From Salipiger bermudensis HTCC2601 (GTDB lineage Bacteria > Pseudomonadota > Alphaproteobacteria > Rhodobacterales > Rhodobacteraceae): a stretch of DNA of 64,000 nt. The notes below the pieces were generated by a model. It was given only the letters and a program-made list of their open reading frames with translations. It did not search any database and had not been told where the DNA came from. The translations under genes were made by a program, and so were the position numbers. The stretch is from assembly GCF_000153725.1 (NCBI RefSeq), contig NZ_DS022278.1, positions 39,798 through 103,797 on the forward strand. Reading direction: 5' to 3'. Every line of letters begins with the position of its first letter. The stretch's first letter is position 1. Shown here one piece after another: positions 1 through 64,000 of this stretch.

Positions 1-802
1 GTTATCGACGTGGATGCTATGCGGTTTACCTGCGCGGGCCAAGGAACATTGCGCACCAATCCGCCAGAAGTTCCGCCTTGGGGGCCACAGCCTGTGTCAG
101 GCAAAGCGCCACCGACAGACGCGAAGGTGCCTCGAGAGAGGTGTAATATCCGGTCACCATCCGCGTTGCGACGTCGATCGCCAGCGTGACCCAAGGCCGC
201 CCAATTGGTTTGCGTTCAAAACTGTCGACGAGAATGATGTCCGCAGGCGTATGGTCGATTTGCACGACCTCCAGTGGCCGGTTTGCCTTGTTGTCGCCTA
301 CGACCGGCGCAAATTTCTGGCGGGCCGCCTTTGCGCCTTCGCGTGCCTTGGCAATTTCACGGGCATCCATTGCATCCAGCCTGCGCTGAACCGTCCGACG
401 TGTCGGCGGTTGCAAGCCCTGCTGCCAGCACGCGCTTCGGATTTCTGTCACGATGCGCGACAGGCTTGGGCGTTCCCGCCGTAAGAAATAACGGCGAAGA
501 TGTTCTTCGATCACCGCTTCCACCTTGCCGGATATCAAGGTTGTACCAGTCGGGCGGCCCCGTTTCCGAGAAGCCAGCGCGCTGGTGCGCCCACCCTCTT
601 CGGCCAGACGCTTTATCCAGCGCCAGACAGTCGCCCTGCTGACACCAAGCTCCCAAACGGCGTCATTGATGCCACTTTCCAGACTGCCAGTTCCTTTGAG
701 ATATGCCTGAACAAGCGGACGCAGAACGGCCGCCCTGCGCGCCTCCTCAGCACCAGCGGCAACGAAGTCTTCGCGATCATCATCCATCAATATTTGCCAC
801 AC
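1..802 (-). pseudogene. tniA: tniA transposase, N-terminal part, frameshifted
   Basis: The 5' part of a Mu/retroviral-integrase-type transposase. Residues 1 to about 245 are identical to the intact 549-aa TniA at 31530-33179, including the first catalytic Asp in the DHTPAD segment. Relative to that copy, one C is missing from a CCC run near base 30 and one T from a TT near base 60. The first shift encountered in translation replaces the expected continuation with a short false tail that stops at base 26. Both losses are in homopolymers close to the window edge, so either real decay or base-calling error is possible. The gene continues off the left edge. Confidence 0.75.
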
Positions 803-819
803 GAAGCTGCGAACCCTGT

Positions 820-933
820 CTCAGGTTTAAGGGCAAAAATATCGGATTTAAAGGCAAAATATCATATTTAAGGGCAAAGCAAGGCCGTTGATTTCGTTGG
901 ATTTCTCATCTCACAATTAAGGGCTACGCGACA
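820..933. repeat. Transposon left end: terminal inverted repeat plus internal transposase-site repeats
   Basis: Read inward from 933 on the minus strand, the end starts TGTCGCGTAGCCCTTAA and then carries three more copies of a TGCCYTTAAA-type repeat within about 115 bp. Arrays of short repeats at the ends are typical transposase-binding sites in Tn7/Tn5053-type elements. The same array occurs at 33197-33310. Confidence 0.75.
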
Positions 934-1579
934 CCAGGCCTTCGTCCATCAGACGATAGATCTCGGTCAGCATGGCGAACTGGATCCGGTTCACAAGAAA
1001 GCCTGGACGTTCGAGGATCGCGACACCGACATGTTCGATGTTCTGCACCAGCATGCGGCTCCATGCCACCAACTCCGCTGGCGTATCGGCCGCATGGATC
1101 AACTCGATTACGGGAACGATATGACCCGGAGTAACATAGTGAATGCCCATCATCCGCTCTTTGCGTGTCATTTGAGCGGCGATGTCGGAGATTAGGAAGG
1201 ACGAGGTATTGGTCGCCAGCACCACGTTTTCCGGACAGATCCTTTCGAGTTCCGCGAACAGGGCCTGTTTGACTTCCAGGGATTCCTGCACTGCTTCATG
1301 CACGAGGAAGACCCCTTCGATCGCGCTCGCAAGATCCGGCTCAAGTGTCACTCCGGCTAGCATGGCCTCCGATGCATCCGAATCCTCGACCAGTCCTGCC
1401 GCGATCGGGCGGGCCCGCTCTACGTAAGTGTCAAGCATGGTCTGATTGCTGTCGCAGATCACCGCATCATAGCCGTGATGCGCATAGAGTGTCGCGATGA
1501 CACATCCCATGAATCCGGCCCCGACGACGCAAATCCTACCGGACCCGGGCGGCTCCGTACCGAACGCAAATTCCTTCAA
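917..1579 (-). pseudogene. 3-hydroxyacyl-CoA dehydrogenase, truncated by transposon end
   Basis: This encodes the NAD-binding domain of the 3-hydroxyacyl-CoA dehydrogenase family. The Rossmann motif VVGAGFMG lies near residue 20, an NTSSF segment near residue 124, and GIHYVTPGH follows. Members normally have a C-terminal helical domain and run to about 290-320 residues. Here the native sequence ends at base 934 (MDEGLVS) and the transposon tip supplies three residues and the stop, leaving 220 aa, so the protein is probably inactive. It is divergent from the LysR gene at 1857, which may have controlled it. The substrate is unknown; a role in acyl-CoA or hydroxyacid oxidation next to the catabolic genes is inference. 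Confidence 0.8.
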
Positions 1580-1856
1580 ACTTTCCTCCTCCCTTCAAAT
1601 GGTATGAACCTTCGACTCTTCTGGACGACAGGCTTCTAGCCGACTGTATCACTCGAGCCGCTGCGATAGCCGCGCAAGGATCAGGAATGTTCCGATTGTG
1701 CGATGCCGAGCGGTCTCGGGTCCAATACGCAAACGTCGACAATATATATGGCTATGGTTATGATTTAATGCCGGGCACTCAATCAATAGAGTTGATTCCT
1801 GAACTTGCCCGACTGATTTATTGTGGTTTTGGTATGCTTCCGAGCCATCAAACCGG

Positions 1857-2846
1857 ATGCCTGACACGGGAGAACAGGAATTGCGCAAAGATCGGCCAGA
1901 AGAACCGAACGACACGCCGTCGAAAGACTTGCTTCGGTCGCGCAATCTCACGCTGCACAAGCTGCACGTCTTTTGCACGATCGCCAAATTCAACAGTGTA
2001 ACCCGCGCGGCGGAGTATTTGAATATTGCGCAACCCGCAGTAACCGCCCACCTGCGCAGTCTTGAGAAGAGCCTTGGTGTCAAGTTGGTGCGCAAGGCCG
2101 GGCGCAACATCGAACTGACACATGCCGGGCGTCGCACTCTTGCCTGGGCGAAGGAAACTATTCAGCGCAGCTCAGATATGTTTCTTGACCTCGCAGACAT
2201 CAAGAAAGGTCTGATTGGCCGAACGCGGATCGCCTCGTCGATGGTGGCCGGCACCTACAAGTTGTCTGAAACTATAATTGCGTTCAAAAAGGAATTCCCA
2301 TCGGCCAGGATTTCGGTGTCGATGGCCAGCCCCTACCTGGCCACGGAATCAGTTCTGCTTGGGGATTGCGACTTCGGTATCACTTTGGTTGATCACAATC
2401 GCGACACCTCACGGTTGGAAATCGAATTGCTCTGGCGCGAGCCGCTTTATCTGGTGGCCGCGATAGAGAGCCGACTGGTCGGCGATGTCGCTTACATCGA
2501 TGAGCTAGGGACATTGCCGCTGATCACCCCGCCGAAGGGGCAAATGGCTCGAGAACTCATCGATGAGGTGCTGCGCGCCGCTGGGGTCGTGAGAACCAAC
2601 AGCGTACTGGCCTTCGGGCATCCCGAGCCGATCTTAAATGCGATCCGCGCCGATGTCGGGGCCGGTTTCGTCTTCAAGAGCGCATTGCCGAGGGACCCAG
2701 AGGTGTCAGGGCTTCGCCTTGTGCATACACCAGAGCTGGAAATTGCGATGCCGCTGTTCCTGGTCTACGACAAGAAGACGGTGTTCTCCGCGCCGCAAAT
2801 TCAGCTCATGGACCGAATCCGTCAATCCTTCGCCGAGCCTGCATGA
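1857..2846 (+). CDS. LysR-family transcriptional regulator
   Basis: A 329-aa LysR-type regulator. The N-terminal winged helix-turn-helix is clear around residues 30-90 (LTLHKLHVFCTIAKFNSVTRAAEYLNIAQPAVTAHLRSLE, split here: LTLHKLHVFCTIAKF, then NSVTRAAEYLNIAQPAV). An effector-binding domain follows, with IASSMVAGTYKL at its start. The ATG at 1857 is preferred over an in-frame TTG at 1821. It is transcribed away from the truncated dehydrogenase at 917-1579 across a 277-bp gap, the usual arrangement for a LysR regulator and its target. The effector is unknown. No copy of the island's MarR-type operator was seen in the gap. Confidence 0.85.
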   Translation: MPDTGEQELRKDRPEEPNDTPSKDLLRSRNLTLHKLHVFCTIAKFNSVTRAAEYLNIAQPAVTAHLRSLEKSLGVKLVRKAGRNIELTHAGRRTLAWAKETIQRSSDMFLDLADIKKGLIGRTRIASSMVAGTYKLSETIIAFKKEFPSARISVSMASPYLATESVLLGDCDFGITLVDHNRDTSRLEIELLWREPLYLVAAIESRLVGDVAYIDELGTLPLITPPKGQMARELIDEVLRAAGVVRTNSVLAFGHPEPILNAIRADVGAGFVFKSALPRDPEVSGLRLVHTPELEIAMPLFLVYDKKTVFSAPQIQLMDRIRQSFAEPA

Positions 2847-2925
2847 TCATGGACAGAAGGCTCCGCGCGGGGGACGACACTGCTAGCCACGCAAAGGACG
2901 CCCTCCGAAAGGCGCGACGATGCGG

Positions 2926-3750
2926 TCAGTGGGACATGAACACCGGCACTTGGCTGTTCCTGATGACTTCGTGGGTAACGCCACCGAACAGGTCTTGTGA
3001 GAATTTGCTGTGTTCGTAAGCCCCCATCACGATCAACTTTGCCCCCAACTCGGCAGCGGTCCGTTGAATAACGTCGGCTATGCCGTTCTTGCCTTTGGGG
3101 CGCTCGACCTGTTCCACGTCAACACCATGGCGTTGGAGGTGGGTGACAATGTCTGTTCCTTCGGGCATTTTCGGCAGGCTCGCGCCAACGCTCAAGATCG
3201 TGACCTTGCGCGGTCTCTCCTCCAAGATCGTCATTGCGTCGTTGAGCGCTCGGGCTGCCGAGCGCTTTCCGTCCCAGGCGACGAGAGCATGTGAACCGAG
3301 TTTGTCAGTAGAGTATCCATTGGGTACAACAAGGACTGGGCGGCCGCTTTGTAGTGCCATAAGATCTGGGTTCACAGCGCGAAATTCATCGGTAGGAAGG
3401 TTCGATTGGTAGCCTGTCACCACAAAATCAAAATTACGTGCGATTTCGGGCAAACTTAACTTTCCGATCTCGCTTGGCATAACAAAACGCGACCGTTCGG
3501 CCACTCCTGCCGAAGAAGCTTGCTCCTCAAAAAAGGCTCGAGCAGCTTCGATTTTCTCATTTCGCACATTTCCGAGCTTGTCGAGAAGTTCCTCGGTCAG
3601 GCCGAGAACATGTTCGAAGTAGGAAGAAGTGCTGCCATAAACCGCCGTCAGCCATGCATCGTGCTTGGCCGCAATTTTTGTCGCATGACCTACGCCACTC
3701 GGGAATCCAGCACTCCCGGAATGCGTAATAAGGATATTCTTGATGCTCAT
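2926..3750 (-). CDS. Universal stress protein, tandem UspA domains
   Basis: A 274-aa cytoplasmic protein with two UspA folds. The second half carries the nucleotide-binding signature: VMGAYEHSKFSQDLFGG followed by a VTHEVIRNSQVPVF strand. Tandem Usp proteins bind ATP or act as stress sensors; the client here is unknown. It stands alone on the minus strand. Its upstream region holds two copies of the operator shared across the phthalate island (3796-3840), so it is probably induced with the catabolic genes. Aromatic catabolic clusters often include such a gene. Confidence 0.85.
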   Translation of the reverse strand: MSIKNILITHSGSAGFPSGVGHATKIAAKHDAWLTAVYGSTSSYFEHVLGLTEELLDKLGNVRNEKIEAARAFFEEQASSAGVAERSRFVMPSEIGKLSLPEIARNFDFVVTGYQSNLPTDEFRAVNPDLMALQSGRPVLVVPNGYSTDKLGSHALVAWDGKRSAARALNDAMTILEERPRKVTILSVGASLPKMPEGTDIVTHLQRHGVDVEQVERPKGKNGIADVIQRTAAELGAKLIVMGAYEHSKFSQDLFGGVTHEVIRNSQVPVFMSH

Positions 3751-3795
3751 CTTCGCCTCACTGATCGAACGCTAAGACATGCTATCATTTGACTA

Positions 3796-3840
3796 CTTAG
3801 ATGTCTATGTTTTTTGCCGCGCTTCAAGAGATAGCTAGGT
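3796..3840 (-). promoter_or_regulatory. MarR-type operator region upstream of universal stress protein
   Basis: The 12-mer TTAGATGTCTAT lies at 3797-3808, with perfect core inverted repeat TAGA-TG-TCTA. A weaker copy, AGATAGCTA, lies at about 3829-3839. Both match the motif found at other promoters of the island. The nearest start codon is 3750 on the minus strand. Confidence 0.6.
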
Positions 3841-3883
3841 CGCGATAACCGCCAGACATACTGCGTGCCGTTCAAGCATGAAA

Positions 3884-3914
3884 GAGGCCACCCGGATGTT
3901 CTCCGGGCAGCCTC
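3884..3914 (-). terminator. Probable intrinsic terminator of the amidohydrolase operon
   Basis: GAGGC and GCCTC arms enclose an inner CCGGA/TCCGG stem, forming a long hairpin about 50 bp beyond the amidohydrolase stop. On the minus strand it is followed by a short TTTC run. It separates this operon from the Usp gene. Confidence 0.55.
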
Positions 3915-3965
3915 GCAGTGATCCGTATATGCGTGTCCTGTTGAAGACGGACGACGAGAACGGCG

Positions 3966-5204
3966 TCAACCTTTGGCGTTTGCCTCCAGTTTCCACTCGG
4001 ACATAACTGGGTCAAGATTGAACAGTTTCTGCGCGTTTCCACCTAGAATGCTCCGCTTGGCCTTCTCGTCCAAGAACGGAAGGTCATAGATCGTGCTCGG
4101 AAGATCCATATCCCAATGCGGATAGTCGGACGAATAGAGCAACTGCGATTCTGCGTTTATCATCTTGAAGGTGACTTCCAAGGCTTCGCGGTTGTCCACC
4201 AGCTCCATCGGCTGCGTAGAGTAGTACATCTCACGCATGTAATCGCTGGGTTTTTTCTTCAAGAGCGGAGCATCGGACGTACGCATCATGTACTCGTTGT
4301 CCAGCCGTTGCATCAGGAAAGGAACCCAAGCCAGACCACTTTCGATCCACATGGTTTTCAGCTTTGGAAAACGCTCGGGCATGCCGTTCATAACCCAGTT
4401 GGTCATGTGGATGATGTTACAGAAGCTGAAACCAAGCGCGTGAACTGAGATAAACTTGTTCAGCTGTGCCAACGAGGTGTCGGCCCAGTGATAAGCCGCG
4501 TGGAAGCCAAGAGGCATTCCATGCTCTTCCAGTTTGGCATAAATACGCATGTTTGCGCTGTCATGCACTGGCCGCTTGAGATACCCAGTCGAAAGGAACC
4601 CAACGACGCCTTTCTTTTCGGCGAACTCGTCAATCATCTTCTCGGCTTCGTGCGGCTCGTTCATGGGCAGATAGACCATGGATACGAGGCGATTGTCTTC
4701 TTCAAGAATGCGCTCGCTCAGCCAACGGTTATAGGCGCGGGCCATTGCCACCTCGACCTCGACTTGGGGGTGCGTTGCCAACAACAGCATTGGGGTTGGG
4801 AAAAGGCACGCCATATCCGTACCCATCGCGTCCATCCAGCGCCGTGCCAAAGTGATGTCGCGGTGTGGTTCTTCGGGGACAATTTCCTTGTTCCGACCCG
4901 CATAGCGCGTCACGCGCCCAGCCATGTCCTGCGAACCGATCGCCTGCGGAATAAGGCCGGCGCGGCCAACGTTACCGGCTGACAAGCCAAGATGGCGCAT
5001 CACCGGGTCGTCCATGTATTGCAGGATTTCCGGCAAGGCCTCAGTCTCATAGTGGTGGCTGTCCACATCGCAAATGAAGAAGTCTTTGTAATTACGGTCT
5101 TCCGCTTGCTTACGTGCGTTCTTCAGCAGCTTGCTGGTGTTAAATTCCTGTATCGCCGGATCGTTATCCGAGCTGTAGTTCATCGTGTTGCCCGTCAAAG
5201 ACAT
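3966..5204 (-). CDS. Amidohydrolase-family (amidohydrolase_2 / ACMSD-like) metal-dependent hydrolase or decarboxylase
   Basis: A 412-aa TIM-barrel amidohydrolase. Candidate metal ligands are DVDSHHYE near the N-terminus, GFHAAYHW mid-protein and SSDYPHWD near the C-terminus. This pattern is shared by ACMSD/gamma-resorcylate decarboxylases and by related hydrolases, so C-C cleavage and hydrolysis are both possible. The ATG at 5204 follows a GGGGAGAGAG ribosome site. It is the last gene of an operon with a small unknown protein and a Rieske ferredoxin, ending at the terminator at 3884-3914. The promoter carries the island operator, so the substrate is probably an aromatic acid or a ring-cleavage product; this is inference. 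Confidence 0.75.
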   Translation of the reverse strand: MSLTGNTMNYSSDNDPAIQEFNTSKLLKNARKQAEDRNYKDFFICDVDSHHYETEALPEILQYMDDPVMRHLGLSAGNVGRAGLIPQAIGSQDMAGRVTRYAGRNKEIVPEEPHRDITLARRWMDAMGTDMACLFPTPMLLLATHPQVEVEVAMARAYNRWLSERILEEDNRLVSMVYLPMNEPHEAEKMIDEFAEKKGVVGFLSTGYLKRPVHDSANMRIYAKLEEHGMPLGFHAAYHWADTSLAQLNKFISVHALGFSFCNIIHMTNWVMNGMPERFPKLKTMWIESGLAWVPFLMQRLDNEYMMRTSDAPLLKKKPSDYMREMYYSTQPMELVDNREALEVTFKMINAESQLLYSSDYPHWDMDLPSTIYDLPFLDEKAKRSILGGNAQKLFNLDPVMSEWKLEANAKG

Positions 5205-5224
5205 TTTATCTCTCTCCCCTCGTG

Positions 5225-5524
5225 TTACGGATTCAGCGTCTGCCACATGCCCAACTCGAACACCGCCATATCGGCGGCATCGAGAATGCCGGTCGCGGCG
5301 ATGGCGACAGCTGTCGCCGAGACATCGTTGTCTCGTGGGAATGCGGGCAAGCCGTCATTGGTTTCGCGAAGTTTCGCATATGCGGTCACAGCGTGTGAAA
5401 GCAGCGCCTGAAGTTGCTCGGCGCGCAGGCCACTGCTTTCGGGGTTGCGCAGTGCATTCAGGACAGCATCGACCGATGCCTCCAGAGCAGGAGCTTCAGC
5501 GGCTATCTGGTCAAACTTCGACAT
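5225..5524 (-). CDS. Small hypothetical protein between ferredoxin and amidohydrolase
   Basis: A 99-aa soluble, mostly helical, Ala-rich acidic protein that I do not recognise. The chosen start (MSKFDQ, 5524) overlaps the end of the Rieske ferredoxin gene by 14 bp, and the stop is about 20 bp before the amidohydrolase start, so the three genes look translationally coupled. There are no Cys-pair motifs, membrane segment or signal peptide. It may be a subunit or accessory factor of the amidohydrolase or its redox partner, but the sequence itself shows no function. Confidence 0.6.
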   Translation of the reverse strand: MSKFDQIAAEAPALEASVDAVLNALRNPESSGLRAEQLQALLSHAVTAYAKLRETNDGLPAFPRDNDVSATAVAIAATGILDAADMAVFELGMWQTLNP

Positions 5525-5876
5525 AGACCTCACCTCCTCTTTCCACCACGTTGTAACGTTTCATTTTGTACTTTGGATCGCCAACGGCTTCGCCCGTCGC
5601 AATCTTGAATTCCCAGCCATGCCACGGGCAAACGAAATGCAGTTCGTCTTCGTTGAAGGTCTGCCGGAGCGCGCGCTGCTGGTCGTCGAGTTCGACGCAG
5701 ACCTGCGGCATCTTTAGGCCTTCGCATACCGGGCCACCTTGGTGCGGACACACGTTCTTATATGCAACGATGTCTCCTTTGTGCCGAATGACCCCGATCT
5801 CGACCCCGTCGACCTCGCAAATCTTTGCCGTCTTGTCGCTCAAGTCCGACACCGCACATAGCAATCTTTCTGGCAT
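5511..5876 (-). CDS. Rieske-type [2Fe-2S] ferredoxin
   Basis: A 121-aa single-domain Rieske ferredoxin. Cluster ligands are CPHQGG (about residue 45) and CPWHGWEF (about residue 84), with the two Cys-X-His motifs separated by a somewhat long insert. Such proteins carry electrons from a flavin reductase to a Rieske oxygenase. The ATG at 5876 is preceded by an excellent GGAGGAGC site. The phthalate dioxygenase encoded nearby normally needs only its own FMN/[2Fe-2S] reductase, so this ferredoxin may serve another oxygenase or replace one. It heads the operon with the small protein and the amidohydrolase. Confidence 0.85.
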   Translation of the reverse strand: MPERLLCAVSDLSDKTAKICEVDGVEIGVIRHKGDIVAYKNVCPHQGGPVCEGLKMPQVCVELDDQQRALRQTFNEDELHFVCPWHGWEFKIATGEAVGDPKYKMKRYNVVERGGEVYVEV

Positions 5877-5911
5877 CTTAGCTCCTCCGTCTGTTGCCCA
5901 GTCTTGCTTCA

Positions 5912-5975
5912 AGTTAGTAAGATTGCCTTACTATAAGAGTGGCTTTAGAATTGTCAAGAAATAAGACATCTAAAT
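5912..5975. promoter_or_regulatory. Divergent promoter/operator region, ferredoxin operon and marR
   Basis: On the minus strand TTGACA (5952-5957) and TATAGT are spaced 16 bp, a near-consensus sigma-70 promoter for the ferredoxin operon. Just upstream of the -35, TTAGATGTCTTA (complement of 5963-5974) matches the island operator. Just past the -10 is another inverted repeat, GTAAG-N5-CTTAC. This arrangement suggests that the divergent MarR gene controls both directions. Confidence 0.6.
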
Positions 5976-5991
5976 TAGGGGGGCGCAAATC

Positions 5992-6444
5992 GTGCCGCAA
6001 TCACCTTCTAGGAAACGTGGTCTTGGGGCGTCGCTCCGCCTGGCGCATCATCTTTATGGTAAGCTGCTGCAGGAGCAGTTGCGCGAAACCGGGCTCAGCA
6101 TGGCGCAGTACATTCATCTCCGGTGCCTGAGAGAGGAAGGCAAACTAAAACAATCCGAGCTTTCCGGGTTGCTGGGCATCGAAAAGGCGTCATCTACACG
6201 CGTACTGGACGAGCTCGAAAAGCGAGATCTTATCACGCGTAACCGCAGCCAGTCCGACCGGCGCGTGGTTCATGTCGACCTGACTGACACAGGCCTTCGA
6301 AGGATCGATGGCGCAATGAAATCTGCGCGTCTCGCGGCAGATCACGCCTCGGCGGGATTTGAACCCGACGAGTTGGGTCGCCTTTTCGCTGCGATGGACA
6401 AGCTTCTGGATAATCTCGCAAGCGTGTGTTGCCAGTCCCGCTAA
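5992..6444 (+). CDS. MarR-family transcriptional regulator
   Basis: A 150-aa MarR repressor with winged helix-turn-helix (LKQSELSGLLGIEKASSTRV), wing (RSQSDRRVVHVDLT) and dimerisation helices at both ends. It starts at a GTG. It is divergent from the ferredoxin operon, and the intergenic region holds two inverted repeats. MarR proteins release DNA on binding small phenolic or aromatic acids or CoA thioesters. This is one of two candidates for the repressor that reads the 12-bp operator repeated across the island; the other is at 18104-18619. The stop overlaps the convergent EamA gene by 4 bp. Confidence 0.85.
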   Translation: MPQSPSRKRGLGASLRLAHHLYGKLLQEQLRETGLSMAQYIHLRCLREEGKLKQSELSGLLGIEKASSTRVLDELEKRDLITRNRSQSDRRVVHVDLTDTGLRRIDGAMKSARLAADHASAGFEPDELGRLFAAMDKLLDNLASVCCQSR

Positions 6445-7376
6445 CCAAACCTTGGCGCAAGGGCGAGAAGTGTCACACCGGTCGCGGCCAGTGCAGACGC
6501 CAGGTAGAATCTGGGACCTGGGCGCCGTTCGGTTTTGAAGATATGGCCTGCGAGCCAGGCGGCAAAGAACATCTCGATCGATGACATGATCGCGACGACG
6601 GTCACATCAGTAAATATAAGCGAAAAGAACAGCGCCACTTGTCCAACGGTCATCGAACCGCCAGCCAGAAGTTGCCACCCGCTCGGCCGCTGAATTCGCC
6701 AGGACAGCGCGTTGCGCGATTTGAACCGGAACACCCAGGAGACCGCGAACCACATTAGACCCGTCATCGCACCGATGAACACGCCGGCCAGAGGGTCTGG
6801 CAAAGTCTGCATCGCGAGTTTTCGGGAGACGAAAGAGCCACCATATCCGGCGGCCGACGCTACGGCCATCGCGCGGCCCTTGTTCCTCTCTAGAGGGTCG
6901 GGCTCTCCGACCGCTAAGTCAGAAGCCGATTTGACAGAAGCGCGTGACATCATGACCACCACGCCGCTGGTAACCAGAAAGAAGGCGATGACCACAGGTG
7001 TGGTGATGACCTCACCCAGCAGAAAGAACGCCAACAGCGCCGCAAACACCGGTATCAGGCGTCGGATGAAACCGGTCTCGATGGCTCCGGCAAGCTCTAC
7101 GGAGCGAAACAGCGTAAGACGGCCGACAACGTTGCCAAGCACCCCGGCTGCAACGAAATAGGCCACACCAATGAGTACACCGCGTCCAAGTTCCGGCATC
7201 GTTGGACCCAGGAGCAGCCAAAGCGCCCCGGAGACAACGGCGGTCATCAGCACAGAGATAAGAACGTCGTTGCCGCGGCCCTGAACCGATTGGGAGCTCT
7301 TGGCAATGGAAACCGAACTCAAGGCGTAGCAGAACGCTCCGAACGCGGCCAAGAGGCCACCGAACCCCGCGGTCAT
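6441..7376 (-). CDS. EamA/DMT-superfamily membrane transporter
   Basis: A 311-aa integral membrane protein with about ten hydrophobic segments arranged as two EamA-like halves, the layout of drug/metabolite transporters. The first half contains GRLTLFRSVELAGAIETGFI and the second a GQVALFFSLIFTDVTVV segment, both typical of EamA repeats. It is the last gene of the long minus-strand operon that starts with the dioxygenase reductase at 10965. It could export a toxic intermediate or import an aromatic acid; direction cannot be read from sequence. Confidence 0.75.
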   Translation of the reverse strand: MTAGFGGLLAAFGAFCYALSSVSIAKSSQSVQGRGNDVLISVLMTAVVSGALWLLLGPTMPELGRGVLIGVAYFVAAGVLGNVVGRLTLFRSVELAGAIETGFIRRLIPVFAALLAFFLLGEVITTPVVIAFFLVTSGVVVMMSRASVKSASDLAVGEPDPLERNKGRAMAVASAAGYGGSFVSRKLAMQTLPDPLAGVFIGAMTGLMWFAVSWVFRFKSRNALSWRIQRPSGWQLLAGGSMTVGQVALFFSLIFTDVTVVAIMSSIEMFFAAWLAGHIFKTERRPGPRFYLASALAATGVTLLALAPRFG

Positions 7377-7403
7377 CGCGCCTGTCGGCGCGGATTGTTC
7401 CTG

Positions 7404-7847
7404 CTACTCGTCATGGGCCAGCAACTGATCCAGGAAGTGGCCTGAAGACATAACCTCGCGCATTGGCAGCGTCTCCTGCTGCTCCATCAGCTCGGTAGAA
7501 TAGGTCAACCCTTGGCCGTCCCAGAACCACCAATAGATGATCTTGCCTTGCTTGTCGCGAATCGGCATCCGGAAAATCGGGAAGCTTCTTTCCGAATGCG
7601 GAATGTCCGACCTTCCGGCAAGCGCGTGCTTCAACCCTAACCGATTCAATACCCCCGTTAGGGGGACCATGGCTATCGGTGCGGGTTTTTCGGCCAATAC
7701 AGTCACATTGTCGGGCCGGTGTTCGTAAGACCCCGGGAGGAACTTGACCACGGGAGGATAGCTCGGGTGGGTATGTGTGAGCTGTACGTAAGCCAGCCCC
7801 TTCGTTGTTTCGACCTCGACGATATCTCCGGGTGCGTACTTTTCCAT
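7404..7847 (-). CDS. Hypothetical protein in the phthalate operon
   Basis: A 147-aa soluble protein that I do not recognise. It begins MEKYAPGDIVEVETTKGLAYVQ, which looks like a small beta-barrel opening. A Trp/Tyr-rich strand (IIYWWFWDGQGL) lies at about residues 104-115. There is no signal peptide or membrane segment. It lies 13 bp downstream of the dihydroxyphthalate decarboxylase stop and 27 bp before the EamA start, so it is part of the operon. An immunity-like or ligand-binding fold is possible, but nothing supports a specific role. Confidence 0.6.
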   Translation of the reverse strand: MEKYAPGDIVEVETTKGLAYVQLTHTHPSYPPVVKFLPGSYEHRPDNVTVLAEKPAPIAMVPLTGVLNRLGLKHALAGRSDIPHSERSFPIFRMPIRDKQGKIIYWWFWDGQGLTYSTELMEQQETLPMREVMSSGHFLDQLLAHDE

Positions 7848-7860
7848 TGTGGCGCTCCTC

Positions 7861-8853
7861 TTAAAGGCTGTAGGCTTCTAGGGTCGAGGGATGGAACAGT
7901 TCTTCGATCTCCACCCGGCGCGGCGACAGTCCCTGACTCGCGTGGTAATCCAAAAACTTGTTCAGGACATGGGCGTTGCCGCCGACGCCATAGCTCCAGG
8001 GGTCGTCACCCATTAGCGCATGCACGCGGTTGAGATTATCCTCGACGAAGGGCATCGTTACTTTCGTTGCAGAGGTGTCCGACAGGGCCTCTTCTGCTAT
8101 TAGCTTCGATTGCGTGAACGCCTTGAGCAGGGCGGCGGGTAGGAACGGGTATTCCTCGGCGAGGCTGCGGCGCACCCCAAGAACATGCATGATCGGAAAG
8201 ATCCGGGTCTTTTCGAAATAGGCTTCGGCCGTAGCGATGCTGTCTGCAAAAAGCCGACCTACGTGCGGATGCCGCTCGGCGAAACAACGCGGCCAACGCG
8301 GGCCGACGAAGCCGTCGATCTCACCGGCTTCGAGCATGCCATTCAACGTGCTGCCGACCGGCGCCTCTTCCATGCGGATATCGCCGGGTAACTGAACCTT
8401 GATCTTTTCGGGCCGGCCCGGCGTATCCATACCGCCGCGCACCCAGATGATGTCGGAGGGTTTGACACCGTATTCCTCTTCGAGAATGCCGCGCACCCAG
8501 ACATTGGCGGACAGCTGGTATTCGGCGATCCCAATGCGCTTGCCCCTCAGATCCTGAGGCGTTTCGATTCCTTTGTCGGTTCGAATGTAGACAGAAGTGT
8601 GACGGAACGCCCGGCTCAGAAAGACCGGGATCGCGACATAGTGCGGATTTCCGCGGGCGACCGAGATCGAATAGGAGGACAACGAAATTTCGCTGATATC
8701 GAAAGCTTCGTGGCGGAACGCCCGGAAGAACATTTCCTCTGGGGACAGTAGCATGGGCACGGGATCGACACCGTCTATCTGCACTCTTCCATCCACAATG
8801 GCACGCGTCCGGTCATAATTTCCCATGGCAAGGGATAGTTTGAGATTGCTCAT
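7861..8853 (-). CDS. pht5: 4,5-dihydroxyphthalate decarboxylase
   Basis: A 330-aa protein of the Pht5 family, which has a periplasmic-binding-protein-like fold but acts in the cytoplasm and has no signal peptide. Pht5 removes one carboxylate from 4,5-dihydroxyphthalate to give protocatechuate. Supporting segments are the opening LKLSLAMGNYDRTRAI, EMFFRAFRHEAFDISEISLS and GKRIGIAEYQLSANVWVRG, all characteristic of this group. Its start overlaps the end of the dehydrogenase gene by 4 bp, placing it directly after the previous pathway step. A plain ABC substrate-binding role is unlikely because no transporter genes adjoin it and there is no export signal. Confidence 0.85.
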   Translation of the reverse strand: MSNLKLSLAMGNYDRTRAIVDGRVQIDGVDPVPMLLSPEEMFFRAFRHEAFDISEISLSSYSISVARGNPHYVAIPVFLSRAFRHTSVYIRTDKGIETPQDLRGKRIGIAEYQLSANVWVRGILEEEYGVKPSDIIWVRGGMDTPGRPEKIKVQLPGDIRMEEAPVGSTLNGMLEAGEIDGFVGPRWPRCFAERHPHVGRLFADSIATAEAYFEKTRIFPIMHVLGVRRSLAEEYPFLPAALLKAFTQSKLIAEEALSDTSATKVTMPFVEDNLNRVHALMGDDPWSYGVGGNAHVLNKFLDYHASQGLSPRRVEIEELFHPSTLEAYSL

Positions 8854-10037
8854 CCAGTTTGTTCCTCCTCATTTGTTTTGCATTGTTGCCGCAGGTCGAC
8901 AGGTTGGCCGGTCGAGGCGGACTGCAGGATCGCATGGCAAACCTCCAGGCTTGCCAGACCCCACGCGCCCGTCTGGACGGGGGCCTTGTTCTGGCGGACA
9001 GCGGCTACCAGTGCATCGTTCACGGTTCTACGTGGCGCGGGCCCGAATGTCACTTCGATGAAGCCACGCTCGGTGTCACCAAATACTTCAACTCCGTCCG
9101 GAGTCAGCTTTAGGTCGGCACGGTCGCAAAGCGCGATGACTGGGCCAAAATGCTCGTTGTGCTTTGCGTCGACCGTCTTACCGCTGCCGAATGTGCGCGT
9201 CGTCTTGAGGCGCGCCTCGTCATCGGGATCGAGGTCCATCAGCGCCCGCCTTGCATCGCCATAGGCGCCGGCGAGTTTTCGCTGCCCCAGCTCTCCGACG
9301 TCGTTCATCCAAATGTCGCTATCGAAATGGGCATAGCCCGAATAGGTGAGATTGGCGACGCATCCACCCTCAAAGTTCATCAGCGCCGTAAAGGCGCCTT
9401 CTGTTGGACGCTTTGGATCCCATGCCCCGGTCATGGCATAAATCTTCTCTCCCATGCCGCCCGCAAGCCGTCGGACCACGTCGATCTGGTGGATGGCCTG
9501 GCTGAACAGCACCCCTCCTCCTTCTTCGGTGCGCAGCTCCTCCGGGCGTCGGGGACGATACAGGAAGTCAGTGTAGTTAAGGGCCTGGATCATTCTCAGC
9601 TGGCCGAACTTGCCGCTCGCGATCAACTGCGCGGCCAGCTCGACCGGCGGATCGAAACTGTGGCTGGGCCCAACGATCAGGTGAACCCCCGCCTCGTTCG
9701 CGGCGGCGACCATGGTCTCGGCGTCTTCCATCGAGATCGCGAGCGGCTTTTCCACGAGAATGTGCTTTCCAGCGCGCGCCGCGGCCAGAACGTGATCTAC
9801 ATGCATTTGGTGCGGGGTGGCGATGTAGATCGCTTCCACAGATGGATCGGCGCATAGTTCCTCGACAGTCGGATAGGCGACACCGCCGTATTGCTCTTCG
9901 AATGCGGCCCGGCTTTCCGCCCTCGGCGCGGCCGCGGCCGTGAGCTTGACGCGTGCGTCGGCATCAAAGGTGGGGACCATCAGCATGAAAGCCCGCCCCA
10001 ATCCCGCAACTCCGAGGCGGACGGGATCAGAGGTCAA
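8850..10037 (-). CDS. pht4: Phthalate 4,5-dihydrodiol dehydrogenase (Gfo/Idh/MocA family)
   Basis: This encodes 395 aa if translation starts at the TTG at 10037, 10 bp inside the reductase gene; an upstream in-frame start at 10070 would add a poor 11-residue extension. The Rossmann motif GVAGLGRAF is at the start and the family EKP motif (HILVEKPLA) is near residue 95. The family oxidises cis-4,5-dihydro-4,5-dihydroxyphthalate to 4,5-dihydroxyphthalate with NAD(P)+. Neighbours encode the preceding enzyme (reductase of the dioxygenase) and the following one (Pht5), which supports the assignment over a sugar dehydrogenase. Confidence 0.8.
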   Translation of the reverse strand: MTSDPVRLGVAGLGRAFMLMVPTFDADARVKLTAAAAPRAESRAAFEEQYGGVAYPTVEELCADPSVEAIYIATPHQMHVDHVLAAARAGKHILVEKPLAISMEDAETMVAAANEAGVHLIVGPSHSFDPPVELAAQLIASGKFGQLRMIQALNYTDFLYRPRRPEELRTEEGGGVLFSQAIHQIDVVRRLAGGMGEKIYAMTGAWDPKRPTEGAFTALMNFEGGCVANLTYSGYAHFDSDIWMNDVGELGQRKLAGAYGDARRALMDLDPDDEARLKTTRTFGSGKTVDAKHNEHFGPVIALCDRADLKLTPDGVEVFGDTERGFIEVTFGPAPRRTVNDALVAAVRQNKAPVQTGAWGLASLEVCHAILQSASTGQPVDLRQQCKTNEEEQTG

Positions 10038-10965
10038 GAACCAGCCTCCCCGATAGCGCGCGCGATACACAAATCATTATATGGTCGCTTTTTTCCTCTT
10101 CCATAAGCACCATGTCGCGATGGTCAGCTTCCCCTTCGAGGAGGCGGATCTTGCAGGTGCCGCATGTGCCACTTTCACAGGAGCTGGACGTTGCGAATCC
10201 GGCGTCACGCAATGCCTCCAAGATCGAACGATCTTCGGGCACCGTGACGGTTTCGCTACTTTTTTTCAGCTCCACTTCGAAAGAGACATCGTCTTGGCGC
10301 ACCACATCGACGGGCTTGAAATCCTCGAAGTGAACTCGCCCCTCCGGCCAGTGCCCGGAAACGGCCTTGATTTCATCCATCAGCGGTTTCGGACCACAAC
10401 AGAAGACGTGAGTGGCACGGGGCGTGACGAGATCGTCCCAGAAATCGTAGACTGCATCCGGAGCGCCGCCGTCATGGTGCACAATGATCCGGCCATCGAA
10501 ATCTCTCATCAGTTCATCCAGATAGGCCGATTCCTCCGGACTGCGGCTGACGTAGATGATTCTGAGCATCTTGCCCTTCTTGTCGAGATACCGTGCCATC
10601 GACAGAATCGGCGTGATCCCGATACCGCCGGCGATGAGCAGGTACTTCTGAACATCGGTTAGCGGGAAATCGTTTTCCGGGAATTCGACTGTCAACTCGG
10701 ACCCGACGGTCGCCTGTTCGTGCATCGACGCGGAGCCCCCACGCGAATTCGGTTCTCTTTTGATCGCGACAACAAATTCCTTTGGGTCGCTGCCATCGTT
10801 GATCAGTGAATAGCGACGCATCGCTCCGGACGGAGTTTCCAAGGTGATGTGAGCACCAGGATCGAAACTAGGGAGCACATCGGCCCCAACCGGCACCAGG
10901 GTGAATTCGGCGATGCTCGGGGTCAAGTCACGCCGTTTCTCGACGCGCATCTTGATATTCTCCAT
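10027..10965 (-). CDS. pht2: Phthalate 4,5-dioxygenase reductase component
   Basis: A 312-aa reductase of the phthalate dioxygenase reductase class. In order it has a flavin (FMN) barrel (RRYSLINDGSD), an NADH-binding domain (LLIAGGIGITPILSMA, then FCCGPKPLMDEI), and a C-terminal plant-type [2Fe-2S] domain with ligands in CESGTCGTC and a later Cys (IMICVSRA). It passes electrons from NADH to the Rieske oxygenase encoded at 12365-13645. A GGAGG site precedes the ATG at 10965. It is the first gene of the five-gene minus operon, with a TTGACA promoter carrying the MarR-type operator at 11001-11026. Confidence 0.9.
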   Translation of the reverse strand: MENIKMRVEKRRDLTPSIAEFTLVPVGADVLPSFDPGAHITLETPSGAMRRYSLINDGSDPKEFVVAIKREPNSRGGSASMHEQATVGSELTVEFPENDFPLTDVQKYLLIAGGIGITPILSMARYLDKKGKMLRIIYVSRSPEESAYLDELMRDFDGRIIVHHDGGAPDAVYDFWDDLVTPRATHVFCCGPKPLMDEIKAVSGHWPEGRVHFEDFKPVDVVRQDDVSFEVELKKSSETVTVPEDRSILEALRDAGFATSSSCESGTCGTCKIRLLEGEADHRDMVLMEEEKSDHIMICVSRALSGRLVLDL

Positions 10966-11000
10966 GAGGTCCTCCCATATGGTCGTGATTGTGAATTTGT

Positions 11001-11026
11001 TTAGATAGCTAAGTTATGTGTGTCAA
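11001..11026 (-). promoter_or_regulatory. Promoter and MarR-type operator of the pht2-pht4-pht5 operon
   Basis: On the minus strand TTGACA (complement of 11021-11026) is followed after 8 bp by the operator TTAGCTATCTAA (complement of 11001-11012), an inverted repeat that would overlap the spacer and -10. The first start codon is 36 bp downstream. Confidence 0.65.
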
Positions 11027-11094
11027 CCGACCTTGAACTACGCAGTCATCCAAAACGTTGATCGTGCAAGCGCTACTGGCGGAGGAACCATTTA

Positions 11095-12237
11095 TTACCG
11101 TCGAATTTCGACGTTGAAATCAGAGACCGCAGACACGGATCTTGCGCCCACAAAGGTCATGGTCCTCGTCATCTCCTCTTCAAGGATCGAAAGCGCCCGT
11201 GACACGCCCGCCTCGCCTTGCGCCGCCAAGCCATAGAGCGGCGCGCGACCCAGCAGAATGCCCTTCGCACCCAAGGCGAGGGCTTTCACGATGTCACTGC
11301 CGCGACGAATGCCGCCGTCCAGCAGAACCGGAAACTTCCGATCAAGAGCCGCGATGATATCTGCGAGTACGTCGATGGTGGCAGGAGCGCCATCAAGCTG
11401 ACGGCCACCATGGTTCGAGACGACGATTCCATCCACACCGGCGCGTTGCGCGTCAATCGCATCTTCTGGGCACATGATACCCTTGATCAGCAGCGGGCCT
11501 TTCCATTTCTCCCGAATGCGGCGAACATCTCCCCAAGAAAACTCCGGGTTCCGCTGAGATCGGGTAAACTCGGCCAGTTCTCTGTCGCTCGCGCTGTTTC
11601 CGACAAAGTCCAAGAGGTTCTCAAGTCTGGGACGGTGCGGCCCGAGCCATACGGAGGTCAGCCAAGCAGGATGCAGAAGCCCATCGAGAACAGTCCGAGG
11701 GCCAATGCGGATTTCGTGGGCGAAGCCGTGCCGCAGATCACGTTCGCGCTTGCCGCCCACGAGTGAATCGACAGTCAGTACCAGAGCCGAGTAACCGGCC
11801 GCCTGTGCCCGGTCGATCAGCGCATCAGCGAATGCGCCCTTCCCCCACGGATAAAGCTGGAACCAGAGGGGACCCTTGCTCCTCCGCGCGATCTCTTCCA
11901 GCGTCGTGTTCGAGGCGGTCGAAACCGTGAACCCGACCCCGGCTCGTTCGGCCGCAGCGGCGAGGTGCAGATCTCCCTGGGGCCAGTAGAGGCCGTTCAG
12001 CCCTGTCGGCCCTATGAAAAACGGCTTCGAGTATGTTTCCCCGAACAGCTCCAAGGTGAGATCGACGCTCCCCCCTTTGAGGATTCGCGGCGTGAGAACG
12101 ATATTCGTGAAGGAACTGCGATTGTGCCGCAGCGTCACCTCCGATTCCGCGCCCCCATCCAAATAATCGAACACCACCCGTGGCAGGCGACGCCGTGCCT
12201 GCGCCCGCAAGTCTTCGATATTGATTGCTGTCGTCAT
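11095..12237 (-). CDS. FMN-dependent alpha-hydroxyacid dehydrogenase/oxidase (mandelate/lactate dehydrogenase family)
   Basis: A 380-aa FMN enzyme of the (S)-2-hydroxyacid oxidase family. Diagnostic segments are FDYLDGGAESEVTLRHN, PTGLNGLYWPQGDL, WFQLYPWG and the active-site SNHGGRQLDGAPA with its catalytic His and substrate-binding Arg. These enzymes oxidise mandelate, lactate or glycolate to the 2-oxoacid. It sits between the two phthalate dioxygenase subunit genes and probably shares a transcript with the oxygenase gene at 12365. With the ThDP decarboxylase (20052) and aldehyde dehydrogenase (22932) it resembles the mandelate pathway, which suggests an aromatic 2-hydroxyacid substrate; this is inference. 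Confidence 0.8.
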   Translation of the reverse strand: MTTAINIEDLRAQARRRLPRVVFDYLDGGAESEVTLRHNRSSFTNIVLTPRILKGGSVDLTLELFGETYSKPFFIGPTGLNGLYWPQGDLHLAAAAERAGVGFTVSTASNTTLEEIARRSKGPLWFQLYPWGKGAFADALIDRAQAAGYSALVLTVDSLVGGKRERDLRHGFAHEIRIGPRTVLDGLLHPAWLTSVWLGPHRPRLENLLDFVGNSASDRELAEFTRSQRNPEFSWGDVRRIREKWKGPLLIKGIMCPEDAIDAQRAGVDGIVVSNHGGRQLDGAPATIDVLADIIAALDRKFPVLLDGGIRRGSDIVKALALGAKGILLGRAPLYGLAAQGEAGVSRALSILEEEMTRTMTFVGARSVSAVSDFNVEIRR

Positions 12238-12364
12238 AACGCCTGTCGCCCGCCGAGCAGAATCCGTCGAGGGAAGCTATGAAAGTCCGACGGCACCACG
12301 AAAAAAGAGCCGCCCAAAACCCCTTGAGGCCTTGGACGGTTCAGGGAGGAAACATGTGCGCAAG

Positions 12365-13645
12365 TTATTCCGCCGCTTCCGTCTTGCTCGACGTGTCCAC
12401 CAGTGTTCGCCAATCGACGTCCTTAGGATACACTCCCTCGTGAGAGGCGATTACCCTTTGCGGAATCTTCGACTCGGTGCCGATTGCCTGGCCACCTTCG
12501 GCGACTTTCTTTGCCGCATCGGCCATGAGGCGGCGGAACTCGACAATCGCCAGGTCGGAGGCCCCAAGAATGTCCGTGTGACGCTGTACGCGGCTACCCA
12601 TCGAAACCCACATCACAATATCTTCGTTCGGAATGCCGTCCACGCCGGTAAAGTGGCCCTCTTTCATCCTTTCTCGGTCCTGCTTGAAGTCGTTCTCCAA
12701 CGTCCGGAGAGAGCGCCATTTGTGGTCCACGTCCTCACCCGGTACGGCATGGGCAAACTTGCGCCACTCTTCAGTGGAGGGAACGTTCGGTCCGTCGAAG
12801 GCTATGAAGTGAAACGCTGTCTCATCGTCATTGATCGGCACGATGACGCTGGCGACCCGGTAGTTGTTGTTCGGCGGAATCAGCGAATAATAGGGCGCGA
12901 TAAATTCGGTGATCCGGAGATAGTTGTGCGTCTGAGCGTTTTTGATCGGCTTACGGATCGCCGCGTAATGGAAACCGTAGCTCGTGGTTTCAGTCTGCAT
13001 ACGCGGAGATTTGTCTGTCGATGGGCGGTACCATGATTTGTCGTCCGCCGCGGCGCCCTCGACCCGTGCCGGAACCATATTCGAGGAATGGAGCGATGAT
13101 GAATGCGCGCTATCGATCTGGCCCTCGTGAATCTGCGCCCAGTTGGCGGGCACGCGAATCTTCAGGATCGAAACTGGGGTGTCTTCGGTTGGCGCAAAGG
13201 CCGGCGGCTGGAACTCGGGCATATCATCTTTCTCGCCGAGCCAAGCCCAGACGAAGCCGCCCCACTCCCGCACGGGGTAGGAACGATGTTTGACCTTGTC
13301 CATCAATGGACTGCCTTCCGGCTCTGAAGACATTGCGACGACATTGCCTTCAACATCCATCTTCCAGCCGTGATAGAGGCAGCGCAGCCCACATTCCTCG
13401 TTACGGCCATAGACCAGAGAGGCCTTTCTGTGGGGGCAAAGCTCATCCAGCATTCCCAGACGACCCTTGGTATCCCGGAACGCGACATAGCTTTCGCCGA
13501 GAACTTCGACTCGAAGCGGTTTGCCGTCCGACTCTTCAACCTCTTCGATCAGGCATACAGGCGTCCAATGCTGACGCATAAGTCGCGCCATCGGGGCATC
13601 CCCCGTTACGCGTGTAAGCAGTTCATTCTCTTCGGGTGTAAGCAT
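12365..13645 (-). CDS. pht3: Phthalate 4,5-dioxygenase oxygenase component (Rieske)
   Basis: A 426-aa Rieske non-haem iron oxygenase of the phthalate 4,5-dioxygenase group. The N-terminal Rieske centre has CPHRKA (about residue 71) and CLYHGW (about residue 90). The mononuclear iron site follows as DSAHSSSLH near residues 178-186. The opening MLTPEENELLTRVTGDAPM is typical of this homo-oligomeric, alpha-only class, which pairs with a reductase such as that at 10027. It converts phthalate to the cis-4,5-dihydrodiol. A GGAG site precedes the ATG, and the promoter at 13710-13736 has the shared operator. Related demethylases or isophthalate enzymes cannot be excluded from sequence alone, but the neighbours favour phthalate. 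Confidence 0.85.
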   Translation of the reverse strand: MLTPEENELLTRVTGDAPMARLMRQHWTPVCLIEEVEESDGKPLRVEVLGESYVAFRDTKGRLGMLDELCPHRKASLVYGRNEECGLRCLYHGWKMDVEGNVVAMSSEPEGSPLMDKVKHRSYPVREWGGFVWAWLGEKDDMPEFQPPAFAPTEDTPVSILKIRVPANWAQIHEGQIDSAHSSSLHSSNMVPARVEGAAADDKSWYRPSTDKSPRMQTETTSYGFHYAAIRKPIKNAQTHNYLRITEFIAPYYSLIPPNNNYRVASVIVPINDDETAFHFIAFDGPNVPSTEEWRKFAHAVPGEDVDHKWRSLRTLENDFKQDRERMKEGHFTGVDGIPNEDIVMWVSMGSRVQRHTDILGASDLAIVEFRRLMADAAKKVAEGGQAIGTESKIPQRVIASHEGVYPKDVDWRTLVDTSSKTEAAE

Positions 13646-13709
13646 CTGGGCTCCTCCAATGGCATCCGACTCTTTCAGTGGATGAGTGGTTTTCGACCTC
13701 TCAACTATT

Positions 13710-13736
13710 CTTAGCTCTCTAAGTTTTATCTGTCAA
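13710..13736 (-). promoter_or_regulatory. Promoter and MarR-type operator of the oxygenase operon
   Basis: On the minus strand TTGACA (complement of 13731-13736) is followed after 8 bp by CTTAGAGAGCTAAG (complement of 13710-13723), a perfect 5-bp-arm inverted repeat with 4-bp centre. TAAGAA lies 17 bp from the -35 as a possible -10, so the repressor would cover the -10. Confidence 0.65.
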
Positions 13737-13956
13737 CGTAACCTGCCACTTTTTTTTCCCGCGTTGTAGGTATCGACCTAACTTGTTGTCCGAAATAGCG
13801 GGTTCTGAACTAGATCAAGCTGACGAGATCGCAAAACCGAGATACTTTCGCGCAATTGTGGTCCGGAACCTCCCCGACAGCGGCTTGCCGGGCCCGTCTC
13901 TGAGGTGTCATGGCAGCCAGCCTGTGCATAAGTCGCGGCAAGCGAACCATCTCGCT

Positions 13957-14532
13957 TCACCGTGTGAGCCATGGACGCAATCTCTTGCCCAGAAACGGCG
14001 CAACGTAGACACCGTTCACTCCGGTGAGCACCAGCGCAACAAGAAACAGAGACACGGGACCTGGAAGGTTTTGCGTGAGCGGTTGCAGCGCGTAGTAGAT
14101 AAGGATCAGCAGGGGATAGACACCCAGCATGCTGGTGACCCAGGCCTTCCAATAGCGCGGCGCGGCTGGCGGTTTCGGGTCAGTACCGTTGGCCGGCACC
14201 TGGTGCCCTACAGTCACCGAAGCGAAGCTCAGCCTCTCTTCGAGATCATGGGCCAAGGCGGCCATTCCGTCTCGGAGCGAAACGGATGCTTCTTCCCCAA
14301 GCAAGGTCACCGAAAAGATGATCTGGTCAATGCCAGTCTGATTCTGTAGGGACATGCGAGCGTCAAATCGGTTCCAATCTAGGTGATACAGAGCGGCATC
14401 GTTTATCGCCTTCGCGACGACCGCGGCCTGTGCAAGGGGTGCTCTGATGGAAACCGACAGCTCGGGGATCGCGTCGGTGCCAATACTAAGCTGTTTTGGC
14501 CCAAGTTCTTCCGGCCCCGGTGTTTCATTCAT
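13957..14532 (-). CDS. Antibiotic-biosynthesis-monooxygenase-like domain protein with C-terminal membrane helices
   Basis: A 191-aa protein. The N-terminal two thirds resemble the ferredoxin-like ABM fold, here apparently with two half-domains. Two C-terminal hydrophobic helices are visible (AWVTSMLGVYPLLILIYYAL, and VSLFLVALVLTGVNGVYV), an architecture seen in COG3224-type proteins. The start MNETPG at 14532 is preferred to an upstream in-frame start at 14583. It lies downstream of the TRAP permease on the same strand with a gap of about 200 bp. Its role is unknown; the family includes small-molecule-binding or heme-related proteins. Confidence 0.6.
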   Translation of the reverse strand: MNETPGPEELGPKQLSIGTDAIPELSVSIRAPLAQAAVVAKAINDAALYHLDWNRFDARMSLQNQTGIDQIIFSVTLLGEEASVSLRDGMAALAHDLEERLSFASVTVGHQVPANGTDPKPPAAPRYWKAWVTSMLGVYPLLILIYYALQPLTQNLPGPVSLFLVALVLTGVNGVYVAPFLGKRLRPWLTR

Positions 14533-14732
14533 TTCCTGAACCTCGAAATACTTTGCGCCGGTTGCGAAGTGATCAGCTCCCACCTATGGAAGTAGCCGCC
14601 TGTGTTCCGCGTCATAGGCCGACCGGCCCGGACCAACCTTAAAAATTGGCCCAGGCCACATGCCGTCTCTGGGTTGAATCCCTCGATGACCAGACTGCGC
14701 TTCAATCGGGTCAACCTGCTGAGGCGCCACAG

Positions 14733-16637
14733 CTAGGCACTGTCCACGCGGGCGTTTTCTGTCGTGAATGCGATCTGCCGGAATAGCATTGCGACAATCA
14801 CTAAAATACAGATCGCGGATACCGCCAAGTAAGGGCTTACGGCGCCAATCGCAGCGATTGGCAGTACGCCCCGTTCGACTGCACTGAGTTGCGTCTTGAC
14901 CAAGCCTTCCAGAGAGGCTGCGACCGCGAGTGCTCCGGCAAAGGCGCCCACTACGGCCAAAGTGTTTGCCAGAGGACCGAGCTCTAGGAGGATGCCTGGG
15001 TTCCACACGAAGGCGAAGGGCAGAAGGAAGCCGACGATGGCCAGCCGGACTGCGGAGAAAGCGATCTTGAAGGGGTCTTCGTCGGCGATCGCTGAGGCCG
15101 CGATTGCTGCCACGGCGATCGGTGGCGTAAGTGCCGAGAGAATCGCATAGTAGAGCAGAAACATCTGGCTCGGCAACGTCGGGAAACCGAGCTTTGCCAG
15201 CGCCGGTCCGACCAGCACGGCTGCCAGGATATACGCACTGGGCGTTGGCATCCCGAGACCGAGAACAATCGTGACGACCGCGGCGATAACGAGTGTCAGC
15301 AGTGGTTGCATGTTGCTGACAGTCAAAATGACGTTCGCGGATTTCATTCCAAGGCCGGTCATCGACAAGCCGCCAATCACAAGACCGGCCGCGGCACAAG
15401 CGCCGGCGACTGGCAGAATCTGGAGCGTAGTCGCCCCCAGCCCTTCCACCAACTGCCACAGTGACAGCCGTGTGTCTTTCAGCATCATCGCGGACAGGAT
15501 GGTTACTAGAACTCCGACACCGGCTGTGAAGGTCGGGGAATACCCCAGAATGAGGGCGACGATGATGCCGATGATCGGCAGCAGGAAAACCCATCCGGTC
15601 CTGAATGTTTCCTTTGCTGAAGGTATTTCGTCTGCAGAGGGTCGAAGGTTGTGCTTGACTGACCGGAAGTGAACCTGAGCGAAGACACCCGTGTAGTATA
15701 GAAGCGCCGGCACCAGAGCGGCGAGCACGATGGCGTTGTAGGAAATGCCGGAATACTCGGCCATGATGAAGGCTGCTGACCCCATGATCGGAGGCATCGC
15801 GCTTCCGCCAGACGACGCCGCGACTTCCACCGCCCCCGCGAACCGTGCCCGATAGCCGAGTCGCTTCATGACAGGGATCGTGATCGACCCCGTTGCAACA
15901 ACATCGGATGTTGGGCTCCCGGACATCGTGCCGTACAGGCCCGACGAAATGATCGCGATTTTGGCGGGGCCGCCGCGCGCATTGCCGGTCACAAGCGCTG
16001 CAAGGTTGAAAAAGAAGTCCCCTCCCCCGGCCTTGGCCAGGAATGTTCCAAACATCACGAACAGGAAAACATAGCTAGCAACGACCTGAAGCGGCACGCC
16101 AAAAAGTCCATCGGTGGTGAAAACCAGAATATCCAAGAGATAGCTGAACTCGCTGACGCGATGCCCGAATGGCGGCGGCAGAAGAGAGCCAAACAGATTA
16201 TAAATCAGGAAGAGGGCGACAACGCCGGTCAGGCCTAGGCCGGTGGTCCGGCGGGTCGCTTCGATGGTCAGAAACAACAAGGCTGAGCCAAAGAAAAACT
16301 GATCGGTTGTGAATTCGTCGAGTAGACTGATCCGGTCCGCAATCGCTCCCGAGGTCACGTAGAAATACACCCCTGTGGCCAGGCTCAGCGCAGAGAGAAC
16401 CCAATCATAGATCGGAATGCTGTCCGGCGCGCGCGAGGTCGCGCCGATCGCGAGGAAGAGAATCGTGAAAATGCCCGATACGAACAGAATGCCCTGAATG
16501 AGCGGATCGGAGATGATGAAGAGGTTCGAGTGGATTACCCAAACCGCGAATGCCGCCGCCAGAACCATGACGATGGTTCTCATCGGCGAGCCTAAATTTC
16601 TACGACGACCGGTTTCTGTAAGCGAAGGAAAATTCAT
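14733..16637 (-). CDS. TRAP transporter fused permease (TAXI type, DctQM fusion)
   Basis: A 634-aa integral membrane protein with many hydrophobic segments, containing the TRAP large-subunit signatures GTMSGSPTSDVVATGS and SSGGSAMPPIMGSAAFIMAE, and GLGMPTPSAYILAAVL further on. Fused small and large subunits of this length are normal for TAXI-type TRAP systems, which import carboxylates using an ion gradient. It is encoded 166 bp downstream of the matching binding protein (16804-17793), with a strong inverted repeat between them. The likely cargo is phthalate or a related aromatic carboxylate, from regulon context. Confidence 0.88.
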   Translation of the reverse strand: MNFPSLTETGRRRNLGSPMRTIVMVLAAAFAVWVIHSNLFIISDPLIQGILFVSGIFTILFLAIGATSRAPDSIPIYDWVLSALSLATGVYFYVTSGAIADRISLLDEFTTDQFFFGSALLFLTIEATRRTTGLGLTGVVALFLIYNLFGSLLPPPFGHRVSEFSYLLDILVFTTDGLFGVPLQVVASYVFLFVMFGTFLAKAGGGDFFFNLAALVTGNARGGPAKIAIISSGLYGTMSGSPTSDVVATGSITIPVMKRLGYRARFAGAVEVAASSGGSAMPPIMGSAAFIMAEYSGISYNAIVLAALVPALLYYTGVFAQVHFRSVKHNLRPSADEIPSAKETFRTGWVFLLPIIGIIVALILGYSPTFTAGVGVLVTILSAMMLKDTRLSLWQLVEGLGATTLQILPVAGACAAAGLVIGGLSMTGLGMKSANVILTVSNMQPLLTLVIAAVVTIVLGLGMPTPSAYILAAVLVGPALAKLGFPTLPSQMFLLYYAILSALTPPIAVAAIAASAIADEDPFKIAFSAVRLAIVGFLLPFAFVWNPGILLELGPLANTLAVVGAFAGALAVAASLEGLVKTQLSAVERGVLPIAAIGAVSPYLAVSAICILVIVAMLFRQIAFTTENARVDSA

Positions 16638-16753
16638 GTAGACCCCGTATAAGGCAGAGAAGAGAAAGAACCGCGATGTATGGGCCGCGCGATGACATGA
16701 CGTGACATCTCACGTAGCCACCGCGGGGCATTGCTCTGTGCAGTCGATGAGTG

Positions 16754-16786
16754 GGCCGGCGCGTGTCGTTGCAGCGCGCGCCGGCC
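16754..16786 (-). terminator. GC-rich hairpin between TAXI receptor and permease genes
   Basis: GGCCGGCGCG and CGCGCGCCGGCC arms can pair around an 11-bp loop. There is no clear T tract. The position just after the binding-protein gene fits an attenuator or mRNA stabiliser that keeps receptor expression above permease expression, as is common in binding-protein-dependent systems. Confidence 0.45.
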
Positions 16787-16803
16787 GGATCGCGGGATCG
16801 ACC

Positions 16804-17793
16804 TTAATTGAGCAGACCCAGTTCTTTGTAGGCACGCTCCGCACCAGGATGGAACGGCAGCGTGGTCTGCGACGTCAGAAGTTCCGGTGTGAGCGCCTGC
16901 ATCGCCTTATGCACGCCGCGGATCTCGTCGATATTGGACGCGATGCTCTTTGCGAGCATGTAGCCAGTTTCTTCCGGCAGTACATCGGAAGTGATTACCA
17001 TCGCACCCAGTGCGAGCGTGACGACATCTTCGGTCTGGTTCTTGTAGCTGTCGGCTGGAATTGTGAACGTGCCGGTTCCGAAACGCTCGTTGGTCGCAGC
17101 GATGATGTTTTCGGGAACGCTGAGCAACACGACGTGATTGCCCTCGTCAACTTTACGGAACGACGAATGTCCGATGAAAATGCCGTTGATCACCATATCG
17201 GTGCGGCCGTCTGCAATCAGATCTGCTTGCTGTGACGAACCACCACGGACAAGCACGCCGCCATTGGACTCGATCGTGGCTTCGTCGTAGCCCGCCTCTT
17301 CGAGCATGAAGGTCGCGATGTTGGCGACGATGTTCCCGGCATTGTTGTTCGCAACACGGATCGCCGCGCCGGACGTCGCGAGGTCGTCAATGCTGTCGAT
17401 GCCATATTCTTCGGCAAGAGACTTCTTGATGAAGAAGTGCATCGGCGCCCAGTTGTACATGTAGCCGATGGCTTGAAGGTTCTCGATCGGCGCGTCAAAC
17501 GGTTCGTCCCCTGCGAGGGCCAGCTTGATCTCGGCATCATGTGCCATCCCCAGGTCGGTCCGTTCACGGCCCAGAAGGCCGATGTTCGCAAAGCCACCAC
17601 CGGTGGCCTGATAAGTCACCACGCCGCTCGGGTCATCCGCCTTGACGGCACGGTCAATACCAGCGCCCAGAAGCGACCAAAGCCCCGAGGGATTGCCGCC
17701 TGAAAGGGTCACATTAACGCTTTCTGCGGAAGCAGCGCTCGCAAGAACCGCGAGGCCGATCGATGCGGCAACGGCTTTGATTGGAAATTTCAT
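16804..17793 (-). CDS. TRAP transporter TAXI-family solute-binding protein
   Basis: A 329-aa secreted protein. MKFPIKAVAASIGLAVLAS with an ASAAS-AES cleavage region is a clear signal peptide. The mature part has TAXI features: LSGGNPSGLWSLLGAGIDRA at the start, VTYQATGGGFANI, and DLIADGRTDMVINGIFIG. It captures the substrate in the periplasm and delivers it to the fused permease downstream. The ATG at 17793 is chosen because the longer frame (17820) lacks a ribosome site and would spoil the signal peptide. Two back-to-back operators lie 20-45 bp upstream. Confidence 0.88.
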   Translation of the reverse strand: MKFPIKAVAASIGLAVLASAASAESVNVTLSGGNPSGLWSLLGAGIDRAVKADDPSGVVTYQATGGGFANIGLLGRERTDLGMAHDAEIKLALAGDEPFDAPIENLQAIGYMYNWAPMHFFIKKSLAEEYGIDSIDDLATSGAAIRVANNNAGNIVANIATFMLEEAGYDEATIESNGGVLVRGGSSQQADLIADGRTDMVINGIFIGHSSFRKVDEGNHVVLLSVPENIIAATNERFGTGTFTIPADSYKNQTEDVVTLALGAMVITSDVLPEETGYMLAKSIASNIDEIRGVHKAMQALTPELLTSQTTLPFHPGAERAYKELGLLN

Positions 17794-17813
17794 GTCTTCC
17801 TCCCTGTTTTCAG

Positions 17814-17837
17814 TAGACATCTAATATTAGATATCTA
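17814..17837 (-). promoter_or_regulatory. Double MarR-type operator upstream of the TRAP operon
   Basis: TAGACATCTAAT (17814-17825) and ATTAGATATCTA (17826-17837) abut, giving two facing copies of the island motif (TTAGATGTCTA on one strand, TTAGATATCTA on the other). They end about 20 bp before the receptor start codon. Paired sites may give cooperative repression of uptake. Confidence 0.6.
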
Positions 17838-18103
17838 TCTTTAATGCTAGTAGTCTATCCACTCGCACCCGTCAACCCTGATTGAAGTCGAGACTATTGT
17901 TCAGCGAAAGCCACTCAAGTCATAGTTCCTGACGCGGAACACGCCGAAGCCGTGTGTCCGGCGTAGGTGCTTTGTCGTGACGCACTATCAACCCGTGGAG
18001 CCCCGGAGCAGCAGGCCTCAAACCCCCGCCCCCATAGGCTCTCTATGTCCGCAACCGCCATTGAATGGCCCGCGCCGGACACTCGGCACGCATGGCTCGC
18101 GAT

Positions 18104-18619
18104 TCAGTTTGCTGTGTTGCCCTTGGTCGGGGGAACACGGACCCCTCTGGCGGCCGCATCCTGTTCGTCATTTTCGAGGTTCCGGATCATCACGGCAAGT
18201 GCGTGTCGCAAGTCTTCCTGAGCTTTCTTGGACAGTCCCGCCATCGCTGCATCGTTCACTTCGAGCGCCAGAGGTTCGAGAACGTCGCGCAGCTCCAAGC
18301 CCTTCCGCGTCAGAAACGCGTGCTGGCGCCGTTTGTTGCCCTCGACGTTGCGTCGCTCTATGAAACCCAATTCTTCCATTTTGATGAGCGCGGTGTGGGC
18401 GGTGGGTTCGGTGAGATGCGCCCGGTCGCTCAGTTCGCGTTGCGACAACCCGTCTTCCTGCCAGAGGATGCGCAGGAAAATCCACTGACCGAACGTAACA
18501 TTTTCCGTTTGCAGTCGAAGTTGAAGCGCCCGGTTGAACCCGCGGGCCGCCAGTCGTACCAGCCGGGCCATGCGCTCGTCGGGTTGGACAGGTACGTGGC
18601 TTGATTGCTTTTCTTTCAT
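18104..18619 (-). CDS. MarR-family transcriptional regulator
   Basis: A 171-aa MarR-type regulator. Winged helix elements are LSQRELSDRAHLTEPTAHTA (about residues 75-94) and the wing RRNVEGNKRRQHAFLT. The ATG at 18619 (MKEKQSSH) is preferred to a TTG at 18661. It lies upstream of the TRAP operon on the same strand, with a variant operator (GATAGCTAAG) near its own promoter, which suggests autoregulation. It is the second candidate for the repressor that reads the island motif. Ligand is unknown; phthalate, protocatechuate or an upstream metabolite are candidates. Confidence 0.82.
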   Translation of the reverse strand: MKEKQSSHVPVQPDERMARLVRLAARGFNRALQLRLQTENVTFGQWIFLRILWQEDGLSQRELSDRAHLTEPTAHTALIKMEELGFIERRNVEGNKRRQHAFLTRKGLELRDVLEPLALEVNDAAMAGLSKKAQEDLRHALAVMIRNLENDEQDAAARGVRVPPTKGNTAN

Positions 18620-18679
18620 CGCATCGCTCACGGCCTGTCTCCACACATGGTTTTTATCCAAACAGCGCGCCCGCCCGGA

Positions 18680-18692
18680 CTTGATAGCTAAG
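18680..18692 (-). promoter_or_regulatory. Variant MarR-type operator upstream of the second marR
   Basis: CTTGATAGCTAAG matches the 12-mer TTAGATAGCTAA on one arm (GATAGCTAA) but is degenerate on the other. It lies about 60 bp upstream of the ATG at 18619, fitting a weaker autoregulatory site. Confidence 0.45.
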
Positions 18693-19017
18693 AACTCCAG
18701 AGTTGTGGCGCGCGCAACATAGGTGCCGAGCCTTGGTACAAAGTCAAGACATGGAAGCCGGGGTGCCTATCGTTGGGCCCGAGTATGGACTTTCTTCCGG
18801 GGTGGTTTTGCCCCTGTGTCGGGATTGTGCGCCGGTTGCTTTCCAGTACGCGACCATCATGCGCCGACACCTGCCTTGCACCACTGTGCCGCACAGCGCC
18901 GGGCAACCGTTGTGTAACGCCTCCGGCAAACCCGGCGCGGTTCACGGCCATTCAATAGGTGCAAGGAACATAGGCTCTGCAGTTCGGCTGTGCACACCGT
19001 TCGCGCGGAGGGGTTGG
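18693..19017. other. Non-coding gap
   Basis: About 325 bp between the second marR and the 2-hydroxyacid dehydrogenase. Open frames here have no recognisable domain or ribosome site, and I see no repeat or strong hairpin. Confidence 0.5.
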
Positions 19018-20052
19018 TCAGTTCAGATCGTTCAACTTTTGTCGCCAGCGTTCCACCACATCGGGGTTCCTGACATATGTCGGCAGATCACCTTTCATGA
19101 TGCGTGTTGCGTTTTCGACGAGGACGTCGGGCATGACCGTGTAGAGATCAATGGTGTGGCCCAGGATATGCGGGGTGAGGATCACCCGGTCGAGGCCGCG
19201 CAGCGGGTGGTCGGCGGGCAGCGGTTCGGTTTCCGTCACGTCCAGCCCCGCACCGGCCAGGTGTCCTGCTGTCATCACCCGCACCAGCGCATCCTCGTCA
19301 ATGAGACCCCCGCGCGAGGTGTTGATCAGAACCGCATTTGTCTTCATCGCGCGCAGTTCCGCCTCGGCAATCATGCCTCGCGTCTGCGCGTTGAGCGGCA
19401 CATGCAGGCTGACCACATCGGACGTGGTCAGCAGCGCGTCGCGCTCCACCAACCGTACGCCCGCGGGTGCGGTGTCAGGTGTCAGGAACGGATCGTGCAC
19501 CAGGATCTGTGCCGGCTCGAACGCCAGCAGTCGCTCGATCACCCCGGCCCCAATCCGGCCAGACCCGATCAGGCCGATCGTCCGGCCCCGCACCATCCGC
19601 GCATACATCTGCTGCGGCCGGCCCGCATTTTCGCGTAGCAGGCGTTCGGATTCATGCAGCCGGTACAGCAGCACCAGCATCAGCATCACTGTCGCCTCTG
19701 ACATCGCCAGAAAGTTCTCGGGCGTTGCACCATTGGCCACGATCAGACCACGCGCGGCACAGGCCTCCAGATCGACCGCATCCACCCCGATCGTCGGAAA
19801 GACCAGCGCCCGCAGCCGTGGTGAGGCATCCAGATCCGCCTCGCTCAGCCGCGACCGCGAGCTGGCCACGATGATATCAACGTCCGACAGCAGCGCCTGC
19901 CGTTGCTCTTCCGTCAGCCGCAGCGGAACACCCGGGGTGATCTGGGGGCCGCGAACGACCTCCCAGCCTTCGGCCCGCAGCCGATCCGTTGCGGTGTCCA
20001 ACACCTCTTCCAGCACAGGATCCTGCGCAATATAGATCTTCGGGGTCATCAT
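19018..20052 (-). CDS. D-isomer-specific 2-hydroxyacid dehydrogenase
   Basis: A 344-aa NAD(P)-dependent dehydrogenase. The dinucleotide fold shows GLIGSGRIGAGVIERL (about residue 160), the substrate-binding region VSLHVPLNAQTRGMI, the NTSRGGLIDEDAL segment with catalytic Arg, a Glu in DVTETEPLP, and the catalytic His in TPHILGHT. It interconverts a 2-oxoacid and a D-2-hydroxyacid. The start overlaps the stop of the ThDP decarboxylase by one base, so the two are translationally coupled. The pair suggests that both handle the same 2-oxoacid, one reducing or forming it and the other decarboxylating it. Confidence 0.85.
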   Translation of the reverse strand: MMTPKIYIAQDPVLEEVLDTATDRLRAEGWEVVRGPQITPGVPLRLTEEQRQALLSDVDIIVASSRSRLSEADLDASPRLRALVFPTIGVDAVDLEACAARGLIVANGATPENFLAMSEATVMLMLVLLYRLHESERLLRENAGRPQQMYARMVRGRTIGLIGSGRIGAGVIERLLAFEPAQILVHDPFLTPDTAPAGVRLVERDALLTTSDVVSLHVPLNAQTRGMIAEAELRAMKTNAVLINTSRGGLIDEDALVRVMTAGHLAGAGLDVTETEPLPADHPLRGLDRVILTPHILGHTIDLYTVMPDVLVENATRIMKGDLPTYVRNPDVVERWRQKLNDLN

Positions 20053-21821
20053 CAGTCGCTCCGCGTCAGGCCAGCGACCATGTTGGGGTTATACCCCGGC
20101 TGGACACGTGCATCGATCACTACGCTCTTGCCCGCGCGCACCATCTCGACGCCCTGTTTGATCGCCTCGACCAGCTCGCCCGCGGTAAAGACCGGGCCGA
20201 TCCCTTCGCAGCCCTGCGCCCGCGCAACTCCGGCAATGTCGATATCCGGATCACCGATACGCTGGCCGATCCACTTGTTCTCGACCGGGCGGTTGCGGGC
20301 CACTGCCACGCGTTCCTGGTGCACCTCGTCATTGTAGAACGAGCGATTGTTCGACACCACCGCCAGGAACGGAGTGCCATAATGCGCCGCCGTCCAAAAT
20401 GCCGAGGCCGCCATCATGAAGTCGCCGTCCCCAAGAACCGCAACAGGCAGCCGGTCGCTGTCTTTCAGCGCCAGCGCCGCCCCGATCAGCATCCCAGGAC
20501 CCGAGCCGATCCCCGCGCCGCCATCCGAACCCAGGAAGTCCAGCGGATGACGGAAGTGCCACGCCTCGCCCGCCCAACCCAACGGCCAACGCACAAAGCT
20601 GGCACAGACACCTTCCAAACCTTCGCCAAGCGCCCCGGCCAGCGTCATGATATCAAGCTCAACATCTGCATCGGGGGCGTTCAGCGCGGGTTTGACCGGC
20701 AAATCACCGGGCATCTCGCCCGCCCCTACACCCAGGGCATCGGCAATCGCATGCATCGCAACATCCGGGCCACAGGCCAGGTGCAGATCCAGCGCAGGCA
20801 GCGCCTGATGCTCCATCCCCCAGCCATTGTGCAGCTGATAATCCAGCGACGCCTGGATCACCTGCGCCGTCACTTCGCCCGCCAGTTTCAGCGTACCCGC
20901 GACATCCAGCCAGTCCAGACTCAGGATCACATCGGCCTCGCGCAGCACCGCGCCCGCCGCGTCGTCGATGAAGAAGGCTGGTTTACCCCGATGCCGCGGG
21001 TGATCCGTCGGGAAAGACGCCCCGATCCGGATATCCGTCAGAACCTTCGCCCCCAGCCCCTCGACAAAGGCCACACGCCGCGCCCAATCCGCCGGATCGC
21101 GCGACACCCGCCCCGCCAGCACCACAGGCGCCTTGGCGTTCTTCAGCAGGTCCGCCGCACGTGCCACGCCTTCGGCCGAAGGAGCCGCAGGCAAAGGCGG
21201 CTGGTAACGCGCAAAATCCGGCAGCGCCGGGGCCTGCGCGTGCTGCTTTTCCTGGATCGACACATCAAAGTTCACATAGGTCGGCCCTTTCGGCTCGCTC
21301 CGCGCGATCACATCCGCACGCAACATCGATTCCAGCGCCGCCTCCATCGAGCCAGGCTGATCGTCCCATTTCACATAATTCCGGATCATCGACGCCTGGT
21401 CACGGCAGGTATGGAGCCAGTCAATCCAAGGACGCCGCAGCGCCGCATCAACCGGCCCCGTCGCACCATAGATCAGCACAGGAACCCGATCACACCATGC
21501 GTTGAAGATCGCCATCGTCCCATGCATCAGACCCACGTTGCTGTGCAGAATCACCGCCAATGGCTCCCCCGTCACCTTCGCATAGCCATGTGCAATCGCA
21601 ACCGCATGCTCTTCGTGCAGACACAACAGCATCTGCGGATCTTCATTACCAAGGTGGTTCACAAGGCTGTCATGCAAACCCCGAAAGCTCGACCCAGGGT
21701 TCAGCGCAACATACTTCACCCCCAAACCTCGCAACATATCCGCAAATACATCGCTACCCCAAACTCCCAAACTATCCGACGATACTGGGCGCTCAACCTG
21801 ATACAGCCTGTGCTCTGTCAT
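20052..21821 (-). CDS. Thiamine-diphosphate-dependent decarboxylase (benzoylformate decarboxylase/acetolactate synthase superfamily)
   Basis: A 589-aa ThDP enzyme with the usual three domains. The N-terminal PYR domain has the catalytic Glu in CLHEEHAVAIAHGYAK. The C-terminal PP domain has the metal/ThDP motif beginning GDGDFMMAASAFW and ending SNNRSFYNDE. The central domain is present but divergent. Candidate reactions are 2-oxoacid decarboxylation or carboligation. Placement with a 2-hydroxyacid dehydrogenase and, further away, an FMN hydroxyacid oxidase and an aldehyde dehydrogenase favours decarboxylation of an aromatic 2-oxoacid. I cannot name the substrate. No island operator was seen at its promoter. 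Confidence 0.75.
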   Translation of the reverse strand: MTEHRLYQVERPVSSDSLGVWGSDVFADMLRGLGVKYVALNPGSSFRGLHDSLVNHLGNEDPQMLLCLHEEHAVAIAHGYAKVTGEPLAVILHSNVGLMHGTMAIFNAWCDRVPVLIYGATGPVDAALRRPWIDWLHTCRDQASMIRNYVKWDDQPGSMEAALESMLRADVIARSEPKGPTYVNFDVSIQEKQHAQAPALPDFARYQPPLPAAPSAEGVARAADLLKNAKAPVVLAGRVSRDPADWARRVAFVEGLGAKVLTDIRIGASFPTDHPRHRGKPAFFIDDAAGAVLREADVILSLDWLDVAGTLKLAGEVTAQVIQASLDYQLHNGWGMEHQALPALDLHLACGPDVAMHAIADALGVGAGEMPGDLPVKPALNAPDADVELDIMTLAGALGEGLEGVCASFVRWPLGWAGEAWHFRHPLDFLGSDGGAGIGSGPGMLIGAALALKDSDRLPVAVLGDGDFMMAASAFWTAAHYGTPFLAVVSNNRSFYNDEVHQERVAVARNRPVENKWIGQRIGDPDIDIAGVARAQGCEGIGPVFTAGELVEAIKQGVEMVRAGKSVVIDARVQPGYNPNMVAGLTRSD

Positions 21822-21897
21822 GTGTTTTGGCCTTTCCTTATGAAGTGTTGATGCAGCAGCGCCCCATTTTGAAAGGCGTACGCAATAGGTATTTATT

Positions 21898-21916
21898 GCC
21901 CGCCGAAAGGGCGGGC
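21898..21916 (-). terminator. Hairpin downstream of nadC
   Basis: GCCCGCC-GAAA-GGGCGGGC forms a stable tetraloop hairpin between nadC and the ThDP decarboxylase gene. The minus-strand downstream sequence is A/T-rich (AATAAATACC). It probably ends the aldehyde dehydrogenase-nadC transcript. Confidence 0.55.
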
Positions 21917-21953
21917 ATTTTGCATTTCAGACGGTCTGGAGCGGTTCAGAGGA

Positions 21954-22805
21954 TCAGAAATCCAAACCGAAATCGACGGTCCCCGCCGAATGGGTCAAAG
22001 CACCGGAGGAAATATAATCCACATTTGCCGATGCGATTTCGCGCAAACGGCCAAGGGTCACATTCCCGCTGGCTTCTGTCTTCGCCCGCCCGTCAATGCG
22101 CTTTACGGCTTCGGCCATGTCTTCGGTCGACATATTGTCAAACATGATGACATCTGCGCCCCCGGTCTGAAGCACCTCGTCCAACTGATGCAAACCGTCG
22201 ATCTCGATCTCGACCACGACCATGTGACCCACATTTCGCTGAACGGCTTCCAACACCTGTTTGATGCCACCAGCCGCTGCGATATGGTTGTCCTTGATCA
22301 GGATTGCATCGGACAGGGAAAACCGGTGATTGTGGCCGCCGCCATGCAAAATCGCGAGTTTCTCGACAAGCTTCAGCCCCGGTGTGGTTTTGCGTGTACA
22401 GGTGATACGTGTCTTGGTACCCGCAAGTTCCTGCACATAGGACGCTGTCAAAGTTGCCGTCCCGGACAACCGCCCGGCAAAGTTCAGGGCAACACGCTCT
22501 GCGGCAAGGATCGACGCCGCCGATCCCTCTATACGCATCAAGGTATCGCCCGTTTTGCAGGCCGTACCATCCGCGACAACAGTCTCGACAATAAGATCGG
22601 GATCAATCAGCCGAAACGCCAGAGAGGCCACCTGCATCCCAGAAACAACCGCGTCCTGCCGTGCACGCATTTGCGCCTTGTAGCGCGTGCCTTCAGGCAG
22701 AACGGAACGGGTTGTCACGTCGCCTGCTGCACCCAGGTCCTCCACAATGGCGTTCCGAACCATAGGTTCGAGGATGATATCGGGGACGTTCGCAACATTG
22801 CTCAT
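21954..22805 (-). CDS. nadC: Nicotinate-nucleotide pyrophosphorylase (quinolinate phosphoribosyltransferase)
   Basis: A 283-aa NadC. Visible family segments are EDLGAAGDVTTRSVLPEG at the N-terminus, AERVALNFAGRLSGTAT, TRKTTPGLKLVEKLA with substrate-binding Arg/Lys residues, HGGGHNHRFSLSDAILIKDN and a C-terminal TEASGNV barrel end. The enzyme makes nicotinate mononucleotide from quinolinate and PRPP, releasing CO2. nadA and nadB are not nearby. It follows the aldehyde dehydrogenase gene on the same strand after 126 bp and is probably under the same MarR-type operator. Quinolinate and phthalate are close structural analogues, so an extra or induced copy in a phthalate island is notable. Confidence 0.9.
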   Translation of the reverse strand: MSNVANVPDIILEPMVRNAIVEDLGAAGDVTTRSVLPEGTRYKAQMRARQDAVVSGMQVASLAFRLIDPDLIVETVVADGTACKTGDTLMRIEGSAASILAAERVALNFAGRLSGTATLTASYVQELAGTKTRITCTRKTTPGLKLVEKLAILHGGGHNHRFSLSDAILIKDNHIAAAGGIKQVLEAVQRNVGHMVVVEIEIDGLHQLDEVLQTGGADVIMFDNMSTEDMAEAVKRIDGRAKTEASGNVTLGRLREIASANVDYISSGALTHSAGTVDFGLDF

Positions 22806-22931
22806 TATTTTTCAGATCCTTGTCGGTTTGCAGAAAGGGTAGGAAGGGATGGTCTCATCCCGGCCAAAGCAATCAATAAAGAAAAAGCTTTTGGATCCCA
22901 GACCCCGTTCGCACATTACCTCTGCACCGGG

Positions 22932-24410
22932 TTACTGACCCGACAGATTGATATGCACATTCTTTTCATGGGTGAAGGAAATCAGCTCGCCAATACCTTC
23001 TTCGCGCCCGATACCCGATTGTTTGACCCCACCGAACGGGGCACCAAGGAAATGCCGGCCAACTTCGTTAACCCAAACAAACCCGGCCTCGACACGAGCA
23101 GCCGTGCGATGAGCCGTAACCAAGTCCCGAGTCCAAATTGCGCAGGTCAGCCCCAGCTCAAGTGCGTTGACCTCGTTCAGCATGGAATCTTCGTCCGACC
23201 ATTTGCGGACCGCCAGAACTGGCCCGAAAATCTCTTCGCGAGCGATACGCATCTGCGGCGTTACATCCGCAAAAATCGTCGGCGCGATGAAGCTTCCCTG
23301 TGCCAGCGCACCTTCGGTCACCGCATGGCCGCCGGTTACGGCACGCGCGCCTTCGCTCATGGCGGATTCGATGAAGTCCATGATCCGATCGAACTGTGTC
23401 CGGCTGACGATCGCCCCCATCGTGGTCTCCGGCTCTGTCGGAATGCCTGGCTTGTACCGTTCGACAGCCGCTTTGAGATGTGAGATGACCGCATCGTGGA
23501 TGTCTACATGCAAGAAAGCGCGGCTCGTCGATCCGCAAGATTGCCCGCACCAGCCGAAATTCATGCCGCCGACGATCGCATCGGCGATCTTCTTCGGATC
23601 GCTGTCCGGATAGGCGATCAGCGCGTTCTTGCCGCCGAGTTCGAGCAGCACTGGTTTGACGGTGTCGCTCGCGCTGCGCATCACCGCCCGGCCCGCGGGT
23701 ACGGAGCCGATGAGTGTGACCTTGGCGACGTCGGGATGTTCGGCCAGCCCAGCTCCTGCCTCGACGCCGCCCGGCAGAACATTGAACGTGCCTTTAGGCA
23801 GCAGGCCATCGATGAGCTCCGCCAGCCGCAGCGAAGACAACGGAGCCTGAACCGGCGGCTTGATGATGACGGCATTGCCTGCGGCCAGAGGCGCTGCCAT
23901 CTTTCCGCCGCAGAACATGAACGGATGATTAAAGGCAAGAATCCTTGCAACCACGCCCATCGGCTGGCGTAGGGTCATGTTGATGCGCTCTGGTCCCATA
24001 GGGATCGTATCACCCTTCATTTCGGTCACAAGACCGGCGAAAAACTCCATCTGCGCTGCCGCAATCGCGGCGTCGCCGCGCATTTCAGTATAGGGGTTGC
24101 CACAGTTTGCAGCGTCCATCATCGCCAGTTCATCGCCATGCTTTCGCAAGAGATTTGCGATTTCCTTCAGGATACGTGCGCGTTCCAGCGGCACAACATC
24201 CCGCCATACCTCGAACCCTTCTTTCGCTGCCGCAACCGCCGCATCGACATCGGCGCGACTTGCCGTCGCAACCGACCCGATCCGCTCGCCGGTTCCTGGG
24301 TTGAAAGTGTCTTCGTACTTTCCCTCTAGTGGCGGCACCCATGCGCCGCCGTAGTAGAGATGGGCTGGTTCTTGAAGAGAGAGCTTCGCGTCTAGTTTCA
24401 GATTTTCCAT
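22932..24410 (-). CDS. Aldehyde dehydrogenase (NAD(P)+-dependent)
   Basis: A 492-aa aldehyde dehydrogenase. The order is an NAD-binding domain with NHPFMFCGGKMAAPLAAGN, then ELGGKNALIAYP with the general-base Glu, then the catalytic Cys in GQSCGSTSR, and EEIFGPVLAVRKW. Substrate class resembles betaine/benzaldehyde-type enzymes, which does not fix the substrate. In this island it could oxidise an aromatic aldehyde made by the ThDP decarboxylase. The promoter upstream carries a perfect copy of the island operator. nadC lies downstream in the same direction. Confidence 0.85.
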   Translation of the reverse strand: MENLKLDAKLSLQEPAHLYYGGAWVPPLEGKYEDTFNPGTGERIGSVATASRADVDAAVAAAKEGFEVWRDVVPLERARILKEIANLLRKHGDELAMMDAANCGNPYTEMRGDAAIAAAQMEFFAGLVTEMKGDTIPMGPERINMTLRQPMGVVARILAFNHPFMFCGGKMAAPLAAGNAVIIKPPVQAPLSSLRLAELIDGLLPKGTFNVLPGGVEAGAGLAEHPDVAKVTLIGSVPAGRAVMRSASDTVKPVLLELGGKNALIAYPDSDPKKIADAIVGGMNFGWCGQSCGSTSRAFLHVDIHDAVISHLKAAVERYKPGIPTEPETTMGAIVSRTQFDRIMDFIESAMSEGARAVTGGHAVTEGALAQGSFIAPTIFADVTPQMRIAREEIFGPVLAVRKWSDEDSMLNEVNALELGLTCAIWTRDLVTAHRTAARVEAGFVWVNEVGRHFLGAPFGGVKQSGIGREEGIGELISFTHEKNVHINLSGQ

Positions 24411-24443
24411 CTAAGGTATCCTCCCGGCTTGAGGCCCTAATAA

Positions 24444-24466
24444 CTTAGACTTCTAAATAATGTCAA
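24444..24466 (-). promoter_or_regulatory. Promoter and MarR-type operator of the aldehyde dehydrogenase-nadC unit
   Basis: On the minus strand TTGACA (complement of 24461-24466) is followed after 4 bp by TTAGAAGTCTAA, a perfect inverted repeat with 5-bp arms. TTATTA lies 17 bp from the -35. The start codon is 34 bp beyond the operator. Confidence 0.65.
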
Positions 24467-25225
24467 TCAGAGAACCCGCCCGAGGGCCGATTGGACGCCA
24501 AGCAAGTGCGGCAAGTATGTTTCAATCGTCTGCTTCGGTGTCCAGCCGGCAGACGACAAACCGATATTGAGAGCAGCGACGGTCAAACCCTTGCGATCAT
24601 TCAGCGGAACAGCGATTGACCGTAAACCCGTTTCCACTTCCTGGTCCACAAACGCATATCCGTCCTCTCTCGCAGCATCGATCCGGCACAAGGTCTGAAC
24701 TGGGTCGAGTATTGAGAACTTGGTCCGCGGGGTAAGGTCCGAGCGTCTGACAAGCAGGTCAGCCTCTTCGCGAGGCAGCGCAGCCAACAGAACCCTTCCC
24801 ATCGAGGTGCAATGGGCGGGGAGTCGTGACCCAGGCATGAGCCCGATGGACATCACACGTTTCTGCGCCGCGCGCGCGATATACACGATCTCGGTCTCAT
24901 CGAGCAGTGCCACGGAACAGCTTTGACCAATTTGCTCGGAGAGTTGGTCAAGCCAAGGTTGGACAATCTGCGAGAGCGGTAGGGAAGCAAGTGCGGCCAC
25001 TCCGAGCCGTAGGATGCGCGGGGTAAGAGTAAAAAACTTACCGTCATAGTCGGCGTAACCTTCGCGGTGGAGCGTCAACAGTACGCGTCGCGTAGCAGCG
25101 CGATCCAAGCCACTGGCGACGGCAGCTTCGGATATCGAAAGACGCGGGGATGTGGGTCCGAAGGCTTCGATCACTTTCAGCCCCTTGGCGAGCGAGGCGA
25201 TGTAGTCGGTGGGATTGTTCAACAT
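24467..25225 (-). CDS. IclR-family transcriptional regulator (PcaR/PobR type)
   Basis: A 252-aa IclR regulator with an N-terminal winged HTH (LSISEAAVASGLDRAATRRV) and a C-terminal effector domain (GQSCSVALLDETEIVYIARA, SMGRVLLAALPREE). This subgroup often controls beta-ketoadipate genes with protocatechuate or beta-ketoadipate as effector. It is divergent from pcaIJF, its likely target. The ATG at 25225 is preferred to an upstream TTG at 25261. Confidence 0.85.
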   Translation of the reverse strand: MLNNPTDYIASLAKGLKVIEAFGPTSPRLSISEAAVASGLDRAATRRVLLTLHREGYADYDGKFFTLTPRILRLGVAALASLPLSQIVQPWLDQLSEQIGQSCSVALLDETEIVYIARAAQKRVMSIGLMPGSRLPAHCTSMGRVLLAALPREEADLLVRRSDLTPRTKFSILDPVQTLCRIDAAREDGYAFVDQEVETGLRSIAVPLNDRKGLTVAALNIGLSSAGWTPKQTIETYLPHLLGVQSALGRVL

Positions 25226-25330
25226 GCGAACGTTGATATACACATGTTGAAAAAAGATCAATATATGAACATTTTACTCGCTACGGCGGTAATCTAGGGA
25301 TATTTCGAAGTGAATGTAAGGAGGATCCTG
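25226..25330. promoter_or_regulatory. Divergent IclR-pcaI regulatory region
   Basis: About 105 bp of A/T-rich DNA. It holds an imperfect dyad with ATGTT and AACAT half-sites roughly 20 bp apart (about 25243-25270), a reasonable IclR-type operator. A strong AAGGAGG ribosome site lies just before the pcaI ATG at 25331. Confidence 0.45.
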
Positions 25331-26050
25331 ATGAACAAAACATCGCCCAGCCTCGCTGACGCGGTTGCGGATATCCCCGATGGCGTACAGGTTATGATCG
25401 GTGGCTTTGGAGGCTCCGGAGCCCCGATCGAACTGATCCACGCTTTAATCGACCGCTTTCGTGCCACCGGCAGCCCCAAGAATCTTACCGTGATAAACAA
25501 TAACGCGGGAAACGGCGCGATCGGAATCGCCGCGATGATCAAAGCGGGGATGGTCAGGAAGATGATCTGCTCTTTCCCGCGCAGCTCCAACGCCGAGGCA
25601 TTCAACGAAAAATACCTGGCAAGCGAAATCGAGCTCGAGTTGATCCCGCAGGGTACATTGGCCGAACGCATTCGCGCGCGCGGAGCAGGCATTCCCGCTT
25701 TTTATACGCCAACTTCTTTTGGTACCGAGCTTGCCGAAGGCAAGCCGACAGAGACGTTCGACGGCAAGATGTACGTGCAAGAGTTGTGGTTGAAGGCCGA
25801 CTTCGCCCTGATCAAAGGCCATGATGGTGACGAGACCGGCAACCTTACCTATCGTTTGGCTGGCCGGAACTTCAATCCGTTGATGGCGATGGCTGCCGAT
25901 CGCACGATTGCGCAGGTCTCCAACCTCCGCGCACCCGGCTCCATCGATCCTGAGGCGGTAGTTACCCCCGGAATCTTCGTCGACAAGATTGTCGAGGTTC
26001 CCGCGCCTCAACAAGAAGAAGTACTCGTGCGTAGGGGGGTGGTCTACTGA
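25331..26050 (+). CDS. pcaI: 3-oxoadipate CoA-transferase, alpha subunit
   Basis: A 239-aa class I CoA-transferase alpha subunit. MIGGFGGSGAPIELIHALI is the N-terminal glycine-rich signature, and ARGAGIPAFYTPTSFGTELA is also typical. With PcaJ it moves CoA from succinyl-CoA to 3-oxoadipate. It has an AAGGAGG ribosome site, and its stop shares a base with the pcaJ start. It is the first gene of pcaIJF. The alternative, acetoacetate CoA-transferase, is less likely because a PcaF-type thiolase follows. Confidence 0.88.
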   Translation: MNKTSPSLADAVADIPDGVQVMIGGFGGSGAPIELIHALIDRFRATGSPKNLTVINNNAGNGAIGIAAMIKAGMVRKMICSFPRSSNAEAFNEKYLASEIELELIPQGTLAERIRARGAGIPAFYTPTSFGTELAEGKPTETFDGKMYVQELWLKADFALIKGHDGDETGNLTYRLAGRNFNPLMAMAADRTIAQVSNLRAPGSIDPEAVVTPGIFVDKIVEVPAPQQEEVLVRRGVVY

Positions 26051-26745
26051 TGTCCGGTTTCAATTTAATGGAAGACAAACTGACGAACGCGCAGATCGCG
26101 TGGCGTGCCGCTCAGGATATCGAAGATGGTTCCTATGTGAACCTCGGTATCGGATTTCCCGAGATGATCGCCAAGTTCCAGCCCGATGGCCGCGATGTAA
26201 CCTATCATACCGAGAACGGCGTGCTGGGATTCGGAAAAGCCCCTGCGGAGGGACAGGAAGACTGGGATCTTATTAATGCGGGCAAAAAGGCGATTACATT
26301 GAAGCCCGGTGCATCCTTTTTCCATCATGCCGACAGCTTTTCGATGGTGCGCGGTGGCCACCTCGATCTGGCCGTTCTTGGCGCGTATCAGGTCGCCCAG
26401 AACGGCGATCTGGCGAACTGGCGCGTAGGCACCAAAGGCGTGCCGGCCGTGGGTGGAGCAATGGACCTTGTGCATGGGGCCAAGCGTGTGGCGGTTGTAA
26501 CTGACCATGTAACCAAGGATGGCGGCCCGAAACTGGTCGAGGCCTGTACTTTCCCGCTGACAGGCGTCGGGTGCGTGACCCGCGTCTACACCTCTCTGGC
26601 CGTGATTGACATCGAAGATAGCAAATTCGTGCTTCGTGAAAAACTGCCGGGCATCACTTTGGACGCCTTGCAGGCGGTGACTGGCGCGACGTTGCACATT
26701 GTTGGCGAAGTTGCCGAACTCAATGTTCCCGAGGGAATCTCATGA
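26050..26745 (+). CDS. pcaJ: 3-oxoadipate CoA-transferase, beta subunit
   Basis: A 231-aa beta subunit with the active-site Glu in TENGVLGFG (about residue 57). SYVNLGIGFPEMIAKF precedes it and GGAMDLVHGAKRVAV follows. It partners PcaI, to which it is coupled by TGATG. The end overlaps the thiolase start by 4 bp. Together the pair produces 3-oxoadipyl-CoA. Confidence 0.88.
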   Translation: MSGFNLMEDKLTNAQIAWRAAQDIEDGSYVNLGIGFPEMIAKFQPDGRDVTYHTENGVLGFGKAPAEGQEDWDLINAGKKAITLKPGASFFHHADSFSMVRGGHLDLAVLGAYQVAQNGDLANWRVGTKGVPAVGGAMDLVHGAKRVAVVTDHVTKDGGPKLVEACTFPLTGVGCVTRVYTSLAVIDIEDSKFVLREKLPGITLDALQAVTGATLHIVGEVAELNVPEGIS

Positions 26746-27941
26746 CTGACGTATACATATGCGACTACATCCGCACACCAATCGGCCGCTTTGGCGGTGC
26801 GCTTTCCTCCGTCCGCGCTGACGACCTTGCCGCGATTCCGCTTCGGGCCATTGCCGCGCGCAATCCGGGCCTCGACCTTGCCGCGATCGACGAGGTGATC
26901 TTCGGCTGCGCCAATCAGGCTGGCGAAGACAACCGCAACGTCGCCCGCATGGCGCTGCTTCTCGCAGGCTATCCCGAGACGGTGCCGGGTACGACGATGA
27001 ACCGACTTTGCGGCTCGGGTATGGATGCGGTCATCACTGCAGCTCGGGCGATCAAATCCGGCGAGGCCGAGCTGCTTGTCGCCGGAGGGGTAGAGAGCAT
27101 GTCGCGCGCGCCATTCGTGATGCCCAAGGCCACCTCCGCCTTCTCGCGGGCCAATGAGGTCCACGACACCACTATCGGCTGGCGTTTCGTTAACAAGCTG
27201 ATGAAGGAAAAATATGGCGTCGACAGCATGCCCGAGACGGCAGAGAATGTGGCCGAAGATTTTGGCATCTCGCGCCCCGATCAGGATGCCTTCGCCTTGC
27301 GCTCGCAGCAGAAAGCGGCCAAAGCCCAAGTCAATGGCCGTTTGGCCCAGGAGATCGTGCCGGTTACGATCCCGCAGCGCAAAGGTGATCCTCTGGTCAT
27401 CGACACCGACGAGCATCCGCGTTCCACGACTACATACGAAGGCCTGAAAAAGCTTCGGCCCTTCGTGAAAGCCGATGGCACTGTGACAGCGGGCAACGCC
27501 TCTGGCGTGAATGACGGGTCTGCCGCTTTGATCCTTTCGACGAAAGAAGCTGCCGAAAAGCATGGGCTTAAGCCGATCGCCAGAGTGCTCGGCGGGGCGA
27601 CCGCCGGCGTGGCGCCGCGCATCATGGGCTTCGGCCCGGTTCCGGCCTCGAGAAAGCTTCTGGCGCGTCTTGGCCTGCGCCAAGAGGAGTTCGCAGTGAT
27701 TGAGCTTAACGAAGCTTTCGCCTCGCAGGGCCTCGCCACGTTGCGTAATCTTGGGATTGCTGATGATGACGTGCGTGTGAACCCCAATGGCGGGGCAATC
27801 GCGTTGGGTCATCCGCTGGGCATGTCGGGTGCGCGGATTACTGGCACCGCGATGCTTGACCTCAAGCCTGGTGAGAAATCGCTATCCACCATGTGTATCG
27901 GTGTAGGACAGGGTATTGCTATTGCGCTAGAAGCCGTCTGA
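26742..27941 (+). CDS. pcaF: 3-oxoadipyl-CoA thiolase
   Basis: A 399-aa thiolase. The acyl-accepting Cys is in NRLCGSGMDAV (about residue 90), then NEAFASQG, the catalytic His in GGAIALGHPLGMSG, and the second Cys in STMCIGVGQG near the C-terminus. The PcaF group cleaves 3-oxoadipyl-CoA to acetyl-CoA and succinyl-CoA, the last beta-ketoadipate step. It completes the pcaIJF operon. The genes for ring opening and lactone steps are not in the window. Confidence 0.9.
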   Translation: MTDVYICDYIRTPIGRFGGALSSVRADDLAAIPLRAIAARNPGLDLAAIDEVIFGCANQAGEDNRNVARMALLLAGYPETVPGTTMNRLCGSGMDAVITAARAIKSGEAELLVAGGVESMSRAPFVMPKATSAFSRANEVHDTTIGWRFVNKLMKEKYGVDSMPETAENVAEDFGISRPDQDAFALRSQQKAAKAQVNGRLAQEIVPVTIPQRKGDPLVIDTDEHPRSTTTYEGLKKLRPFVKADGTVTAGNASGVNDGSAALILSTKEAAEKHGLKPIARVLGGATAGVAPRIMGFGPVPASRKLLARLGLRQEEFAVIELNEAFASQGLATLRNLGIADDDVRVNPNGGAIALGHPLGMSGARITGTAMLDLKPGEKSLSTMCIGVGQGIAIALEAV

Positions 27942-27946
27942 CTGGC

Positions 27947-28385
27947 TCAACGACGGGCGCAATCCTCTTCAACCCGCCGGTGTAGAAGCCGCGCCAGCAG
28001 ATCGGCATGGCTGTCTTCGTCGAACGTGAACTTGCGTGTCAGACCTACCGCCCCGGCCATGTAATCCGACTTTAGATCGAGCGCAGCAAGGCTGCCGCGC
28101 GCAATTTCCCGCGCCACGACGCCGCGCGAGATGAACCAGAGCATCTCAGAACCTTCGAGAAGCGTTTGCGCCGCCGGCAGGGCCACCGTCTCGAACACCG
28201 GTGTGAGATCGGATAACCCCATCGCGGCAAGGTATTGATCCACGCTCTGACGGATGATCGCGCCAGGGTTGGGCAGGATGAGGGGATAGCGTAGCAGAGC
28301 GTCGGTCACCGGCAGATCCAGCGCTGGATGTCCGGCGCGCGCCACCAGCAAGATCGGCTCGTCATAGAGATACTCGAAAGACAGG
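27947..28385 (-). pseudogene. pcaQ: LysR-family regulator (PcaQ-like), 5' part removed by transposon
   Basis: The C-terminal effector-binding part of a LysR regulator (YDEPILLVARAGHPAL, then a LEGSEMLWFISRGVV segment), convergent with pcaF across a gap of about 6 bp. The reading frame stays open up to base 28385 and then meets a transposon tip, so the DNA-binding half is missing and the product would be inactive. PcaQ regulators are usually next to pca genes in alphaproteobacteria, which supports the name. Loss of the regulator leaves the IclR protein to control pcaIJF. Confidence 0.7.
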
Positions 28386-28439
28386 TGTCGCGTTGCCCTT
28401 AAATCTGAGACACGACGCGTTCGGGGATATTTTTTGCCC

Positions 28440-29291
28440 TTAATTATGAGATTCCACTGCCATCGCGCCTATGCTTTTCGCGCGCTGCCGGGCGATGTAA
28501 TCGACCGCGGCAAGCAGACGTGGCTCCTTATCGAAGGCGCGCAATAGAGCAACCCTTGCATAGTCGTCGATGCCGGAGCTTGAGATGGCCGCTTTGACCA
28601 GTGGACGGGATTGGGCTGCATCAATTGCAGCAAGGCAAAACAGCCTTACTTCCAGCCTGTGGCCCTGAAGAGCGTATAACGGATCTCCGCGGAAGGCCTT
28701 TAATGATATGGCAAAGGTGACCGCGCGCATTGCGCGCCGAAATTGCTTGGAGCTGCGTAATCGCGCGGCGTATTCAAGCCGCGCGGCGCCGTTGCGCGCA
28801 CGATTTATCAGCTTTTCGGGCATCTGTTCGCCACTGGCCTTGCCGAGCGTCGGCACAAGTCTCGTCCCACAAACCTGGCAGTCGAATGCCCAGGCTCGCC
28901 TCCAATGCTTGAGCGAAAGGCCCTCTCTGGAACATTGCAGGCAATGCTGGAATGGTATCTGGGCCGTCAGCGAGGCTTCTCGTGTCGTCATTGCTGGGAA
29001 GGTCAAAGATCGCACAACATCTGGGTCAATCCGTGCGGCGTTGGCAATCTTCGCCGCCGCAGCCGCGTCGACGTTGAAGTTCAAGGCGGTGCCATGCGCG
29101 GTATCGATTCTGAGATGAGCCAGTAGTTCCGCATCATCACAGTAGTTGGCCGCCGCCAGCCTAGACAACCAACCTGACAACAACTCGTCGGGCAGCGGCG
29201 CGACAGTCTTGGGCAGCGGGTGCGGCTTCACACCCCGGACTTCTCGAGCCGCCGATGGGGGTTCGCATGGCGCGACCAAACCGGCGTCCAT
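28440..29291 (-). CDS. tniQ: TniQ-family protein (duplicate copy)
   Basis: A 283-aa TniQ. The N-terminal PLPDELLSGWLSRLAAANY motif and a zinc-binding set (CLQCSREG, then CQVCGTRL) are intact. TniQ proteins help target or assemble the transposase complex. It differs from the copy at 29859 at VDYIARQ versus VVYIARQ and RLFCLAA versus RLFGLAA. In both places it agrees better with the diverged third TniQ at 37238, so it appears to carry the ancestral residues. It is probably still functional. Confidence 0.85.
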   Translation of the reverse strand: MDAGLVAPCEPPSAAREVRGVKPHPLPKTVAPLPDELLSGWLSRLAAANYCDDAELLAHLRIDTAHGTALNFNVDAAAAAKIANAARIDPDVVRSLTFPAMTTREASLTAQIPFQHCLQCSREGLSLKHWRRAWAFDCQVCGTRLVPTLGKASGEQMPEKLINRARNGAARLEYAARLRSSKQFRRAMRAVTFAISLKAFRGDPLYALQGHRLEVRLFCLAAIDAAQSRPLVKAAISSSGIDDYARVALLRAFDKEPRLLAAVDYIARQRAKSIGAMAVESHN

Positions 29292-29800
29292 TTTGCGATT
29301 GCGTCATCGGTGATGCATTCATCACCTGTGACAATGGCGTCGATGGAAAGATCCTTGATCAGGGCGAAGATGCGCGAGGTCACCCCGCCGGTCAGCGCAA
29401 GTATCTGCTTTAGTGACTTGACCTTCAGATTGGATTTCTTCTCGAGGGGCATTGCCGCGATGAGTGTCTGGATCATGTCCGAGAACTCGGCGTCGTCGCG
29501 CCAGTTTGGAAGGTGATGTTCGTCCAGCCGCCTGGCAAGCTGGATATCACCACGGATGGCATCGACGGCCTCGCTGACCCCCAGGCAGACCAGCGACACT
29601 TCGAGTTCATTGCTGAGATACCGCAGAACATTGAGAAAGCGGCGCTGTTCGCGGTGGGTCCCGGCCAAGAGGTTGTGGACTTCGTCGATCATGATCATCC
29701 GCAGGCCAAGGTCGCGCAAGAGCGCGACGACACGGACTTCGAGGGAGGCCACATTTTGAGCGCGCGCGCTCAGTGCCGTGGCCGGTGCCCCGACGGTCGC
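29228..29800 (-). pseudogene. tniB: tniB ATPase fragment (C-terminal part)
   Basis: This encodes roughly the last 190 residues of TniB, from LATVGAP onward, including the Walker B-like MIMIDEVHNLLAG segment. The Walker A region is missing because the frame runs into the neighbouring transposon tip at 29800-29805. It overlaps the duplicate tniQ by 64 bp, as in the full copy. Confidence 0.8.
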
Positions 29801-29804
29801 CAGG

Positions 29805-29870
29805 TGTCGCGTTGCCCTTAAATCTGAGACACGACGCGTTCGGGGATATTTTTTGCCCTTAATTATGAGA
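29805..29870. repeat. Transposon right end: terminal repeat and second transposase site
   Basis: TGTCGCGTTGCCCTTAAA starts at 29805 and a second TTGCCCTTAATTATGAGA lies at 29853-29870, overlapping the tniQ stop. The right end thus has two sites and the left end four, the kind of asymmetry seen in Tn7-like elements. The same arrangement occurs at 28386-28451 and, diverged, at 37184. Confidence 0.7.
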
Positions 29871-30710
29871 TTCCACTGCCATCGCGCCTATGCTTTTCGC
29901 GCGCTGCCGGGCGATGTAAACAACCGCGGCAAGCAGACGTGGCTCCTTATCGAAGGCGCGCAATAGAGCAACCCTTGCATAGTCGTCGATGCCGGAGCTT
30001 GAGATGGCCGCTTTGACCAGTGGACGGGATTGGGCTGCATCAATTGCAGCAAGGCCAAACAGCCTTACTTCCAGCCTGTGGCCCTGAAGAGCGTATAACG
30101 GATCTCCGCGGAAGGCCTTTAATGATATGGCAAAGGTGACCGCGCGCATTGCGCGCCGAAATTGCTTGGAGCTGCGTAATCGCGCGGCGTATTCAAGCCG
30201 CGCGGCGCCGTTGCGCGCACGATTTATCAGCTTTTCGGGCATCTGTTCGCCACTGGCCTTGCCGAGCGTCGGCACAAGTCTCGTCCCACAAACCTGGCAG
30301 TCGAATGCCCAGGCTCGCCTCCAATGCTTGAGCGAAAGGCCCTCTCTGGAACATTGCAGGCAATGCTGGAATGGTATCTGGGCCGTCAGCGAGGCTTCTC
30401 GTGTCGTCATTGCTGGGAAGGTCAAAGATCGCACAACATCTGGGTCAATCCGTGCGGCGTTGGCAATCTTCGCCGCCGCAGCCGCGTCGACGTTGAAGTT
30501 CAAGGCGGTGCCATGCGCGGTATCGATTCTGAGATGAGCCAGTAGTTCCGCATCATCACAGTAGTTGGCCGCCGCCAGCCTAGACAACCAACCTGACAAC
30601 AACTCGTCGGGCAGCGGCGCGACAGTCTTGGGCAGCGGGTGCGGCTTCACACCCCGGACTTCTCGAGCCGCCGATGGGGGTTCGCATGGCGCGACCAAAC
30701 CGGCGTCCAT
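29859..30710 (-). CDS. tniQ: TniQ-family transposition/targeting protein
   Basis: A 283-aa TniQ with the N-terminal PLPDELLSGWLSRLAAANY motif, two CxxC pairs (CLQCSREG, CQVCGTRL) that would bind zinc, and a basic helical C-terminal half. Its start lies 64 bp inside the 3' end of tniB. It is the last gene of tniABQ, ending at the right terminal repeat. Confidence 0.88.
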   Translation of the reverse strand: MDAGLVAPCEPPSAAREVRGVKPHPLPKTVAPLPDELLSGWLSRLAAANYCDDAELLAHLRIDTAHGTALNFNVDAAAAAKIANAARIDPDVVRSLTFPAMTTREASLTAQIPFQHCLQCSREGLSLKHWRRAWAFDCQVCGTRLVPTLGKASGEQMPEKLINRARNGAARLEYAARLRSSKQFRRAMRAVTFAISLKAFRGDPLYALQGHRLEVRLFGLAAIDAAQSRPLVKAAISSSGIDDYARVALLRAFDKEPRLLAAVVYIARQRAKSIGAMAVESHN

Positions 30711-31528
30711 TTTGCGATTGCGTCATCGGTGATGCATTCATCACCTGTGACAATGGCGTCGATGGAAAGATCCTTGATCAGGGCGAAGATGCGCGAGGTC
30801 ACCCCGCCGGTCAGCGCAAGTATCTGCTTTAGTGACTTGACCTTCAGATTGGATTTCTTCTCGAGGGGCATTGCCGCGATGAGTGTCTGGATCATGTCCG
30901 AGAACTCGGCGTCGTCGCGCCAGTTTGGAAGGTGATGTTCGTCCAGCCGCCTGGCAAGCTGGATATCACCACGGATGGCATCGACGGCCTCGCTGACCCC
31001 CAGGCAGACCAGCGACACTTCGAGTTCATTGCTGAGATACCGCAGAACATTGAGAAAGCGGCGCTGTTCGCGGTGGGTCCCGGCCAAGAGGTTGTGGACT
31101 TCGTCGATCATGATCATCCGCAGGCCAAGGTCGCGCAAGAGCGCGACGACACGGACTTCGAGGGAGGCCACATTTTGAGCGCGCGCGCTCAGTGCCGTGG
31201 CCGGTGCCCCGACGGTCGCCAGGATGTGCAGATAGAACCGTCGTTCGTCGGGAGCTGGTGGTGCTTGTAACAGTAACAGCGGCGTTCGCGTAATTCCCGA
31301 TGCTGGGTCATATTCCGGTGCATATCTGCGCGAAAGATTGCGGGCGATCATCGTCTTTCCGATCCCGGACGCGCCATGCACAAGAAGGCCAGGCATACGG
31401 GTTTGCCTTGGCGCTTCGATCATACACTGCAAACGGTCCAGAACTTGTTCGGCCCGCGGAAAGCCAATCCAGATATCCGATTGAATGAGGGTGATCCGAC
31501 CGTCTTCCTCTGTTTTTCCTGCCCTCAA
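30647..31528 (-). CDS. tniB: TniB AAA+ ATPase
   Basis: A 293-aa transposition ATPase with Walker A GASGIGKTMIARN, Walker B MIMIDEVHNLL, and a sensor-like region CLGVSEAVDAIRGD. TniB binds ATP and target DNA and activates TniA. I place the start at the TTG at 31528, one base after the tniA stop, because the diverged copy at 38026-38904 keeps the same TTG while upstream sequence in that frame is just tniA in another frame. A longer frame to 31645 exists but is probably not used. Confidence 0.82.
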   Translation of the reverse strand: MRAGKTEEDGRITLIQSDIWIGFPRAEQVLDRLQCMIEAPRQTRMPGLLVHGASGIGKTMIARNLSRRYAPEYDPASGITRTPLLLLQAPPAPDERRFYLHILATVGAPATALSARAQNVASLEVRVVALLRDLGLRMIMIDEVHNLLAGTHREQRRFLNVLRYLSNELEVSLVCLGVSEAVDAIRGDIQLARRLDEHHLPNWRDDAEFSDMIQTLIAAMPLEKKSNLKVKSLKQILALTGGVTSRIFALIKDLSIDAIVTGDECITDDAIAKWTPVWSRHANPHRRLEKSGV

Positions 31529-31529
31529 T

Positions 31530-33179
31530 TCACCATCTCTCCACCTTGAACAATGGGCGCGATGTATCACCCGTATCGATCGCGCGCAGCCCTTCGGTTG
31601 TTGAGACGGCCGAGTTGGCGCCCTCCAATGTCCCTTTTCTTTCACGGGATCGGCGTTCGGCCCTCGTCAGGCTCCGGCTTTCAGACTCGATTTGGCGTTG
31701 CTGTCGGATCAGCTCAGCCAGGACCAGCTCATTGGACCCGGACTTGCCAAGGGCACGGGCATTCCTCATGGCTTCGCGATATTCCCAGAGCGACACAGGC
31801 GGAATTTCCAGGTTTCGGTACCGAGCTTCGACGTATCGGTCATTATCCAGTTCGACCCAGATCACCGAGAGGTCGCGAGGGTCGTAGCGGACGACCACCT
31901 TTCCATCCCCGCGCCCGATGTGGCCTGCAAGCGCATCGGACCAGTACCGTATCTGGAACAGATGGATGCCGTCACGCCTGACCTTGCGCAGTTCACTTGG
32001 CAGAAAGCTCACCCGAAAGGCTTCAATCTCGAAGGGGATATCGCCCATCATTTGCTCTGAGAGCGCCTCCCATTTGGCAACGGGCGTGCAGCCAAGACTT
32101 GAATGAATGCTGTTGTTGTAGCGGCAGATTTCCAGAGCAAACCAGCGATCGAAGTCGCTTAAGGTCATCGTGGCCATGCCCTCGGCGTCATAGTCGCCCT
32201 TGGCCACGACCGAGGATTGCGTTGTTCCAGGCAACAGGTGCACGGCCCCCATCATCGTGCCGATCAATCGTTCGATGTGCCCTCCGAAATGAGGACTGCC
32301 TGGCGGCCGATAGACCAGATCGATCCCCCATTCTGCACATGCCGACCGAAAGGCATGCGACCGGAAATCGCGCCCGTTATCGACGTGGATGCTATGCGGT
32401 TTACCCTGCGCGGGCCAAGGAACATTGCGCACCAATTCCGCCAGAAGTTCCGCCTTGGGGGCCACAGCCTGTGTCAGGCAAAGCGCCACCGACAGACGCG
32501 AAGGTGCCTCGAGAGAGGTGTAATATCCGGTCACCATCCGCGTTGCGACGTCGATCGCCAGCGTGACCCAAGGCCGCCCAATTGGTTTGCGTTCAAAACT
32601 GTCGACGAGAATGATGTCCGCAGGCGTATGGTCGATTTGCACGACCTCCAGTGGCCGGTTTGCCTTGTTGTCGCCTACGACCGGCGCAAATTTCTGGCGG
32701 GCCGCCTTTGCGCCTTCGCGTGCCTTGGCAATTTCACGGGCATCCATTGCATCCAGCCTGCGCTGAACCGTCCGACGTGTCGGCGGTTGCAAGCCCTGCT
32801 GCCAGCACGCGCTTCGGATTTCTGTCACGATGCGCGACAGGCTTGGGCGTTCCCGCCGTAAGAAATAACGGCGAAGATGTTCTTCGATCACCGCTTCCAC
32901 CTTGCCGGATATCAAGGTTGTACCAGTCGGGCGGCCCCGTTTCCGAGAAGCCAGCGCGCTGGTGCGCCCACCCTCTTCGGCCAGACGCTTTATCCAGCGC
33001 CAGACAGTCGCCCTGCTGACACCAAGCTCCCAAACGGCGTCATTGATGCCACTTTCCAGACTGCCAGTTCCTTTGAGATATGCCTGAACAAGCGGACGCA
33101 GAACGGCCGCCCTGCGCGCCTCCTCAGCACCAGCGGCAACGAAGTCTTCGCGATCATCATCCATCAATATTTGCCACAC
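31530..33179 (-). CDS. tniA: TniA DDE transposase
   Basis: A 549-aa Mu-like transposase. The N-terminal HTH region (VSRATVWRWIKRLAEEGG) is followed by the integrase core with D in DHTPADIIL, D in HVDNGRDFRSHAF and E in HFGGHIERLIGTMMG. A Mu-type C-terminal barrel lies around residues 390-470. It cuts and joins transposon ends. It is the first gene of the tni operon, 17 bp inside the left-end repeat array. Confidence 0.92.
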   Translation of the reverse strand: MWQILMDDDREDFVAAGAEEARRAAVLRPLVQAYLKGTGSLESGINDAVWELGVSRATVWRWIKRLAEEGGRTSALASRKRGRPTGTTLISGKVEAVIEEHLRRYFLRRERPSLSRIVTEIRSACWQQGLQPPTRRTVQRRLDAMDAREIAKAREGAKAARQKFAPVVGDNKANRPLEVVQIDHTPADIILVDSFERKPIGRPWVTLAIDVATRMVTGYYTSLEAPSRLSVALCLTQAVAPKAELLAELVRNVPWPAQGKPHSIHVDNGRDFRSHAFRSACAEWGIDLVYRPPGSPHFGGHIERLIGTMMGAVHLLPGTTQSSVVAKGDYDAEGMATMTLSDFDRWFALEICRYNNSIHSSLGCTPVAKWEALSEQMMGDIPFEIEAFRVSFLPSELRKVRRDGIHLFQIRYWSDALAGHIGRGDGKVVVRYDPRDLSVIWVELDNDRYVEARYRNLEIPPVSLWEYREAMRNARALGKSGSNELVLAELIRQQRQIESESRSLTRAERRSRERKGTLEGANSAVSTTEGLRAIDTGDTSRPLFKVERW

Positions 33180-33196
33180 GAAGCTGCGAACCCTGT

Positions 33197-33310
33197 CTCA
33201 GGTTTAAGGGCAAAAATATCGGATTTAAAGGCAAAATATCATATTTAAGGGCAAAGCAAGGCCGTTGATTTCGTTGGATTTCTCATCTCACAATTAAGGG
33301 CTACGCGACA
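33197..33310. repeat. Transposon left end: terminal repeat and internal sites
   Basis: Reading inward from 33310 on the minus strand, repeats with core GCCYTTAA occur at about 33301-33286, 33254-33238, 33236-33220 and 33215-33197. Two of them are flanked by TATGATA or CCGATA. They are candidate TniA-binding sites, and the tniA promoter must lie among them. Confidence 0.7.
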
Positions 33311-33474
33311 GGCATGTTCATGCCGCTGCCCGGCCGGGCACATGGCTTGGCGAGATGCTGACGCGCAAGCCGCCGATGCTGGTGCGGGTCGCGCTGGCGA
33401 ACAAAATGGCGCGGATCGTCTGGGCGCTGATGGCCCGAGGCGGCGCCTACCAGTCTCCGACCGCTGCGGCGTAA
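33311..33474 (+). pseudogene. IS110-family transposase, C-terminal remnant
   Basis: The last ~54 codons of an IS110/IS1111-type transposase (KPPMLVRVALANKMARIVW, then WALMARGGAYQSP) are open from the transposon junction to a stop at 33472. The same C-terminal pattern is seen in the remnant at 36654-37183. The 33475-33715 stretch has no gene and probably contains that element's end. Confidence 0.65.
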
Positions 33475-33715
33475 GCCGTCACTGGTCGCGAGGACGTCGG
33501 AGCGGAAGAGGGCAAGGAGACGTTTGGCGCACGGTCGTGAGACGGGATCGGGAGAACCAGAGCGCAACAGAGTGCCATCGAGCACGCGGCTTTGATCTGG
33601 ACCCGACCTGCGAACACCATACGGGCCCGCGGCGTGATGATGGCCGCAACAGAGGCCGGATACATGTCAGCACCCGACACCGCGCGAAACTGATCCAGAA
33701 ACCCTCTTGCGCAAG

Positions 33716-34773
33716 GGGCGGTTATACATGTTGCGCAAATGCTGTGAAGGTTTCACCTTGCGAATCCAGTCTGTTAGTCAGGCTGCATGAGCAGACCCAT
33801 ACCCCCGACCTACAAGACCAGGAACTGGCCAGCCTACAATGAAGCAGTCAAGCGCCGGGGCTCGCTGACGATCTGGTTTGACCCCGAGATGAGCTGGGAT
33901 GCCGCGCCGACAGGCAGGCGTGGCCGCCAGCAGACCTACAGCGATGCCGCTATCCAGACGTGCCTCTCGATGAAAGTGCTGTTCGGCATGGCGCTCCGGC
34001 AGACGACCGGGTTCGTCGAGAGCCTGCTACGGCTGGTCGGCCTGAACTGGACGGTGCCCGACTTCAGCACGCTATCTCGCCGCCAGAAGACCTTGGCCGT
34101 GAACATCCCCTACCGCGGCTCCAAGGGGCCGTTGCACCTGCTGATCGACAGCACCGGGATCAAGGTCGAAGGTGAAGGCGAGTGGCACGCACGCAAGCAT
34201 GGCGGCCCGAAACGGCGCGTCTGGCGCAAGCTCCACCTTGGGATCGATGAAGAAACGTTGGAGATCCGGGCCGTCGAAGTCACCGGGAGCCACATCGGTG
34301 ATGCGCCCATCCTACCCACCTTCTCGACCAAATCCCGCAGGACCAGGAAATCGGTAGCGTTACGGCTGATGGCGCCTACGACACGCGCAAATGCCACGAT
34401 GCGATTGCAGATCGCGGTGCCCATGCCGTCATCCCGCCCCGCAAGAACGCGAAGCCCTGGAAGACGATCACCGCCGGAGCCGTGGCGCGAAATGAGGCCC
34501 TGCGCGCGGCGAAATACCTGGGCCGCGCGCTCTGGCGACGATGGAGTGGATACCACCGCCGAAGCCGCGTCGAGACAAAGATGCATTGTATCAAGTTGCT
34601 GGGCCAGCGGCTCATGGCACGGGACTTCGATCGACAGGTCGCCGAACTCCAGGTCCGCATCGCCGTCCTGAACGGCTACACCGCGCTCGGAATACCCGTC
34701 ACGGAAGCTGTGGGATAAGTCCGTCCGGGGAAAGGGGAACCTCGGCCTTAAGCCGATTTGTGCATCAGAGCCC
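33716..34773 (+). mobile_element. IS5-family insertion sequence (inactivated)
   Basis: About 1.06 kb containing one transposase gene with a frameshift. The right end reads AAGCCGATTTGTGCATCAGAGCCC and a related ATGTTGCGCAAATGC occurs at the left. Boundaries are approximate. Its right edge abuts the -35 box of the downstream hydrolase gene. Confidence 0.6.
33787..34718 (+). pseudogene. IS5-family transposase, broken by a one-base deletion
   Basis: The first 177 or so codons encode a normal IS5 transposase N-terminus (LLIDSTGIKVEGEGEWHARK contains the first Asp). A missing G between 34317 and 34318 (CCCACC where CCCGACC restores the frame) shifts translation. The second half is readable in another frame from about 34320 to 34718, with the catalytic-Glu region WSGYHRRSRVETKMHCIKLL. 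Repairing that base would give a protein of about 310 aa, like that at 38995. Confidence 0.8.
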
Positions 34774-34801
34774 TTGACACTAATAATTAGCTATCTATGT
34801 T
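34774..34801 (+). promoter_or_regulatory. Promoter and MarR-type operator of the secreted hydrolase
   Basis: TTGACA (34774-34779) is followed after 7 bp by TTAGCTATCTAT (34787-34798), matching the pht operon operator TTAGCTATCTAA in 11 of 12 positions and in the same orientation and near-same spacing. TATGTT lies about 16 bp from the -35. Confidence 0.65.
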
Positions 34802-34867
34802 TTTCCCGGCGATGGTTCCCCGGAAGAGGAGCCGGATTTCATCGCTGCATCAAACTGGAGGAAATTC

Positions 34868-36307
34868 ATGTCACGGACAGCCAATTTGGCCGGCCCGCGT
34901 TCGCGGACCGGAATGGTGGTGCTTTGCCTCGCTCTGACCGCGGGCTTCGCCCCGCTCGCGTCGGCGCAGGAGCAGCCCGCCTTCAACGAACATGCGGGAA
35001 CCCTGCCGGACGGGACGGCATGGCTGATCCGCGTGCCCGAGAACTGGAATGGTCGACTACTCAGGGATCTGGATTTCGCCAGCAACGTTTCGGTCGCGTC
35101 AGCGGTCCAGCGGTATGACGACCTGCTCGGTCGTGGCTATGCCTTCGCCGGGCTCGCCCGGCACCCGCTGCGCCTGTGGCAATACGATCCGCAGCGTGAA
35201 ATCCTGAATCTACAAGCTGTTCAGGACATTTTCACGGACCTGGAGCGCGCTCCTGACATGGTGCTGCAATACGGCTGTTCTGGCGGAGGGCTCGACAGCC
35301 TCGCTTCGGCCGAGGATTACCCGGACAGGATCGACGGTGCCGCCGTGCTTGCCGCCCATACGCCGGTCTGGATCATGAGCAGTTTCCTGGATGGCTGGTT
35401 CGCCATGCAGACCCTGCTGGGCGAAAGCTATGAGGCCGCTGGGCACGGTCCGGCCAGCGATCTCGCCATCGTCGGCCTGCCCAATGCCGGAGCGGGTGGC
35501 GAGCGCAGCCTTGACGCGATCCGTGCGTCCTGGATGGCCGCCATCGAAACGGCGGGCGAAAGCCCGGAGGGCCGCGCGCGGCTGGCGCTTGCCTTCGCCA
35601 TCGGACAGTGGTCGCCGTGGATGGTCGAGGGGACCGAACTACCCGACACCGCGGATGCCGGCGCCATGGCCGACATGATCGTGGCCTCGGCGCTGCGCAT
35701 CGGCGGTAATGTTGGCGGGTCCTCGCGGCTTCTGTTCGAAAACGCCGCATCGGGGCAGCAACTTTCCGGGAACGAGGGGGTCGACTATGCCGCCTTCTAC
35801 CAGAATGCCGCACCCGCGATGGCGCGGACGGTTGAGGCGCTCTACGAACAGGCCGGTTTGGACCTTCAGGCCGACATTGCCAGGATCGACGCCGCCCCCC
35901 GCATCGCGGCCTCGGATTATGCGCGCGATTTCTGGGCCGCAGACGGGCGCACGACGACCGGCGATCTGCAGGTTCCGGCGATCCGCATCCACATGCTGGG
36001 CGACTGGGCCATTCCCTACACGCTGATGGAAGGCTACGGCGCGCTGGTGCAGGAGCAGGGTACCGGCGATCTGTATCGGCAGTCGCTGGTCCAGGGCACG
36101 GGCCATTGCGAGTTCACGGCTGCCGAAAGCACGGCCATCGTCGAGACCCTGGTCGAACGGATCGAAACGGGCGCCTGGCCCGAGACATCGCCCGAGGCGC
36201 TGAACGCCGCAGCCGAGGCGCTGGAAACCGGGAGCGCCCCCCGGTTCATCGAACACGGTGATTGGCGCGTGGCAGCCTATAACCGGCCCTGGGTTCCGGC
36301 AGAATGA
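34868..36307 (+). CDS. Secreted alpha/beta hydrolase, candidate phthalate-ester hydrolase
   Basis: A 479-aa exported protein. Residues 1 to about 35 are a signal peptide, with hydrophobic VVLCLALTAGFAPL and cleavage near ASAQEQ. The nucleophile elbow is QYGCSGGGLDSLA (about residue 140), and a His in GTGHCEFTA near residue 415 fits the triad; an Asp is probably in LGDWAIPYT. Large secreted hydrolases of this shape include tannase/feruloyl-esterase-like and polyester-cleaving enzymes. The ribosome site GGAGG precedes the ATG. Its operator matches the phthalate island, suggesting that it releases phthalate or monoesters outside the cytoplasm. The substrate is inference; the fold and export are visible. 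Confidence 0.7.
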   Translation: MSRTANLAGPRSRTGMVVLCLALTAGFAPLASAQEQPAFNEHAGTLPDGTAWLIRVPENWNGRLLRDLDFASNVSVASAVQRYDDLLGRGYAFAGLARHPLRLWQYDPQREILNLQAVQDIFTDLERAPDMVLQYGCSGGGLDSLASAEDYPDRIDGAAVLAAHTPVWIMSSFLDGWFAMQTLLGESYEAAGHGPASDLAIVGLPNAGAGGERSLDAIRASWMAAIETAGESPEGRARLALAFAIGQWSPWMVEGTELPDTADAGAMADMIVASALRIGGNVGGSSRLLFENAASGQQLSGNEGVDYAAFYQNAAPAMARTVEALYEQAGLDLQADIARIDAAPRIAASDYARDFWAADGRTTTGDLQVPAIRIHMLGDWAIPYTLMEGYGALVQEQGTGDLYRQSLVQGTGHCEFTAAESTAIVETLVERIETGAWPETSPEALNAAAEALETGSAPRFIEHGDWRVAAYNRPWVPAE

Positions 36308-36653
36308 GCCGATGGGGAACTGGCGCTGCGCCGGTTCCCCCACAGGTCCGGTGGCGCAAGTCATTGGTGGACCGTCGCCAACGCGCAGTGGGCATCTCTG
36401 GCGAGGGCAAGTGTTCCCATGTCTGGACGACCCCTGCTGCGCAAGCTGGGAATTGACGCGCCTATGCCGAAAGCAGTCATGTCTACGGCCTTTGTGGTGC
36501 GGTCTAGCCGCTGGCCCAGATGAAGTCCGCGGATCGGGTCCCAATCAAAATTGCGCGCTTTCTGCGCCTTGACCCCCTGGGGTGTCCCGATCCCCGGTTC
36601 GACCGGTTTGTCATCTCTTCTCAGCTTCACGCATTCCGTCAGCGGTTCCGCGC
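36308..36653. other. Non-coding gap, probably including an IS110-family end
   Basis: About 345 bp between the hydrolase stop and the IS110 transposase remnant on the minus strand. I see no convincing gene. The part next to 36653 is likely the insertion sequence's downstream end. Confidence 0.45.
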
Positions 36654-37183
36654 TCAGGAGACAGGGGCCGCGTAGATCTCGTTGCGGCGCAGGAGCGCCC
36701 AAGCGATCCGGGCAGTCTTGTTGGCGAGCGCGACCGCAACGACTTTCGGTCGCTTGCGTGCTTTAAGCCCAAGCATCCAAGCCTTGCCGGCATCGCCCTG
36801 CCTTGCAAAGCGAAGCACCGCAGTCGCGCCGGAAACGAGCAGTCGCCGGATATATCCATCACCCTGCTTGCTGATCCCGGTCTGTCGATCCTTGCCACTG
36901 CTTGAGTTCGCCCGTGGCGTCAGGCCTAGCCAGGCCGCGAACTGTCGTGCCGAGCGGAACAGGCTCGGATCCGGAACATTTGCAGCAATTGCGCTGGCGG
37001 TGATCGGTCCGATACCGGGAATGGTCGCCAGTCGCCGGCTCGTCTCGTGCGTCCGGTGCCACTCGAGGATCCGTTTCTCCAGGGCCTCAGCCTGATCGGC
37101 AATCGCCTCCGCTTGGCAGATCAACGCATGGATGGCAGCCGCAGCATGGTCAGGCAACCGTTCCTGGTTCTCTCGGAAGTGGG
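36654..37183 (-). pseudogene. IS110-family transposase, 5' part removed
   Basis: The C-terminal Transposase_20 domain of an IS110 element is intact: TIPGIGPITASAIAANV, AWLGLTPRANSSSGKDRQ and GYIRRLLVSGATAVLR. The frame stays open to the tip of the third tni transposon at 37184 with no start, so the N-terminal DEDD nuclease domain was lost or separated. The product would be inactive. Confidence 0.8.
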
Positions 37184-37237
37184 TGTCGCCTTGCCCTTAA
37201 ATCCGAGACACGGCGCGTTTTCCGGCCTTTCTTGCCC

Positions 37238-38089
37238 TTAAATTTGAGATGAGGTGGCTGAACCGCCGACGCGTAGTCGCATCCGCTGAGCAATCTGGTC
37301 GACGGTTGCAAGCAGTCGGGGCTCCTTATCGTAGGCGCGAAGCAGGGCAACTCGTGCGTAGACGTCGATGTCCATGCTGCACAACGCAGCCTTTACCAGT
37401 GGACGTGATTGGGCGGAGGCAATGGCGGCAAGGCAGAAGAGCCTTATGTTCGGGCGGGGGCTTTGAAGCGCGAAGAAAGGGTCTCCACATAAAGCTTTGA
37501 GTCCCATCGCGAAGGTGACCGCCCGCATGGCTCGGCGTAGTTGACGCGCGCTGCCCGACACCGCGACACGCTCCAGGATCCGTGCCCCCCGGCGGGCACG
37601 ATCAACCAGCTTTTCGGAGACCGCTGCGCCATTTTGCCTGTCGGCCTTTGGAAGAAGCCGGGCACCACAAATCTGGCAGTCGAACGCCCAGGCCCTACGC
37701 CAGTGCCTGAGCTCAAGGCCGCCATCAGCGCAGCTTGTGCAAGCCTGGAACGGCACCTGTGCGGTCAACCGCATCTCTGCTTCCGGCATCGCCGCGAAAG
37801 TCATCGACGACACGAACGCTGGATCGAAGCGCGCCGCAACGGAAATCCTATCCGCGGCCAGCATGTCGAGATCAAAATCAAGGGCTGCAGCATATTTTGC
37901 GTCGATCCCGATATGGGCGAGCAGGTCTGCTACCTCGCAATGATTGGAAGCGGCCAGTCGCGATAACCAACCAGAAAGCAACTCGTCCGGCACTGGCGTC
38001 ACCGATATCGGCAGCGGGATACACGTCACGCCCCAGATTTCTCGAGCCGTCGCTGAGCGTTTGCATGGCGCGACCAGACCGGTGTCCAT
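37238..38089 (-). CDS. tniQ: TniQ-family protein (diverged)
   Basis: A 283-aa TniQ with VPDELLSGWLSRLAASNH and two Cys pairs (CTSCADGG, CQICGARL). It is similar along its whole length to the proteins at 28440 and 29859 but with many substitutions, so it represents a distinct lineage. It overlaps tniB by 64 bp, as in the other copies. Confidence 0.83.
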   Translation of the reverse strand: MDTGLVAPCKRSATAREIWGVTCIPLPISVTPVPDELLSGWLSRLAASNHCEVADLLAHIGIDAKYAAALDFDLDMLAADRISVAARFDPAFVSSMTFAAMPEAEMRLTAQVPFQACTSCADGGLELRHWRRAWAFDCQICGARLLPKADRQNGAAVSEKLVDRARRGARILERVAVSGSARQLRRAMRAVTFAMGLKALCGDPFFALQSPRPNIRLFCLAAIASAQSRPLVKAALCSMDIDVYARVALLRAYDKEPRLLATVDQIAQRMRLRVGGSATSSQI

Positions 38090-38904
38090 TTTGCGATGGC
38101 ATCATCAGTGACGCACTCGTCACCGCTGATGATCGCGTCGATGGACAGATCCTTGACCAAGGCAAAGATGCGGGACGTCACCCCGCCAGTTAATGCGAGG
38201 ATCTGCTTGAGCGACCGCACTTGCAGATTGGATTTCTTCTCCAGCGGCATGGCCGCGATCAATGTCTGGATCATATCCGAAAACTCGGCATCATCGCGCC
38301 AATTCGGCAGGTGGTGTTCATCAAGCCGACGGGCCAGTTGGACATCGCCGCGAATGGCATCGACGGCTTCGCTGACACCGTAGCAGACCAAAGATGCCTC
38401 CAGCTCGTTGCTGAGATACCTCAAGACATTGAGGAACCGGCGCTGTTCCCTATGCGTGCCCGCAAGAAGGTTGTGGACTTCGTCGATCATGATCATCCGC
38501 AGCCCGAGGTCGCGCAAAAGGCCCACGACCCGAACTTCCAGCGAGGCAACACTCTGCGCCTTCAGGCTCAGCGTCGACGACGGGGCTCCGACGGCTGCGA
38601 GGATGTGCATATAGAACCGCCGCTCATCAGGAGCGGGTGGCGCCTGCAACAGAAGTAACGGGGTGTGGGTGACGCCCGACTCCGGATCATACTCCGGCGC
38701 ATAGCGTCGCGACAGGTTGCGGGCGATCATTGTTTTGCCGATGCCGGACGCCCCATGCACCAGAAGGCCAGGCATGCGGGTCTGCCGCGACATCTCAATC
38801 AGACCATGCAGCCGGTCCAGCACTTGCTCCGCTCGGGGAAAGCCGATCCAGATGTCCGATTGAATGAGGGCGATGCGGCCGTCGTCTTCAGTTTCTGCCC
38901 TCAA
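38026..38904 (-). CDS. tniB: TniB AAA+ ATPase (diverged)
   Basis: A 292-aa ATPase with GASGIGKTMIARN and MIMIDEVHNLL, closely related to the protein at 30647 but with scattered changes (for example CYGVSEAV). Translation probably starts at the TTG at 38904, one base after the tniA stop at 38906-38908, the same arrangement as in the intact element. A longer frame to 38988 would run into the IS5 element and is an artefact of that insertion. Confidence 0.8.
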   Translation of the reverse strand: MRAETEDDGRIALIQSDIWIGFPRAEQVLDRLHGLIEMSRQTRMPGLLVHGASGIGKTMIARNLSRRYAPEYDPESGVTHTPLLLLQAPPAPDERRFYMHILAAVGAPSSTLSLKAQSVASLEVRVVGLLRDLGLRMIMIDEVHNLLAGTHREQRRFLNVLRYLSNELEASLVCYGVSEAVDAIRGDVQLARRLDEHHLPNWRDDAEFSDMIQTLIAAMPLEKKSNLQVRSLKQILALTGGVTSRIFALVKDLSIDAIISGDECVTDDAIAKWTPVWSRHANAQRRLEKSGA

Positions 38905-38905
38905 T

Positions 38906-38939
38906 TCACCAGCGCTCCACCTTGAACATGGGGCGCGAT
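38906..38939 (-). pseudogene. tniA: tniA C-terminal tail
   Basis: Codes for RPMFKVERW and the stop, the same ending as TniA at 31530. Everything upstream has been replaced by the IS5-family element. Confidence 0.75.
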
Positions 38940-39994
38940 GGGCGTTGTTGCAGAAAGTCGGCCTGAGTTGTGAGTGCCCCTTTCCCATTCAGTTTCATGC
39001 CACGCGGACGACGTGGGCGGTGCCGAGCGCGTTGAAGCGATTGACAAGGGCGACCCGGATGTGGATTTCGGCGGTTTGGCGATCTGGATCCCGCGCGGCG
39101 ATGCGCTCACCGAAGGCCTTCAGGCATCGCATCTTGGCCTCCACTCGGCTACGGGCGTGGTATCCGGTCCACCGCTTCCAGAATGCCCGACCGTAGTGAC
39201 GCGTGGCGCGCAGGGTTTCGTTGCGCGCCTTGGCAGCCGGGCAGTCCTCTTTCCAAGCTCGACCGTTCCTTCGGGTCGGTATGATTGCCGTGCCACCGCG
39301 TGCGATGACGGCGCCGTGGCAGCGGCGGGTATCGTAGGCACCATCCGCGGTCACGGTGCCGATGTCCTCGTCCTCGGGGATCTGGCCCAACAGGTCCGGC
39401 AGGACTGGGCTGTCGCCTTCCCGGCTAGGGGTGAACTCGACGGCCCGGATATCCGAGGTGGCGATATCCATCGCCAGATGCACCTTGCGCCATTGGCGGC
39501 GGCCCTGAACGCCATGCTTGCGGGCCTGCCATTCGCCGTCGCCAAGAAACTTGATGCCGGTGCTGTCCACCAGAAGATTCAGCGGCCCTTCGGCACGGCG
39601 ATAGGGGATCTGCACCTTGAGGGTCTTCTGTCTGCGGCACAGCGTCGAGTAGTCCGGAACGGGCCAGTCTAGCCCTGCCAGGCGCAGGAGGCTCGCGACC
39701 ATTCCGGCTGTCTGCCTGAGCGGTAGCTTGAACAGAACCTTGAGCGACAGGCAAAACTGGATCGCGGCATTCGAAAAGACCGGCGGGCGCCCTGGGCGTC
39801 CCTCATGCGGCGCGTGCCAGGTCATCTCCTTGTCCAGCCAGATCAGCAGCGATCCGCGCTTCCTGAGCGCATCGTTGTAGCTGGACCAGTTCGTCGTGCG
39901 GTAGCGGGCGGGCTTGGGCTTGCTCATGCAGATCGTCTAACCGCATGGATTCCCGATGTGAATCCTTCACCGACTGAGTTCTGCAACAACGCCC
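38940..39994 (-). mobile_element. IS5-family insertion sequence (intact)
   Basis: 1055 bp with perfect 16-bp terminal inverted repeats GGGCGTTGTTGCAGAA at 38940-38955 and 39979-39994. It holds one full transposase gene. No target duplication is visible, since GAT precedes and AGT follows, so one side has probably been rearranged. It joins the transposon belt to the plasmid backbone. Confidence 0.88.
38995..39927 (-). CDS. IS5-family DDE transposase
   Basis: A 310-aa transposase. Key regions are LLVDSTGIKFLGDGEWQARK (first Asp), VTADGAYDTRRCH (second Asp) and WTGYHARSRVEAKMRCLKAF (catalytic Glu). The gene fills the element between the inverted repeats. It is full length with no frameshift, unlike the related gene at 33787. 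Confidence 0.9.
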   Translation of the reverse strand: MSKPKPARYRTTNWSSYNDALRKRGSLLIWLDKEMTWHAPHEGRPGRPPVFSNAAIQFCLSLKVLFKLPLRQTAGMVASLLRLAGLDWPVPDYSTLCRRQKTLKVQIPYRRAEGPLNLLVDSTGIKFLGDGEWQARKHGVQGRRQWRKVHLAMDIATSDIRAVEFTPSREGDSPVLPDLLGQIPEDEDIGTVTADGAYDTRRCHGAVIARGGTAIIPTRRNGRAWKEDCPAAKARNETLRATRHYGRAFWKRWTGYHARSRVEAKMRCLKAFGERIAARDPDRQTAEIHIRVALVNRFNALGTAHVVRVA

Positions 39995-40047
39995 AGTGCA
40001 TCACCCAAAAAAAGGGAAACGACGCCAGACCGAGAAGCCTGACGCCG

Positions 40048-40084
40048 CGCTAGAAAAAAACCCCTGAACACGGTTCTTCTAGCG
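40048..40084. terminator. Inverted repeat before the 40-kb backbone gene
   Basis: CGCTAGAA (40048-40055) and TTCTAGCG (40077-40084) are perfectly complementary around a 21-bp loop that starts with an A tract. It could be a minus-strand terminator or a regulatory hairpin/operator for the gene starting at 40179. Confidence 0.4.
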
Positions 40085-40178
40085 CAGTGTCCGAACCCCT
40101 GCAACCAGCAAAGTGTTTTTGCTGGCAAGAATGTTGTTTGCTCTCGACATGGCATCGTCTCTCTCAGGAGATACGACC

Positions 40179-41021
40179 ATGGAACCAACGACTGGCCTGA
40201 TCCTAAGGCGGATCACGCAGACAGACCTCTCTGTTTCGGCGCACAAACTGGCCACGCTCATCCTCGACGGAATTGCGTGGAAGGACGGGTATAACGGCCT
40301 GCCCCGCGGCACGGCTGCCTTCACCCTGTCCTCTCTGGCAGCGAAGATGGGCGTCTCGCGCCAGTACCTGAGCGTTCTGCTGAGTGAGCTTGAAACTTCT
40401 GAACTGAAGCTTGAGCGCGAGAAGTCGAACGGCAAGTTCGCCCCCTGGCTCTTCCGCTTCGCGGCCTTTGACGACGGCGAACAGACCCACGATCTCGTGT
40501 CAGACGGAGACGACACATCACTATCTAGAGAAGAATCTAACAAAACTATATTCACAGGACAGATCAACATTGACGGTTGCTCGAACGTGTTCCGAACATG
40601 CTGGGCCGAGCTGATCAAGGCCGCGAAGAGCGCCCTACCCTGCTGGAACGTCGATACGCAAGTGATCTGGGAACGCTTCCTTGCCTTCAACCGGGCCCGT
40701 GGGAACAGCAAGGTTCCGGCCGGTTTCCTGCTCGGCTTCATGCGCCGGTGGCGCACCTCGCTTGGAGAAGCGACGCGCCCACCGGCTCTCCCCGCACCAC
40801 AGCCGGTTCAAGAGCCACGAGAGCGCGAGCTGCACGAACAGATCAAGGCTGCGCCAAGCTCGAACCGCCAGTTTCACGCGTCAGACCTGTGTCGCGTCAT
40901 AGGGCAAGCGGCGTACGATGCGCGCATTGTCGCCGTGATCCGGCAGTTCGGTTGCCCGAGGTTCACTGCTACGCTTGCAGTCCACGGGCGTGCAGTCCTG
41001 GCGGGCGAAATCTCGCGGTGA
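40179..41021 (+). CDS. Plasmid backbone protein with winged-helix domain
   Basis: A 280-aa protein that I do not recognise by name. The N-terminal third looks like a winged helix (FTLSSLAAKMGVSRQYLSVL, then a LSELETSELKLE recognition-like helix). The middle is low in features, and the C-terminal half is basic with a WERFLAFNRARG segment. The start at 40179 has a CAGGAG ribosome site. It resembles replication-initiator or regulator proteins of plasmids in layout but not clearly enough to claim that role. It follows the transposon belt directly and may be the first gene of the ancestral backbone here. Confidence 0.6.
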   Translation: MEPTTGLILRRITQTDLSVSAHKLATLILDGIAWKDGYNGLPRGTAAFTLSSLAAKMGVSRQYLSVLLSELETSELKLEREKSNGKFAPWLFRFAAFDDGEQTHDLVSDGDDTSLSREESNKTIFTGQINIDGCSNVFRTCWAELIKAAKSALPCWNVDTQVIWERFLAFNRARGNSKVPAGFLLGFMRRWRTSLGEATRPPALPAPQPVQEPRERELHEQIKAAPSSNRQFHASDLCRVIGQAAYDARIVAVIRQFGCPRFTATLAVHGRAVLAGEISR

Positions 41022-41079
41022 TGATGGATCGGGTGCCACAACTCTGGCCAGAACGTATTCAGTCAGGGCAGTTCTGGGA

Positions 41080-41649
41080 TCAAAGCAGGTCGGCGAATTG
41101 CTCCAGGTCGGCAACCGTGGCGACCAACCCCTGCTGTGTCAGGATCGCGAGATACTCGTCGACGCTTTTGAGCGGATTCTTGAGGCGCGCGCGAACTTTC
41201 CGCAGCGCGGAACAGACCAGACCGGGCGCGAGAGACAGTTGGTTCCGGAAAAAGTCGTCAGGGTGTTGGGTCTCGATGCCAAAGGGCGCAAGTGCCGCTG
41301 GTGGGAAGTCCTTCAGGTTCTGCGTGACGATCGCGTCACAGCGCCCAACGATTGCCGCCGCCAGAACGTGCCGATCGTCAGGGTCCGGCAGTGTTAGGGC
41401 CGGCACCAATGCCTCGTAGCCGGTGACCAGACAGTCGCGTGTGGCCCTGTCCATCAAGTCGCGAGTTCGTTCCAGCGCGGCGCGCTCCCGATGAGGTTCA
41501 TTGCGCAGAAGCGCATCAATCCACTCCCGATGGATATCGGCCGTCCACTTGGCCTTGAAAAGGTCTGTGACCGCCAACTGCATCAGTGCATCGCGCATCG
41601 GCGCGGGATAAAGGACGTTCGCATCGAACAGGACCGTGTACTGGCTCAT
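41080..41649 (-). CDS. PIN-domain toxin of a toxin-antitoxin pair
   Basis: A 189-aa PIN-domain protein. The acidic residues expected for a metal-dependent RNase are in LFDANVLYPAPMRDAL, then a Glu in DIHREWIDAL, and an Asp in TLPDPDDRHVLAAA with TQNLKDFP further on. PIN toxins cleave RNA, often tRNA. The start overlaps the end of the HTH gene by 4 bp (ATGA), a typical antitoxin-toxin arrangement. It probably acts in plasmid maintenance. Confidence 0.8.
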   Translation of the reverse strand: MSQYTVLFDANVLYPAPMRDALMQLAVTDLFKAKWTADIHREWIDALLRNEPHRERAALERTRDLMDRATRDCLVTGYEALVPALTLPDPDDRHVLAAAIVGRCDAIVTQNLKDFPPAALAPFGIETQHPDDFFRNQLSLAPGLVCSALRKVRARLKNPLKSVDEYLAILTQQGLVATVADLEQFADLL

Positions 41650-42110
41650 TTCGAGCGGTAGCCCATGTCCTGCTCTTGAGCGTCGGCGGCCAGTTGATCG
41701 AGCGCAGCTTCACGCTCGGTATCGATCGCGGCCTTGTAGGACATCACGTCTTCCATGCGGACGCGGCGATGCTTGCCGACCTTCCGATGCGGTATGGCAC
41801 CATCCTCGAGCAGCTTGATCAGGAACGGACGCGAGACGTTCAGAACCTCAGCGGCCTGTACGGTCGAGAGTTCGGCGTTCTCGGGGATGATGGTGACCCC
41901 CCGCCCCGCTGCCATCGCCTCGAGGATCTCCATGAGCAGCGATACGGCGCCCGCAGGAAGCTCGATCGGCTCCATCTGCTCGGAGTCCGTCACACGAAGT
42001 TTCAACGGCGCGCGCGCCTGGGCGAAGCGTGACAATGCCTGGCCAGAGACGCGCGCAATCGCTGCGTCCTGCGGCGTGGGCGGAAGATGTCGGTGTGCCA
42101 GCATGTTCAT
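41646..42110 (-). CDS. HTH (excisionase-type) antitoxin paired with PIN toxin
   Basis: A 154-aa DNA-binding protein. STVQAAEVLNVSRPFLIKLL plus HRKVGKHRRVRMEDVMSYK is an excisionase/MerR-like winged helix. It probably represses its own operon and neutralises the PIN toxin, to which it is coupled by overlap. The promoter is likely in the A/T-rich stretch just upstream (about 42130-42175). Confidence 0.75.
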   Translation of the reverse strand: MNMLAHRHLPPTPQDAAIARVSGQALSRFAQARAPLKLRVTDSEQMEPIELPAGAVSLLMEILEAMAAGRGVTIIPENAELSTVQAAEVLNVSRPFLIKLLEDGAIPHRKVGKHRRVRMEDVMSYKAAIDTEREAALDQLAADAQEQDMGYRSK

Positions 42111-42259
42111 GGTGGTCTCCTCTCCGGTTTCTGTTCTCTACCACCATATATGAAATAAGTGCAACAAATGCATTAAGTGTTGGTGAGTTTCTGCGCGCCC
42201 TGCCGCGTGCTCGCGGTTATCGCTGCTGTCGAGTGAGCGGGTGAGACCCACGCTAACCT

Positions 42260-43327
42260 TCAGTTTGTCGCCTTCCACATCCTGAACCGCCCCTGTCCTG
42301 TCACCTCGCGGATCAGACCCCGCTCTTGCATCCATGCAAGGTTGCGCTGAACAGCGGCGCGACTGGCACTCGTCAGGGCCTGGGCCATTGGCGCAGAGAC
42401 GAGCGGCCATTCGGTCAGCACTGCGCGCAAGGCCGGCGGCGTCCTGCCCGAGAGCAATGTCATTTCGGCTTCCGCCCGCGCCGACCATGCCTCGATATCG
42501 TCAAGGTGCCGCACCGCGGTCAGGCACGCGGCTTCCATCCCGTATAGCCAGCGTTCCAGACGTTCGAACGGTGAACCACCGGCTCGTAGTCCCCCTGCCC
42601 CGCCCATGGCCAGAGGCGTGAAGACTGCGCCTCTTCCATCGCTGGCCGCGATCCGCGCAGCTGCGACAGCCGCTTCCATACGGTCGTCGTGCTGCCCGAG
42701 CCCCGCGAGGCGCCAGAGGTGAAAGCCCGCGCAAGCGCGAGTGATCGGGTGCAGGTCCGTGGCCTGCCCCATCAGATCCAGCCAACCGCTCGCGCGATCC
42801 ACGAACGGCTCGGTCTCATCACTGATGTTCTCGGGGTCGCGACGGTCGAGGAAGGCGGAAAGGTCCTGCTCCGGTCCCGGTCCACCCGTCAGTCGCCGAA
42901 TCGCCCATCCGACTCGCGCCAGCGCCGCCGTGTCGTCCTGGACACCGGACAGGCGCAGCGAGATCCAGAGCGCCAGCCGGTCTTGGCTGATGCGGTCACC
43001 GGTGTGCCAGCTCAAATCTGCGGCCTCCATCAGCGCAAGCCGATGCCGCCATCCTTCCGGTCCGCGCTTCAACCGGTCGTCCAGCGCGCCGACGCGACCG
43101 GCCACACGGGCAAGACGCGCGGCCTGCCCGCCCTCTGCCTTCCGCCATTCGTCGAGGACCTCGGTTTCACGCGGTTCGGCCCGTGGTCCCGGCGGCAAAT
43201 AGTCCGGCTCGTCGTCCATCGGACCGGGCAGAAACCACAGGTCGTCCTCAGACGCCTGTTCGACCTCCTCAGCATAAATGCCGAGCGCGTCGGATTCATC
43301 ATACAATGCGGGGGTTCCAGGCCTCAT
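42260..43327 (-). CDS. HTH-containing plasmid protein (DUF1612/RHE_PE00001-like)
   Basis: A 355-aa protein with a Trp- and acidic-rich N-terminus (DDLWFLPGPMDDEPDYLPPG) and a helical middle. The C-terminal ~55 residues look like a winged HTH (LVSAPMAQALTSASRAAVQR, then EVTGQGRFRMWKA). This resembles DUF1612-type proteins common on alphaproteobacterial repABC replicons. Function is unknown. It is divergent from the serine recombinase, with about 225 bp between them. Confidence 0.55.
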   Translation of the reverse strand: MRPGTPALYDESDALGIYAEEVEQASEDDLWFLPGPMDDEPDYLPPGPRAEPRETEVLDEWRKAEGGQAARLARVAGRVGALDDRLKRGPEGWRHRLALMEAADLSWHTGDRISQDRLALWISLRLSGVQDDTAALARVGWAIRRLTGGPGPEQDLSAFLDRRDPENISDETEPFVDRASGWLDLMGQATDLHPITRACAGFHLWRLAGLGQHDDRMEAAVAAARIAASDGRGAVFTPLAMGGAGGLRAGGSPFERLERWLYGMEAACLTAVRHLDDIEAWSARAEAEMTLLSGRTPPALRAVLTEWPLVSAPMAQALTSASRAAVQRNLAWMQERGLIREVTGQGRFRMWKATN

Positions 43328-43553
43328 ATGCGCAAAATACAGCTATTTTGAGCTTTACCCAAGGGTTTTATCAGAGTGCGTTTGTACACCTTACATAGCA
43401 CGCGCGCGCGATGGTCCGCGAGACCTCCCTGATCGCGCTCTGCGTATGGAAACCAAGGGCTTTCTGATGAACAGCGCCACAGAGCGCGCCCTTGCATTCA
43501 TTTACAAACGGTCGTTTATTTATGATACCTTAAACTGCAAACGGCCTGTTTTG

Positions 43554-44438
43554 ATGCCCCTGATCGGCTATGCGCGCGTCTCGACCGAAGATCAGACCCC
43601 CCTGCCCCAGTCGCAGGCCCTGAAATCCGCGGGCTGCGTCGAGATCCACGAAGAGCAGGCCTCGGGCGGCAACCGTGCGCGGCCCGTGCTGGCCCGCGTG
43701 CTCGAGCGGATTGGCAAGGGCGATACGCTGGTCGTCGTGCGCATTGATCGTCTGGCGCGATCGCTATCGCATCTGCTCGAGGTCATCGAGCGGCTGGAGG
43801 CGAAAGGTGCCTTTTTTCGCTCGCTGACCGATCCGATCGACACGTCCTCGCCGCAGGGCAAGTTCACCCTGCAAGTTCTCGGCGCCGCGGCCGAGTTCGA
43901 GCGCGCCCTGATCCGCGAACGCACCAAAGCGGGGCTGGCCTCGGCGCGCAGCAAGGGTCGGATCGGCGGCAACCCGGGACTGCGCGCCCGCGATCCCGCG
44001 GCGCTTCGCAAAGTGCGGCTGGCGAGGCAAGACGGTTACATGGATCGCCTGAACGAGACGGCACAGGACTGGGTACCGCACGTTCGTCGCCTGCGGCCCG
44101 ACATGGCCTGGGAGGACGTGCTGCGCATCATCAACGCTCCCCTGCCCCATGAACGTCAGTGGACACAAAGCCGATTGCTCCGCGCTGTGAACGCGTATGT
44201 GCGGGATGGGTTCTTGGCCGAAGCCGTGTTGGGCCGTGCCGGTCGCCGCGACACCGACGACCGTTTGCCGGCCATCGTTGCCGGCATCAAGGGCGCAAAC
44301 CCGGAGATTACGCTGCAAGAAATCTGCAACCGGCTCGAGAAAATGCGGGAGCGGACGCCGCGTGGGCGGACCAGCTGGCAGCCGTCATCCGTGAAGATGC
44401 TGTTGGAGCGAGCCGAGAGGCTGGGGCTGCTTGATTGA
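43554..44438 (+). CDS. Serine recombinase (resolvase/invertase family)
   Basis: A 294-aa protein with an N-terminal resolvase domain: LIGYARVSTEDQ contains the catalytic Ser, VVVRIDRLARSLSHLL the Arg residues, and FERALIRERTKAGLASAR the long E helix. The C-terminal half, about 150 residues, is longer than a simple resolvase tail and includes an SRLLRAVNAYVRDG region. The start at 43554 (MPLIGYARVS) is taken although the frame is open upstream. It probably resolves multimers of the replicon. Short repeats of CAAACGGYC lie just upstream (about 43505-43548) as a candidate crossover/operator site. Confidence 0.85.
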   Translation: MPLIGYARVSTEDQTPLPQSQALKSAGCVEIHEEQASGGNRARPVLARVLERIGKGDTLVVVRIDRLARSLSHLLEVIERLEAKGAFFRSLTDPIDTSSPQGKFTLQVLGAAAEFERALIRERTKAGLASARSKGRIGGNPGLRARDPAALRKVRLARQDGYMDRLNETAQDWVPHVRRLRPDMAWEDVLRIINAPLPHERQWTQSRLLRAVNAYVRDGFLAEAVLGRAGRRDTDDRLPAIVAGIKGANPEITLQEICNRLEKMRERTPRGRTSWQPSSVKMLLERAERLGLLD

Positions 44439-44694
44439 AGTCGCGGGAATCGCCATGCGATTCTTATGATCTGCAGTCCGTAGGCGTCCACAATACATGT
44501 TGTGGCCACGACGCCACGACCCACGAGCTGTTGAGGTGCGCTGCGAACAAGGCCACCCAACGCACTGATACTTAACGGTTTTCTCTCGTCAGAAATCAGC
44601 CCCTTCAACGCGCATACGCCGTTCAACGGTTTGGGCTGGATTTACTCACCAAAACTGTTAAGGTCTACAAAACAATAAAGACTTGAGGGCAGTG

Positions 44695-45876
44695 ATGAGC
44701 GGGATACGAGCCTCTCAAAGATTCGATGTCATGTCCAAGCGGCTTGGTAGCCGGTTGCGAGAACATGCTCAGGAGACTTTTCCACCGGATGCCCAGAAGG
44801 GTCTCCGCCGCTTCGCGATGCGGGAAGCGGCAGATCTCCTACGGCTCAACCAGAACACCTTCCGCCACCATGTGTCAAACCTCGAAGGCTTTCCCGAAGG
44901 TATACTCGAGGGTGGCAACCGCCGCAGTTTCTCTGCTGAGGAAATGGTCGAGGCCCAACGCGTCCTTCTTGAGACGGGCAGGATTAAGCCCGATGAGCAC
45001 CCTCACAGAAGAGCCGGCGAACCGTGCCAGGTCGTGACAATCTTCAACCTGAAGGGCGGGTCCGCAAAAACGTCGACCGTAGCTCATGTTGGTCAGCTTC
45101 TGGGTCTTCGCGGCTATCGGGTCCTGCTTATCGACCTCGACAGCCAGGCAAGTCTGACAAACCTGTTTGGGGTGACTCCTGAACTCGATCCGGACATGCC
45201 GACCTCCTACGATCTGATCCGGTCGGAAGGTCCCCTGCCCGCCCCCGAAATCATTCGCAAAACGAACTTTCCGACGGTCGACCTTATCCCCGCCTCCATG
45301 GACATCATGGAGTACGAATTTGAGGTCGCTTTGAGCTTCAGGCACGGAGCCACCACGTTCCACAGCCGGATCCGCGAAGCACTTGAGCCTGTCTTGGACA
45401 GATATGACGTGGTGATCTTCGACACCCCGCCGCAGCTGAACTTCTCGGTGATCTCTGCCCTCTTTGCTTCCACCGGGGTCCTGATCCCGCTCAATGCGTC
45501 CATGCTTGATGTCATGTCCCTCGCAAGCTTCCTCGGTATGGCAAGCAACCTGATGGGCGTCGTCGAGGCGCATGCTCCCGAACACGGTCTGAACTTCGTG
45601 CGGGTGCTGATCACCCGCTACGAGAATACCGACGGTCCACAGGTCCAGATCTCGTCTCTGCTTCGGACGGTCCTTGGCGATGCGGTCCTCCCGGCCGAGT
45701 TCCTGAAGTCGACAGCGGTAGGTGATGCCGCCAATACGCAGCAGAGCATCTTTGAGGTCGAACCTCGCGACGTGAACCGCAGAACCTACGAGCGTGCAAT
45801 CGAGTCCGTTTCGCGCGTTACCGACGAAGTCGAACGCGAAATCCTAAAGGCATGGGGGCGCAGCCATGGCGCGTAA
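44695..45876 (+). CDS. repA: RepA, ParA-type partition ATPase of repABC
   Basis: A 393-aa Walker-type ATPase. An N-terminal HTH-like region (REAADLLRLNQNTFRHHVSN) precedes a deviant Walker A (FNLKGGSAKTSTVAHV, about residue 120) and the LLIDLDSQASLTNLFG motif. RepA drives segregation with RepB and represses the operon. The start is the ATG at 44695. The upstream 256 bp has no gene and should carry the promoter and RepA operator. It overlaps repB by 11 bp. Confidence 0.92.
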   Translation: MSGIRASQRFDVMSKRLGSRLREHAQETFPPDAQKGLRRFAMREAADLLRLNQNTFRHHVSNLEGFPEGILEGGNRRSFSAEEMVEAQRVLLETGRIKPDEHPHRRAGEPCQVVTIFNLKGGSAKTSTVAHVGQLLGLRGYRVLLIDLDSQASLTNLFGVTPELDPDMPTSYDLIRSEGPLPAPEIIRKTNFPTVDLIPASMDIMEYEFEVALSFRHGATTFHSRIREALEPVLDRYDVVIFDTPPQLNFSVISALFASTGVLIPLNASMLDVMSLASFLGMASNLMGVVEAHAPEHGLNFVRVLITRYENTDGPQVQISSLLRTVLGDAVLPAEFLKSTAVGDAANTQQSIFEVEPRDVNRRTYERAIESVSRVTDEVEREILKAWGRSHGA

Positions 45877-46795
45877 GGTCTTCGGGGACTCACTCAAGAA
45901 CGCGATGGGTAAAGCGTCAAGGTCGGATGAGGATGCGGATCTCGATCTGAAGCGCACGAGCCCAACTGTCGCTCGAGCGCAAGCATCGGTGTTGGAAGAA
46001 GACAAGCACGCCACGCGCCTGATCGACCCGAGCGCCGTGCGGATGTCCGCGGTCATGGACCGTATCGATCCGAGCGATGGCCTCGAGGAACTCGTGTCCT
46101 CGATCCGGGAGCATGGGCAAAAGGTTCCCATTCTCGTCCGCCGAACCCAGGATGGCGCACTTGAGATCGTCTATGGGCGCCGCAGGCTTCTCGCATGTCG
46201 TGAGCTTGGTCAGAAGGTGCGCGCCACGGTCATGGAAATGACCGAAGAGGAAGCACTGATCGCCCAGGGCGTGGAGAACAATGCCCGCCAAGACCCCTCG
46301 TTTATCGAGAGGGCTTTGTTCGTCGCCGGCATCATTCGAGAACTTGGGAAAACAGACGAGACGCGCAAGAACGCCCAGACCATCGCCTATCGGGCACTCC
46401 AGATCGATGAGTCTCTCGTCTCTCGGATGAACCGTATCGCGACGGGCATTCCGATGGAGCTGATCCAGGCCATCGGACCAGCACATGGCGTTGGTCGGCG
46501 GGTCTGGGAGAAGCTTTTCAGGCTGTGCGAGAAGGACGTCTCGAGAGCCAAGGAAGTCGCCCGCGAAATCCCCCGTAGCTTGCCTGGCCCAGAGCGGCTT
46601 GACGCAGCGGTTACGCTGCTCACGGCCACCAAGACAACTCCGCCCAAGGCTGAGCCAGGTGAGCGCGTGAAGATCGGCCGCAAAGGCAATCGCATCACTA
46701 TCGATGTGGACGCTGATCTTGCCCCACGCGTCGAAGAGGCCGTCCGAAAGCTGATCGGAGAGCTTCTTGACCGCGGTCAAGACGGCCCAAAGTGA
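45866..46795 (+). CDS. repB: RepB, ParB-type partition protein of repABC
   Basis: A 309-aa ParB-like protein. The nuclease/CTPase-like N-terminal domain shows LVSSIREHGQKVPILVR, GRRRLLACRELG, and ENNARQDPSFIERALFVAGI. An HTH follows. RepB binds parS palindromes and RepA. The C-terminal LLDRGQDGPK is encoded by DNA that itself contains one of three perfect parS-like palindromes. It is translationally coupled to repA. Confidence 0.92.
   Translation: MARKVFGDSLKNAMGKASRSDEDADLDLKRTSPTVARAQASVLEEDKHATRLIDPSAVRMSAVMDRIDPSDGLEELVSSIREHGQKVPILVRRTQDGALEIVYGRRRLLACRELGQKVRATVMEMTEEEALIAQGVENNARQDPSFIERALFVAGIIRELGKTDETRKNAQTIAYRALQIDESLVSRMNRIATGIPMELIQAIGPAHGVGRRVWEKLFRLCEKDVSRAKEVAREIPRSLPGPERLDAAVTLLTATKTTPPKAEPGERVKIGRKGNRITIDVDADLAPRVEEAVRKLIGELLDRGQDGPK
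46765..46782. repeat. parS-like palindrome, copy 1 (inside repB)
   Basis: Perfect 18-bp palindrome TCTTGACCGCGGTCAAGA in the last codons of repB. Identical copies are at 46806 and 48129. Repeated palindromes around repB/repC are the RepB-binding partition sites in repABC systems. Confidence 0.85.
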
Positions 46796-46805
46796 CGACC
46801 CCGTG

Positions 46806-46823
46806 TCTTGACCGCGGTCAAGA
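46806..46823. repeat. parS-like palindrome, copy 2 (repB-repC gap)
   Basis: Second perfect copy of TCTTGACCGCGGTCAAGA, 41 bp after copy 1 and just after the repB stop. Confidence 0.85.
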
Positions 46824-46865
46824 CATCAAGAGCAACGAGCAGAAAACGAAAGGAGGAACGGTTAG

Positions 46866-46955
46866 AAAAGGAAAGACCCCCCGAAAGCGGTGCTTCCGAA
46901 GGGCCTCAATCAGTCTCGACACCTGATTGATACCCCCAAAACGAATCGAGTTCAA
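46866..46955 (-). ncRNA. Probable repABC antisense counter-transcribed RNA (incompatibility RNA)
   Basis: In the gap between repB and repC, minus-strand sequence folds into a 12-bp stem (46877-46888 with 46892-46903, ACC loop, some GU pairs) followed by TCTTTCCTTTTC, an intrinsic terminator. This is where repABC replicons encode the small antisense RNA that limits repC expression. The ends are approximate, and the promoter was not pinned down. Confidence 0.6.
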
Positions 46956-46998
46956 CACCGCTCGCGGTGACCGGGGAAGCTTTTTCTTCCGAAACACC

Positions 46999-48111
46999 AT
47001 GAGACATGTCACTCAAGCACGAACCGCCTTGGCGGAACAACCAGCTATTGCCTGCCCTAACCCCTACGAGCTTCTGGGGCCGGTGCGGGTTCTTCGGAAA
47101 GACCTGAACCTCACGAGCAACGACGTCACCGTACTGACAGCGCTCATCAGCTTTCTTCCGCGCGATCAGAGCCCAAACTCTGGTGAAACACAGTGCAAGC
47201 TGACCATTGTGTTTCCTTCCAACGCCTCCTTATCAGAGCGCGCAAACGGCATTGACGAAAGAACGCTTCGCCGCTGCCTGGGGCGCCTTGATGCTGCGGG
47301 ACTCATCCAGCGAAAGAGTTCAGCGAACGGGAAACGCTTCCCTCTCCGCTACGGTGGGATCATCAGGGATGCGTTTGGGATCGACTTGGGTCCGCTAATG
47401 CAGAGCCACGACGCTCTTGCGGCCAGAGCATCGAAGGTCACGGAAGAGCGTGAACGCCTGCGCTCCCTCAAGGCAGAAGCCCTGGCGCTGCGCGCGTCCC
47501 TCCTACAGGACGAACAGCTCCATGACGCACGGCGGGCTTCACTGGAAACGATCCGAAACCTGCTTCGTCGAGCAACCCTGACTGCCGACACAGTCTTGCA
47601 AATCATCGCTGGTCTCCGCGAGCTCGGAGCCAACGCCAAGCCGAGCTACGGAGAGTGCCACGAGTCAAACACCCATGCGGACCGAGAGGAATCGCAAGAC
47701 CAAACCCTCGGCCGTGACTGCGCGAGCGAAATGTCCGCCAGGAACGGACAAAATGACCGGCAGATAGAGTCTGTAAAAAAAGAACATATTAAGAAAGACA
47801 CGCACGTGAACCAGACCAACGCTTCCCAAAGCGTTGGAGCACCGACCATGAACCGGGACCCGGCAAAAATGGCATGGACGGACTTTTCACATGTCGCGGA
47901 CTTCTTCCCAGACCCGCCACGAACAGGCGAGGCCCTGAACCGCGTTCTCTTCGATATCGGTCGATTGCTTAGAATACGCCAAGAAAAACTGATGCGTGGT
48001 CTCCAAAAAGCTGGGGCTGGACGGCTTTTGCTGATCTTGGACTACCTGTTGGGAAAGGGCGAAGCGATCAGGCAGCCCGAGGCATACTTTGACACGATCC
48101 TGCGCGCATAG
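46999..48111 (+). CDS. repC: RepC replication initiator
   Basis: A 370-aa initiator of repABC replicons. The N-terminal winged-helix part is well conserved (LLGPVRVLRKDLNLTSNDVT, then FLPRDQSPNSGETQCKLTIV and ERTLRRCLGRLDAAGLIQRK). A low-complexity linker (about residues 210-260) and a helical C-terminus follow. The start is the ATG at 46999; an upstream TTG at 46927 would run through the antisense RNA region. The replication origin of repABC elements is normally inside repC. Confidence 0.92.
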   Translation: MRHVTQARTALAEQPAIACPNPYELLGPVRVLRKDLNLTSNDVTVLTALISFLPRDQSPNSGETQCKLTIVFPSNASLSERANGIDERTLRRCLGRLDAAGLIQRKSSANGKRFPLRYGGIIRDAFGIDLGPLMQSHDALAARASKVTEERERLRSLKAEALALRASLLQDEQLHDARRASLETIRNLLRRATLTADTVLQIIAGLRELGANAKPSYGECHESNTHADREESQDQTLGRDCASEMSARNGQNDRQIESVKKEHIKKDTHVNQTNASQSVGAPTMNRDPAKMAWTDFSHVADFFPDPPRTGEALNRVLFDIGRLLRIRQEKLMRGLQKAGAGRLLLILDYLLGKGEAIRQPEAYFDTILRA

Positions 48112-48128
48112 AGTATGCAGGTTACACG

Positions 48129-48146
48129 TCTTGACCGCGGTCAAGA
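48129..48146. repeat. parS-like palindrome, copy 3 (after repC)
   Basis: Third perfect copy of TCTTGACCGCGGTCAAGA, extended to 20 bp with flanking G and C, 17 bp after the repC stop and before the large ParB-like gene. Confidence 0.85.
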
Positions 48147-48238
48147 CCGACGGCGAGAGGGAAAGGCTGGGGGTTTGAGGAGTGACGGGAAGTGAGATTG
48201 GGAGAGTGGCTTCCGACGCCCGTCGTGGAGAAGATCTG

Positions 48239-50410
48239 ATGGCGAAAGCGGCCCAGAACATCACCCTGTCCCCGTCGCGGGACATCCCCTTCAACAAGCT
48301 GGTGCTGAGCCAGTCCAACGTGCGGCGCATCAAGGCCGGCGTTTCGGTCGAGGAACTGGCCGAGGACATCGCGCGGCGCGGCCTGCTGCAGAGCCTGAAT
48401 GTGCGGCCCGTGCTTGATGCCGATGGGGTCGAGACCGGCACGTTCGAGATCCCGGCCGGTGGTCGACGCTTCCAGGCGCTGTCGCTCCTGGTGAAGCAGA
48501 AGAGGCTGGCGAAGACCGCACCGATCCCCTGCATCGTGCGGGATGCTGCGTCGGAGATCCTGGCCGAGGACGACTCGCTGGCAGAGAACATGCAGCGCGT
48601 CGCTCTGCACCCGCTGGACCAATTCCGCGCCTTCGTGGCCTTGCGCGAGAAGGGTCAGAGTGAAGAAGCGATCGCCGCGGCCTTCTTCGTGACGCCGCAG
48701 ATCGTTAAGCAGCGCCTGAAACTCGCGTCCGTGGCCCCTGCCCTGCTTGAGGTCTATGCCGAGGATGGCATGACGCTGGAACAGCTGATGGCCTTCACCG
48801 TGAACCCGGATCACGCGCGTCAGGAACAGGTCTGGGATGCGGTGAAAAACTCCTGGAACAAGGAGCCCTATGCCATCCGGCGCATGCTCACTGAGACCTC
48901 GGTCCGAGCTTCCGATCGTCGTGCGGTCTTCGTGGGTGTCGATACCTATGAGGCGGCGGGCGGTGCCCTCCTGCGTGATCTCTTCCAGGGCGACGACGGT
49001 GGCTGGCTGGAGGACCCTGCCCTGCTCGACCAGCTGGTCTCCGAGAAGCTCCAGGCCGAAGCCGAGGTGCTGGCGTCCGAGGGCTGGAAATGGATCGAGG
49101 TGGCGACCGACCTGCCCTATGGCTACAGTCATGGTCTGCGGCGTCTGGCAGGTGATACCGCACCGATGACCGACGAGGAAAGCGCGGCCCATGCGACGCT
49201 CCTCGCCGAATATCGCGCGCTGGAGGAAGAATACTCCGGCCAAGACGAATACCCCGAGGAGATCGATGCCCGGCTGGGTCAACTCGAGATGGCGATGGAG
49301 GCACTCGAACAGCGGCCTGTGATCTACGACCCGGCCGAGGTTGCCCGGGCCGGCGTCTTCGTCACACTGGATCGGGATGGCAACTTGTCTGTCGATCGCG
49401 GCTATGTCCGGCCCGAGGATGAGCCGCGCGAGGAGACCGCGGTCCAGGATGGTGATGGTGCAGATGCCATGGGGCAGGGGGGTGATGCCTGCGGTTCCAG
49501 CTGGAAACCGTCGGCAACCTCCGCCGGGGGCACTGTGATCTCCTCAGGCGGGCAACCGATCGGCACGGATGCGTCCGAGGAGGAAGACGACGAGGCGCTG
49601 AAGCCGTTGCCTGAGCGGCTTGTCATGGAACTGACCGCCCACAGGACCCTCGCACTGCGTGAGGCCATCGGGCGTTCGCCGGACGTCGCGCTGACGCTCC
49701 TCCTCCTGAAGCTGGTGACGGATACCTTCCGCACCTCCTCGGCCTCGGGAAGCTGTCTCGAGGCTTCGGTGCGTCACGTCTACATGTCGGCGCAGGCACC
49801 GGACCTAAAGGACAGCGTCGTGGCGAAGCTGGTCGATGAGCGTCACGCGGCCTGGGAGGCTGATCTGCCCCTCGGCGATGATACCGCCCTCTGGGACTAT
49901 CTGACCCTTCTCGATCAGGGCAGCCGTCTGGCTCTGCTGGCGCATTGCCTCAGCTTTGGCGTCAATGCACTTCATGAGAAGGTGAACCCCTATGGTGCGG
50001 GTATCTCCGCCAGCGGCCTGACCCGCCGCATGGCCCATGCCGATCTGGTGGCGAGGGCGGTCGATCTCGACATGGTCGAGGCAGGCTGGGAGCCGACGGT
50101 CGATAGCTATCTCAACCGCGTGCCCAAGGCTCGGATCCTCGAGGCTGTGCGCGAGGCGAAGGGGGAGGGGACTGCGCAGCTTCTCGATCACCTCAAGAAG
50201 GGCGAGATGGCCACGGAGGCCGAGCGGCTTCTCAAGGGCAGCGGTTGGTTGCCCGAGGTCCTGCGTCGCGCTGATCTGGCGGTGGACGACGGCGAAGAGA
50301 TTGCAGAAGGGCAGGAGGAGCACGCGGGCCAGCCCGAGGATGTCGATCTTCCGGCTTTCCTGACGGCCGATCTGCCGGAGACCGCCGCGTCGATGCTGGC
50401 CGCAGAGTGA
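48239..50410 (+). CDS. Large ParB/RepB/Spo0J-family protein
   Basis: A 723-aa protein. The N-terminal ~230 residues are ParB-like: LVLSQSNVRRIKAGVSVEEL, then the GGRRFQALSLLV motif and ENMQRVALHPLDQFRAFVAL with an HTH. The remaining ~490 residues are acidic and largely unrecognised, with a conserved-looking YVRPEDEPRE segment. The ATG at 48239 is preferred to a GTG at 48182. Such long ParB-like proteins are frequent on alphaproteobacterial plasmids next to replication or transfer genes; they may bind nicks or centromere-like DNA, but the role is unknown. It is distinct from RepB of this operon. Confidence 0.75.
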   Translation: MAKAAQNITLSPSRDIPFNKLVLSQSNVRRIKAGVSVEELAEDIARRGLLQSLNVRPVLDADGVETGTFEIPAGGRRFQALSLLVKQKRLAKTAPIPCIVRDAASEILAEDDSLAENMQRVALHPLDQFRAFVALREKGQSEEAIAAAFFVTPQIVKQRLKLASVAPALLEVYAEDGMTLEQLMAFTVNPDHARQEQVWDAVKNSWNKEPYAIRRMLTETSVRASDRRAVFVGVDTYEAAGGALLRDLFQGDDGGWLEDPALLDQLVSEKLQAEAEVLASEGWKWIEVATDLPYGYSHGLRRLAGDTAPMTDEESAAHATLLAEYRALEEEYSGQDEYPEEIDARLGQLEMAMEALEQRPVIYDPAEVARAGVFVTLDRDGNLSVDRGYVRPEDEPREETAVQDGDGADAMGQGGDACGSSWKPSATSAGGTVISSGGQPIGTDASEEEDDEALKPLPERLVMELTAHRTLALREAIGRSPDVALTLLLLKLVTDTFRTSSASGSCLEASVRHVYMSAQAPDLKDSVVAKLVDERHAAWEADLPLGDDTALWDYLTLLDQGSRLALLAHCLSFGVNALHEKVNPYGAGISASGLTRRMAHADLVARAVDLDMVEAGWEPTVDSYLNRVPKARILEAVREAKGEGTAQLLDHLKKGEMATEAERLLKGSGWLPEVLRRADLAVDDGEEIAEGQEEHAGQPEDVDLPAFLTADLPETAASMLAAE

Positions 50411-50509
50411 TTTGAGCCATCCGGGGGCGGGGAAACCCGCCCTCACTCCCACAAAATACTGCAATATCAATATGTTGAATGCGAACGCTCGCATTCGAGA
50501 TGAGGAATC

Positions 50510-50983
50510 ATGTCTGCAACAACCATCATCGACTCAGCCCCTCTGGGGGCGCTGATCCGCTATACCGACGGTAGTCCCAAGCCGCCGGCACGTTTCACCA
50601 AGAAGCTTGCGGCCTGGGAGCGCTCGAACGGCGTCGGCCGTCTCGTGAAGAAGGAGCCTACCCGGGTGTATTCGACCTGGACCGCTCCGGCCTCCTTCAC
50701 GCTCCATGAGGGCAACTTCTCCTCCGACGGGGTGATCCTTGTCACGATCATGCGCAGCCATTCGGCGGACAGCCGTCTGATCTTCGAGGTGGCCGAGGCA
50801 CCGAAGGCCGGGCAGGTGCGTGTGCTCCTCGACTTCGGGGGCAATACCGAGCTGCTGCATCTGGCCGAGTCCGTCACCGCGGCCGAGCTATGGATTGCGC
50901 GGGAGGGCTATCGCAACGCGCGGCTGGAAATCGTCGGTGCCGAGGACAGCGATAGGGCAGGGGGCGCGGACCTGGCCGCCTGA
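50510..50983 (+). CDS. Hypothetical plasmid protein
   Basis: A 157-aa soluble protein with no recognised domain. It has LIRYTDGSPKPPARFTKKLA near the start and a beta-rich middle (VILVTIMRSHSADSRLIFEV). It follows the large ParB-like gene by 100 bp. A GAGGAATC site precedes the ATG. Proteins of this type recur in plasmid backbones, but I know no function. Confidence 0.65.
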   Translation: MSATTIIDSAPLGALIRYTDGSPKPPARFTKKLAAWERSNGVGRLVKKEPTRVYSTWTAPASFTLHEGNFSSDGVILVTIMRSHSADSRLIFEVAEAPKAGQVRVLLDFGGNTELLHLAESVTAAELWIAREGYRNARLEIVGAEDSDRAGGADLAA

Positions 50984-51372
50984 GCCCTGACAATGCGTGT
51001 GGGGCCTGCCGAAGGGTGGGCCTCTCACCGACCAAGAACCTCGTCCCGCGATATCGCGGGGCGCCAGAGGATCCATCCCCAAAGACGGAGGTCTTCAACC
51101 AAGAGCCTGCTCGGGAGGCTGGCGGCGTTCCAGGCATCGGCGGGACAACCGGCTCCTGACGATGGGGCACCATCCCCCGCTCGCCATTCCCTTCCTTGCC
51201 CCGAATCCCGTCTTCGAGATCAACCCGCGAGGGGTCGGACTACGGGCAAGGCCGTGCCGCCGGGTGGATTCGGACGAGCCGAACGCACCCGGTGATGTCA
51301 GCCAGTCTTCGGGCCTGCGGGGTCCTGTCGCGCGGGGGATGGTCCTCCGCCTCCAAGACAGGAGCCAAACAG
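50984..51372. other. GC-rich leader before a small gene
   Basis: A 389-bp gap with no convincing gene. It contains a CCGCGATATCGCGG palindrome (about 51047-51060). Its last 30 bases (CCAAGACAGGAGCCAAACAG before the ATG) resemble the region just upstream of ssb, suggesting a shared type of long leader. Confidence 0.4.
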
Positions 51373-51537
51373 ATGTCCCGCAAAGATGCACACGCCTTCG
51401 CAGCCTCCCTCGCCGCCACGCTCATGGTCTCGATCGTTGTCTTCCAAGCAGGGGATGGAACCTTCGGCGCTGTCCCCGCCGATGAAATCGACGGAGACGA
51501 GGTCGTGATCGTCTCGGAATACGATCCCTTCGGGTGA
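51373..51537 (+). CDS. Small hypothetical protein with one hydrophobic segment
   Basis: 54 aa. Residues about 9-24 (FAASLAATLMVSIVVF) form a hydrophobic helix that could be a membrane anchor or signal, followed by an acidic tail (DEIDGDEVVIVSEYDPFG). The ATG has an AGGAGCC site. It is unknown but looks like a real small membrane-associated protein. Confidence 0.5.
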   Translation: MSRKDAHAFAASLAATLMVSIVVFQAGDGTFGAVPADEIDGDEVVIVSEYDPFG

Positions 51538-51551
51538 GGCTTCGGCCTCAC
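51534..51551 (+). terminator. Hairpin at the end of the small gene
   Basis: GTGAGGC-TTCG-GCCTCAC is a very stable UUCG tetraloop stem overlapping the stop codon. There is no strong T tract. Confidence 0.45.
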
Positions 51552-51893
51552 TTCCCGAGGGTCCGGCACGGCGCAGGTGCGCCTCCGGGCCTACTAGCGC
51601 CCCCGTGACCGGGGATAGTCAGTCGGCTAAAAGTCGCTTCGGACAGTCTGCTTCTACTAGGTTCGGGAAGCCTTTTCGTCGACCATCCCCATATGCTGGA
51701 AACAGCGATCACCCCCCCATGGTGAGCGCTGGCTACATGGCGATCGTCTATCCCGAACAGGCTGCTGGCGTTGTGCGCTGCCCTTCCGAGCATGACGCTG
51801 CATAGCACGGTAACCGACGCGCCAAGCCAGGCCCTGATGATCTTGATCCCAAGGCTGCATTTGGCCCTTTGGCAACCAAAAGGGATGTCACTG
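51552..51893. other. Non-coding gap between plasmid backbone and iron/flavin island
   Basis: About 340 bp without a supported gene or clear repeat. It separates the plus-strand backbone genes from the minus-strand histidine kinase. Confidence 0.5.
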
Positions 51894-53231
51894 TCACTCG
51901 CGGTCGTCTATCGGCAACCTGAGCGATACTTGAAAACCTGTGGTCCGGCCCGGCCGCGGCGATTGAAGGACAAGGTGGCTACCGATCCGCTCTGTTATTG
52001 CCGCGACGATGGCAAGACCAAGGCCGCTGCCGTCGGCGTTGGCAGTTGCCCGCTCGAAACGCGCTGTCAGCCGGTCGAGCGTTTCGCCCGGCACGACAGG
52101 GCCGTCATTTGCCACGGTGAACTGGCCAGATGCGGTCAGAGTGACTTCGGCCGGGCTACTCTGTCCCCCATGACGAAGAGCGTTTTCCACTAAGTTCCGG
52201 CACAGGATGGCGAAGGCGTCGGGATCAAGATCTGACATGACAGCCTTGTCGGGGAGGTTCAGCCTGATACGGTCTGGCGTGCCCGTGCGGCCAATATCAT
52301 CCACCACAATCCTCGCAACGCCCCTCAGATCCGAGCTTTTGTCCATCCTCAATCGCCCACCTTCTGCCCGTGCAAGTTGCATCATGCGTTCTGTGCGTCG
52401 CGTCAGCCTTTTCAGCGTCTCCTCGATGTCGGTCGCACGTTGTGCAGCCGCTCGGTCCTTGGTTTCCGACCTGAGCCTCTGCGCCTGCGCGATCGCTCCT
52501 GCGAGTGGTGTGCGTAACTCGTGAGCGGCATTCGCGGCGAAGCTTCGCTCGGCCTCGAACGCCTCGCGCAATCTGGCCAGCAGGCTGTTCAGCGTATCAG
52601 CCAGCGGGCCGATTTCGGTTGGAAGCCCCTCGTGAGGAACCTGTGAAAGGTCGCGAGCGCCACGTGCTTCCAGCCGCGCGCGGAACCGGCGCAGAGGATC
52701 AAGGCTGAAGCGAACTGCCAGAATGATCGCGATCAAGGCCACTGGAAGCACGATCAGCAAGGGCAGGCCGAGACCCATCTGTATTTCGCGAGCCACCGAC
52801 ATGCGATGGGCCAGCGGCTCGGCCACGGTGATGCGGATCGTGCCCTGAAGCGCCGCATCGCTGTAGAGACGGTGCGTCGCGGTCTGGCGAAACCCGGGCC
52901 CGTCATAGGAGGGGAATACGGTCGGGTCCGCCGCATGCGATTGCAGCAGGACGCGGCCTTCGGCATCCCGTACGAGATAGGTGAAGAACTCGTCATGCTC
53001 ACGGATCGGGGCGAGCCGCTGGGTCACACCCTGATCTTCCCGCCCGACGATGTCGGTTACTGCCAGCGGCAGGATTCGCTCCGCAGTCTCACGGAGCGCG
53101 CTGTCGAAGACCTCGTCCATTTCGGCCCGGACGATGACAGCCGTCACCGTCGCTGCGAGAAGCCACAGCACCGTCAGCACCAGGCCCACGGATAGGCCGA
53201 GCCGCGCCTGAAGGCTGGCGGGCCACTTCAT
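51894..53231 (-). CDS. Sensor histidine kinase
   Basis: A 445-aa membrane kinase. TM1 lies around residues 12-33 (LSVGLVLTVLWLLAATVTAV), a periplasmic sensor around 35-150, and TM2 around 152-172 (LPLLIVLPVALIAIILAV). A HAMP linker follows. The phosphoaccepting His is in AANAAHELRTPL (about residue 237). The ATPase N box (NLVENALRHGG) and G2 box (GSGLGLAIV) are present. The start is the ATG at 53231, overlapping the response regulator by 4 bp; the longer frame is a shadow. It probably senses iron, oxidation or flavin status and controls the facing module. Confidence 0.9.
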   Translation of the reverse strand: MKWPASLQARLGLSVGLVLTVLWLLAATVTAVIVRAEMDEVFDSALRETAERILPLAVTDIVGREDQGVTQRLAPIREHDEFFTYLVRDAEGRVLLQSHAADPTVFPSYDGPGFRQTATHRLYSDAALQGTIRITVAEPLAHRMSVAREIQMGLGLPLLIVLPVALIAIILAVRFSLDPLRRFRARLEARGARDLSQVPHEGLPTEIGPLADTLNSLLARLREAFEAERSFAANAAHELRTPLAGAIAQAQRLRSETKDRAAAQRATDIEETLKRLTRRTERMMQLARAEGGRLRMDKSSDLRGVARIVVDDIGRTGTPDRIRLNLPDKAVMSDLDPDAFAILCRNLVENALRHGGQSSPAEVTLTASGQFTVANDGPVVPGETLDRLTARFERATANADGSGLGLAIVAAITERIGSHLVLQSPRPGRTTGFQVSLRLPIDDRE

Positions 53232-53887
53232 GGCCTGCCCAGGCGGTAGCCCATGCCGCGCTCGGTTTCGATGGTTGCGCTCCCCAGTTTCTTCCGCAGG
53301 CGGCTGACATGGACCTCGATGGTGTTGCTCTCGACCTCGGCGTCGAAGGCGTAGAGCTTCTCCTCCAACTGCGCCTTGGACAGGAGCTGCCCGGGACGCG
53401 CGAGGAACGCTTCGAAGAGCGCCCATTCCCGCGCTGTCAGCGGCACATGTCTGCCATCCCGATGGACGCTGCGCGCGGCAAGGTCGATGTCGAGCGGTCC
53501 GTGGGTCAGGATCGGGTTGGGGTTTCCGCTGTAGCGCCGCGCGACCGATCCGATCCGCGCCGACAGTTCCGACAGGTCGAAAGGCTTCACAAGATAGTCG
53601 TCAGCGCCTGCATTAAGCCCGTCGATCCGATCGGACACCTGGTCGAGTGCGGTAAGAATGATGACCGGAGTCACGTCGCCCCGCGTGCGCAAGCCCTTGA
53701 GAAACCCTATACCGCGCCCGTCCGGCAGCATCAGGTCGAGCAGGATCAAGTCGTAGGACGTAGCAGCCATGGCATCGCGCGCCGCATCCAACCGCGTAAC
53801 CCAATCCACTGACTGGCCATCGGCTGCGATCTGGTCGCGGACGGCAGCGCCGAGAGTCGTGTCATCTTCGATCAGCAATATGCGCAT
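53228..53887 (-). CDS. OmpR-family response regulator
   Basis: A 219-aa regulator of the QseB/TctD/PmrA-like type. The receiver has acidic pocket IEDDTTLG, phosphoacceptor Asp51 in LLDLMLPDGRG, and the Lys in DYLVKPFDLSEL. The C-terminal winged HTH (LTAREWALFEAFLARPGQLL, then NTIEVHVSRLRKKLG) is complete. It is translationally coupled to the kinase. It is divergent from the PepSY gene, with a GCTGACACGAAGCTGAAGCC direct-repeat site in the 145-bp gap. Confidence 0.92.
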   Translation of the reverse strand: MRILLIEDDTTLGAAVRDQIAADGQSVDWVTRLDAARDAMAATSYDLILLDLMLPDGRGIGFLKGLRTRGDVTPVIILTALDQVSDRIDGLNAGADDYLVKPFDLSELSARIGSVARRYSGNPNPILTHGPLDIDLAARSVHRDGRHVPLTAREWALFEAFLARPGQLLSKAQLEEKLYAFDAEVESNTIEVHVSRLRKKLGSATIETERGMGYRLGRP

Positions 53888-53930
53888 GGTCGTACCCGTC
53901 CTTGTCTAATGTCCCTCCATGATCCGTCTG

Positions 53931-53950
53931 GCTGACACGAAGCTGAAGCC
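53931..53950 (+). promoter_or_regulatory. Probable response-regulator binding site, first operon
   Basis: GCTGACACGAAGCTGAAGCC holds two GCTGA-type repeats 11 bp apart, the spacing OmpR-family dimers use. A TCAGCTTCG at 53978-53986 is complementary to CGAAGCTGA at 53938-53946. A matching element is at 55781-55800. Confidence 0.6.
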
Positions 53951-54032
53951 TGTGGGTCGCGCCCGTTCAGGCTGCCGTCAGCTTCGCAGCGCATGAAGTG
54001 CATCAAGAGGCGAGCCACTAGGAGTGTGCCCC

Positions 54033-54350
54033 ATGAAGAAGACATTGACAATTATCGGCTTTCTCGCGGTCTTCCCGGCCGGCGCGGCGCTGGCTGACGA
54101 CGACTGCTTCGTCCCGATGGCTGATTGGCAGCCGCGCGATGCGGTTGCCCGTCTTGCCGAGGAAAATGGCTGGGCGGTTCGCCGCATCAAGATCGACGAT
54201 GGCTGCTACGAAATTGACGGCCGGGATGCCCAGGGGCGTGCGATCGAGGTGACGGTCCACCCGGCCACGCTGGAAGTAATCGAGTTCGAGTTTGAGGACG
54301 ACGATGATGATCGTCGCGACCGCGATCACGAGAGACACGACGATGACTGA
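54033..54350 (+). CDS. Periplasmic PepSY-domain protein
   Basis: A 105-aa secreted protein. MKKTLTIIGFLAVFPAGAAL is a signal peptide with cleavage near ALA-DD. A short PepSY-like domain follows (VARLAEENGWAVRRIKIDDG, then CYEIDGRDAQGRAIEVTVH), with a very acidic tail of Asp/Glu/Arg/His. PepSY domains bind peptides, metals or redox partners. The start at 54033 is chosen for the signal peptide. The stop overlaps the flavocytochrome start by 8 bp. Confidence 0.8.
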   Translation: MKKTLTIIGFLAVFPAGAALADDDCFVPMADWQPRDAVARLAEENGWAVRRIKIDDGCYEIDGRDAQGRAIEVTVHPATLEVIEFEFEDDDDDRRDRDHERHDDD

Positions 54351-55692
54351 TACGGCGCATCGTGATGGTAATGTCTCCGCGCCGGGCTTTCCCCCACTCC
54401 TTCGGCTTTCCCTCAACTCTACTCTGGCTCTGACGGGCCCGGTGCTGGTGGCGCTGCCATGCCTGCTGGCGGCTCTGCTCGGGTTGAACACCTATGCGCC
54501 TTATGGTGCGGACGCAGCATTTGGTATTGCCGTCGGGGCCGCGGCGGTTGTCGCGATGGCGCAGACCTTGATCCTCGCCGCACGGCCCCCACTGGTGGAA
54601 CAATTGTTCGGCGGTCTCGATCGCATGTACCGGGTGCACAAATGGCTCGGCATTTCCGCAATGGTCCTCATGATCCTGCACCAACAGATAGAGCCGGATT
54701 TCGAGCGTTTGGTGCGTGAAACCTCCCTAGGGGAACTGGGTGAAGAGGCAGGCGAACTCGCCTTCAACGCGCTTCTCGCCCTGGTTGCTGTCAGCTGGTT
54801 CAGGAGATTGCCCTTCATCGGGCTCGAGATTCCCTATCAGCTCTGGCGGTTTAGCCATCGTTTCATGGGAGCTCTTTTTGCTATCGTGGTGTTTCACCAG
54901 TTCTTTGTCGATGTGCCTGCTGGGGTGGACCCGACATTCATGTTGGTGCTGAATTCCTTCGGCATTGCCGGAGTTGTCGCCTGGATCTTCACCGAGTTGC
55001 TCGCTCCGCACCTACGGCGTAGAGACTTCACTGTCAGCCAGATCAGCCAGACCGGTGACACGACCACCTTGATGCTCACTCCCAAAGGCCGTGCCATGCG
55101 GTGGCGGCCCGGGCAATTCGCTTTCGTTCGAGCGCCGGAAGCTGGACTGTCCGAGCCGCACCCGTTCACGATCGCCAGTGCCCCGCGCCCTGATGGCTCC
55201 CTGACGTTCTCCATCCGGGCTCTGGGTGGGTGGACACGGAGCCTTCCGGCGACGTTGCGGACCGGAACGCGCGTGCAGGTCGAAGGCCCCTATGGGCGGT
55301 TCGATTTTCGCAAGGGCGGTGCGCGCCAGATCTGGCTGGCCGGCGGCATAGGTATCACGCCGTTCCTCGCCTGGGCGGAAAGCCTGACGGAGGCGGAAAG
55401 GCGCGACATTCACCTCGTCCACTGTGTTCGAACGCAAGACGAGGCGATCGGGTTGGAGACGCTGCGCGCTGCGGCCGCCCGCAATCCGAGTTTCAGTTTC
55501 GAGGTGGTCGTCACGGCGCGCGATGGCAGGCTCACGGCCGAGCGCCTGATCGGCGCGGTCCCTTTCGCGATCCGGCAAGCCGATTTGTGGTTCTGCGGCC
55601 CAACCGGTCTGAAGGACGGGATTCTCAAGGGCTTGAAAGCACAAGGCCAAACGCCTCGCCGTGTCCGCTTCGAGCAGTTCGAATTCGCCTGA
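54343..55692 (+). CDS. Ferric-reductase-like transmembrane flavocytochrome
   Basis: A 449-aa membrane oxidoreductase. About six N-terminal transmembrane helices carry likely haem His pairs (VHKWLGISAMVLMILHQ, then RFSHRFMGALFAIVVFHQFF). A ferredoxin-reductase-like cytoplasmic half has FAD binding (HPFTIASAP), NAD(P) binding (WLAGGIGITPFLAWA) and a CGPTGLKDGIL segment. It moves electrons from NAD(P)H across the membrane to ferric iron or another acceptor. The start at 54343 overlaps the PepSY gene by 8 bp. The transcript ends at the strong terminator at 55749. Confidence 0.87.
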   Translation: MTDTAHRDGNVSAPGFPPLLRLSLNSTLALTGPVLVALPCLLAALLGLNTYAPYGADAAFGIAVGAAAVVAMAQTLILAARPPLVEQLFGGLDRMYRVHKWLGISAMVLMILHQQIEPDFERLVRETSLGELGEEAGELAFNALLALVAVSWFRRLPFIGLEIPYQLWRFSHRFMGALFAIVVFHQFFVDVPAGVDPTFMLVLNSFGIAGVVAWIFTELLAPHLRRRDFTVSQISQTGDTTTLMLTPKGRAMRWRPGQFAFVRAPEAGLSEPHPFTIASAPRPDGSLTFSIRALGGWTRSLPATLRTGTRVQVEGPYGRFDFRKGGARQIWLAGGIGITPFLAWAESLTEAERRDIHLVHCVRTQDEAIGLETLRAAAARNPSFSFEVVVTARDGRLTAERLIGAVPFAIRQADLWFCGPTGLKDGILKGLKAQGQTPRRVRFEQFEFA

Positions 55693-55748
55693 CCGCGGGG
55701 CAGGGCGCATAGCCATGCCAGCCCTGTAGCCTGCGCTCGCATCTTTTT

Positions 55749-55780
55749 GGCCCCGCCATCATCGGCGGGGCCATTTTTTT
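55749..55780 (+). terminator. Strong intrinsic terminator
   Basis: GGCCCCGCC-ATCATC-GGCGGGGCC followed by ATTTTTTT. It ends the PepSY-flavocytochrome operon and separates it from the second operon. Confidence 0.9.
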
Positions 55781-55800
55781 CCTGACGGCAAGCTGAAGCA
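55781..55800 (+). promoter_or_regulatory. Probable response-regulator binding site, second operon
   Basis: CCTGACGGCAAGCTGAAGCA matches the site at 53931-53950 in most positions (CTGAC then AAGCTGAAGC). It lies about 75 bp before the Asp-rich gene, as the first site lies about 80 bp before the PepSY gene. Confidence 0.6.
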
Positions 55801-55875
55801 GGAATCGCTGGGGCGTCAGGAAGCCCTCAGGTCGACGCGCCAGATTGGTCTCATCAGACGAAAGGAGACCTTGCC

Positions 55876-56238
55876 ATGAAAAAGACCCTGACCCTTCTCG
55901 CAGCGACAACGGCGCTGACCGCCGCCATCGGCGTTCCTGCCTGGAGCGCGATGCAGGCCCCGGCCGACAGCATGCTTCGGCCCGTGGCCGCGCTCTTTGA
56001 CGACGCCTCACAAGACATGCCTCTCATTCTCGCAAGCGACGATGACGACCGCTGGCGGGACGGTTCGCGTCGCGGACACGACGATGACGAAGACGATGAT
56101 GATGATGACTGCGACGACGATGATGACGACGACGATTGTCGGGGCGGCGCCCGCAATCCCGCGCCCGCTGGAACGGTCGCTCCTCCTCAGAACGGCCTCT
56201 TCGGAAATGGCGCCCCTCCGCAGGTTCAGGTGAACTGA
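55876..56238 (+). CDS. Secreted Asp-rich acidic protein
   Basis: A 120-aa protein. MKKTLTLLAATTALTAAIG is a signal peptide. From about residue 55 to 90 most residues are Asp, with two Cys spaced among them (DDDDCDDDDDDDDC) and some Arg/His, then a Pro/Ala-rich tail. Such clusters bind divalent or ferric metal; the Cys pair could form a disulphide or bind metal. It heads the second operon, so it may be a periplasmic iron buffer or scavenger. I know no named family for it. Confidence 0.7.
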   Translation: MKKTLTLLAATTALTAAIGVPAWSAMQAPADSMLRPVAALFDDASQDMPLILASDDDDRWRDGSRRGHDDDEDDDDDDCDDDDDDDDCRGGARNPAPAGTVAPPQNGLFGNGAPPQVQVN

Positions 56239-56273
56239 ACAGCTCCGAAGCACCCTGAACAAGGATCATTCCC

Positions 56274-56744
56274 ATGAAATCACTTCTCGCAACGCTCGCG
56301 CTTACCACGGCGCTGACGCTTCCCGGCCTCGCCATGGCGCGGCCGGTGACGCTGACCACCACCCTCAACAATTATGGCGGTGACGGAGCCTATCTTGCAC
56401 TTTACGTCACCGACGCCTCGGGCGCCTATGTCGGCAGTCTCTGGATGGCTGGTGGCAAGTCCAAATACTACGAGCATCTGAGCGACTGGTACCGTGCCAC
56501 GGGCGGCGATACTGCGCAGGTCAACGGCATTACCGGGGCCAGCGTCGGCGCGGGCCGCAGTCTTGAGATCACGCTTGATCTGGCTGATGCGCTGTTCGAT
56601 GCGGGCTACACGCTCCACATCGACGCGGCCGTCGAGGACATGCGCGACAGTCCGAACGAGGTGGCGGTGCCGCTCACGACCGACGGCGCGGGCACGCCGG
56701 TGCGCGGGCGCCGGTACGTCGCCAGCTTCGCCTACGACATGTGA
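56274..56744 (+). CDS. DUF2271-like periplasmic protein
   Basis: A 156-aa secreted protein with signal peptide MKSLLATLALTTALTLPGLA. The mature part is beta-rich (VTLTTTLNNYGGDGAYLALY, GSLWMAGGKSKYYEHLSDWY). This matches DUF2271-type proteins, which are often encoded with PepSY-TM reductases and ApbE. It could be an FMN-bearing or redox partner in the periplasm. It lies 36 bp after the Asp-rich gene. Confidence 0.7.
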   Translation: MKSLLATLALTTALTLPGLAMARPVTLTTTLNNYGGDGAYLALYVTDASGAYVGSLWMAGGKSKYYEHLSDWYRATGGDTAQVNGITGASVGAGRSLEITLDLADALFDAGYTLHIDAAVEDMRDSPNEVAVPLTTDGAGTPVRGRRYVASFAYDM

Positions 56745-56755
56745 GGGGCAGGGCC

Positions 56756-58963
56756 ATGATCCGTGCACTCCATCGCTGGCCGGGTCTTCTGGCCCTCGCG
56801 CTCGTCACGATCCTCGCGTTGAGTGGCGCGGCACTGTCGGTCTTCCCCGCGGCCGAGCGCATCGCCGCGCCGCAGCCGGAGACCGGGCTCACGGTTGCCG
56901 GACTCGCGGACCGCATCCAGACAGTCTATCCGGGCGTCGAGCAGATCCGCCGATCACCCTCGGGCCGGATCACTGCCTACTGGTTCGATCAGGGCGCGCC
57001 GGGTGCCGCCGTGATCGACCCGGCGACGGGTGAGGGCGTGGCCTCGGCCGACCCGAACCAGGCCGAACGTTGGCTCACCAACCTGCACCGCTCGCTGTTC
57101 CTCGGGGACGGCGGGCGCATCGCCATGGCGGCAGGGGCTGCCGCGATGCTGGTCCTCTCGCTCTCCGGTGCGGCGCTGGTCGCTCGGCGGACGGGCGGCT
57201 GGCGGCACTGGTTCGCGCGCCTGCGCGGACCGCTCGCCGGGCGGCTGCACGTCGAGATCGCGCGGATTGCCGTCGTCGGCCTTGTCCTGTCCTCCACGAC
57301 CGCCCTCTGGATGACGGCCTCCACCTTCGATCTTCTGCCGGACGGGGGCGCCATCCCGGCAATGCCGACCGAGGTCAGTGGAGCGACGGGGTTCGCTCCG
57401 GGCCAGATGGCCACGCTGCGGCAGACGCCCATCGCCGAGTTGCGGGAATTGAGCTTTCCCTATCCCGGCGATGCGACCGATGTCTTCACGCTCAAGACCG
57501 ACCGCGGGACAGGCTATCTCGATCAGGGCACCGGGGCGCTGCTGGCCTGGGCCGACCTGACCGGGTGGGAACGCGTTTCGGAAACCATCTACATGCTGCA
57601 CACCGGACAGGGGGCGGCGACGCTCGGCCTTGTGCTCGGGCTCATGGCGCTCGGCGTGCCGGCGATGGGCGCGACCGGCGTGCTGGTCTGGCTCGCCGGC
57701 CTGCGCGGTCGGCCGCGGATCCGGGGCAACCAGCCCGCGGGGCGCGCCGAGACGATCCTGCTCGTCGGCAGCGAGGGCGGCAGCACATGGGGCTTCGCCG
57801 CGACGCTTCACGCCGCCCTGACGCAAGCCGGGCAGAGCGTCCATGTCGGCCCGATGTCGGGCTTCGCCCCCGAAAGCTACGCCAACGCCCAGCGGATCAT
57901 CCTGCTCGCCGCGACCTATGGCGACGGGGCCGCGCCTGCCTCGGCCAAGGGCTTTCTCGACCGGCTCAACGCGTGCGACCGGGCGGCGGACATCCCTATT
58001 GCGGTGCTCGGCTTCGGCGATAGAAGCTTTCCGGCCTATTGCGCCTACGCGGAGTCCGTCGCAACTGCGGCAGAGGCGAAGGGCTGGCCCGAACTGCTGG
58101 CTTTCGACACAATCGACCGCCAGTCGCCGCAGGATTTCGCGCGCTGGGGCCGGGCGCTCGGAGACGCTCTCGGGATCGAACTCGAACTGTCGCACCGGCC
58201 TGTCCAGCCGCAAACGACCACGCTGACCCTCGTCTCGCGGCGCGACTACGGCGCCGAGGTGCAGGCCCCGACGGCGATCCTCCGCTTCGCGCTTCCCCGC
58301 GTTGCGCTCTGGCAACGGTTGCTCGGGGGCGGGTTCGCACGGTTCCAGACGGGTGACCTGATCGGCATTCTGCCCGAAGGCGGGACCGTCCCGCGGCTCT
58401 ATTCGCTCGCCTCTGGGCGCCGCGACGGCTTCATCGAGATCGTGGTCAAGAAGCATCCCGGCGGGCTCTGCTCGGGTCAGCTCACAGCGCTGGAACCTGG
58501 CGACACGGTGAGCGCCTTCCTGCGCCCCAACCCCGGCTTCCGTCCGGGCCGAAGCCGGGCGCCCCTGATCCTGATCGGCGCGGGGACCGGCATCGGGCCG
58601 CTAGCGGGCTTTGTGCGCGGCAATACGCGCCGCAGGCCGATCCACCTGTTCTTCGGCATGCGCCATCCCGACAGCGATTTCTTCTACGGCGAGGAGTTCC
58701 CCGGATGGCAGGACGAAGGGCGTGTAAGCCGGCTGGTCACGGCCGTCTCGCGCGGGGCGCGTCCCCATTACGTCCAGGACGCGCTGCGCAGCGAGGCCAC
58801 TCAGGTCGCGGAGCTCATCCGCAATGGGGCGCGCGTGATGGTCTGCGGCGGACGAGACATGGCCGCCGGCGTGGCCGAGGCGCTGGCCGAGATCCTCGCG
58901 CCGGCCGGGCTGACACCAGCAGTCCTGAAGGCGGAGGGGCGGTATGTCGAAGATGTCTACTGA
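56756..58963 (+). CDS. PepSY-TM/flavodoxin/CPR-type fusion oxidoreductase
   Basis: A 735-aa protein. Residues 1 to about 330 are a PepSY-associated membrane domain with several helices and candidate haem His residues (LHRWPGLLALALVTILALSG, NLHRSLFLGDGG, LHTGQG). Next is a flavodoxin domain (LLVGSEGGSTWGFAATLHAA, ATYGDGAAPASAKGFLDRL). A CysJ/cytochrome-P450-reductase-like end has FAD (PRLYSLASGRRDG), NADPH (LIGAGTGIGPLAGFVRG) and C-terminal YVEDVY. It probably carries NADPH electrons through FAD and FMN to haem and on to the periplasm. The ATG at 56756 is chosen; a GTG upstream at 56741 is less likely. Confidence 0.85.
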   Translation: MIRALHRWPGLLALALVTILALSGAALSVFPAAERIAAPQPETGLTVAGLADRIQTVYPGVEQIRRSPSGRITAYWFDQGAPGAAVIDPATGEGVASADPNQAERWLTNLHRSLFLGDGGRIAMAAGAAAMLVLSLSGAALVARRTGGWRHWFARLRGPLAGRLHVEIARIAVVGLVLSSTTALWMTASTFDLLPDGGAIPAMPTEVSGATGFAPGQMATLRQTPIAELRELSFPYPGDATDVFTLKTDRGTGYLDQGTGALLAWADLTGWERVSETIYMLHTGQGAATLGLVLGLMALGVPAMGATGVLVWLAGLRGRPRIRGNQPAGRAETILLVGSEGGSTWGFAATLHAALTQAGQSVHVGPMSGFAPESYANAQRIILLAATYGDGAAPASAKGFLDRLNACDRAADIPIAVLGFGDRSFPAYCAYAESVATAAEAKGWPELLAFDTIDRQSPQDFARWGRALGDALGIELELSHRPVQPQTTTLTLVSRRDYGAEVQAPTAILRFALPRVALWQRLLGGGFARFQTGDLIGILPEGGTVPRLYSLASGRRDGFIEIVVKKHPGGLCSGQLTALEPGDTVSAFLRPNPGFRPGRSRAPLILIGAGTGIGPLAGFVRGNTRRRPIHLFFGMRHPDSDFFYGEEFPGWQDEGRVSRLVTAVSRGARPHYVQDALRSEATQVAELIRNGARVMVCGGRDMAAGVAEALAEILAPAGLTPAVLKAEGRYVEDVY

Positions 58964-59924
58964 GCGGGCGCGCATCGCGCTGAACGGGCCGACGATGGGC
59001 ACGAGGTGGTCGGCGCTGTTATTCGCGGACCCCGGTTTCGACCCGGGGCCGGTCCGCTCGGCATTGCAGGCGGCCGTGGATGAGGTGGACGGACAGATGT
59101 CGACCTGGAAGCCGGACAGCGACCTTATGCGGCTCAACGCGGCACCGATCGGTGAATGGATCGCTGTTCCTGCACGATTGCTCGAGGTGCTACGCCTCGG
59201 CCTGGAAATTGGCCGCGCCTCTGGTGGAGCCTTCGACATCGGCATGGGCGACGCGGTGATGGCCTGGGGCTTCGGACCGGAGGCCGCCGCGCCGGATGGC
59301 ATCCGCACCGCGATGGCCGCCTCGCGCCGCCCGGCGCATGACGTGCTCGAGATCAACGGCGAACACGTGCGCAAGGCCGCACCCATCGCGCTGGACCTGA
59401 ATGGCATCGCCAAGGGCTACGGCGTGGATCGACTGGCCGAAATCCTCCGCAATCAAGGCATATCCGACGGACTCGTCGGGATCGATGGCGAGATGCGTGC
59501 AATGGGCCTCAGGCCGGACGGTGAAGCCTGGACCATCGCGGTCGAGGCGCCGGACGCCGAGCGCCGGACGCCGCATTCGATCCTCGCGCTTCAGGATGCC
59601 GCCGTCGCGACCTCGGGCGACTACCGTCACTGGGTCGAGGTGCAGGGGCGCCGCCTGTCGCACACGATGGACCCGAGGCGGGGAGCGCCGCTGATCGCGT
59701 CGCCGGCCTCCATCACGGTCGTGGCCCGCAGCTGTGCAGAGGCAGATGCCTGGGCGACGGCCCTCATGGTGCTTGGGCCGGTCAAAGGCGCGACGCTCGC
59801 AAAACAAAGCGGCCTCGACGCCCTGTTCCTCTTGCGCGATGATGTTGTCAACGTAAGGGGCGTGGGAGTCGGACGACTATTTTCCGAAGAGCCAGCGGCA
59901 ATCGCCTCAGCCGAGGGGAGATGA
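58944..59924 (+). CDS. apbE: FAD:protein FMN transferase ApbE
   Basis: A 326-aa ApbE. Motifs are NGPTMGTRWSALLF, DGQMSTWKPDSDLMRLN, LDLNGIAKGYGVDRLAEIL, GDYRHWVEVQGRRLSHTMDP and a C-terminal EADAWATALMVLG. It attaches FMN covalently to Thr/Ser in target proteins. No signal peptide is evident at the start used, so it may act in the cytoplasm or be exported by another route. It overlaps the reductase by 20 bp, so a target in this operon is likely. Confidence 0.88.
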   Translation: MSKMSTERARIALNGPTMGTRWSALLFADPGFDPGPVRSALQAAVDEVDGQMSTWKPDSDLMRLNAAPIGEWIAVPARLLEVLRLGLEIGRASGGAFDIGMGDAVMAWGFGPEAAAPDGIRTAMAASRRPAHDVLEINGEHVRKAAPIALDLNGIAKGYGVDRLAEILRNQGISDGLVGIDGEMRAMGLRPDGEAWTIAVEAPDAERRTPHSILALQDAAVATSGDYRHWVEVQGRRLSHTMDPRRGAPLIASPASITVVARSCAEADAWATALMVLGPVKGATLAKQSGLDALFLLRDDVVNVRGVGVGRLFSEEPAAIASAEGR

Positions 59925-61837
59925 GCCGCATGGAAACGACACGGACCGACCGCTTCAAGACCGCTATCCTGCTCATTGCCGCGACCGGCCTGATTGCGGG
60001 ACTTGCCTTCTACTTTTCCGGCGAACCCGACGTCGCGAACGCGGTCTGGATCGCGGGCGTCGTTCCCGCGCTCGCCGCGCTCGTGGTCGAGATCCTGCGC
60101 AGCCTGCGTTCCGGCGAAGTGGGCCTCGATATTGTCGCCGCGCTCTCCATGTCGGCGGCGCTCGTCTTCGGCGAGACCCTCGCCGCGGCGGTGGTCGCCG
60201 TAATGTATTCCGGCGGCACCTTCCTCGAAGCCTTCGCGGAAGGGCGTGCCCGCCGTGAAATGCACGACCTGCTGTCCCGTGTGCCCCGGACCGCGACAAG
60301 ACACCGGAATGGCGGGCTGGAGGAAGTGCCGCTGAACGAAATTGCGCCCGGCGACCGCCTTCTGATCCGGCAGGGCGACGTGGTGCCGGTGGATGGCACC
60401 TTGAGCTCAGAGACGGCCTTCGTCGACACCTCGGCGCTGACGGGGGAATCCCTGCCCGTCCGGCTCCGTTACTGCGCCGAGGCCATGAGCGGATCGACCA
60501 ATGCGGGCGAAGCCTTCGACCTGATCGCAACTCACGAGGCCAAGGACAGCACCTATGCCGGGATCGTCCGGCTGGTGGAAGAGGCGCAGGCCTCCAAGGC
60601 GCCCATGTCGCGACTGGCCGACCGTTGGTCGCTGGGGTTTCTGGCCGTCACGGTCAGCATCGCCTTCGCGGCATGGTGGTTCACCGGCGATCCGATCCGG
60701 GCCGTCGCCGTGCTTGTCGTCGCAACGCCATGTCCCCTGATCCTGGCCGTGCCGGTCGCGCTGGTCGCAGGCCTGTCGCGCGCGGCGCATTTCGGGGTGC
60801 TGATCAAGGGAGCGGGGCCGCTCGAGACGATGGCGCGCATCCGCACGCTGATCCTCGACAAGACCGGCACGCTGACGGACGGACGGCCGCAGATCGTTGC
60901 AATCGACAGCCACGACGGCATGGCAGAGGAGGACATACTGCGCTTGGCTGCCGCGCTCGACCAAGCGTCCAAGCACCCCGTGGCTCAGGCCATCGTCGCC
61001 GCCGCAAAGGAGCGGGGCTTCTCTCTACCCGTTCCGTCAGACGTGGCGGAGATTCCGGGCGAAGGCGTCGTCGGCTATGTCGAAGGCCGGAAGATCATCG
61101 TCGGCGGGGATGCCTTCGTCGCATCCCGCGTCGGACGGCGGCCCGGCGATCATTCCGCCATCGCCGCTGGTTCGGTCCTCGTTGCTGTCGCGGTCGACGG
61201 GCACATGGTAGGGCATCTCGTCATGTCCGATCCCCTGCGCGACGGCGCGGGCCAGATGCTGGACGGGCTGCGGCGCGAGGGGATCGCGCGTATCCTGCTC
61301 GCGACCGGAGACCGCGCTGACGTGGCCGAGCGTGTCACCGAAGGGCTTGGGCTCGACGGTCTGCGGGCCGGGCTGACACCGGACCAGAAAGTGTTGCTCG
61401 TTCTCACCGAGCGCAAGAACGGCCCGGTGATGATGGTGGGCGACGGGGTCAACGACGCGCCCGCGCTCGCAGCGGCAGACGTGGGCGTCGCCATGGGCGC
61501 ACGGGGCGCGGCGGCCTCGGCGGAGGCGGCGGATGTCGTGCTGCTTGTCGACCGTATCGACCGCCTCGGGCCAGGGATCGAGATCGCGCGCGGCGCGCGC
61601 CGCATCGCTGTCGAAAGCGTTGTCGCCGGGATCGGCCTTTCGGTCATGGGCATGATCGCGGCGGCTTTCGGCTATCTCACTCCGGTGCAGGGGGCGCTCC
61701 TGCAGGAGGTCATCGACGTTGCAGTGATCCTGAACGCCCTCCGCGCGCTGCGCATCGCGCCCCATGAACCCACTATTCCGAAACCAAAGGCTGTCTCCTC
61801 CGGGCAGGATGACATCGCGCAAGGAGCCACGCCATGA
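59921..61837 (+). CDS. Heavy-metal P1B-type ATPase (TPC motif)
   Basis: A 638-aa P-type ATPase. It has the actuator TGES (DTSALTGESLPVRL), phosphorylation DKTGT (LILDKTGTLTDG), an HP dipeptide (ASKHPVAQAI), and GDGVNDAPALAAADVGVAMG. The ion path motif in the sixth-class position is TPCPLILAVPVAL, not CPC, SPC or CPH. TPC(P) is reported for P1B-5-type nickel/iron exporters, here without an N-terminal metal-binding domain and without a C-terminal hemerythrin. It overlaps apbE by 4 bp. It probably exports Fe(II), Ni(II), Co(II) or Zn(II). Confidence 0.85.
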   Translation: MSRMETTRTDRFKTAILLIAATGLIAGLAFYFSGEPDVANAVWIAGVVPALAALVVEILRSLRSGEVGLDIVAALSMSAALVFGETLAAAVVAVMYSGGTFLEAFAEGRARREMHDLLSRVPRTATRHRNGGLEEVPLNEIAPGDRLLIRQGDVVPVDGTLSSETAFVDTSALTGESLPVRLRYCAEAMSGSTNAGEAFDLIATHEAKDSTYAGIVRLVEEAQASKAPMSRLADRWSLGFLAVTVSIAFAAWWFTGDPIRAVAVLVVATPCPLILAVPVALVAGLSRAAHFGVLIKGAGPLETMARIRTLILDKTGTLTDGRPQIVAIDSHDGMAEEDILRLAAALDQASKHPVAQAIVAAAKERGFSLPVPSDVAEIPGEGVVGYVEGRKIIVGGDAFVASRVGRRPGDHSAIAAGSVLVAVAVDGHMVGHLVMSDPLRDGAGQMLDGLRREGIARILLATGDRADVAERVTEGLGLDGLRAGLTPDQKVLLVLTERKNGPVMMVGDGVNDAPALAAADVGVAMGARGAAASAEAADVVLLVDRIDRLGPGIEIARGARRIAVESVVAGIGLSVMGMIAAAFGYLTPVQGALLQEVIDVAVILNALRALRIAPHEPTIPKPKAVSSGQDDIAQGATP

Positions 61838-62535
61838 GCCGCCTCTCGCATTCCGAAATCCACATGGTGCATCGCATCGGCTGGCTGCGGGCCGCCGTTC
61901 TCGGCGCGAACGACGGGCTGGTGTCGACGGCAAGCCTCGTGGTCGGCGTCGCCGCAGCAGGATCGGGAAAGCCGGAGGTCCTTATAGCGGGGCTGGCTGG
62001 CCTCGTGGCCGGCGCGATGTCCATGGCGGCAGGCGAGTACGTCTCAGTCAGTTCTCAGACTGACGCGGAAAACGCTGACCTTGCGCGCGAGACCCGCGAA
62101 CTGGCGGAAACACCCGAGGCCGAACTCGAAGAACTTACCCAAATCTATGTCGAGCGAGGGCTGGACCGAGACCTTGCCGAAAAGGTGGCCGTGCAACTGA
62201 CCGAACGTGACGCGCTCGGATCGCATGCCCGCGACGAGCTTGGCATCTCCGAGACCGTGACAGCCCGCCCGATCCAGGCCGCCTTGGTGTCGGCGCTGAC
62301 CTTCGCCGTGGGTGCGGTGCTGCCCTTGATCGTCGCACTGGTCGTCCCGGATGCACGGATCGTTTTCTTGGTCGCCGTGTCGACGATCCTCGGCCTCGCG
62401 GTTCTTGGTGGATTAGGCGCTTCTGCTGGCGGTGCTGGTGTTATTCGAGGTGCTGCAAGGGTCACGCTCTGGGGTGCACTCGCCATGGCGGCGACCGCTG
62501 GAGTCGGTGCGCTGTTCGGGGTCGCCGTAGGCTAG
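61834..62535 (+). CDS. VIT1/CCC1-family Fe/Mn transporter
   Basis: A 233-aa membrane protein. VLGANDGLVSTASLVVGVAA is the family start, and MSMAAGEYVSVSSQTDAENA is typical. Later helices LVSALTFAVGAVLPLIVAL and LGLAVLGGLGASAGG follow. CCC1/VIT proteins move Fe2+ or Mn2+ out of the cytoplasm. It overlaps the ATPase by 4 bp and is the last gene of the operon, supporting a role in iron detoxification after reduction. Confidence 0.87.
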   Translation: MSRLSHSEIHMVHRIGWLRAAVLGANDGLVSTASLVVGVAAAGSGKPEVLIAGLAGLVAGAMSMAAGEYVSVSSQTDAENADLARETRELAETPEAELEELTQIYVERGLDRDLAEKVAVQLTERDALGSHARDELGISETVTARPIQAALVSALTFAVGAVLPLIVALVVPDARIVFLVAVSTILGLAVLGGLGASAGGAGVIRGAARVTLWGALAMAATAGVGALFGVAVG

Positions 62536-62676
62536 GGAGTAGCCGAGTTCCCGGGCGAAAGCTTCCACCTTGGCGCGGGCTTCCACCTTGTGCCGATCCT
62601 CGAATGTGGCAAGCGCTTTGGCGACGTCATTCTGCATTTTCTTCAGCTCGCTGAGCGACAGTACGTCGAGATCGAA
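62531..62676 (-). pseudogene. H-NS-family (HvrA-like) regulator, truncated
   Basis: Minus-strand sequence encodes FDLDVLSLSELKKMQNDVAK, then a FEDRHKVEARAKVEAFAREL stretch and GYSLA, the N-terminal oligomerisation helix of alphaproteobacterial H-NS proteins. The frame then changes to unrelated sequence at about 62531, inside the end of the VIT gene. The DNA-binding C-terminus is missing. The upstream frame is open but has no good start. The iron/flavin island seems to have landed in or beside this gene. Confidence 0.6.
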
Positions 62677-63111
62677 AGCAGCCGTTGGTGCGGTCCGTGT
62701 CCTGGATTTCCCGGTATCGATAACCCATCGCGGTAGGGCCCTGGATTTCTCGGCAGGCGCGGGCAGGGGTGAGAGCTGGTGATAGCCACTTAGGCCGCTA
62801 GCGGTGTGCTGGGCTTTGGGTCAAACAGTCCCGATTGGCAAGGAGACATGGTCTGGCATGGGCTCCCCGTATCTCTCTGTCTTCTGGGCCGTCCCTTCGA
62901 CTGACAATCCCCTAATCCCGTTCGGGCTCTCGCGCGCAACCCCGCGTCAGCCCGGGCCGAGTTGGCCGCCTATGGCGTCCTGCCCGCTCCACCCCGGTCC
63001 TCTGGGGGTTTCCGGCGTCCGTTCCGTCCACCGTGCACGCGTCACCCGACGGGCTTTTTCCGGGTCTTGTCGAAGGGACGGTCCCGAAGACAGGACACAT
63101 AGGAGCTTACC
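62677..63111 (+). other. Long structured leader of ssb
   Basis: A 435-bp region before ssb without a convincing gene. CCGTCCCTTCGA (62889-62900) and TCGAAGGGACGG (63070-63081) are perfect complements 169 bp apart, so the leader could close into a large domain ending about 30 bases before the ssb start. Ribosome site AGGAGC precedes the ATG. Confidence 0.45.
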
Positions 63112-63516
63112 ATGCAGAACATCGTCATCCTCGCCGGCAACATCGGTCAGAAACCCGAAACCCGCACCACCCAGGGCGGCACTAACATCACCAACTTCAG
63201 CCTCGCCACCTCGCGCCCCCGCCTCTCGGAAGGTCGCGTCCTGCGCGACGAGAACGGCTACCGGGTCATGGACACCGAATGGCACCGCATCACCTGCTTC
63301 AACGGTCTCGGCAAGACGGTCGCCGAGCACTGCGAAAAGGGCATGAAGGTCCTCGTTCACGGCCGCATCCACTACAGCAAGTGGATCGACAGCATGGGGA
63401 ACGACCGCTACGGCTGCGAGATCATCGCCGAGAAGGTCGACTTCCTGAGCCGCCCGAAGTCGGCCGAGAGTGAAAACCCCGAGCTGGTCGACCGCGACGA
63501 CGAGATCCCGTTCTGA
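63112..63516 (+). CDS. ssb: Single-stranded DNA-binding protein
   Basis: A 134-aa SSB with an OB fold (MQNIVILAGNIGQKPETRTT, VMDTEWHRITCFNGLGKTVA, HGRIHYSKWIDSMGNDRYGC) and the conserved acidic tip DDEIPF used for partner binding. It is shorter than chromosomal SSB (about 170), with a short linker, as plasmid SSBs often are. It probably supports plasmid replication or transfer. Confidence 0.9.
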   Translation: MQNIVILAGNIGQKPETRTTQGGTNITNFSLATSRPRLSEGRVLRDENGYRVMDTEWHRITCFNGLGKTVAEHCEKGMKVLVHGRIHYSKWIDSMGNDRYGCEIIAEKVDFLSRPKSAESENPELVDRDDEIPF

Positions 63517-63540
63517 AAGGAACGGGGTCTCCCCCTCGGG

Positions 63541-63562
63541 CCCGGCGGGGAAAGCCGCCGGG
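63541..63562 (+). terminator. Hairpin after ssb
   Basis: CCCGGCGG-GGAAAG-CCGCCGGG followed by TCTGTTAAACTT, about 25 bp after the ssb stop and 12 bp from the convergent gene's end. It could serve both directions. Confidence 0.6.
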
Positions 63563-63573
63563 TCTGTTAAACT

Positions 63574-64000
63574 TCAGTCTTGCGTCTTCATCGCCGCCAG
63601 CTTCTTGTCGATCCTACCGATGTGGTGGTCCCAGTCATCTGCCCAGCCCTCGGCTTTCGCTTGCTCGCAGAGCGCCCTCGCCAAGGTCCAGTTGCCGCGC
63701 TTCTCTTCGATGATGCGAAGCTGCCGGTAGCCCGCGTGGGCAGGGATGAAGCCCCAGTTCTTGTCCTCGCGGAAGAACCGGGCGACATTAGCCCCGAGGC
63801 CGATCTGGCGCTCGAAACTCTTCACTGCTTCGTCCAAGGCGAATGGATCGTGATCGCGCCACCGGTAATAGAACCCACCCCTGACCGCAAAGTAGAAGTG
63901 CAGGTCAAGAACCGGGACGTTCTCGTTCACCAGCGTGTCCGCCCGATCTAGCAGCTTGTACCCCAGATGGCGCAGGTGCTCCTTCTTCAGGTATTCAGCC
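63574..64000 (-). CDS. Hypothetical plasmid protein, partial
   Basis: At least 142 codons; the frame is open to the right edge of the window (EYLKKEHLRHLGYKLLDRAD is in frame before the first internal Met), so the true start is outside. It is a charged, helical, soluble protein with HFYFAVRGGFYYRWRDHDPF and a FFREDKNWGFIPAHAGYRQL region. I do not recognise it. It is convergent with ssb. Confidence 0.6.
   Translation of the reverse strand, partial: AEYLKKEHLRHLGYKLLDRADTLVNENVPVLDLHFYFAVRGGFYYRWRDHDPFALDEAVKSFERQIGLGANVARFFREDKNWGFIPAHAGYRQLRIIEEKRGNWTLARALCEQAKAEGWADDWDHHIGRIDKKLAAMKTQD

Follow-up and report, generated by a model that had tools for sequence, protein, structure and literature searches.

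MarR-family regulators have been associated with bacterial phthalate catabolism, mostly by name. OphR carries a MarR-family name in a table row of PMC5031561, which cites Han 2008, and phtR has been named in Sphingobium yanoikuyae SHJ (PMC6051330). The clusters of OphR and PhtR resemble the present locus in having a MarR gene beside those for phthalate 4,5-dioxygenase, dehydrogenase and decarboxylase, and the SHJ cluster also shares quinolinate phosphoribosyltransferase with it (PMC6051330). In the cited parts of these two papers, the MarR-type OphR and PhtR are names in print accompanied by no operator or regulon, whereas the present proposal comprises an operator, the regulon under it and a second regulator. 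As far as the cited sections go, OphR of Rhodococcus sp. DK17 likewise regulates a phthalate operon, but it belongs to the IclR family and has the operator CGCGTACGCG (PMC8222616). IphR of Comamonas sp. E6 is similarly a substrate-responsive repressor of a phthalate-isomer operon, although it is an IclR-family protein concerned with isophthalate and has the operator GTCTCATCAGAC (PMC8222616, PMC13040137). The MarR repressor CouR of Rhodococcus jostii RHA1 controls a cluster for aromatic catabolism and is released by a pathway compound; unlike the present case, it belongs to the p-hydroxycinnamate pathway and has a CoA-thioester ligand, and it is set beside MarR2 by description (PMC4737184).

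The window, meaning the whole stretch of 64,000 nt that was analysed, contains a phthalate island with two MarR-family genes, MarR1 and MarR2 (Table 1). MarR2 shows the OphR/PhtR-type linkage to phthalate 4,5-dioxygenase, dehydrogenase and decarboxylase genes, and plasmids from Sphingobium, Caballeronia, Polaromonas, Massilia and Pseudomonas luteola carry homologues of it (36-49%) together with genes of this kind. The product of 7861..8853 has a 58% match in the Polaromonas locus L219, home of an annotated 4,5-dihydroxyphthalate decarboxylase gene, and the Salipiger profundus counterpart of 11095..12237 is annotated as an alpha-hydroxy-acid oxidizing protein. Transposon copies bracket the island. 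Taken as a whole, the locus is probably best explained by repression through MarR2 at TTAGATATCTAA-type operators, with MarR1 assigned to another palindrome.

Table 1. Genes and putative operators of the phthalate island (positions within the window)
Feature	Position	Strand	Remarks
Universal stress protein (Usp)	2926..3750	-	Pfam PF00582
Usp operator ATAGACATCTAA (coding strand)	3797..3808	-	score 18.2; ATG 46 bp downstream
Amidohydrolase, accessory module	3966..5204	-	Pfam PF04909
Rieske ferredoxin, accessory module	5511..5876	-	Pfam PF00355
Second palindrome TAGTAAGATTGCCTTACTA, proposed MarR1 site	5915..5933	.	conserved in Thioclava L133 at 9449
Operator TAAGACATCTAA, Rieske ferredoxin/MarR1 intergene	5962..5973	.	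score 17.3; 18 bp before MarR1 start
MarR1, proposed accessory-module regulator	5992..6444	+	Pfam PF01047
4,5-Dihydroxyphthalate decarboxylase-like protein	7861..8853	-	weak NMT1-type match
Gfo/Idh/MocA dehydrogenase (dihydrodiol dehydrogenase by context)	8850..10070	-	Pfam PF01408
Ferredoxin reductase of dioxygenase	10027..10965	-	Pfam PF00111
Perfect operator TTAGCTATCTAA, reductase	11001..11012	-	score 21.4; TTGACA 8 bp before, ATG 35 bp after
FMN-dependent alpha-hydroxy-acid dehydrogenase, 3' of dioxygenase	11095..12237	-	ORF
Phthalate dioxygenase oxygenase subunit (Rieske, LigXa_C)	12365..13645	-	Pfam PF19301 + PF00355
Perfect operator TTAGAGAGCTAA, dioxygenase	13711..13722	-	score 16.5; TTGACA 8 bp before, ATG 65 bp after
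TAXI-type TRAP solute-binding protein	16804..17793	-	NCBIfam TIGR02122
Facing-pair operator TTAGATGTCTAC, TAXI	17813..17824	-	score 15.1; ATG 19 bp after
Facing-pair operator ATAGATATCTAA, TAXI	17827..17838	-	score 21.1; ATG 33 bp after
MarR2, proposed OphR/PhtR-like repressor	18104..18619	-	Pfam PF01047; longest ORF to 18661, likely ATG 18619
nadC, quinolinate phosphoribosyltransferase, 3' of AldDH	21954..22805	-	NCBIfam TIGR00078
Aldehyde dehydrogenase (AldDH)	22932..24410	-	ORF; matching genes carry the annotation aldehyde dehydrogenase family protein
Perfect operator TTAGAAGTCTAA, AldDH	24445..24456	-	score 17.9; TTGACA 4 bp before, ATG 34 bp after
Operator TTAGCTATCTAT, secreted hydrolase	34787..34798	+	score 18.0; TTGACA 7 bp before, ATG 69 bp after
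Secreted serine hydrolase, GCSGGG motif	34868..36307	+	weakly MHETase/feruloyl-esterase-like

The candidate cognate operator of MarR2, with the consensus TTAGATATCTAA, is a short AT-rich palindrome of the form TTAG-N4-CTAA that is conserved at the promoters of the MarR2-linked cluster. With at most one mismatch, it occurs 10 times in the window, where 4.34 +/- 1.85 occurrences would be expected. Eight of these are promoter sites (3797, 5962, 11001, 13711, 17813, 17827, 24445 and 34787), each followed by a start codon after 18-85 bp; the remaining two (51619 and 62790) have a GC-rich interior and fall outside the top list of a matrix built from 155 sites of other loci less than 90% identical. 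The first-pass annotation had listed nine inverted-repeat sites and suggested a matrix as a check. Both the mismatch scan and the matrix bear out eight of them, as exactly these rank top in the window with scores of 15.1-21.4 and the next 12-mer reaches 12.4. Its numbering was off by one at three sites (5963, 17814 and 17826 become 5962, 17813 and 17827), and its weak ninth site at 18681 (18680 renumbered) is unsupported, having two mismatches and a score of only 6.4. The TTGACA box that it placed 4-8 bp before four sites was measured at 8 bp (11001), 8 bp (13711), 4 bp (24445) and 7 bp (34787). Moreover, a scan of the 5.48-Mb genome yielded 54 sites at up to one mismatch, eight of them within 31 kb, where 0.26 would be expected from the remaining genome (Poisson 4e-10, for a stretch picked post hoc). 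All three perfect copies genome-wide (11001, 13711 and 24445) fall within 3797-34798.

Judged by upstream conservation against operon-internal genes, the putative operator is under strong selection. It was found upstream of 55/56 dereplicated phthalate-dioxygenase orthologues, and likewise upstream of the reductase (56/56) and Usp (5/5), whereas two operon-internal genes used as a control had it in 0/55 and 0/56 upstreams. The site lies just upstream of the dioxygenase in 20 of the 21 family genomes with that gene; the out-of-family orthologues found have a perfect site in 4/4, and none of 10 paralogue loci has a site near the gene. A TTGACA-like box (at least 5/6) stands within 14 nt upstream of 84/206 sites, compared with 27/206 at a shifted control; such boxes are scarce before TAXI sites (3/37) and absent before the Usp sites (0/5). 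Upstreams of TAXI have the site in 19/33 and lack it in 14/33, the figures for AldDH being 15/29 and 14/29. TAXI and AldDH sit behind other genes in a run in some loci (L176, L183, L185).

The motif might instead be an AT-rich promoter feature, or a trace of recent horizontal transfer, rather than a repressor operator, as near-identical islands do occur in several genera and this one lies between transposon copies. This reading is highly improbable, since the 12-mer is kept in dereplicated and distant clusters (dioxygenase to about 58%, GC 46-72%, varied gene orders), in which palindromes permuted at the same composition are rare: 11 of them gave a mean of 0.2 perfect matches in the dioxygenase and reductase sets. 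Additionally, the N4 spacer, on which the sites were not selected, tends towards ATAT with roughly 0.9-1.0 bit at each position. In seven distant plasmid loci, the 21 one-mismatch sites are inside the control range of 4-44 and the perfect count is outside the control range. Elsewhere, the neighbours of some perfect sites are unrelated genes, such as that of a glycosyltransferase in L236. A one-operator regulon of Usp, reductase-dehydrogenase-decarboxylase, dioxygenase, TRAP binding protein, AldDH-nadC and the distant secreted hydrolase is thus a well-supported prediction from conservation, and the single regulon first proposed holds to this extent; its amidohydrolase/ferredoxin member is doubtful.

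MarR2 is most likely the repressor that docks at TTAG-N4-CTAA. Its domain matches PF01047 (E 4.9e-10, 39.6 bits against a cut-off of 24.6), and its model (mean pLDDT 84.5) arranges helices and wing in the MarR order. A homologue is present in 20/21 dioxygenase-bearing family genomes (23/394 family genomes overall), and lies 1-10 kb from the out-of-family dioxygenase orthologues in 4/4. The recognition-helix region (EPT-H-A) is near-invariant in 18 homologues and different in MarR1. G118, a genome 84% complete, has the dioxygenase and a one-mismatch site, and MarR2 was not found in it. The MarR2 matches in G151 and G758 each have one stop inside the aligned stretch. Among 17 MarR2-scan loci without dioxygenase, 12 have no perfect site, so not every MarR2 homologue has the operator nearby; in seven of the 12 (L171, L187, L203, L204, L208, L211, L212), no further gene of the island passed the cut-offs applied. 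At the promoter of MarR2 itself, the site (at most one mismatch) occurs in 11/64 upstreams, a count also reached by the best permuted control palindrome, so that this promoter shows no enrichment across relatives that would point to autoregulation via TTAGATATCTAA. A MarR repressor without a site at its own promoter is unusual, autoregulation being common, though not required, in the family.

Two other candidates for binding the sites are an IclR regulator (24467) and a LysR regulator (1821). The former lies directly upstream of the 24445 site, and aromatic pathways, including that of phthalate in Rhodococcus, are often under IclR control (PMC8222616). However, IclR (at least 40%) is found in 10 of 63 dioxygenase-bearing MarR2-scan loci, the pcaI promoter beside it has no site in 4/4, and the IclR motif groups in the cited part of PMC8222616 are unlike TTAGATATCTAA. 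Of the 16 plasmid records whose MarR2 match is 60% or higher, nine have LysR (at least 60%), and judged by their MarR genes these nine are near-identical islands. Either regulator is thus a very unlikely partner of the sites, and MarR2 is preferred.

The two MarR genes had been treated as equals, each beside a site. MarR1 does start 18 bp after the site at 5962, and the weak site at 18681 is unsupported; the equality gives way to 20/21 against 4/20 dioxygenase-bearing family genomes, the latter for MarR1 at 50% identity or more (18 genomes searched whole and two read; G344, not judgeable, left out). MarR1 has a MarR domain match (PF01047, E 2.9e-16), and its start close behind a TTAG site might suggest that it binds these sites, alone or together with MarR2. 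Moreover, the MarR2-scan loci stop short of the expected MarR1 position and are therefore uninformative on its absence. Nevertheless, the rarity of MarR1 contrasts with a site upstream of the dioxygenase in 20/21 genomes, MarR1 at 59% or above is missing from six of the 16 plasmid records whose MarR2 match is 60% or higher, and the two proteins are 27% identical with different recognition helices. In Thioclava L133, the promoter of a MarR1 homologue (59% identical) keeps TAGTAAG-N5-CTTACTA, in one divergent comparison only, and has no TTAG site, whereas TTAG sites persist elsewhere in that cluster and MarR2 is encoded on the same plasmid. MarR1 as a reader of TTAG sites is accordingly improbable.

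The other palindrome, at 5915-5933, occurs in perfect form only once in the genome, and the closest further matches have three mismatches. It covers the -10 box of the ferredoxin promoter (TTGACA-N16-TATAGT), and the TTAG site at 5962 lies upstream of the -35 box of this ferredoxin/amidohydrolase promoter. A TTAG site is present in one of three dereplicated upstreams of ferredoxin, and membership of this operon in the TTAG regulon is doubtful. Since MarR1 appears untied to the TTAG operator and paired with another palindrome, one main regulon is proposed, with MarR1 as a probable second regulator beside it.

Computation gives the sites, how they are conserved, that they co-occur with MarR2, and another palindrome that is conserved as well; from these we infer how the two proteins may act. 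The TTAGATATCTAA-type palindromes would be operators of MarR2, the product of 18104-18619, whose dimer would occupy the gap between the -35 and -10 boxes or lie on top of them, and at TAXI would be near the start codon. Access of RNA polymerase would thereby be blocked for Usp, the reductase-dehydrogenase-decarboxylase genes, the dioxygenase, TRAP uptake, AldDH-nadC and the secreted hydrolase, and phthalate or an early derivative would free the operator. MarR1 (5992-6444) would act at TAGTAAG-N5-CTTACTA, over the ferredoxin/amidohydrolase promoter. It also seems rather probable that control of aerobic o-phthalate catabolism by the pair of MarR2 and TTAGATATCTAA predates the divergence of the Alpha-, Beta- and Gammaproteobacterial clusters, that the pair survived gene-order reshuffling, plasmid transfer and a GC content of 46-72%, that it gained further genes, among them nadC and an extracellular ester hydrolase, as these acquired the 12-mer, and that the second MarR came with its own palindrome and the Rieske-ferredoxin/amidohydrolase module.

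Few plastic additives are as common as phthalate esters. If the proposal is true, a defined repressor with a 12-bp operator usable in many bacteria would become an o-phthalate biosensor part, and regulon prediction in plastic-degrading marine bacteria would become mechanical. A 2026 review covers terephthalate biosensors and engineered XylS for o-phthalate, and its section 3.4 describes no biosensor from a natural o-phthalate regulator (PMC13040137).

Furthermore, the operator alone would flag candidate phthalate-ester hydrolases such as the secreted protein at 34868. This protein has no Pfam match at 1e-3, no NCBIfam match at 1e-5 and no PDB sequence match, and no tannase or other family model recognises it. 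In a fold search, MHETase and feruloyl esterases were among the top matches (best E 4.2e-3, from a model with a mean pLDDT of only 54.5). The hydrolase belongs to the operator regulon as a well-supported prediction from conservation: it occurs in 7/394 family genomes, six of which also have MarR2, and in G128 and G330 a one-mismatch site stands 9 bp after TTGACA, before 76%-identical copies of the gene.

Within the window, the inverted repeat TTAG-N4-CTAA (hereafter the TTAG site) occurs 10 times with at most one mismatch versus 4.34 times expected, and eight of these are copies proposed as operators in the first-pass annotation, each 18-85 bp before a start codon. The genome as a whole holds 54 such matches, and its only three perfect ones all lie inside this stretch. 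Eight sites fall within 31 kb, where the remainder of the genome would predict 0.26. A position weight matrix was trained on 155 sites from loci less than 90% identical. The eight sites head the window with scores of 15.1-21.4 (the next reaches 12.4), and they outrank the one-mismatch sites listed from elsewhere in the genome (42 of 46), the best of these scoring 14.3. Among two-mismatch sites, scoring covered those inside the window and two more (11.8 and 5.5) that a search requiring A or T at each end turned up. The next-best match in the window, ATAGCTATCTCA, has two mismatches and is probably due to chance because it falls within a long ORF. The operator consensus is TTAGATATCTAA, in which the four central positions, unused in site picking, carry 0.9-1.0 bit each.

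Features of the window discussed in the text
Feature	Position	Remark
Transposon-end copies	1-933 and 32376-33310	flanking the island, 99.8% identical
Partial duplication of right transposon copy	28382-29807 and 29801-31227	99.7% identical
Phthalate catabolic island	2926-28000	
TTAG sites	3797, 5962, 17813, 17827	
TTAG site	11001	TTGACA 8 bp before
TTAG site	13711	TTGACA 8 bp before
TTAG site	24445	TTGACA 4 bp before
TTAG site	34787	TTGACA 7 bp before
Weak TTAG-like site	18681	matrix score 6.4
Second candidate operator TAGTAAGATTGCCTTACTA	5915-5933	between Rieske ferredoxin and MarR1
MarR1 gene	5992-6444	
Rieske dioxygenase, LigXa_C type	12365-13645	island gene
TAXI (TRAP solute-binding protein) gene	16804-17793	
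MarR2 gene	18104-18619	
Quinolinate phosphoribosyltransferase (nadC)	21954-22805	
Secreted hydrolase	34868	
ATAGCTATCTCA match	50103-50114	within long ORF

Besides the dioxygenase, the island encodes the ferredoxin reductase of the dioxygenase, a Gfo/Idh/MocA dehydrogenase, a decarboxylase-like protein, TRAP uptake genes, an aldehyde dehydrogenase-nadC-ThDP enzyme-2-hydroxyacid dehydrogenase run, an IclR regulator, pcaIJF and two MarR genes. The window was placed on contig C4 of the 5.48-Mb genome. A near-identical copy of the island is carried by a Salipiger profundus plasmid, both MarR genes lie 12 kb apart at 97-98% on eight Phaeobacter plasmids, and close copies occur on contigs of Maritimibacter, Pelagimonas phthalicica, Tropicibacter and others. 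Near-identical transposon ends flank the island here, the right one partly duplicated, and TniQ/TniB transposon genes adjoin the S. profundus plasmid copy.

The site is conserved upstream of the dioxygenase within the family. Orthologues of at least 60% identity were found in 21 of 394 genomes of the family, and in 20 of these a site with at most one mismatch (18 perfect, 2 one-mismatch) stands directly upstream; in the exception, genome G263, TRAP genes come before the dioxygenase and the sites stand ahead of TAXI. Paralogues of 34-37% were read at nine family loci, and no site adjoins any of them; one of these loci has a one-mismatch site, at a distance of over 1 kb. The upstream survey covered 110 loci (L048, L125-L132, L134, L135 and short earlier loci left out), and retained matches that began no later than residue 25, reached 45% identity (four genes excepted) and had 150 nt or more upstream; upstreams were dereplicated through shared 8-mers. 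Sites precede the dioxygenase in 55 of 56 upstreams (52 perfect) and the reductase in 56 of 56 (54 perfect), two counts that overlap as they often represent one common divergent region. Eleven permuted control palindromes gave a mean of 0.2 perfect matches in these sets. Furthermore, sites were found before Usp (5/5), TAXI (19/33), the aldehyde dehydrogenase (15/29) and the ThDP enzyme (6/33), and none before the dehydrogenase (0/55), the decarboxylase (0/56) or the TRAP permease (0/40). Membership of pcaIJF in the regulon was unsupported, with a site in none of four pcaI upstreams.

The association extends beyond the family. Among 398 genomes from the phylum, four out-of-family orthologues (58-62%) were found. 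Each is directly preceded by a perfect site, and a strong match to MarR2 (E 6e-39 to 5e-58) lies 1-10 kb from it; the match of G758 is interrupted by a stop in its aligned part. No site lay near the gene at any of ten paralogue loci in this survey, and the MarR2 match was absent or weaker (best 1.2e-22) in the eight paralogue genomes. Of 28 more distant plasmid records below 60% identity, seven were fetched (Pseudomonas luteola, Massilia, Variovorax, Polaromonas, Acidovorax, Caballeronia and Sphingobium); their MarR2 homologues are 36-49% identical. The 129 kb of these loci contain nine perfect sites versus 0-3 for the eleven permuted controls, but when one mismatch is tolerated the 21 sites fall inside the control range of 4-44. 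Five of the seven loci encode a dioxygenase of 53-61%. Perfect sites stand ahead of the dioxygenase or its gene run in Massilia, Polaromonas and Caballeronia, and a one-mismatch site does so in P. luteola. Sphingobium has three perfect sites, two of them an inverted duplicate pair, and none ahead of its dioxygenase; Variovorax has one-mismatch sites only, and in Acidovorax the site stands before a citrate synthase gene. In other genomes, an aldehyde dehydrogenase (locus L232) and an NMT1-like binding protein (L233), both behind sites, look plausible as distant regulon members. The sites at L236 (a glycosyltransferase) and L234 (an ApbA neighbour) look like chance.

Which protein reads the site was judged from linkage. 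Of the 394 family genomes, 23 have a MarR2 homologue, and these include 20 of the 21 dioxygenase carriers (the match in G151 is interrupted by a stop). MarR1, at 50% identity or more, occurs in 4 of 20 dioxygenase genomes, namely 2 of 18 searched whole plus the loci of G330 and G347; G344, with a contig of 6.5 kb, stands outside this count. The loci collected through MarR2 homologues end before the MarR1 position, and MarR1 presence was judged from whole genomes, the G330 and G347 loci and plasmid records. Among 16 plasmid records with MarR2 of at least 60%, 10 carry MarR1 of at least 59% and six do not. The recognition-helix region is near-invariant over 18 MarR2 homologues and different in MarR1. 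The IclR regulator of the island might instead bind the TTAG sites, but it appears (at least 40%) in 10 of the 63 MarR2-scan loci with a dioxygenase, and the IclR motif groups in the available text of PMC8222616 are unlike this palindrome. A LysR regulator is a further candidate binder, yet it is found (at least 60%) on 9 of the same 16 plasmid records. By elimination and linkage, MarR2 is thus the candidate regulator of the TTAG sites. Of the earlier suggestion that both MarR proteins go with these sites, the MarR2 half is favoured; MarR1 was found in few of the dioxygenase genomes and probably has a palindrome of its own. A weak site had also been proposed at MarR2; its matrix score leaves it unsupported, and autoregulation through it was rejected, as MarR2 upstreams are not enriched. 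The MarR2 level is therefore probably set outside this regulatory loop.

The palindrome at MarR1, TAGTAAGATTGCCTTACTA, is unique in the genome, the next best match having three mismatches. Read along the ferredoxin strand, it lies over the -10 element of TTGACA-N16-TATAGT, and a TTAG site lies upstream of that -35 box. A Thioclava nitratireducens plasmid encodes MarR2 as well as a 59% identical MarR1, and there the palindrome is kept as TAGTAAGATTGTCTTACTA in a similar promoter, with TTGACA and TATAGT about 17 bp apart; no TTAG site occurs at this promoter, though the remaining cluster has them. From this one divergent comparison, the simplest reading is that MarR1 would control its own accessory module, the Rieske ferredoxin and amidohydrolase, through this palindrome. 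MarR1 remnants were seen at L101 3755-3865 (G161), preceded by transposase-looking sequence, and at L118 3345-3455 (second cluster of G229); both loci have MarR2 and operators, and neither gave a match to the ferredoxin or the amidohydrolase.

The most daring earlier claim, that the distant secreted hydrolase shares this control, gained support from MarR2 co-occurrence and from sites before diverged copies. Hydrolase homologues occur in 7 of 394 family genomes and MarR2 in six of these (hypergeometric 1.4e-7, for genomes that are not independent, since the island moves). The 76% identical copies of G128 and G330, the latter on a contig other than the island's, have one-mismatch sites 9 bp after TTGACA. 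One-mismatch sites also precede a second hydrolase paralogue and a near-identical copy in G229 and the near-identical copy of G239. The G066 hydrolase lies behind TRAP genes without its own site; G216 showed no site in the fetched 3.2 kb and no MarR2. The protein gave no family match; its GCSGGG motif and weak MHETase/feruloyl-esterase fold matches, a hint only given a poor model, would fit an ester hydrolase.

Mechanistically, a repressor dimer bound immediately after the -35 box would obstruct RNA polymerase. The TTGACA boxes claimed before four of the eight sites are present, and a TTGACA-like box (at least 5/6) lies within 14 nt upstream of 84 of 206 sites versus 27 of 206 in a shifted control. 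The reductase fits best (46/74, spacers 5-8), followed by the dioxygenase (29/72) and aldehyde dehydrogenase (5/17); such boxes are scarce before TAXI sites (3/37) and absent before Usp sites (0/5). In the window, the paired TAXI sites are near the start codon. Release by phthalate or an early product would be the natural expectation for a catabolic MarR protein.

The kind of system is ordinary. In the accessible text, a table row citing a 2008 thesis lists a MarR-type OphR (PMC5031561), and a MarR gene phtR and quinolinate phosphoribosyltransferase phtD of Sphingobium are named with citation of Chang and Zylstra 1999 (PMC6051330). Section 3.4 of a 2026 review covers IphR and TphR and reports no biosensor from a natural o-phthalate regulator (PMC13040137). 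Within the accessible openly licensed literature, no printed operator for a MarR-type phthalate regulator was found, and the string TTAGATATCTAA occurs in one cyanobacterial engineering paper. What appears new is the operator, how far it extends and the division between two regulators.

Several further observations concern neighbouring genes. At E 0.001 the genome yielded no nadC besides that of the island, and a NadA was not found either; a role in normal de novo NAD synthesis from aspartate is therefore unlikely. Quinolinate phosphoribosyltransferase genes recur near MarR2 homologues on the Massilia, Variovorax and Sphingobium plasmids. Ten loci with 34-38% dioxygenase paralogues (L242-L251) contain nine perfect TGAT-N4-ATCA sites in total, a sequence pattern that is possibly the operator of a different regulator. 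Additional perfect operators lie at about 900-6640 in L205, L206 and L214 (Sneathiella and an uncultured alphaproteobacterium). In L205, where families were tested, they stand beside phthalate genes, ahead of a TRAP transporter of the DctP type and of a gene run for enoyl-CoA hydratase, CoA-transferase and acyl-CoA dehydrogenase, which suggests other substrates under the same control.
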